In this document: in pieces, positions 1-23,229 of the stretch
Layout of the letters: each line of letters begins with the position of its first letter
Position numbering within the stretch: the first letter of the stretch is position 1
IMG/VR virus record: IMGVR_UViG_3300033153_007955
Coordinates: 1-23,229 of that record
Origin: a virus
Strand: one strand, 5' to 3'
DNA: 23,229 nucleotides
The notes under the pieces: generated by a model
Database searches by the model: none
Seen by the model: the letters and a program-made list of their open reading frames with translations, nothing else
Told to the model about the DNA's origin: nothing
Made by a program: the position numbers and the translations under genes

Positions 1-175
1 CGATCCATTCGCAGGGAGCGGTGTGACGGCGATGGTGGCAAAGAATCTCGGATGCAAGTGCATCAATATCGAACTGAACGAGGAATACCTGAAGATGCAG
101 ACGAACCGCCTGGCGCAGGGCGTGCTGCCGTTCGGGGATGAAACGAAAAGCAAAAGGGTAAGCTATGACGTTTGA
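1..175 (+). CDS. DNA methyltransferase, C-terminal end (5' truncated by window)
   Basis: Open from the window edge (codons start at base 2) to a TGA at 173-175. The visible 57 residues begin with DPFAGSGVT, the FxGxG AdoMet-binding motif I of amino-methyltransferases (N6-adenine or N4-cytosine), followed by a short helix and an acidic strand end (INIELNEEYL) that normally contacts the AdoMet ribose. Motif I lying at the C-terminus fits the beta-type order, in which the catalytic DPPY-type motif precedes it; that part is outside the window. The tail is basic (KSKRVSYDV). It overlaps the next gene by 11 bases. Phages often carry such enzymes to protect their DNA from host restriction; that role is inferred. 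The target base and sequence cannot be told. Confidence 0.85.
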   Translation, partial: DPFAGSGVTAMVAKNLGCKCINIELNEEYLKMQTNRLAQGVLPFGDETKSKRVSYDV

Positions 176-983
176 TGAATTGAAAAAACGTGTTCCCAAT
201 GCCGTGGAATCCGAATGGCATCATCACGACAAGGGCGAGGGCTGGGTCCATCGATCCGCTATGGTTAAAGCCGATGTCTACGTTGGCGATGGAGCAATTA
301 TTCTCGGCGGCAAGTTTTTCGGCGGCAAGTTTTTCGGCGGCGAGTTCCGCTGCGGCAAGTTTTTCGGCGGCTTGTTTTTCGGCGGCTTGTTTTTCGGCGG
401 CGAGTTCCACGGCGGCAAGTTTTTCGGCGGCGAGTTCCGCTGCGGCGAGTTCCGCGGCGGCGAGTTCCGCGGCGGCAAGTTTTTCGGCGGCTTGTTTTTC
501 GGCGGCGAGTTCCGCGGCGGCGAGTTCCACGGCGGCAAGTTTCTCGGCGGCTTATTCCACGGCGGCGTCTGGAGGCAATCCCCCGTGTTTATCCAGGGCT
601 CGCGATACTACATGATGGAAGCGTTGCCCGATGCGTCGAGGATACGCAGCGGGTGCATCGAGAAACCGATCGAGTGGTGGATTGAGGACGACTATCGGCA
701 TCTGCGTCAAGCGGCGGAAGAAAATCACTACACACCTGAGCAGGTTGAGGAATATATCGTGTACGCGCAGATGTTTAACGCGCTACGGGAGTTGCGAAAA
801 ACGACTGCGGGGGGTGCGAGAAAGCAGGATCGGCGAAATGAACGCGATGGAAACCGCCACCACAGACGAACTGATTCAGGAATTGCAGAAGCGTTTTTCG
901 CAGGGTGTGATTTCTATGGCAAGAGAGCCGACCAGCGCCGAATACCAAGGCGGGACAGAAACCCTGATGAGGCGATGGGGTAA
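165..983 (+). CDS. Pentapeptide-repeat (beta-helix) phage protein, probably with a shifted 3' end
   Basis: The ORF starts at ATG 165, overlapping the methyltransferase end. Residues 1-46 (WHHHDKGEGWVH, then VKADVYVGDGAIILGG) look like the cap and first turns of a left- or right-handed beta-helix. Residues ~46-134 are about 17 perfect five-residue units of the type GGKFF, GGEFR, GGLFF, GGEFH with phenylalanine at the central position, as in the pentapeptide-repeat fold. After the repeats comes SPVFIQGSRYYMM and an acidic, helical region ending near YAQMFNALREL. I recall this architecture from other phage hypothetical proteins. From about residue 210 the sequence becomes arginine-rich and looks like an out-of-frame reading of the next gene (838-1083), so the true end is probably near 840, with an indel in the G6 run at 809-814. 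Function unknown. Confidence 0.7.
   Translation: MTFDELKKRVPNAVESEWHHHDKGEGWVHRSAMVKADVYVGDGAIILGGKFFGGKFFGGEFRCGKFFGGLFFGGLFFGGEFHGGKFFGGEFRCGEFRGGEFRGGKFFGGLFFGGEFRGGEFHGGKFLGGLFHGGVWRQSPVFIQGSRYYMMEALPDASRIRSGCIEKPIEWWIEDDYRHLRQAAEENHYTPEQVEEYIVYAQMFNALRELRKTTAGGARKQDRRNERDGNRHHRRTDSGIAEAFFAGCDFYGKRADQRRIPRRDRNPDEAMG
301..566 (+). repeat. 15-bp coding tandem repeat (about 17 units)
   Basis: Units of 15 bases built from GGCGGCAAGTTTTTC, GGCGGCGAGTTCCGC, GGCGGCTTGTTTTTC and GGCGGCGAGTTCCAC, shuffled in order, encode the pentapeptides of the 165-983 protein. Identical codons are used in units of the same type, so the array has been copied or homogenised at DNA level recently. The array also opens spurious long frames on both strands. 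Confidence 0.9.
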
Positions 984-1083
984 TGCGCTCTGGTGTGTAG
1001 GTGCGGCCCAGTGCCTGATGCACATAGCGGAAGGTGACCACATTGAGTCGATCGCAAAGACCCAAGAAAACGACGAGGGATAA
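838..1083 (+). CDS. Small phage protein of unknown function (81 aa)
   Basis: Start chosen at ATG 838 (MNAMETATTDEL), preceded by AGGA about nine bases upstream; the open frame extends further 5' but that part is a shadow of the pentapeptide-repeat gene. The protein begins with an amphipathic helix (TDELIQELQKRF), followed by GVISMARE, a tryptophan-containing middle and an acidic tail. This arrangement resembles small hypothetical proteins common in phage accessory regions, but I cannot assign a domain. Its start ATGA would overlap the stop of a frame-corrected upstream gene, the same coupling used by the following genes, which supports this start. The stop is at 1081-1083, three bases before the next ATG. 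Confidence 0.65.
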   Translation: MNAMETATTDELIQELQKRFSQGVISMAREPTSAEYQGGTETLMRRWGNALWCVGAAQCLMHIAEGDHIESIAKTQENDEG

Positions 1084-1086
1084 ACC

Positions 1087-1218
1087 ATGTGGAAACGAAT
1101 CGCACTTCTGACAATGGCCCTTTTATTCGAAGGCTGCCCCATCACGGTCAACGTGGAGCAGATGGGCGTAACCATCACGCCCGACGCGGTGGAACAGTTC
1201 ATGGAGATAACGTCATGA
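1087..1218 (+). CDS. Very small lipoprotein-like peptide (43 aa)
   Basis: ATG 1087 to TGA 1218. The N-terminus has two basic residues (MWKR), a hydrophobic stretch (IALLTMALLF) and then EGC at residues 15-17, reading like a lipoprotein signal with a weak lipobox. The remainder (VNVEQMGVTITPDAVEQFMEITS) is short and polar. It starts three bases after the previous stop and its TGA overlaps the ATG of the zinc-ribbon gene (ATGA at 1215), so it fits a tightly packed operon. Small phage lipoproteins include spanin subunits, but nothing here proves a lysis role and no endolysin or holin is next to it. It could also be a chance ORF, although the spacing and signal-like start argue against that. Confidence 0.5.
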   Translation: MWKRIALLTMALLFEGCPITVNVEQMGVTITPDAVEQFMEITS

Positions 1219-1649
1219 CACGTGGACAACAGATCTTCAATGCGCTGAAGCGGTTTGCCAACAGCATGGACAAGCTCCGCACGGCCCGCCGGAAAACGAA
1301 GCCCGTCAAGTGCGTCAAGTGCAACCACTACCTACTTGAGACGAGTCGCGGACGTCGGGAATGTCCGTATTGCACGCTCAAGGCCGCCTACGACAAGAAC
1401 GTGGAGGCGTTCGACAAGCAGGGCAAGTCTCTGCTCGACAAAACGGTGGCACTGGCCAGGGTGGGCGCGGCGGCACGGAAAGTCGCCGCGCTCGTCACCC
1501 GACAGGTTTACCACAGAGAACCCAGCAATAATGTCACACGGTACGTCTTCAATCGGCACGATGCGCTGATCGAGGCCGCCAACAAACTGAAGGCACTGTT
1601 GATAGAAGAGGAATATGGCAACGATTCACGATCGGAGGGAAAGCGATGA
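1215..1649 (+). CDS. Zinc-ribbon phage protein of unknown function (144 aa)
   Basis: Start ATG 1215 overlaps the preceding stop (ATGA); an in-frame start at 1089 would swallow the lipoprotein-like gene and is rejected. Two cysteine pairs, C33-x2-C36 and C50-x2-C53 (CVKC and CPYC), form a compact zinc ribbon in an otherwise basic N-terminal half. The C-terminal half is helical (KSLLDKTVALARVGAAARKV, then DALIEAANKLKALLIEEE). A zinc ribbon with basic residues suggests nucleic-acid or protein binding, but no catalytic motif is visible. Its end overlaps the next gene by ATGA at 1646, so both are probably translationally coupled. Confidence 0.7.
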   Translation: MTRGQQIFNALKRFANSMDKLRTARRKTKPVKCVKCNHYLLETSRGRRECPYCTLKAAYDKNVEAFDKQGKSLLDKTVALARVGAAARKVAALVTRQVYHREPSNNVTRYVFNRHDALIEAANKLKALLIEEEYGNDSRSEGKR

Positions 1650-2047
1650 CTGATGCCGAACTACAAGCGATTCGGAAGCGATGCGATACGGCTGGCGACG
1701 ACTACGAGGGGACCATTGCACGCAATGATTTGGTGAGGCAGGATGTGCCGAACCTATTGGCCGAGGTCGAGCGGCTGACGAAAGACTTGGAGAACTGTCG
1801 CGGTATTGCCCGTGGCGAGCCCGTACAGGATTCCGAAGCGGGTGACTGGTCAGAAACTTATATTGTGGTGGCGGCCCTGCGTATGAATTACGAAGCCGCC
1901 CTACAACAGCCAAGCGAATATGAACAGTTGTTTGACCTGCAATATCGTCGCACGAACGAGGGAAATCGCGATACACTTCCGGATCTTGGCGTACTTTTGA
2001 AATGGCTGATGGAACAGATTGCGGCGCGCGATGAAAAGACGGAGTGA
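1646..2047 (+). CDS. Coiled-coil phage accessory protein (133 aa)
   Basis: ATG 1646 overlaps the upstream stop. The N-terminus (MTDAELQAIRKRCD) and the segment DVPNLLAEVERLTKDLE are typical of a widespread, uncharacterised phage protein type in which a short charged region is followed by a DxPxLLAEVERL helix that probably forms a coiled coil. The rest (DLQYRRTNEGNRDTLPDL, LLKWLMEQIAARDEKTE) is helical and acidic. No enzymatic motif. It is the last member of the ATGA-coupled run that starts at 165; a repeat-filled gap of ~80 bases follows. Confidence 0.65.
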   Translation: MTDAELQAIRKRCDTAGDDYEGTIARNDLVRQDVPNLLAEVERLTKDLENCRGIARGEPVQDSEAGDWSETYIVVAALRMNYEAALQQPSEYEQLFDLQYRRTNEGNRDTLPDLGVLLKWLMEQIAARDEKTE

Positions 2048-2059
2048 ACGTGCGAACGT

Positions 2060-2110
2060 ACGAACGTGAGAAGGTGAGAAAGTGACGCCCACCCATTGCG
2101 ATGGGTGGGC
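2060..2110 (+). repeat. Octamer run plus 24-bp palindrome
   Basis: Period-8 units of the form GTGCGAAC/GTGAGAAG/GTGAGAAA fill about 2049-2084, followed directly by a 24-bp palindrome at 2087-2110 (GCCCACCCAT, centre TGCG, then the complement). The palindrome ends 16 nt before ATG 2127. The same arrangement recurs before many genes in this window. Confidence 0.85.
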
Positions 2111-2126
2111 TTGAAACGAGGCACGA

Positions 2127-2261
2127 ATGCAGTCTGAACGATGGACCGAATCTTCGGTGTTTGAACGGCTGAACGATGTGTATCCGGGGTGGACCACGGT
2201 TTATGTGCCCATCGCGAAAAGGCTTGCCAATCAGGGTAGCAGACAGCGGGGGGGGGCGTGA
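2127..2261 (+). CDS. Small phage protein (44 aa), possibly interrupted in a G9 run
   Basis: ATG 2127 lies 16 nt after the palindrome. The peptide begins MQSERWTESSVFERLNDVYPGW and continues TVYVPIAKRLANQGSRQRGGA before TGA 2259-2261. The amino-acid composition looks coding up to the glycine/arginine run, which falls on nine consecutive G at 2248-2256. A one-base change there would extend the frame to TGA 2323-2325 with a sensible ending (GVTYQWFQCNRG). I therefore suspect a length variant of a homopolymer rather than a natural end. No function can be assigned. Confidence 0.5.
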   Translation: MQSERWTESSVFERLNDVYPGWTTVYVPIAKRLANQGSRQRGGA

Positions 2262-2333
2262 TGGCGCCAGAGGTGTTACTTATCAATGGTTCCAGTGTAA
2301 CCGGGGGCGAAGTATGGAGGTCTGAGTGCTCCG

Positions 2334-2681
2334 ATGATCCATCGACGGCCATGGGCGGATGCGGAACTTGAAATACTGCAAAAGGGCCACGAGACGTGGA
2401 CGATCTATGAAATCCTTGAAAAGCTGGGCGAGTTGGGTGGTCGCACGAAATCGACCGTGTATGGGAAATTGTCACGCATGGGCTTGCGGGCCAAACGTCT
2501 GACACACGGGTCGCACCACCGCCGGCGAGGCGGGTGCCGCCCACCGGTGGCTGATCCGGACCCGGACGAACTGGCCCGGCGGGTCCGGCCGTTCCGGGAG
2601 GCGAAACGGCTTAAAGGCGACCTTTTTAATTTTGACCGGACGCCGCATAAAATCTATCTGCCGGGCCGGACGGATGATTGA
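2334..2681 (+). CDS. HTH / SANT-like small DNA-binding protein
   Basis: 115 residues from ATG 2334, with GGAGG at 2316-2320 as a distant Shine-Dalgarno. Residues 5-52 read PWADAELEILQ, then three short helices ending KSTVYGKLSRMGL, the pattern of a Myb/SANT-like or GcrA-like helix-turn-helix in which a tryptophan opens helix 1 and the last helix (TVYGKLSRMGL) would read DNA. The C-terminus is basic and proline-rich. Its place directly before the large terminase could mean a small terminase subunit or a late-gene regulator; both are inference. Small terminases usually carry an HTH near the N-terminus, which fits, but they normally also have an oligomerisation region that I cannot identify here. 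Confidence 0.6.
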   Translation: MIHRRPWADAELEILQKGHETWTIYEILEKLGELGGRTKSTVYGKLSRMGLRAKRLTHGSHHRRRGGCRPPVADPDPDELARRVRPFREAKRLKGDLFNFDRTPHKIYLPGRTDD

Positions 2682-2682
2682 G

Positions 2683-2722
2683 AATGTGAGAAAGCAACGC
2701 CCACCCTTTGCACGGGGTGGGC
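2683..2722 (+). repeat. Octamer remnant plus 24-bp palindrome before terminase
   Basis: GTGAGAAA at 2686 is followed by a variant palindrome at 2699-2722 (GCCCACCCTT, then GGGGTGGGC). It ends 12 nt before the terminase ATG at 2735. The two arms differ at the centre but still pair over nine bases. Confidence 0.8.
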
Positions 2723-2734
2723 TGAGGGTCACGG

Positions 2735-4777
2735 ATGACCGTTGTGGATGTTCAACCTGAGCTTTTTTCCGAGGCGGACCGATTGATTTTGGCGCCGGTG
2801 GCGATCTTGCCGCTGGCCGAGTGGGCGGACACGTTCCGGTTTGTGACTTCCGGCCCGGTCATCGGGACCGGCACGCCCGTCCGGTGGACCAACGACCTCG
2901 ACCCGCTGAACGTGACGGTGATGGCCGCCGTCGAAGATTCGCGATGGGGCGCTGTCTGTTTCATGGGTTCACCGCAACGTTCGGCGAAAACCGAACTGGC
3001 CGTCAACCTGATCGCCCATACGATTCATCAGAGACGCCAAAATGTGTTCTATCATAACGCGTCGGCGGCCGCGGCGGCGGATGTGTGGAAGAAAAAAACG
3101 CGCCCGGCGTTCGAGTACTCGCCGGAACTGGCCGACCTGATCCCGGCCGACCGGGAAGAGGCCGGGACGGTCAACCGGCGTGACTTCAGTAATGGCACGT
3201 CGTTGTTCATGCGCGGGTCGGATAGCCGCGCGGCGCTCGCCCAGGCGACGGCGCCGGTCACAATCGCCGACGACGTGCAGGCCATGCTGGCACTGCCGGA
3301 CGGTGATCATCCGGTCGATCTGGGGATGGAACGGGCAGATTCGTACCCGGTCGAGCAGCGGCGACACTTGCACCTGGGCCAGCCGGGGACCATGACCGAC
3401 TACCTGGCGACCGAGCTATTCGGTAGCACGTTTTATGTCCCATTCGTTCTATGTCCGAAGTGTGGCACGCTCCAGATGATCGAGTGGGACCGGTTCCGGT
3501 ATGACACGACAGATGCGCGCGCGGCATTCCACAATACGACCATGCAGTGCTGTAATACCGACTGTACGCGGTCGATAGCTGATACCGACCTGCCGGAAAT
3601 ACTGGCGAACGCGGTGTGGGTCTCGACGCCGCCGGGAAAAAACTGGCTGACCCACCCGGCCGAAGGCGGCACGTGGGTCAAACGGGCCGACGCCGCCGTA
3701 TATCCTGATACCGATAGAAAAACCACGATATGTGGTTTCTGGCGGTCGGCGTTTTATTGGCCGTTCACCGATTTCGGTGAGATGGCGGTCAAGGCGATCG
3801 AGAGTTTGGGAAACCCGGAGCAAACGATTAACTTCTCCAAACGCATCCTGGCGATTCCGTACGCCGAGCCGAAGGCGGACGAGGACGCGCTCGAGCCGAC
3901 GGACATCTATACGCACGCCGCCGGTGGCCATAGGTGGAAGACGATTCCTAAAGAGGCCGGCGTTCATGCCGGCGACGGGGTTGTGCTCGTGACGGCCGAT
4001 GTTCAGGCGGGGTATATCTGGTACCTCGTCGAGGCGTGGAACATCAAGACCGGCTCGAGCTGGCTGATCGAGTGCGGGCGGTTCGGGTCGAAGATCAAAA
4101 CGCGAGAGGAGCCCGACGAGGCCGCGCGCCATCGCGTCTGGCGAAGCCGCGTCGCCAAAGCGCTCGATCAACTGTGGGCCAAAGACCATGACGGCTGGCC
4201 CGCGATCGATGCGGACGGCGTTCTGCTCGGGACGTATTCAGCGGCGCACGGCCTGATTGACTGCTCGTTCCTGCGGGAAACGGTCCAGACGTTCTGCAAG
4301 CTGCGAAACGGTGGCCGGTGGCTGGGCAAGTGGCTGAGTATCGAAGGGTCACAATGCCGGGCGGCCGGGCGCGTGCCCGTCTGGCCGGGCATGAACAAGG
4401 CGACGACCGAGAAGAAAACCCGACGCCGCTATTGGGAGTGCAACACGAATCGGGCAAAACTGTGGGTCCGCGATGTTCTGGCTGTGCCGCCCGGGTCGGC
4501 CGGATCACTCGTTCTGCCGGAGGATATGCCGGACCAGATGCGGGTGTGGTACGCCCGGCACTTGTGCGCCGAGGAGTGGGTCGCCGAGCGGGGAAAATGG
4601 AAACTCGTCTCCGGAGAGAATCATCTACTCGACGCCAAGGCCCTACAGTTGGTCGGTGCCATGGCGTGCGAGGTGAAACTGCCGTTCGTTGCCGTCCCGG
4701 CGACGGGCACGCCGGAAGTGGTCACAGACTGGTTCGCCGAACAGAAACGGCGGCGCAAGGACGCGCGTAGACGATGA
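2735..4777 (+). CDS. terL: Phage terminase large subunit, GpA family
   Basis: 680 residues, the usual size for lambda GpA-type terminases, which cut concatemeric DNA and pump it into the prohead. A Walker A-like segment GSPQRSAKTE spans residues 78-87 after an adenine-side aromatic region (WADTFRFV). A Walker B-like VTIADD is at 175-180. A zinc-binding insert, CPKCG at 240 with CCNTDC further on, is typical of the family. The nuclease domain shows ADVQ around D422, LIDCSF around D509 and NHLLDAK around D633, the three acidic positions expected for the metal site. Walker B has DD rather than the more usual DE. The ATG is 12 nt after a 24-bp palindrome; the stop overlaps the next start (ATGA). 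Confidence 0.93.
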   Translation: MTVVDVQPELFSEADRLILAPVAILPLAEWADTFRFVTSGPVIGTGTPVRWTNDLDPLNVTVMAAVEDSRWGAVCFMGSPQRSAKTELAVNLIAHTIHQRRQNVFYHNASAAAAADVWKKKTRPAFEYSPELADLIPADREEAGTVNRRDFSNGTSLFMRGSDSRAALAQATAPVTIADDVQAMLALPDGDHPVDLGMERADSYPVEQRRHLHLGQPGTMTDYLATELFGSTFYVPFVLCPKCGTLQMIEWDRFRYDTTDARAAFHNTTMQCCNTDCTRSIADTDLPEILANAVWVSTPPGKNWLTHPAEGGTWVKRADAAVYPDTDRKTTICGFWRSAFYWPFTDFGEMAVKAIESLGNPEQTINFSKRILAIPYAEPKADEDALEPTDIYTHAAGGHRWKTIPKEAGVHAGDGVVLVTADVQAGYIWYLVEAWNIKTGSSWLIECGRFGSKIKTREEPDEAARHRVWRSRVAKALDQLWAKDHDGWPAIDADGVLLGTYSAAHGLIDCSFLRETVQTFCKLRNGGRWLGKWLSIEGSQCRAAGRVPVWPGMNKATTEKKTRRRYWECNTNRAKLWVRDVLAVPPGSAGSLVLPEDMPDQMRVWYARHLCAEEWVAERGKWKLVSGENHLLDAKALQLVGAMACEVKLPFVAVPATGTPEVVTDWFAEQKRRRKDARRR

Positions 4778-5091
4778 TTCGACTGACCATCACGGATGGA
4801 CCGCCTTGCCCGGCGTGCGGGTGCTGCGATTCGGCGAAACTCGGCGCGCGGTCACGATGGGGCCAGACCGCCGAGCGGCGGATGTGCCGGTATTGCGGGA
4901 AGACCTGGACGGCGACGGTGGAAACGGAACTGCCCGAGCCGACTGAGCCGGCGGATAACGGGGTGATCTTCCGGCCGGTGCGGTGCCCGGACTGCGGCTC
5001 GGCCGAAACGCGCGTGACCAGCACGCGAAAGCCGATCCGGCACCACAAGTGCATTGCCTGTGGCAAGGCATTTAAGAGCTGCGAAGAATGA
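4774..5091 (+). CDS. Double zinc-ribbon protein
   Basis: 105 residues, start ATGA-overlapping the terminase stop. Two similar modules are visible: C12-x2-C15 with C38-x2-C41 (CPACG, MCRYCGK) and C71-x2-C74 with C93-x2-C96 (CPDCG, KCIACGK). The second resembles the Ogr/Delta-type fold in which CPxCG is followed by a TSxR segment and a final cysteine pair before KAF. Those phage zinc proteins activate late transcription through RNA polymerase. Whether this one is a transcription activator, a DNA-packaging partner or a generic ribbon cannot be told. Translational coupling to the terminase suggests stoichiometric co-expression. Confidence 0.7.
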   Translation: MIRLTITDGPPCPACGCCDSAKLGARSRWGQTAERRMCRYCGKTWTATVETELPEPTEPADNGVIFRPVRCPDCGSAETRVTSTRKPIRHHKCIACGKAFKSCEE

Positions 5092-5584
5092 GCAGCGAGT
5101 TTAACCGCGACCCGAAGAGGAGCGCGCCCTGGGGATTAGCCGCAGAGGACGCAGAGAGCGCAGAGGGGCCATTCGGCCCATTCTTAATAAAGTTCACCGC
5201 GTAGCGGTCTCAGCGGTCTCCGCGTCCTCTGCGGCTAATCCTCACTTCTCACTTCGCCGAAGGCGCGCTCCTCTTCGAGTCGCGGTTAAACGCGTCCGCC
5301 ACGGCGGACGTTCCGTCTCAATTCTTAATTCCGCCACCAGGCGGCCTCTGCGCCCTCTGTGGCTGGTCTTCTCAATTCTCAATTCTCACTTCGCAATTCG
5401 TCCCGATGGCCATCGGGACCTCTGTGTTCTCAGTGGCGAATCTTTTTTCACTTGGTTACAGATCCTGTAACGAGGGGCATTCCGTATCTACCGATCGGTG
5501 CCATACTCGAAGAGACGAACAGGTCCGGCGCCTTAAAGAAGGGGGTCCAAGGCGCCAGACGCCATAACAAAAAGGCGAACGCCT
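5092..5584. repeat. Non-coding repeat cluster between terminase and connector genes
   Basis: About 490 bases with no supported gene. In order it holds: a 30-bp inverted repeat with arms 5099-5128 and 5262-5291 (29 of 30 positions complementary); inside it a hairpin element at 5139-5236; a perfect hairpin 5293-5310 (CGTCCGCC/GGCGGACG); a second, right-half element 5331-5364; AT-rich CAATTCTCAATTCTC-type low complexity; a perfect 18-bp palindrome 5401-5418 with another right half 5419-5437; a small hairpin 5455-5471 (GTTACA/TGTAAC); and a GGCGCC pair at 5527-5532 and 5551-5556. A small open frame at 5359-5658 is made of these repeats and is not accepted. No clear promoter found. Confidence 0.8.
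5139..5236 (+). repeat. Two-hairpin repeat element, copy G
   Basis: Left arm of three 9-mers (GCCGCAGAG, GACGCAGAG, AGCGCAGAG), hairpin 1 at 5166-5179 (GGGCC/GGCCC), AT-rich linker, hairpin 2 at 5196-5208 (ACCGC-GTA-GCGGT), right arm ending CTCTGCGGCT. The outer arms are complementary over the last ~24 bases with one mismatch. Hairpin sequences differ from the other copies while pairing is kept. Confidence 0.8.
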
Positions 5585-5586
5585 TT
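5571..5586 (+). promoter_or_regulatory. GGCGAACGCC hairpin overlapping a TTG start
   Basis: A perfect 16-bp inverted repeat, AAAGGC-GAAC-GCCTTT. The last two T belong to the TTG start codon of the gene at 5585. The same hairpin overlaps the TTG start at 17933, so the position is not accidental. It would have to be melted for initiation, which could lower or gate translation (inference). Confidence 0.6.
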
Positions 5587-5866
5587 GGCGATCAGCGTCG
5601 CACAACTCAATACGCACCTGGAAGCGGCCCGCACGGCGATCGCGGCGGCGGACTATGACACCGCGCACACGCAGGCGATGGCGGCCCAGGCGTGCCTGGC
5701 CGGCCTGCCGGACGGCGGGCAGGCGGGCAATACGGTCGAATGGCGGGCGACCATCGACGGTCTGCTCGACCGGATCGGTGTGGCACGCCGGCGCGCGGCC
5801 AGCACGGACGCAACGACCGGCGGGATCCGGCGGACGCGGATCGATTACACGCGGCCGACGACGTGA
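5585..5866 (+). CDS. Small head-tail connector candidate (gpW-like position)
   Basis: 93 residues from TTG 5585, which is the only start before the conserved-looking SVAQLNTHLEAARTAIAAA; no in-frame ATG occurs until residue ~32. The N-terminal two thirds are an alanine-rich helical hairpin (HLEAARTAIAAADYDTAHTQ, TVEWRATIDGLLDRIGVARR), and the C-terminus is basic with a Gly-rich turn and ends IDYTRPTT. A protein of this size and shape between terminase and portal matches the place of lambda gpW, the head-completion protein needed for tail joining. The assignment rests on order and size; sequence similarity to gpW is not obvious. Confidence 0.55.
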   Translation: MAISVAQLNTHLEAARTAIAAADYDTAHTQAMAAQACLAGLPDGGQAGNTVEWRATIDGLLDRIGVARRRAASTDATTGGIRRTRIDYTRPTT

Positions 5867-6029
5867 GAAAGTGCGAAGGTGAGAAAGTGAGAAGGGATTG
5901 GCCGCAGAGTACGCAGAGATCGCAGAGGCGGCTTCGCCGCGGGAATTAAATTTAGAATGGCACGAAGTGCCCTCCGCGTCCTCCGCGGTCTCTGCGGCTG
6001 AACGCGCCCACCCATTGCAATGGGTGGGC
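5864..6029 (+). repeat. Composite repeat: octamers, element copy A, palindrome
   Basis: Octamer run 5864-5895; then the two-hairpin element 5901-6000 with left arm (GCCGCAGAG and two more 9-mers), hairpin 1 at 5928-5940 (GCGGC-TTC-GCCGC), linker GGGAATTAAATTTAGAAT, hairpin 2 at 5959-5971 (GGCAC-GAA-GTGCC) and right arm ending CTCTGCGGCTG; then a perfect 24-bp palindrome at 6006-6029. The palindrome ends 12 nt before the portal ATG. The portal frame stays open through all of it, but that stretch is repeat sequence, not conserved protein. Confidence 0.85.
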
Positions 6030-6041
6030 TTGAATAAAACA

Positions 6042-7493
6042 ATGCTGAATTGGTTCAAAAGAGTGATTCATGCCGCCTCGGCGCCGGCCGCCGAGCCGAT
6101 GTCGCTACGCCGATGGGGCGCGGCCAAGACGAACCGGCTGAACCGGGCGCACTGGCAGCCGGTGACCGGCCAGACGATCAACCAGGACCTGGCTGGTAGC
6201 CTGGAGACGCTCCGGACCCGGTGCGAGTTCGAGGTCGCCAATAACCCCGACGCCGAGGGGATGATCTTCACGCACACGATCGATGTGATCGGGGCCCACG
6301 GCCCGACGTTGCAGGTCCAGAGCGATAACGAGGCGTACAGCGATAAACTGGAAGCGATCTGGAGCGACTGGTGGTCGGCGCCCGACGTGACCGGCAAGCT
6401 GTCGGGGGTCGACCTGCTCGATCTGGACGTGCGCAAGCTGTGGACGGCCGGTGAGTTTCTGACTCAGATCGTGACCGACAAGTCCGCCGACGGGCCGGTC
6501 CAGATGCGCCTTAAAGTAGTCAACCCGCGACGGCTGGCGTCGCCGGCCGGCAAAGCGGCCGACCCGCGCGTGGTGATGGGCATCGAGCTGGACGACAACA
6601 ACAAGCCGGTCCGGTACTACATCGACAACACATCCGCCGCCGGCCTGGTGGGGACGTCACCCGAGCCGGTGCCGGCGGCCGACATTATTCACGAGTTCGA
6701 TGTGATCGAAGAGGACCAGGCGCGCGGTGTGCCGAAGCTGGCAACGTGTGTCCAGATCGGCGCGGACCTGCGCGATTACGACCTGCAGGTGATGGACGCC
6801 GCGCGAGCGGCGGCCGATTCGGGCGTGTTCATCTGGTCGATCCACCCGAACCTAGAGCCGACGGTCGTCAAAGAGTCGTCCGAGATCGAACGGCGAATGA
6901 ACACCACGCTACCGCCCGGCTATCAGGCGACGCAACTGACGCCGCAGCAGCCGGCGACGGGGTATACCGAGTTCCACGACGAGCACCTGCGGCGGCTGGG
7001 CCGGCCGTGTGCCATGCCGCTGATGATTACGAAACTGGACAGCAAGAACCACAACTATTCGTCCGCGCGGTTTGATGCCCAGGTGTACAACCGCGGGATC
7101 GATAAATTCCGCGGCTGGCTCGAACGGCGTCTATTGAATCGGCTGGTGGCCATGATCGCCCGGGAAGCGGAACTGGCCGGGCGCGTCGGGACCGGCGGCG
7201 GACTGCCCGCTCGCCCGGCGACGGTGAAATACAAGTGGACCTGGCCGAGGCCGGCGAGTGTCGATCCGACGAAAGACGCCTCGGCGGCCAGCGAGCGGCT
7301 CGCCAACGGCACCAGTACACACCGGGACGAATGCGCGGCGAACGGCGAGGACTGGGCGGAAGTCTTCGACCAGCAGGCGAAAGAACAGGAAAAACGCGAC
7401 ACACTCGGCCTACCGCGCATTGAACTGAGCAAAGGGAAGCTGACGGGCGTGGCGTCTCCGCGAGAGACGGCCAGCGAGGAGCACAATGAGTAA
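6042..7493 (+). CDS. Portal protein, lambda gpB-type family
   Basis: 483 residues from ATG 6042 (MLNWFKRVIH); the longer frame from 5898 is rejected because its first 48 codons are the repeat element. Family features: an N-terminal RRWGAAKTNRLNRAHW segment, SLETLRTRCEFEVANNP, the GEFLTQIV/LKVVNPRRL beta part, and around residue 226 QARGVPKLATCV followed by a long helix (DYDLQVMDAARAAADSGVFIW), a hallmark of the lambda-family portal. The C-terminus has KYKWTWPRPASVDPTKDA and an alanine/glycine region. Portals form the dodecameric DNA gate of the head and dock terminase and connector. The 3' end overlaps the next gene by eight bases (ATGAGTAA). Confidence 0.92.
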   Translation: MLNWFKRVIHAASAPAAEPMSLRRWGAAKTNRLNRAHWQPVTGQTINQDLAGSLETLRTRCEFEVANNPDAEGMIFTHTIDVIGAHGPTLQVQSDNEAYSDKLEAIWSDWWSAPDVTGKLSGVDLLDLDVRKLWTAGEFLTQIVTDKSADGPVQMRLKVVNPRRLASPAGKAADPRVVMGIELDDNNKPVRYYIDNTSAAGLVGTSPEPVPAADIIHEFDVIEEDQARGVPKLATCVQIGADLRDYDLQVMDAARAAADSGVFIWSIHPNLEPTVVKESSEIERRMNTTLPPGYQATQLTPQQPATGYTEFHDEHLRRLGRPCAMPLMITKLDSKNHNYSSARFDAQVYNRGIDKFRGWLERRLLNRLVAMIAREAELAGRVGTGGGLPARPATVKYKWTWPRPASVDPTKDASAASERLANGTSTHRDECAANGEDWAEVFDQQAKEQEKRDTLGLPRIELSKGKLTGVASPRETASEEHNE

Positions 7494-9819
7494 CCGAAAC
7501 CGAAAAAAGCGACAACGACAGGGACTCCAGCGGGCGACTACGGAAATGCCCAATGCCCAAGTTCCAATGTCCAACAGCGGCCAACGGTCCGCGGTCAGCG
7601 CGCCACAAAGTGCCGGCCGCCAGCGGGATCTGACCGTCCGTACGTTTACGCTTCGGCCCGACTCGCTGGACGAAGAGAACCGCAGCGTCGAGGCGGTCCT
7701 GGCGACCGAAGGGCGCGTGCTTGTTCTCGACATGAACCGCTGGGAAGTGATCGAAGAAATTCTGCTGATGGACGGCTGGCGGGCGCCGGCCAGCGGCCAG
7801 TTGCCGCTCGTCGACACGCACGACACCAGCACGATCGAAAAACAACTGGGCTCGACGCGCGACCTTCACGTCGAAGGCGGCCAACTGGTGGGGCGTCGGT
7901 TTTTTTCGTCGGTCGCCGCCGCGAACGACGCCTTTGTGAAGGTCAAGGAGCGGCACATCACCGATGGGTCGATCGGTTACCGCGTGCTGGAATATGACGA
8001 CATCCAGCCTGGCAAGACGGGAACGGTCAATGGCCGATCGTATACCGCCGGGAAGCGGTTACTACGTATTTCACGGGTATGGGAAACGCGCGAGGATTCG
8101 CTCGCGATTATTGGGGCGGACGGCAATGCAAAAGTACGAGACGAGGGAGCGCATGCGCCCCCGGATGACAGGGGCGAACGCCCCTATGGTAAGGAGACCA
8201 AGATGGATTTTGAAAAATGGCTGAAAGAAAAGGGCATCGATTCGGCGGGCTTGAATGACGAACGGCGGGCCGAACTGCAGACCGAGTTCGATGCGGAGCG
8301 GGCAAGCCCACCCATTGCAATGGGTGGGCGTGAGGGTGGGCGTGAGGGTGGGCGTGAGGGTGAGCGTGAGGGTGAGCGTGAGGGTGAGCGTGAGGCGCCC
8401 GCGTCGGAAGCCCTGCCGGAAGCCGGTGCGATGACCGAAATGCGGACGGCGATCGATCCGGCCGAAGCGGCCCGCGAGGTGGTCCGTGCCGAGCGGGAAC
8501 GCGACCGGCAGATCCGTGCCCTGGCCGGCGACGATGTGTCCAGCGAACTCGTGCAGCGCGCGATCGATGAGGAGTGGACGCCGGACCGGGCGGCCAGTGC
8601 GTTTCTGACGTACGTCCGCGAGAGCCGTGTGGCCGGTGTGGCCTCTGCGCCGGGCGTCCATGTCCGCGAGCACGACCGTGACTGCACCGCCCGTGCCCTG
8701 GCCGCCGGGATGATGCACCGGGCGAACCTGCGGGTGATCGACCCGGACGCGCCCGACGCCACGCGGGCCGAGCAGGAACGCGACGCCGAGCGAGGGGATC
8801 GATACCGGGACATGTCGATGGTCGATCTGTGCCGCGAGGCGCTTCGACTGGATGCCCGGGCGATCCCCAGTACGCGGCACGAGCAGATCCGTGCGGCCGT
8901 GTCGACCACGAGCATGACCAACATCTTCACCACCGTGGTCAACGCACAGGTATTGGCGGCGTACGTCGAAGCGGGCGATACCACCGAGGGGTGGGTCCGC
9001 GTCACCGAGGTGCCGGACTTCAAGAGCAACGAGCGGATTATGTTGGGCAAGTCGACCGGCTTGCACCGCCACGCGCGGGGAGACGACGCCAAACACGTAT
9101 CGCGGAGCGATTCCAAGGAAGAGTACAAGATCGGCCGGTTCACCGGGCAGAACGTCGTCGATGAGATGGACATTATCGACGATCGGTTCGACGCCCTTTT
9201 GGACATGCCGGCCGACATGGGCAGGGACGCCGCGCACCTGAGGCCGAACCTGGTGTATTCGATCCTACTGGCCAACGCGGCGCTCGATGCCGACGGCCTC
9301 GCCCTGTTCCATGCGACGCACGGCAATCTCGACACCTCGAGCGCCCTGGCGAGTGCCACGCTGCAGGCGGCATTGACCGCCCTGGCCACGCAGACGATGA
9401 ACGGCCGACCGCTGGGGCTATTTCCGCAGTTCTTGATCGTGCCACAAGCGCTGAAGTTCACGGCCTCCAGTCTGATCCATTCGGCTGAGGTGCGCGATAC
9501 GACCAGCAGCACGATCACGCACACGCGGAACCCGCTGCAGGACGAGAACCTGCAGATCCGGTCCGACTCGCGATTGGACAACGGCGTGACCGACCCGGCC
9601 ACCGATACGGTCCACTCCGGCAGCGCGACGACCTGGTTCATGGCCGCCGCCGGCGGCCGGCACACGGTCGAGGTCGGCTACCTGCGCGGCACGGGCCGAA
9701 GCCCGCTGATCCGTTCGTTCGTCCTGGACCAGGGCCAGTGGGGCATTGGCTGGGACATCAAGATGGACATCGGTGCCAAAGCGCTCGATTACCGCGGCCT
9801 GCACAAGTCGACGGCGTGA
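7486..9819 (+). CDS. Prohead protease - major capsid protein fusion
   Basis: 777 residues in one frame. Residues ~48-210 are a U35-like prohead serine protease: LPLVDTHD with H112 and HITDGSIGYRV with S162 as likely catalytic residues, and LGSTRDLHVEGGQLVGR between them. Residues ~240-470 are charged and helical (MDFEKWLKEKGIDSAG onward), a scaffold-like delta region. Residues ~475-777 are the capsid fold: TSMTNIFTTVVNAQVLAAY, DPADM-like and FIVP-like strands (FPQFLIVPQALK), ending LDYRGLHKSTA. Protease-capsid fusions are known in phages. Oddities: residues ~20-45 derive from a low-complexity repeat; residues 274-303 are an in-frame palindrome plus a 12-bp tandem repeat; a strong internal ribosome site precedes Met240. 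Confidence 0.88.
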   Translation: MSNRNRKKRQRQGLQRATTEMPNAQVPMSNSGQRSAVSAPQSAGRQRDLTVRTFTLRPDSLDEENRSVEAVLATEGRVLVLDMNRWEVIEEILLMDGWRAPASGQLPLVDTHDTSTIEKQLGSTRDLHVEGGQLVGRRFFSSVAAANDAFVKVKERHITDGSIGYRVLEYDDIQPGKTGTVNGRSYTAGKRLLRISRVWETREDSLAIIGADGNAKVRDEGAHAPPDDRGERPYGKETKMDFEKWLKEKGIDSAGLNDERRAELQTEFDAERASPPIAMGGREGGREGGREGEREGEREGEREAPASEALPEAGAMTEMRTAIDPAEAAREVVRAERERDRQIRALAGDDVSSELVQRAIDEEWTPDRAASAFLTYVRESRVAGVASAPGVHVREHDRDCTARALAAGMMHRANLRVIDPDAPDATRAEQERDAERGDRYRDMSMVDLCREALRLDARAIPSTRHEQIRAAVSTTSMTNIFTTVVNAQVLAAYVEAGDTTEGWVRVTEVPDFKSNERIMLGKSTGLHRHARGDDAKHVSRSDSKEEYKIGRFTGQNVVDEMDIIDDRFDALLDMPADMGRDAAHLRPNLVYSILLANAALDADGLALFHATHGNLDTSSALASATLQAALTALATQTMNGRPLGLFPQFLIVPQALKFTASSLIHSAEVRDTTSSTITHTRNPLQDENLQIRSDSRLDNGVTDPATDTVHSGSATTWFMAAAGGRHTVEVGYLRGTGRSPLIRSFVLDQGQWGIGWDIKMDIGAKALDYRGLHKSTA
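8170..8205 (+). promoter_or_regulatory. Internal hairpin, Shine-Dalgarno and in-frame ATG for a capsid-only product
   Basis: Inside the fusion gene a hairpin (AGGGGC-GAAC-GCCCCT, 8170-8185) is followed by AAGGAGA at 8191-8197 and, five bases later, ATG 8203, which is in frame (Met240 of the fusion). This is the best Shine-Dalgarno match in the window. It would yield a 538-residue scaffold-capsid protein without the protease. Confidence 0.65.
8306..8395 (+). repeat. 24-bp palindrome and 12-bp tandem repeat read in frame in the capsid fusion
   Basis: Positions 8306-8329 are a perfect copy of the intergenic palindrome, translated roughly as SPPIAMGG. It is followed by about five 12-base units (GTGAGGGTGGGC, then GTGAGGGTGAGC) translated as REGG and REGE repeats. 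The block lies in the linker between scaffold helix and the rest of the fusion. Confidence 0.9.
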
Positions 9820-10122
9820 CAGGTGAGGAAGGGCGGCTTGGGTAGCCCATAAAAAAGCGGCGAACGCCGCCGCTCGATTACCGCGGTCTGCACAAGTCGC
9901 CGGCGTAGGGTCTGGCTCCTTTTTGTATTCCAAAAAGGTGCCTGACTTTTTTCGTGCGAACGTGCGAAGGTGAGAAAGTGAGAAGGGATTGGCCGCAGAG
10001 TACGCAGAGATCGCAGAGGCGGCTTCGCCGTGGGAATTAAATTTAGAATGGCACGAAGTGCCCTCCGCGTCCTCCGCGGTCTCTGCGGCTGAATGAAATT
10101 GAGAAAGTGAGAACGTGACGCC
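9820..10122. repeat. Non-coding 303-bp gap: duplicated capsid 3' end, hairpins, element copy B
   Basis: No gene is supported here. It contains, in order: a GCGGC-GAAC-GCCGC hairpin at 9857-9870; a 36-bp copy (9871-9906) of the capsid gene end (9782-9817); a terminator-like inverted repeat 9914-9952; an octamer run 9953-9984; the two-hairpin element copy B at 9992-10092 (hairpin 1 at 10019-10031, hairpin 2 at 10050-10062); and further octamers up to the next start at 10123. Confidence 0.8.
9914..9952 (+). terminator. Possible intrinsic terminator after the capsid gene
   Basis: GGCTCCTTTTT (9914-9924) faces AAAAAGGTGCC (9932-9942) with one T-T mismatch, and TTTTTT follows at 9947-9952. The stem is partly A-T, so strength is uncertain. 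The words GGCTCC and GGTGCCTGAC also resemble dispersed REP-type sequences seen near transposases of the RAYT type, so the repeat may be a mobile-element footprint used as a terminator. Confidence 0.4.
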
Positions 10123-10389
10123 ATGAAAGAATACGCGATTAAGACCGCCCGCGACCTGACGATCGACGGAATTCCGGTCGACGCCGGGACGGTTATCGCC
10201 CGGGTCCGGACGGATTTTCCGCTCGGCAATGTGATCAGCGCGATGCGGGTCGGGAACGTCGAGCCTGAGCTAGTGGAAGCCGAAGCGCCGAATACGGTTT
10301 CGCCGCCGCCGGCCACGCGACCCGCGCCGGTAACGGCCCCCGCACCGGCCGGGAACAACAGCGGCCGCCGGCGCGGCAGAAAAGGGTAA
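10123..10389 (+). CDS. Small head-region protein of unknown function (88 aa)
   Basis: ATG 10123 to TAA 10389. Residues 1-50 form a small beta-rich domain (MKEYAIKTARDLTIDGIPVDAGTVIARVR), reading like a compact virion or morphogenesis domain. Residues 51-88 are a proline/alanine linker ending in a basic tail (SGRRRGRKG). It sits between the capsid gene and the capsid-cement candidate, where phages often place small head-completion or decoration proteins. No motif allows a firm call. It is preceded by octamer repeats containing GTGACG and followed by a perfect palindrome. Confidence 0.6.
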   Translation: MKEYAIKTARDLTIDGIPVDAGTVIARVRTDFPLGNVISAMRVGNVEPELVEAEAPNTVSPPPATRPAPVTAPAPAGNNSGRRRGRKG

Positions 10390-10396
10390 TGATAGA

Positions 10397-10450
10397 GCCC
10401 ACCCTTCGCGAAGGGTGGGCGTGTAAAAATGATCGCCCGCCGCGGCGGGC
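10397..10450 (+). repeat. 24-bp palindrome (variant core) and 16-bp palindrome
   Basis: 10397-10420 is a perfect palindrome with GCCCACCCTT and core CGCG instead of the usual TGCA: both arms have changed together. A second perfect palindrome, GCCCGCCGCGGCGGGC, lies at 10435-10450 and ends 21 nt before the ATG at 10472. GGAG at 10459-10462 serves as ribosome site. Confidence 0.85.
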
Positions 10451-10471
10451 TCAGTAACGGAGAACGAACCC

Positions 10472-11404
10472 ATGACGGCAGAAGCACAGTTTCTAGGAAA
10501 CGGCGACACGGTCGACTGGACCGCGGCCGAAGCGCTGGCCAGTGGCCAGGTGGTCCAGTTGCCCGACGGCCGGGCGGGCGTGATCGCCGGCGCGAAGGCG
10601 GCGGCGATCGGCGATCGGGTGGCCGCGCGGGTCAAAAACGATCTGTATACCATGCAGAAAACGGCCAGCGTCGTTCTGCTGGACGGCCAGGAGGTGTACT
10701 GGGTCAAGAGCACCGGGAAAGTGTCATACACCGGCGACTTCAAGGTCGGCACGGTGGTGGGCGACGCGGCCTCGGCGGCGACGACGTGCGTGGTGGCGTT
10801 GAACAACAGAGCGCAGGCCCTGATCCGGCTGGGCACCGGGTCGTGGAACAAAGTCGAATCGACCGGCACGGTAGCCGAACTCGGCGACGGCGCCCGGCTG
10901 GCGCTCACGACCGCCGGCAGTGCGCAGCACGCCTGGCTTGTTTCCGATGCGGTGGTCGACATCGACGAGGGCCTGATCTTCGAGGCGTGGGTGGACGTGG
11001 TCGATAACGGCGATAACGCCGTGCTCGACATGGATTGGGGCCTGGCCGACGACGCGGGGACGGCCGACTTCGACGCGCTGAGCGAGTTCATCGCGTTCCA
11101 TCTGGATGGCGATACCCTCGATCTCGACGCGCACAGCGACGACGGCACGACCGACATCGCGCCGGTCGATACGACGGCCAACGTCGTCGAGGACGCGTGG
11201 ACCTTCTACCAGATCGACCTGCGGGACAAGACGGCGCCGAAGCTGTACGTCAACGGTGTCCTGGTGACCTCGACGGCCATTGTGATGGACGACTACGCCG
11301 GCAACTTGCGAGCGATCGCCGCGATCGAGAAATCGGGCACGGACGACACGCCCGGCGAGATTCGCGTGCGGGACATGCTGGTTCGCACCGCTCTTGCCGC
11401 ATAG
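10472..11404 (+). CDS. Capsid cement (DUF2190-like) protein with lectin-like C-terminal domain
   Basis: 310 residues. Residues 1-~112 match what I recall of the DUF2190 capsid-cement family: FLGNGDTVDWTAAEALASGQVV, GVIAGAKAAAIGDRVAARV, and a strand region ending VGTVVGDAASAATTCVVALN. Such proteins stabilise the mature shell. Residues ~120-310 add a concanavalin/LamG-like beta-sandwich: LIFEAWVDVVDNGDNAVLDM, IAFHLDGDTLDLDAHSDDG, WTFYQIDLRDKTAPKLYVNG, which is the usual strand pattern of sugar- or surface-binding laminin-G domains. Together the protein could decorate the head and display a binding domain (inference). Start ATG 10472 follows GGAG by nine bases. Confidence 0.7.
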   Translation: MTAEAQFLGNGDTVDWTAAEALASGQVVQLPDGRAGVIAGAKAAAIGDRVAARVKNDLYTMQKTASVVLLDGQEVYWVKSTGKVSYTGDFKVGTVVGDAASAATTCVVALNNRAQALIRLGTGSWNKVESTGTVAELGDGARLALTTAGSAQHAWLVSDAVVDIDEGLIFEAWVDVVDNGDNAVLDMDWGLADDAGTADFDALSEFIAFHLDGDTLDLDAHSDDGTTDIAPVDTTANVVEDAWTFYQIDLRDKTAPKLYVNGVLVTSTAIVMDDYAGNLRAIAAIEKSGTDDTPGEIRVRDMLVRTALAA

Positions 11405-11674
11405 CGGGTCATAAAAAAAGGGGTGATCCCGCACACGACTGCGGGACCACCCCGATGCCCGCGCAAGCCCACCCATTGCAATGGGTGGGCTTGAAGTGAG
11501 AAGGTGAGAAGGGATTGGCCGCAGAGCACGCGGAGATCGCAGAGGCGGCTTCGCCGCGGGAATTAATTTTAGAATGGCACGAAGTGCCCTCCGCGTCCTC
11601 CGCGGTCTCTGCGGCTGAATGAAAGTGAGAAAGTAACGCCCACCCTTTGCAATGGGTGGGGTAAAGAAATCGCG
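11405..11674. repeat. Composite repeat: palindrome, octamers, element copy C, octamers, palindrome
   Basis: The gap of 270 bases has no gene. After the terminator-like hairpin (entered separately) come a perfect palindrome 11467-11490, octamers 11494-11510, the two-hairpin element 11518-11618 (hairpin 1 at 11545-11557, hairpin 2 at 11576-11588), octamers, and a palindrome variant 11638-11661 ending 13 nt before ATG 11675. It is the fullest composite unit in the window. Confidence 0.85.
11412..11453 (-). terminator. Intrinsic terminator on the minus strand
   Basis: Read on the minus strand, GGGGTGGTCCCGCA (11453-11440) pairs over 14 bases with TGCGGGATCACCCC (11433-11420), with one G-T wobble and a six-base loop, followed at once by seven T (11419-11413). 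On the plus strand the stem has an A-C mismatch and no T run follows it. No minus-strand gene is visible upstream of it. Confidence 0.7.
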
Positions 11675-12052
11675 ATGAGCGTTTTTTCTGACATGCTGAA
11701 CGTCGTGGCTGATCAGCAGGTGGCCCTTAAAGGTATTTCGGCGACGTACACACCGGGCGCCGGTGACGGGGTGTCACTGACCGTCGTCGAGTGCGACCCG
11801 GAAGCCGCCGCGGATACCGCCGGTGGCGACGGAATCTATCGGGCGTACGAGCGGGCGGTCGAGATGGATATGGACCCGTCCGCCGAGCACGGCGGGGTCG
11901 CGGCACCGGCGCTGAACGACACAATCACGATCGGCTCGACGACGTACGCCGTGGCGAAAGTACAGGTCTTACCGGGCGGCTGGGCGCGCCTCGGCCTCGA
12001 AAAAAAGACGACGCAGCGTTACGCGACGGACGGGCACTTTGGGCAAAAGTGA
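11675..12052 (+). CDS. Head-tail joining (neck) protein candidate
   Basis: 125 residues from ATG 11675. Sequence begins MSVFSDMLNVVADQQVALKG, then SATYTPGAGDGVSLTVVECD, and ends with a beta-rich segment (NDTITIGSTTYAVAKVQVLPGGWARLGLEKK). A ~120-residue beta protein with an ITIGSTTYxVxxV pattern just after the capsid genes matches the size and layout of head-tail stopper/attachment proteins (lambda gpFII-like, gp16-like). The segment DTITIGSTTYAV is characteristic: such proteins define a quantity and then give the strand leading to the closing ring. Gene order supports the role; homology is inferred. Confidence 0.55.
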   Translation: MSVFSDMLNVVADQQVALKGISATYTPGAGDGVSLTVVECDPEAAADTAGGDGIYRAYERAVEMDMDPSAEHGGVAAPALNDTITIGSTTYAVAKVQVLPGGWARLGLEKKTTQRYATDGHFGQK

Positions 12053-12061
12053 GAACGTAAC

Positions 12062-12112
12062 GCCCACCCATTGCAATGGGGTAATCACGCCCACCCATTG
12101 CAATGGGTGGGC
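12062..12112 (+). repeat. Two adjacent palindrome copies, the first truncated
   Basis: 12062-12080 is the first 19 bases of the palindrome, interrupted by GTAATCAC, and 12089-12112 is a complete perfect copy that ends 13 nt before ATG 12126. The junction suggests tandem duplication followed by loss of one end. Confidence 0.9.
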
Positions 12113-12125
12113 TTGGATGTGACCG

Positions 12126-12611
12126 ATGGCGGACGTGACACCAGATGGACCTTACGCCGAGCGGCTTGAAGCGCTCGAGCTGTTGATCGCCAACTGTCCG
12201 GCGTTCCGGACGTGGACGAGCACGGCGTCCGTGGCACTGGCTAGGGCGCGCATCTGGTGGGGCGAGACGCCCGAGACGCCGACATTGCCATGCGCCGTGA
12301 TTGGCTGTCCGAGCTGGTCACCGTACGCGGCCGGAACGAACGTCCCCGGCTATCGATCGAGCGTGGGCGTCATGTTCATCGCCGAGATCGCCGAGGCATA
12401 CCGCCCGGCGGGCCAGGAGAAGAACGCCGCGATCGCGTTCGCCAACGCGTTCGGGCAGGTGGCCCAGGAGATGGCCACACTGCAGGGATCCGCAGACGGC
12501 TACCTCTGTTTGCAGCGGGTGGAATGGGACGAGCCGTGGCGGCTCCCCCCGAAAGACCGGAAAACTGACCGTGACGTTTATGTGGTGACGGGCGTCGAAG
12601 CGTCGGCGTGA
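12126..12611 (+). CDS. Tail terminator / minor tail protein candidate (gpU-like position)
   Basis: 161 residues from ATG 12126. Helical start (YAERLEALELLIANCPAFRTW), a central region (ARIWWGETPETPTLPCAVIG), then VGVMFIAEIAEAYR and a long helix (EKNAAIAFANAFGQVAQEMATL), ending with a beta region and DRDVYVVTGVEASA. The pattern of helix, conserved-proline strand, and a final strand giving a value in the last 20 residues is typical of tail-terminator proteins that cap the tail tube and join it to the head. I could not confirm it by similarity. It ends at TGA 12609-12611. Confidence 0.5.
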   Translation: MADVTPDGPYAERLEALELLIANCPAFRTWTSTASVALARARIWWGETPETPTLPCAVIGCPSWSPYAAGTNVPGYRSSVGVMFIAEIAEAYRPAGQEKNAAIAFANAFGQVAQEMATLQGSADGYLCLQRVEWDEPWRLPPKDRKTDRDVYVVTGVEASA

Positions 12612-12635
12612 TGTCCGTAATCCTTGAGGGTGTTT

Positions 12636-13097
12636 GTGATCCACGTCAAAACCATTGAGCGCGGCTCGCCAGCGCAGATTACGAGACGCGTCTGGAACGA
12701 CACGATGAAGCGCGGGTATTACGCGGGTGTGCGACTGTGGTTCCGGCGGTTTTTGCGGAAGCATTTTACCAGCGGGGCGGCCCACCGCTATCGCTATCAG
12801 CCGCGCTCGAGGAAATACGAAATCAGAAAAGCCAGAGTCAAAGGGCACCGTCGCGCATTGGAATGGAGCGGCACAATGAAACGGCAGGTCCTGGGCCACG
12901 AAGACATCAAAGCCACCGGCAAAGGCGCCCGGGCCTCGCTCCGCGGGCCGCGGTGGTTGTATGCGTACCGCCGGAACCTGAAGCAGCCCGACAAGGCGAC
13001 CGAACTGACGGTCTTCTTGGCGGACGAGGAGCAGGCGATCGGCCAGGAAATCGACCGGGTGATGACGAAGCGGCTGAACTTCGTCGAGTGTGTATAA
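12636..13097 (+). CDS. Basic neck/tail-completion protein candidate
   Basis: Start placed at GTG 12636 (MIHVKTIERGSPAQI) because GAGG lies at 12626-12629, six bases upstream; TTG 12624 and GTG 12630 are alternatives in the same frame. The 153-residue protein is very basic (RRVWNDTMKRGYY, WFRRFLRKHF, YRYQPRSRKYEIRKARVKG) with a central LEWSGTMKRQVL segment, and ends in an acidic helix (LADEEQAIGQEIDRVMTKRL). A similar layout occurs in HK97 gp10-like proteins that sit at the head-tail junction, in which a two-helix basic N-terminus is followed by a G-x-hydrophobic strand and a C-terminal helix. This is a weak, context-based call. Confidence 0.5.
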   Translation: MIHVKTIERGSPAQITRRVWNDTMKRGYYAGVRLWFRRFLRKHFTSGAAHRYRYQPRSRKYEIRKARVKGHRRALEWSGTMKRQVLGHEDIKATGKGARASLRGPRWLYAYRRNLKQPDKATELTVFLADEEQAIGQEIDRVMTKRLNFVECV

Positions 13098-13098
13098 A

Positions 13099-13137
13099 CC
13101 CACCCATTACAGTGCCCACCCGCCGCAAAGGGTGGGG
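13099..13137 (+). repeat. Degenerate palindrome pair before the 13158 gene
   Basis: A left half (CCCACCCATTACAG, 13099-13112) abuts a variant full unit 13114-13137 (GCCCACCCGCCGC, then AAAGGGTGGGG). The arms no longer match perfectly. The unit ends 20 nt before ATG 13158, and a CGGC-GAAT-GCCG hairpin lies between at 13152-13163. Confidence 0.7.
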
Positions 13138-13157
13138 TGAAACAAGAAAGGCGGCGA

Positions 13158-13556
13158 ATGCCGATGAGCTTTTCGCACAAAATCAAACAGGTATGGACCG
13201 GGCCGGACGGCCGTCAGATCACGAGCGAAGAAACCTACAGCGGTGATTCGCAGGGCCCGAGCCTGGACGTGACCGTCCCGGACGAATCGTCGGACATGCT
13301 GGTCAACTTTGCCCTGGACGTGTCGCAAATTAAGGCGATCTACATCGTGGCCGACCAGGACGTCACGCTCGAGACGAACGATAGCGGCTCGCCGGACGAC
13401 ACGATCAGCCTGGCGGCCGGCGTGCCGTACGTCTGGACGACCGATTCGTACGACAGTTGTCTGCTGACCGCCGACATCACCAAGCTGTACTTCACGAACG
13501 CCAGCGGCTCCGAGGCGACGGTTCAACTGGAAGTGGTCCACGACGCGACGCCGTAG
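13158..13556 (+). CDS. Beta-rich phage structural protein candidate (132 aa)
   Basis: Start at ATG 13158, six bases after AAGAAAGG; ATG 13164 (MSFSHKIKQVW) is an equally good choice because it directly follows the hairpin CGGCGAATGCCG, and the frame also opens from GTG 13137. The protein is almost entirely beta-strand in character: HKIKQVWTGPDGRQI, LVNFALDVSQIKAIYIVADQ, TISLAAGVPYVWTTD, ITKLYFTNASGSEATVQLEV. It has no signal or catalytic motif. Size and content fit a virion decoration or tail protein with a jelly-roll or Ig-like domain, located between neck and tail tube genes. Function not assignable. Confidence 0.55.
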   Translation: MPMSFSHKIKQVWTGPDGRQITSEETYSGDSQGPSLDVTVPDESSDMLVNFALDVSQIKAIYIVADQDVTLETNDSGSPDDTISLAAGVPYVWTTDSYDSCLLTADITKLYFTNASGSEATVQLEVVHDATP

Positions 13557-13566
13557 ACCGCCGCCG

Positions 13567-13655
13567 TGCGGCACGAAGTGCCCTCCGCGTCCTCCGCGGT
13601 CTCTGCGGCTGAATGAAAGTGAGAAAGTAACGCCCACCCATTGCAATGGGTGGGC
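13567..13655 (+). repeat. Half element copy D, octamers and palindrome
   Basis: Only hairpin 2 (GGCAC-GAA-GTGCC, 13570-13582) and the right arm (to ~13612) of the two-hairpin element are present; then octamers; then a perfect 24-bp palindrome at 13632-13655, which ends 17 nt before ATG 13673. The missing left arm shows that right-half copies survive alone. Confidence 0.85.
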
Positions 13656-13672
13656 TTATAAGGGTTCAAATT

Positions 13673-13921
13673 ATGAACCCACAACAGATACTAACGGATC
13701 GGCAAGCGGAACACCTGATCGCCGCGACCGGCGACGTTCGCAAGGCGATGGCCAAGGCCCGCCGCGCGGTCGCGAACGTCCGGGACGTCATCGATAACGG
13801 GGCGAACGGCGAGTCGGTACCGATGATCGTGCGAGAGCTGTATGTCGCCCGCATGGAACTTATCAACGCACTGCAGGCGCTGCAAAGGGCTGAATTGAAT
13901 GCGGGCCTGATCGGGATATAA
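13673..13921 (+). CDS. Small helical phage protein (82 aa)
   Basis: ATG 13673 to TAA 13921, with GGGTTC rather than a good ribosome site upstream. The protein is helical throughout: MNPQQILTDRQAEHLIAATGD, VRKAMAKARRAVANVRDVID, a glycine turn, and VRELYVARMELINALQALQ. No motif is recognised. Located just before the tail-tube candidate. The 3' stop abuts the next palindrome without a spacer. Confidence 0.55.
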   Translation: MNPQQILTDRQAEHLIAATGDVRKAMAKARRAVANVRDVIDNGANGESVPMIVRELYVARMELINALQALQRAELNAGLIGI

Positions 13922-13945
13922 GCCCACCCATTGTAATGGGTGGGC
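13922..13945 (+). repeat. 24-bp palindrome directly after a stop codon
   Basis: A near-perfect palindrome (centre TTGTAA instead of TTGCAA) begins at the first base after TAA 13919-13921 and ends 18 nt before ATG 13964; a good GGAG is at 13952-13955. Confidence 0.9.
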
Positions 13946-13963
13946 GTGAATGGAGAAACAGTT

Positions 13964-14887
13964 ATGAGCGTATCTGGATTATGGAATCTATACGGCGTGA
14001 AACCGGCGTCCGGCGCCATCATCGACGGGATCGTCAACCACGACTTCACGCCGAACGACGAGACCCTTCGCCACCTCGCCGACGGGGCGGCCGACGCGAC
14101 GTTGATCACATTGATGCAGCAGAGCCCGCAGCACGTGCTGACCACGCGGTCATTGGCCACGGCGCTCGGGCAGATCGGCTGGGCCGGGATCGACATCCCG
14201 ACAACCGAGGCGACGTTCGCCATGTACTGGCGCCAGATGGCGGAGCACGGGACGCGTAAGTCCGGCTCGGCGCATATCAAAATGACGGTCAACAAAGGGT
14301 ACGTGTATGGCCAGCAGGTCGAGGCGAGCCAGGGGTCCGGTGCGCAGTTTACGTTCGGACTCCAGTGCGGCTGGGACGGGACGAACGCGCCGATTATCTC
14401 GACCGACAGTAACCAGGCGCTGCCGGCGGACGGCGCTAGCCTTGAACTCTTCACGCTCGGGCCGGTAAAAATCAATGGCACACTATTGCCGGGTGTGCAG
14501 CGGACTTCCGTGACGTTTGGAATTCAGTTGTACCTGGCGTTCGGCGACGGGGAAGTCTGGCCGACGCTGATCACCGTTCAGGAGCGTTCGCCGGCGATCG
14601 TTTGCGAGTGCCTGGACGCCACGGCCCTGTTCGACCTGGGACTGACCGGCACGGCGCAGGGTGCGACGGATAGTCTGGTGTACTTCCGAAAGAAACTCGC
14701 CAACGGCGCGAACGTCCCGGACGCAACGGCCGAGCACGTATCGGTCGGCGTTGCCGCCGGGCGTATTAGCGTCGAGTCTCAACGTGGCGGTGCCGGCGGT
14801 CAGGTGGTCACACCGGTCCGGATCGAGCCGGTCTTCGATGGCGTGAACGCGCAACTGGCGTTCAATACGGCGACGGCGATTACATAA
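13964..14887 (+). CDS. Major tail (tube) protein candidate
   Basis: 307 residues from ATG 13964, with GGAG nine bases upstream. N-terminus MSVSGLWNLYGVKPASGAII, then helical (LITLMQQSPQHVLTTRSLATAL) and mostly beta further on: SAHIKMTVNKGYVYGQQVEAS, AQFTFGLQCGWDG, LELFTLGPVKINGTLLP, RTSVTFGIQLYLAFGDGEVW, TPVRIEPVFDGVNAQLAF. A beta-sandwich protein of about 300 residues placed between neck genes and the tail-assembly chaperone is what a tail-tube subunit would be. The repeated pattern of a value (VKINGTLLPGVQRTSVTFGI) facing a query strand is common in tail-tube proteins. Call by position and fold character, not by similarity. Confidence 0.6.
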   Translation: MSVSGLWNLYGVKPASGAIIDGIVNHDFTPNDETLRHLADGAADATLITLMQQSPQHVLTTRSLATALGQIGWAGIDIPTTEATFAMYWRQMAEHGTRKSGSAHIKMTVNKGYVYGQQVEASQGSGAQFTFGLQCGWDGTNAPIISTDSNQALPADGASLELFTLGPVKINGTLLPGVQRTSVTFGIQLYLAFGDGEVWPTLITVQERSPAIVCECLDATALFDLGLTGTAQGATDSLVYFRKKLANGANVPDATAEHVSVGVAAGRISVESQRGGAGGQVVTPVRIEPVFDGVNAQLAFNTATAIT

Positions 14888-14892
14888 ATTAC

Positions 14893-14934
14893 GCCCACCC
14901 TTTGCATTACGCCCACCCATTGCAATGGGTGGGC
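14893..14934 (+). repeat. Truncated and full palindrome in tandem
   Basis: A left half (GCCCACCCTTTGC, 14893-14905) runs into a complete perfect copy at 14911-14934; both are preceded by ATTAC/ATTACG. The full copy ends 17 nt before ATG 14952. Same arrangement as at 12062-12112. Confidence 0.9.
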
Positions 14935-14951
14935 TTGGAGAGCGGCACGTT

Positions 14952-15692
14952 ATGGCAGGCTTTTTGTACTACATTCCCGGCATCAGCAATATCACTACCG
15001 AGACACTATCGAAAGCCGGTCTGGCGCACTTGGGCGCGGTCGAATCGCGCGGCGTAATGAAGAACGGGCCGGACGGCGGCGGCGGCGTGGTTATGGTCGC
15101 CAAGACGGCCGTTCTCGGTGCGACGATGCCGAAGCTGGGCTACTTTGCCGGAACGCAGACGTGGAAAAAGGCGCCCGGCCGCGACTTCTGGCTCGGGACG
15201 GAAAACGGTAACGCGCCCGGCCCGCTGGACCTGCAGCGCGACCGCATCGTTCCGGGCCATGTAATCGAACTGGGCGACCAGAACGTGTGGACCGTGCCGC
15301 TGGCCCGGTTCGCCGACGGCGTCTCGCACCTCGATACCGGTCTGGCGCTGGACGACAAAGGGAAATGGATCGAGCAGCCGCTAGCTCGCTACGCCGCGTT
15401 ATCCGAACTGGCCGAGCGATCCTGGGCGACGGTGCTGACTACCCATGGCATAGAAGTGGCCGAGCCGGTGACCCTGGTGGACGACGACGAGCTGGCCGAC
15501 TCGGCGTGCCTGGCGTTGGGTTTCAATTACCGGCTCAGCCGCCCGGAGGTCGCGCGATTGGGCCTGCTGACCCGGGAGCTAGCCACGGATGTGCTGTCGG
15601 CCCTGGTCGATCTGCCGACGGTCGAACGGGTCGTGCAGATGATGGGCGAAAAAAAAAAGGAATCCGAATCGACCGGCGATGGATCGAACTGA
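14952..15692 (+). CDS. Tail assembly chaperone candidate, zero-frame product (G-like)
   Basis: 246 residues from ATG 14952. N-terminal MAGFLYYIPGISNITTETL, then beta-rich (GVVMVAKTAVLGATM, GTQTWKKAPGRDFWLGTEN), a region with VPLARFADGVSHL, and a helical C-terminal part (DDELADSACLALGFNYRLS, LTRELATDVLSALVDLPTVERVVQMMG). Located directly between tail-tube and tape-measure genes, the invariable place of lambda G/GT chaperones. It ends soon after ten A at 15649-15658; a -1 shift there extends it to 15772 (see separate entry). Larger than typical G proteins. Confidence 0.6.
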   Translation: MAGFLYYIPGISNITTETLSKAGLAHLGAVESRGVMKNGPDGGGGVVMVAKTAVLGATMPKLGYFAGTQTWKKAPGRDFWLGTENGNAPGPLDLQRDRIVPGHVIELGDQNVWTVPLARFADGVSHLDTGLALDDKGKWIEQPLARYAALSELAERSWATVLTTHGIEVAEPVTLVDDDELADSACLALGFNYRLSRPEVARLGLLTRELATDVLSALVDLPTVERVVQMMGEKKKESESTGDGSN

Positions 15693-15772
15693 CCCGGTTT
15701 TTGCGCGGCCAAGCGCCGCTGGACTACCGACCGACGTATGGCGAACTGTATATGACGATGGTCTTACAGTGA
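14952..15772 (+). CDS. Tail assembly chaperone, -1 frameshift product (GT-like)
   Basis: Zero frame is read to AAG 15657-15659 (236 residues); slipping back one base on A AAA AAG (15653-15659) continues GIRIDRRWIELTRFLRG and ends at TGA 15770-15772, adding 37 residues for a total of 273. The added tail (QAPLDYRPTYGELYMTMVLQ) has coding character and fills the whole space up to the tape-measure gene at 15783. The G/GT shift is a conserved feature of long-tailed phages; here the slippery site is a textbook lysine-type heptamer. The ratio of products cannot be read from sequence. Confidence 0.6.
15653..15659 (+). promoter_or_regulatory. Slippery heptamer A AAA AAG within ten A
   Basis: In the zero frame codons are AAA AAA AAG; on a -1 slip the lysyl-tRNAs re-pair with AAA AAA. 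The ten-A run also permits transcriptional slippage. Downstream bases (GAATCCGAATCGACC onward) could form a weak stem; no strong stimulatory hairpin is obvious. Confidence 0.65.
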
Positions 15773-15782
15773 GTGCGGTCTA

Positions 15783-17411
15783 ATGGGCACTATTCAGATG
15801 CGAGTTGAAGGCCAGGACGACGGTGCCGTCGCGGTGTTCCTGCGCCTGACCAATGCGCAGAAGCGAGCCCAACTGCAGACGATGAGCATGGAGACGGAGT
15901 ACCGGAAGCTTAGTAAAGGGCTTGAACGGGTCAAAACGAAAACAACCGGCTTAGAGCGCGGCATGAAAAGTGCGGCTAAGTCGGTGGCGTCGTTTGCTGG
16001 CGGGTTCATCGGCATCGGGGCCGCGATCCAATTAATGCGGAGTCTGTACGATCGCACCATCCAACTGAAAGACGCCCTGGTCGAGCTGAGCGGCCAATCG
16101 GCCGCGACACAGCAGCCGTTCGCCTATCTTGCCGAGCAGCTCGGTCTACCGGGCCGCGAGGGGATGATTGCCACGATGCGGCAGGTCGGCCAGGTCGTTA
16201 CCGGCTCGGGGGCGCCCAAAGACATTGCCGCCGAAGCGATCGCCAAAGTCCACAGCCTGATGGGTGGCGACGAAGCGGTGGCCGCGGGGATCCCCGAACT
16301 GATCGCCGGCGCCCTGACCCGGACCGGCGGTACGCGAGAGCAGGTCGGACCGCTGGTCGAGCTGCTGGCCCGATCGAACATCCGGACGAGGAAGGGGGCC
16401 GCCGAGGCGATCGCCAAGTTGGAAGCGGCCATGTCCGCCACGCCGTATTCGACGATCGGCGAATACGCTGAAGCGACCGGGCGGGGTGGGTCGCTCGGAC
16501 TGCTGACCGGGGCGACGCTGAAAGAGATGATGGGGTTTCTCGCGCAGGCACGCGGCGTCGAGCCCAACAAGAAACGGGCGGCCCTGTTGGCCGAGCAGGT
16601 CGGGGCGTTTTTAGCGAAAGACGAGGCCCGGCGGATTATCCAGCAGCAGACGGGCAAAGAGTGGTACGAGCAGACGTTTACCGAACAATTGCAAGCAATA
16701 CAGGACGCCGTCAACGTCCGGAAGGGCGATCAACGGGCGATCGATAAATTGTTCGGCGACATTTCGCCCGAACAGCGCAACAAGATGGTGATGTTCTTCT
16801 CGCCGGCCTCGGCCCAGAAGATCAAACGCGAGGCGACCGAACGCATGGCCGGCGCGACGGCCAAAGACGCCGAGCTCGAGAACAAACAATGGCTAGCCAC
16901 GGACGTGGCGCAGAATACTATGGCGGAGGTCAGGGAAGAAATAGTTGTTGCGACCCGCAGTGCCTACGCGCAAGCTCGGGGTGTCCTGCGCAGAGCGGCC
17001 AAGAAACGACTCGAAGATGTAATGCGACCGGACGAGCAGGTTACGCAGTTTGATGATCTGAGGCTCAGGAATGAGGCTCAGATCCAAAGCGTCGAGGCTA
17101 AACTGCAACTGGAGCGATTGGGGATCGACACCAGTGGTATGGCTGTGGGCACATACCGTGAGGGAAAGTGGGGGCGGGAATCGGCATATGACCGGCTGAA
17201 TCGCGAACTGTCCAAACGCGGCGTGCCGGGCGGGGCGGAAGAACCCAAAATTTTTCCTTTTAGCACAATGGAAAAGCCAAAGGGACCAAGACCGAGCGAG
17301 CGGGCGATTGTCGGCGAGGGTGGTGTGATTATTTACAACAACGGCGATGTGAACGTGGATAACCTGCCGGCTACGTTGGACGAAAACCCGATGGTACCGC
17401 AACCGCAATAG
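15783..17411 (+). CDS. Tail tape measure protein
   Basis: 542 residues from ATG 15783, eleven bases after the frameshift product's stop. N-terminal beta segment (MGTIQMRVEGQDDGAVAVFL), a basic helix (ETEYRKLSKGLERVKTK), a hydrophobic glycine-rich segment at 69-84 (ASFAGGFIGIGAAIQL), then long helices rich in Ala, Gln and Glu, a KKRLEDVMRP region and a proline-rich C-terminus (VIIYNNGDVNVDNLP). Position after the frameshifted chaperone and the helical/hydrophobic content identify the tape measure. At about 0.15 nm per residue it implies a short tail near 80 nm (rule of thumb). No lytic peptidase motif is visible. Confidence 0.82.
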   Translation: MGTIQMRVEGQDDGAVAVFLRLTNAQKRAQLQTMSMETEYRKLSKGLERVKTKTTGLERGMKSAAKSVASFAGGFIGIGAAIQLMRSLYDRTIQLKDALVELSGQSAATQQPFAYLAEQLGLPGREGMIATMRQVGQVVTGSGAPKDIAAEAIAKVHSLMGGDEAVAAGIPELIAGALTRTGGTREQVGPLVELLARSNIRTRKGAAEAIAKLEAAMSATPYSTIGEYAEATGRGGSLGLLTGATLKEMMGFLAQARGVEPNKKRAALLAEQVGAFLAKDEARRIIQQQTGKEWYEQTFTEQLQAIQDAVNVRKGDQRAIDKLFGDISPEQRNKMVMFFSPASAQKIKREATERMAGATAKDAELENKQWLATDVAQNTMAEVREEIVVATRSAYAQARGVLRRAAKKRLEDVMRPDEQVTQFDDLRLRNEAQIQSVEAKLQLERLGIDTSGMAVGTYREGKWGRESAYDRLNRELSKRGVPGGAEEPKIFPFSTMEKPKGPRPSERAIVGEGGVIIYNNGDVNVDNLPATLDENPMVPQPQ

Positions 17412-17435
17412 ACCCACCCATTGCACAGGGTGGGC
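17412..17435 (+). repeat. Imperfect 24-bp palindrome after tape measure
   Basis: ACCCACCCATTGC followed by ACAGGGTGGGC; one base lost and one changed in the arms. It begins at the base after TAG 17409-17411 and ends 17 nt before ATG 17453. Confidence 0.85.
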
Positions 17436-17452
17436 TTGATGAGATGCGATAG

Positions 17453-17866
17453 ATGGCTGATCTTTCCGGCATTTCGTGGGGCAACGTTGATTTGGGGACC
17501 GCCAACGGCGGGCCGCTGGTGGACGATTACTTCTCTCTCCTGCGCATCGTGACGGGGAACGTCGACATCGCCCAATCGGCGTTCGGTTTCGTTGGCGTTG
17601 ATGGCGAGTTTACCCAGGACCTGGGCCTGCGCGGTCAGTGGGTGGGCGGCATTCTGGAAGTCTTTTACGCCCACGCGCAGGCGGTGGCCGACTTCGAATC
17701 AGTTATGAACCAATCGAAGCGCCGGACGTGGCAACTGGAATACTATGAGCAGACATGGCCTGAGGCGAAGCTGCACATCTTCGAGCAGATCGTGCCGACC
17801 CGTGGCGCTCTACCTTGGGCGATGATGAAAGTGTACCAATGTGCGTGGCGGATACTGACGCCGTGA
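17453..17866 (+). CDS. Distal tail / minor tail protein candidate
   Basis: 137 residues from ATG 17453. Sequence reads MADLSGISWGNVDLGTANGG, SLLRIVTGNVDIAQSAFGF, GVDGEFTQDLGLRGQWVGG, then an amphipathic helix (HAQAVADFESVMNQSKRRT) and WQLEYYEQTWPEAKLHIFEQI. The N-terminal beta strands with a DFESVM helix and a final beta region match the general build of small proteins that follow the tape measure and start the tail tip. Function by position. Stop TGA 17864-17866 is part of a GTGAGAAA octamer run. Confidence 0.5.
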   Translation: MADLSGISWGNVDLGTANGGPLVDDYFSLLRIVTGNVDIAQSAFGFVGVDGEFTQDLGLRGQWVGGILEVFYAHAQAVADFESVMNQSKRRTWQLEYYEQTWPEAKLHIFEQIVPTRGALPWAMMKVYQCAWRILTP

Positions 17867-17934
17867 GAAAGTGGGAAGGTGAGAAAGTGAGGACGGGCGA
17901 AACCGGTACCGCACAATGGAAAGGCGAACGCCTT
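17864..17934 (+). repeat. Octamer run and GGCGAACGCC hairpin at a TTG start
   Basis: Octamers GTGAGAAA, GTGGGAAG, GTGAGAAA at 17863-17890; then AAGGC-GAAC-GCCTT at 17921-17934, whose last bases form the TTG start of the hub gene (17933). An ATG at 17916 opens a different, short frame and is not used. Confidence 0.7.
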
Positions 17935-20197
17935 GGACCCGTTACGGCGACAACTCGATCTGGACACGTTCGCGATTCCACTTTACGTGGCGTTTAAGAC
18001 GGCCGGTGAGTGGGACTTCGCGCCGAACGGCTTGACCGAACGGCTTCGCGTGGACGAAGTGAGCTGGGGAGCCAATGATGATTTCCCGCGATGCGCCGTC
18101 AGCCTGGCGACGGCGCCCGTTTACGACAGAAACGAAGGACCGCTGTTTTATCCGGGGATCACACTGGCTGAGATCGCTCAAGTAATTCATCCGGATACGG
18201 AGGTCGTGATATGGACGCTCGACCCGCCGTGGATGGGCGGCCAAGCGGCTGACCGGAAGTTTCTGTTTCACGGGTATCTGAAAACGCCCAAAGTGCCGTT
18301 CAGCGGCCATCCGCACTTCGCTAATCTGTCCGGCAAGTACATCGGTGTGTCGCTGCTGGAGGCCAGTGCCAAGCTGTATACCGGGGCCGTCGGCGGCCGG
18401 TGGATGTACTACGACGACGACGGGACCGATACCGCGCGGCACGCCGAGGCGATGCCGTGCGTGTTTAATTTTCAGGGCGTGCCGAACCGGGCGACCGATC
18501 GCGTGACGGTCGGCGACATTGAAAAAGTGCCGGTGTTCACGTACGACGGCGACCCAGACGCATTGCCTTGGACGTACGGCGAAGCTTTGCGCTATCTACT
18601 GGCGTTCTACTGGCCGAGTGCCGCCCAATTTCCGCTGGTCGACGGCAACGGCCTGGACCGAACACTCGAGGTGGTAGACGAATCGGGCCTGGCCGGCTTA
18701 TGGAGTTCGCCGAACGAGCCGGGGTTCTTCGAGACGGCGTGTCTGTACGCCGACGAACTGACGTGTCAGGGCATGAATATCCGCGACGCATTGCTCGCAT
18801 GGTGCTCGGCCGGCGGTTTCCGAATGTCGCAGGTGACCGTCAATGACGGCGAAGGTGACCCAACCAGTGGGATGCTGTTCTGGTTTGCCGGCGACGGCGG
18901 GCCGTATTCCGCGATCGACGAGCTGGCCGGCACGCGGACCATCCGCACGAGTAAAACCGAAAGTGCCCCGACCGCGCGGGCGATCAAGTTGGACCTGCAC
19001 GGCGCGGCGGCCACCGACCGCGAGCCGGCGGATATGGCGGCCAATAACGAGGCGAGTCAGGGGCGGCTGATATTCGACACGAGCGGGGTCCTGAATACCT
19101 GCCGCGTGATCGGCGACGTGCAACGCTTCGAGGTGACGGTCGGCGGCATCGGTGAAATTCCCGAGAATGCGTTTAAGCCGGCGTGGTTGCCCGATTCCAT
19201 GTTCGGCGACGATCTGTCCGGTGACGCCATGGACGACAAGATCGCCGACGTTATCGCCGCCCTCGTGACCGACGCGGAAGGCGACGCGGGGACGATATTC
19301 AACCGGTATTGCCGGCAGGGGACGGGCTTCAAAGACTACCTAGAGGTCGGGCGCCTGTGGCTCTTAAACGAGGACGAGAAGCTGGACGGCGCAACGTACG
19401 GCCGGACGAACGGCGGGTCCGAGGTGTGGTCCGAGCCGGTGTATACGGGCTTCAACTGGCGGGTCCACGCCTATTGCCCCAAGAACGACGACGACACCGA
19501 CTGGCTGCCCATTCCGCGCCGAATGTTACCGACGCTATCACGCCGCGCGGTCGACGGCCGAACGACGCCACCGGTAATTGAAGCAACCTGGGACGGCGGG
19601 GAGTCGTGGACCAGGTTCAACCAGGTCCGCGTGCTGGATGATCGCTGCGGGCTATATATCACCGCGCCGAATCTGGCGACGGTCCTGGACCCGGCCACGG
19701 ACCGGAGCGTTCACGAGGCAATCATCCGTGGTACGTTCGCGCTGCGGGCCACATTTAGTGTCGAGGGCGACGATCGGGTGACCGGCGAGTCAGACGAGGC
19801 TGATGCGTATACGACCGGCCGGAAACATCTCGATCTGCACCGTCAGAAGGATTTCCGAGGCGAGTTTCAGACGGCCAGCAGTATATTGGCGTCTGATGCC
19901 GGCTGGGAGTTCGCTGAGATCGACGATACGGATCGGGCAACGTCGCTGGCGAATAAAGTGGTGTCGGTTGCGAGGAACCGTTTCATCTCGGGCACGGTTA
20001 TTCTGCCGTTCGCCACGGACCGCTGGCAGCCGGGCGACTTGTGCAAGGGCATTCTGCCCGGCGGCATGTCGTTCGCGGCGACGGTCGGCGACTCGACGGC
20101 GTATCCCGAGGTGGTCGGCGTGCGGATCGTGAACGCCAATAACCAGACTACGCAAGTAACATTGTCGGATACACGGAGAGCGATCCGAAAGTTATGA
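17933..20197 (+). CDS. Tail hub / tail-associated baseplate protein candidate
   Basis: 754 residues from TTG 17933 (MDPLRRQLDLDTFAIPL). N-terminal part resembles hub domains: a beta region with GLTERLRVDEVSWGANDDFP, ATAPVYDRNEGPLFYPGI, KFLFHGYLKTPKVPF. The middle has long helical and Trp-rich segments (WTYGEALRYLLAFYWPSAAQF, NIRDALLAWCSAGGFRM) and the C-terminal part is beta-rich (LFVATFSVEGDD-like strands, GTVILPFATDRWQPGDLC, VGVRIVNANNQTTQVTLSD). Gene order (after tape measure and distal tail, before fibre) and length fit a gp27/Tal-type hub. It has no recognisable hydrolase motif. Acidic throughout. Confidence 0.65.
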   Translation: MDPLRRQLDLDTFAIPLYVAFKTAGEWDFAPNGLTERLRVDEVSWGANDDFPRCAVSLATAPVYDRNEGPLFYPGITLAEIAQVIHPDTEVVIWTLDPPWMGGQAADRKFLFHGYLKTPKVPFSGHPHFANLSGKYIGVSLLEASAKLYTGAVGGRWMYYDDDGTDTARHAEAMPCVFNFQGVPNRATDRVTVGDIEKVPVFTYDGDPDALPWTYGEALRYLLAFYWPSAAQFPLVDGNGLDRTLEVVDESGLAGLWSSPNEPGFFETACLYADELTCQGMNIRDALLAWCSAGGFRMSQVTVNDGEGDPTSGMLFWFAGDGGPYSAIDELAGTRTIRTSKTESAPTARAIKLDLHGAAATDREPADMAANNEASQGRLIFDTSGVLNTCRVIGDVQRFEVTVGGIGEIPENAFKPAWLPDSMFGDDLSGDAMDDKIADVIAALVTDAEGDAGTIFNRYCRQGTGFKDYLEVGRLWLLNEDEKLDGATYGRTNGGSEVWSEPVYTGFNWRVHAYCPKNDDDTDWLPIPRRMLPTLSRRAVDGRTTPPVIEATWDGGESWTRFNQVRVLDDRCGLYITAPNLATVLDPATDRSVHEAIIRGTFALRATFSVEGDDRVTGESDEADAYTTGRKHLDLHRQKDFRGEFQTASSILASDAGWEFAEIDDTDRATSLANKVVSVARNRFISGTVILPFATDRWQPGDLCKGILPGGMSFAATVGDSTAYPEVVGVRIVNANNQTTQVTLSDTRRAIRKL

Positions 20198-20215
20198 CAG
20201 TGCGAAGGTGAGAAG

Positions 20216-20659
20216 GTGAAAAAAAATATGTTGTCTTTGGATATATCGTTTGATCAGGTGCGGACCGTGGTGCTGGGCGAACGGGCGCGGCTTCTTTGGA
20301 ACGTTGATGCGGTCGGCAACGCGTCGGGCGACCCGACGACAGCGCTGAAAGACATCGAGCTGTTCCCCGGTGCGACGGGCGATCCCAGGCACGGGATCAC
20401 GCCGCACGGAGCCGGGCCACACGGCGGGTTCCGGCGGGCCAGCAATGAGGACCTGCCGACCCCGGCGGTCCACTTTGGGCGGGTAAAAGTTGCCGCTTCG
20501 GCGGTCGACGCGCGCGGTAACGCGCAATCCGGCGCGGCGAACGTGGCCGAAGTCGTCGTCAATTCGCCGCCGCGTCCGGCCCGGCGGTTCGAGCGCGGGA
20601 GCTTCTCGGGCGGACGGCAGATGTTTTCGTTCACGGAATCGCGGCAATTGAAGGGGTGA
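20216..20659 (+). CDS. Small tail protein of unknown function (147 aa)
   Basis: Open from GTG 20216; ATG 20228 (MLSLDISFDQVRTVVLGERA) is the more natural start, with AAGGTGA repeats supplying an SD-like sequence 5-15 bases upstream. The protein is beta-like in its first half (LDISFDQVRTVVLGERARLLW) and has a Gly/His-rich stretch (HGITPHGAGPHGGFRR), then VHFGRVKVAASAVDARGN and NVAEVVVNSPPRP, reading like a fibronectin-type strand set. It lies between hub and fibre genes. The family is not recognised. N-terminal poly-Lys (KKN) comes from the A8 run in the repeat-derived leader. Confidence 0.5.
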   Translation: MKKNMLSLDISFDQVRTVVLGERARLLWNVDAVGNASGDPTTALKDIELFPGATGDPRHGITPHGAGPHGGFRRASNEDLPTPAVHFGRVKVAASAVDARGNAQSGAANVAEVVVNSPPRPARRFERGSFSGGRQMFSFTESRQLKG

Positions 20660-20814
20660 GAACGTGAGAAGGGATTGGCCGCAGAGATCGCAGAGAGCGC
20701 AGAGGCCGCCTGCCGGCGGCAATGAGAAATGAAAAGAAATTGCGGCGCAGCCGCCTCCGCGTGCTCCGCGGTCTCTGCGGCTGAATGAAATCGAGAAAGT
20801 GAGAAGGTGAGAAA
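20660..20814. repeat. Octamers and element copy E before the fibre gene
   Basis: GTGAGAAC/GTGAGAAG octamers, then the element 20679-20782: left arm of 9-mers, hairpin 1 at 20705-20720 (GCCGCC/GGCGGC), purine-rich linker, hairpin 2 at 20742-20754 (GCGGC-GCA-GCCGC) and right arm ending CTCTGCGGCTGA; then four octamers that run into the GTG start at 20815. Both hairpins differ from copies A-C but pair perfectly. Confidence 0.85.
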
Positions 20815-22962
20815 GTGAGAAAGCACAACCCGTTTTCAGTCATCGGTCATTGGTCATTCTTCATTCTTTTGGTCATTACGTCGGCGGCGATCGGCGCCGA
20901 TGTATATCCCACCGAGGCGTGGCCGAGTTCGGCCACGATCGACGCATTGAACGGCACGATGGATGATTCGACCGGCTTGCCGTTCATCGCGGAAGGCACG
21001 TCGCCGGAATCGGCTGTGCCCTATCTCGAGCAGATCGACCGGCGGCTCGATCGGCAGAACGCGATCCTCGCCGGCGTCAATACCGGGCGTGTGGTCCGGG
21101 TGGACGATACGCACGTCGGCGCGTTCCCGGCCGATTTTCGGCTCGACGCGGACACGTACCACTATCCGGGCGAAACGTCCGTGGCGATCACCGCCACCGA
21201 CGACACGTACTACGTCTATCTCGACAGCGACAGCGACGAGGGTGGCAACGGGGACGTGACGGTGGTGACCGACGCGACCGGCTGGCCGGCGGGAATCTCG
21301 ACGTATATCCCGCTGGCCGAAGTGACGGTGTCGAGCAATATCATCTCGGCGATCGTCGATCGGCGTAGCCGGGCTATGCTGTGGGCGCCGCCCAGTGGCG
21401 CGGGGAGCATTTCCGGCACCGATCAGCCGCATTTTATCATTGACCAGGACAACGCCGGCGCGGGGGTCATTACCGAACTCCGGTTCAACCGTGGCAGTAC
21501 GGATACGGACGCCTATCTCAAATGGAACGAGTCGTCGGACGCTTTCAATTTCTTTGAGAACACAACCACGTCGGCAGCGGTCAGCGCGTTGCGATTCACC
21601 GCGAATCAGAACACCGGCACGGCGCCGTTTACCGTCTGGTCGACGACGAAAGTGACGTACCTGAACGCCGATATGGTCGATGGCCTGACGTTCACCGCGC
21701 CGGCGGCGGCGGGGGGCATCGCATATTCGACCGGCACGTCGGCGGTGGCGTTCAGCGCGGCGGGTTCGGCCGGGGACGTGCTTATTTCCGCCGGGGCGGC
21801 CGTGCCGACGTGGGAGGCGGTGGGTACGAGCGTTCAGGCCACCGACGGCGACCTGGACGCGATCGCGGCCGTGGCGACGACCGGCTTGCTCGCCCGAACG
21901 GCGAGCGATACATGGGCCACGCGAACGCTGACGAGCGGGACGGGCAGCCTAACGATTACCTACGGTGACGGCGTGGCCGGTAACCCGGTCCTGACGATCG
22001 ATTCGACGGCTAACCAGGTGCCCTACGGCGATAGCGATGGTGTGGGTTTCAGTTATCTGGCGCACACGGACAACACCGTCCTGGTGGGTCAGACGGGGAC
22101 GACGCCGACGTTCCGCAAACTCGTCAACGCGGACATCAGTACGAGTGCCGAGATCGATACCGCCAAGCTGGCGCAGGGGGGCAGTAACGGCGACCTGCTC
22201 GTGACGGACGGCAGCACCGTCACCTGGGTCGGCATGGGGGGTGACGCGAACATTGACGAGACCGGCTCGCTTCTGATCGACGGGACGCAGTATGGCGTGC
22301 CGTACAGCCTGGCCGGCGGTGCCGGCCTGGGCTGGGAGGTCGGGACCGACAACCAGGTGCTGTGCGCGCGGACCGGGAATACACCGCAGTTCCGCACGAT
22401 CGTGAACGCGGATGTCAACGCCGGAGCCGACATCGCCGTAACGAAGTTGGCAGCCGGGACCGATACGCAGGTGCTGTTGAATAACGGGACCACGCCGACG
22501 TGGACCACGCTCACCGGCGATGTGACGGTCAACGGGACGGGGGCGACGACGGTCGGGGCCGGGAGGCTGGACTCCGGTACGTTCGATACATCGTTTTCTG
22601 CCATGTTCGTCGGCGGCATCGGCTGGACGATCGGGTCCGAGGCGTCGGACACAATCAACGTGTCGGTGCAACTGAAAGATTTACAGAGCGACGACAACCT
22701 GGTCGGTCAGTTCGTGATCCACGTCATGTTGACCGACAACCAGTACGCGACGGCCGAGACGGGGACGGCGGCGACATCCCTGGCGGCGACGACGGGCGCG
22801 GTGTTGCGCACGATCACGGCGAATAAGCGGATCGAGGCGATCACGACGACGGGTGCCGTGTTCGCGTTCGACATCGAATACACCGGCGGTGCGAAGACGT
22901 GGTACCTGTCCGTCTGGATTGACGGACGGGTGCGAGCGAGTGCCGCGGTGACGTTTGCGTAG
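20815..22962 (+). CDS. Tail fibre protein with repeat-type shaft
   Basis: 715 residues from GTG 20815, inside an octamer unit; the next in-frame ATG is at 20959. Residues 1-25 read like a secretion signal (MRKHNPFSV, then WSFFILLVITSAAIGA, cleavage before DVYP), odd for a tail fibre. Residues ~25-220 are an Asp/Thr-rich beta region with a YYVYLDSDSDEGGNGDV segment; residues ~330-590 contain typical fibre repeats, with VLVGQTGTTPTFRKLVNAD, VLCARTGNTPQFRTIVNAD and VLLNNGTTPTW at ~115-nt to 280-nt spacing, each with a KLA-containing partner (IDTAKLAQGG, IAVTKLAAG). The C-terminus is a beta domain ending WYLSVWIDGRVRASAAVTFA, a plausible receptor-binding head. Confidence 0.72.
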   Translation: MRKHNPFSVIGHWSFFILLVITSAAIGADVYPTEAWPSSATIDALNGTMDDSTGLPFIAEGTSPESAVPYLEQIDRRLDRQNAILAGVNTGRVVRVDDTHVGAFPADFRLDADTYHYPGETSVAITATDDTYYVYLDSDSDEGGNGDVTVVTDATGWPAGISTYIPLAEVTVSSNIISAIVDRRSRAMLWAPPSGAGSISGTDQPHFIIDQDNAGAGVITELRFNRGSTDTDAYLKWNESSDAFNFFENTTTSAAVSALRFTANQNTGTAPFTVWSTTKVTYLNADMVDGLTFTAPAAAGGIAYSTGTSAVAFSAAGSAGDVLISAGAAVPTWEAVGTSVQATDGDLDAIAAVATTGLLARTASDTWATRTLTSGTGSLTITYGDGVAGNPVLTIDSTANQVPYGDSDGVGFSYLAHTDNTVLVGQTGTTPTFRKLVNADISTSAEIDTAKLAQGGSNGDLLVTDGSTVTWVGMGGDANIDETGSLLIDGTQYGVPYSLAGGAGLGWEVGTDNQVLCARTGNTPQFRTIVNADVNAGADIAVTKLAAGTDTQVLLNNGTTPTWTTLTGDVTVNGTGATTVGAGRLDSGTFDTSFSAMFVGGIGWTIGSEASDTINVSVQLKDLQSDDNLVGQFVIHVMLTDNQYATAETGTAATSLAATTGAVLRTITANKRIEAITTTGAVFAFDIEYTGGAKTWYLSVWIDGRVRASAAVTFA

Positions 22963-23116
22963 AAAGATTAGCCGCAGAGGACGCAGAGAGCGCAGAGGTC
23001 CCGATGTCGTCCTTCGGGACGCCGCGGAAATTTATAAGAATGGCACGAAGTGCCCTCCGCGTCCTCCGCGTGCTCTGTGGCTGAAAAACAGAAGAGAGCG
23101 AAGGGGGTGAGACACG
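22963..23116. repeat. Element copy F in the final gap
   Basis: The gap holds the element 22971-23084: left arm 9-mers, hairpin 1 at 22998-23020 (GTCCCGA/TCGGGAC), a linker AAATTTATAAGAAT, hairpin 2 at 23042-23054 (GGCAC-GAA-GTGCC) and right arm ending CTCTGTGGCTGA. The right arm has CTCTGTGGC against GCCGCAGAG, a G-U style change. A GGGGGTGAG at 23104-23112 precedes the next start. Confidence 0.8.
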
Positions 23117-23229
23117 ATGCCTGACGAACCGATTATTTTGGACACGACCAGTGCGGCGTATCAGCGGCGGCTTGAGGGTTTGACCGACCTGATCGACGAG
23201 CTGCGCCCGTATGTGATTGCGCTGGCACG
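23117..23229 (+). CDS. Phage protein, 3' truncated by window
   Basis: ATG 23117, with GGGGGTGAG six to twelve bases upstream. Only 37 residues are visible: MPDEPIILDTTSAAYQRRL followed by EGLTDLIDELRPYVIALA, beginning a helix rich in Leu and Asp. A gene after the fibre could be a chaperone, hydrolase or lysis gene. The visible part does not decide it. Confidence 0.55.
   Translation, partial: MPDEPIILDTTSAAYQRRLEGLTDLIDELRPYVIALA

Follow-up and report, generated by a model that had tools for sequence, protein, structure and literature searches.

Short inverted repeats that recur just upstream of genes have previously been described in actinobacterial phages. In the Microbacterium phages of cluster EG, an 18-bp inverted repeat of unknown function is present in 8-10 copies within short intergenic gaps, typically 14-22 bp before starts (PMC7302621). 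The mycobacteriophages of cluster K carry Start Associated Sequences (SAS) and extended SAS (ESAS), which are repeated at translation starts (PMC3203893). In bacteria, RAYT-associated REP palindromes are known, and families of them have been reported in the Planctomycetes (PMC3733652, PMC2817692, PMC12306157). Because clusters EG, K, and O have all been described, start-associated inverted repeats are a known pattern, and the novelty of the case presented here lies in the phage group, in the location within an operon of structural genes, and in the relatedness of the palindrome to chromosomal repeats.

Results

The sequence analyzed here, referred to as the window, is a viral record of 23,229 bases that represents one incomplete phage genome. 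It contains 13 full copies of a 24-bp palindrome, GCCCACCCATTGCAATGGGTGGGC, six of them exact and the others with one to five changes. Partial copies are present at three further sites, 12062, approximately 13097, and 14893. Eleven copies have three or fewer mismatches, while the chance expectation from 100 dinucleotide shuffles was 0.00. The initial annotation had claimed the same 13 full and three partial copies, and every one of its coordinates was borne out by our sequence scan. The form GCCCACCCATTTGCAAATGGGTGGGC was ruled out, as it has no match in the window; the true centre is ATTGCAAT.

Genes were placed from ORF analysis combined with alignments to homologues and matches to HMMs, and all gene starts are therefore computed ones. 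With this placement, the distance from the end of the palindrome to a start codon is 12-20 nt in exactly 10 of the 13 copies, all of which are given here on the plus strand. The first of these (2087-2110, one mismatch) lies 39 nt past a stop and 16 nt before the ATG at 2127, which opens an uncertain 44-aa ORF on which the start link of this copy depends. The second (2699-2722, three mismatches, with a 9-bp stem) is 17 nt past a stop and 12 nt before the start of the terminase large subunit at 2735, and an exact copy (6006-6029) is likewise 12 nt before the portal ATG at 6042. The copy at 11638-11661 (two mismatches) precedes the start of a head-tail attachment gene at 11675 by 13 nt, the same distance that separates the exact copy at 12089-12112 from the start at 12126; upstream of the latter is a partial copy with a broken right arm (12062-12085), 9 nt past a stop. 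A partial left arm plus loop (13097-13113) directly adjoins the variant at 13114-13137 (five mismatches, 7-bp stem), 20 nt before the start at 13158, and another such fragment (14893-14910) is followed by the exact copy at 14911-14934, 17 nt before the start at 14952. The exact copy at 13632-13655 is also 17 nt from its start (13673). Two further copies abut stop codons: one at 13922-13945 (one mismatch) follows the TAA at 13919-13921 and lies 18 nt before the start at 13964, and one at 17412-17435 (three mismatches, 7-bp stem) follows the TAG at 17409-17411 and lies 17 nt before the start at 17453. The three exceptions are an exact copy (8306-8329) that is read in-frame within the ORF for the protease-major capsid protein (7486-9819), where it falls in a linker that varies, and is shorter, among the nearest relatives, with a 12-bp tandem repeat after it; a variant with four mismatches (10397-10420), 7 nt past a stop and 51 nt before the cement-protein start at 10472; and an exact copy (11467-11490) past the cement gene, which is followed by a composite repeat and is 184 nt from the nearest start.

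This placement is far from random. Spacers make up 11.4% of the window, and 12 of the 13 copies are intergenic, a number reached in none of 20,000 random placements. When copies were placed randomly within the same spacers, an average of 2.2 fell 12-20 nt before a start, and an average of 4.1 did so when the last 12 nt were barred as a guard for the ribosome-binding site (RBS); ten were reached in none of 20,000 placements under either scheme. A mechanical rule that takes as the start the first ATG from which an ORF of 80 aa or more can be read still gave nine of 13 copies at 12-20 nt, compared with a maximum of six in 5,000 null placements. The ten start-linked copies claimed in the initial annotation are thus ten by gene placement and nine by the mechanical rule, and the distances to starts that it had set as a check are non-random over the window, supporting an association with start codons beyond chance. 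Of the gene names it had attached to these starts, terminase, portal, and neck (head-tail attachment/closure) were upheld, while tube, chaperone, and distal tail lacked a confirming HMM match. The distance from the upstream stop to the palindrome is loose (0-233 nt). Most of the wider gaps between structural genes hold a palindrome, usually positioned just outside the ribosome-binding region.

The 24-bp sequence is a perfect dyad, and the eight sequences that we folded, variants among them, have predicted hairpin energies of -14.6 to -18.7 kcal/mol. The variants retain an outer stem of 7-10 bp and, as had been claimed, can stay palindromic: the copy at 10397 is a perfect palindrome with two compensated pairs. 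In their sequence context, eight of the ten start-linked copies have a predicted stem probability of at least 0.87, and at 12089 and 14911 the partial copy upstream probably competes for folding. Because the centres vary freely, the 10397 copy compensates two pairs, and the arms of planctomycete copies (see below) vary with compensation, it is likely that an RNA hairpin, rather than the sequence itself, is what stays conserved. A search of Rfam gave no match for the palindrome. The suggestion that its 3' arm supplies a Shine-Dalgarno sequence did not hold, as 12-20 nt separate the end of this arm from the start codon, and in about six of the ten genes this gap contains an SD-like 4-mer (GAGG, GGAG, AAGG). 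The element accordingly does not qualify as an SAS or ribosome-binding element, which would overlap the RBS and pair with 16S rRNA. Nor does the palindrome appear to hide or free the RBS, since the predicted openness of this site averaged 0.46 for native sequences, 0.43 with the palindrome shuffled, and 0.45 with it deleted; insulation or occlusion of the RBS through folding was not supported, with no consistent effect in the predicted folds.

The spacers of the window also hold two further planctomycete-type repeats. Between 5857 and 6005 on the plus strand, immediately upstream of the portal-linked palindrome, an 8-nt GTGAGAAA minisatellite is found together with a long imperfect CGCAGAG hairpin, and further copies of these repeats are found at 9953-10093, 11479-11619, and 20639-20779. 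Of 298 genomes in the class to which planctomycete genome G002 belongs, three contain the GTGAGAAA repeat, and repeats of the CGCAGAG type were identified in several genomes of planctomycetes.

To place the palindrome itself, we searched 84,980 bacterial and archaeal genomes and found the exact 24-mer outside the window at only six loci in three MAGs, all of them Planctomycetota. With up to one mismatch, it was present in two genomes among 392 from the phylum to which G003 belongs. The MAGs with the exact 24-mer contain a family of the form (AA)GCCCA-nnn-ATTGCAAT-n'n'n'-TGGGC(TT), and G001, G002, G003, and G080 carry tens of copies of the palindrome family; in both sets the free positions of the two arms almost always complement one another. 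None of the sampled hosts has the phage version as its dominant palindrome, the dominant form in every one differing in arm or centre. G080 has 26 matches, mostly with the centre ATGGCCAT, which are tandem or convergent and never divergent; four were called within genes, and most are 4-43 nt past a stop. The intergenic copies with phage-type arms in G001 are 5-43 nt past stops. These host genes were called with a home-made codon-bias caller, so that individual distances may be off. In both genomes the start distances are wide, without the start link seen in the phage, and the palindromes of planctomycete genomes are thus mostly at gene ends, whereas those of the phage are at gene starts.

Several features of bacterial REPs are shared by the palindrome: its length is within 20-40 bp, its predicted hairpin is stable, and it is dispersed, extragenic, and high in copy number (13 copies in 23 kb, 12 of them intergenic, with tens of variants in G001 and G080). 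There was no GTAG/CGTC tag in the flanks of the window copies and no RAYT seen in the window. PF01797 was present in all five genomes searched, and none of the 12 RAYT loci examined was flanked by the palindrome; one locus in G080 carries a different palindrome pair. Because it lacks these tag and RAYT features, the palindrome is not classed as a REP proper, and we use "REP-like" to mean that the element works like a REP. The palindrome is most likely a member of a planctomycete-type dispersed repeat family that forms a REP-like hairpin, and it resembles a repeat of host type that has come to reside at virus gene starts. Because relatives of the major capsid protein (MCP) occur in planctomycete genomes (55 of the 392 sampled, with a best identity of 42%), a planctomycete is the likely host, and we infer that the phage probably infects this group.

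The 25 related viral contigs we identified are distant relatives only, with MCP identities of 30-49%. The palindrome is present in none of them, and hence is not conserved across related phages at this distance as the cluster EG repeat is; the companion repeats are absent there too. Spacer medians are mostly 0-10 nt in these contigs compared with 66 nt in the window, and where their spacers do contain hairpins, these have different sequences. The palindrome was also not among the spacer hairpins examined in three related planctomycete prophages, in which spacers are likewise mostly much shorter. Viral contigs were scanned with the exact 24-mer, with versions of it degenerate in the centre or in the arms, and with the GTGAGAAA repeat; none of these scans gave a match outside the window, and therefore no second phage with the palindrome was found. 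Annotated phages and plasmids gave weak, partial matches only, at chance level, and a terminase-based search of viral contigs returned no relatives. Because the relatives lack the palindrome and its companions and mostly have shorter spacers, and a variable linker accommodates the copy at 8306, the data point to a recent spread of the repeats in this phage lineage.

Discussion

Our leading explanation, which we put forward tentatively and at somewhat less than even odds, is that a REP-like palindrome of planctomycete type has multiplied in the spacers of a structural operon and is kept there as an intercistronic hairpin. In this scenario, the dispersed palindrome would have multiplied in the late structural-operon spacers by copying, a step that we infer. 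Each transcribed copy would fold into a GC-rich hairpin of 7-10 bp between two genes of a polycistronic mRNA, beginning past the upstream stop and ending just before the downstream ribosome-binding region. The hairpin may then define or protect mRNA ends, serving the upstream cistron as a 3' barrier and the downstream cistron as a 5' stem-loop, which would help to balance expression along a single long transcript. Given its non-conservation in relatives, it is only the position of the palindrome that would argue for selection on its function. Counting against this explanation are the one copy in coding sequence, the two away from starts, a predicted RBS accessibility that does not depend on the palindrome, the differing arm or centre of the dominant host versions, and RAYT loci that are not flanked by the palindrome.

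The strongest rival, which accounts for many of the features, is that the palindromes are selfish or neutral REP-like repeats that insert or duplicate anywhere and survive only where the coding sequence and RBS are spared, a filter that in short spacers leaves only the stretch from the stop codon to the RBS available. We consider this unlikely overall, but a number of observations fit it well: two other repeat families share the spacers; the palindrome and the composite repeats occur independently of each other (at 10123 the composite repeat is found without the palindrome, and at 13922 the palindrome without the composite repeat); the copy at 8306 is tolerated in the variable capsid-gene linker; decayed partial copies adjoin intact ones; and the spacers are expanded relative to those of relatives. 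The main counterpoint is that in seven of eight longer spacers (60-270 nt) the final copy still ends 12-20 nt before the start. The start link also exceeds what the 12-nt RBS guard predicts, and the comparable palindromes of G080 and G001 have no such link.

We regard as less likely again the possibility that the phage captured the gene-end palindromes of planctomycetes and re-deployed them as start-anchored hairpins of its late operon. If so, start-associated inverted repeats of phages would be domesticated dispersed repeats of their hosts.

It is improbable that the palindromes are DNA operators, bound near each gene by a phage or host dimer that regulates late transcription. The perfect dyad symmetry would suit such a role, and regulator sites spread through operons are known in other phages (cluster A stoperators, discussed in PMC4351075). 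The only candidate phage-encoded binder that we saw is the ORF at 2334-2681, which adjoins two copies and has weak matches to D5-like/GcrA helix-turn-helix domains, but its position before terL also fits a small terminase subunit. The free variation of the centres and the compensated arm changes in planctomycetes favour a hairpin over a fixed protein site, and no sigma-70-like promoters were found in 2000-18000. Slightly less probable still is a role as transcription terminators or attenuators between cistrons, which the gene-end palindromes of G080 look to be, flanked as they are by AAA/TTT and mostly no more than 43 nt past stops. Some spacers of related phages and prophages do have hairpin-plus-T-run sites, but none of the window copies is followed by a coding-strand T-run, as an intrinsic (Rho-independent) terminator would be, and a dozen terminators in one late operon would be strongly polar. 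Finally, copies flank the gene at 13158-13556, which shares 65% identity with its homologue in contig L022, compared with 24-34% for its neighbours, and which is positioned differently in L022, L037, and L039, but relatives shuffle genes likewise without palindromes, and we therefore think it very improbable that these are recombination boundaries enabling gene-cassette exchange between phages.

If the planctomycete link holds, start-associated elements of this kind would have a testable origin and a simple role, the definition of mRNA ends between cistrons, and host-type repeats would be able to colonise a compact phage operon. Among bacterial elements, the closest are the REP or GTAG and CGTC palindromes, which are likewise 20-40 bp, GC-rich, dispersed, extragenic, and hairpin-forming (PMC3733652, PMC2817692, PMC12306157); the phage palindrome differs from them in its missing tag and RAYT association. 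The M1/M2 inverted repeats of Pithovirus are similar in that palindromic repeats have colonised viral intergenic space and are absent from sister viruses, but they are much longer (TIRs of ~50 bp) and belong to a eukaryotic giant virus, and a link to start codons is not described in the portion of that report drawn on here (PMC10664404).

Among phages, the cluster O mycobacteriophages also have one short palindrome in many copies throughout the genome, but theirs are 17 bp, not closely linked to starts, and within genes in about a third of cases (PMC4351075). Cluster K shares the start link, and ESAS has inverted repeats just upstream, but SAS, an asymmetric 13-mer, sits directly at the RBS, occurs solely in the half of the genome with non-structural genes, and is almost entirely missing from the host, and the repeats of ESAS are 17-mers that match imperfectly and have a spacer (PMC3203893). 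As in cluster EG, the same inverted repeat recurs here in short gaps at a similar distance from starts (ten copies at 12-20 nt). The EG repeats are conserved across three phages and located at right genome ends (PMC7302621), whereas the palindrome described here is 24 bp long, GC-rich, absent from relatives, situated in a head-tail operon, and similar to planctomycete repeats. A pattern previously described in actinobacterial phages is thus now seen in a phage that probably infects planctomycetes.

Palindromes, spacer repeats and neighbouring genes

The gene at 13158-13556 has palindromes on both flanks and is 65% identical to its homologue in the related viral contig L022, compared with 24-34% for the neighbouring genes. 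The location of its homologue differs in L022 and in two further relatives, L037 and L039. Judged from these comparisons, the gene is a single-gene cassette that appears to have been shuffled.

The spacers also carry a composite repeat, consisting of a GTGAGAAA minisatellite and a long CGCAGAG hairpin, on the coding strand at 5857-6005, 9953-10093, 11479-11619 and 20639-20779. The sequence GTGAGAAAG occurs 11 times on the plus strand and never on the minus strand. At 10090-10122, the composite repeat ends in GTGACGCC and abuts the ATG at 10123, as if this were an empty or deleted palindrome site in which only the first bases of the palindrome are present.

Within the protease-capsid fusion ORF (7486-9819), an ATG at 8203 is preceded by AAGGAG and is probably an internal start that would yield the capsid part without the protease. 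The relatives L037 and L039 instead encode the protease part in a shorter reading frame of its own, apart from the capsid. Upstream of the terminase gene, a small ORF (2334-2681) has weak helix-turn-helix (HTH) matches, D5-like and GcrA-like; it is a candidate small terminase subunit or regulator. ORF 165-983 contains a 15-bp tandem repeat (301-585, approximately 19 units) encoding a GG-rich repetitive stretch.

In the planctomycete genome G080, which has comparable palindromes, two identical copies of a different palindrome, TAGCCCCCGGCATGCCGGGGGCTA (1419 and 2029 of locus L138), flank a match to a Y1 transposase. This arrangement likely represents a REP-associated Y1 transposase (RAYT) with its own repetitive extragenic palindromes (REPs).
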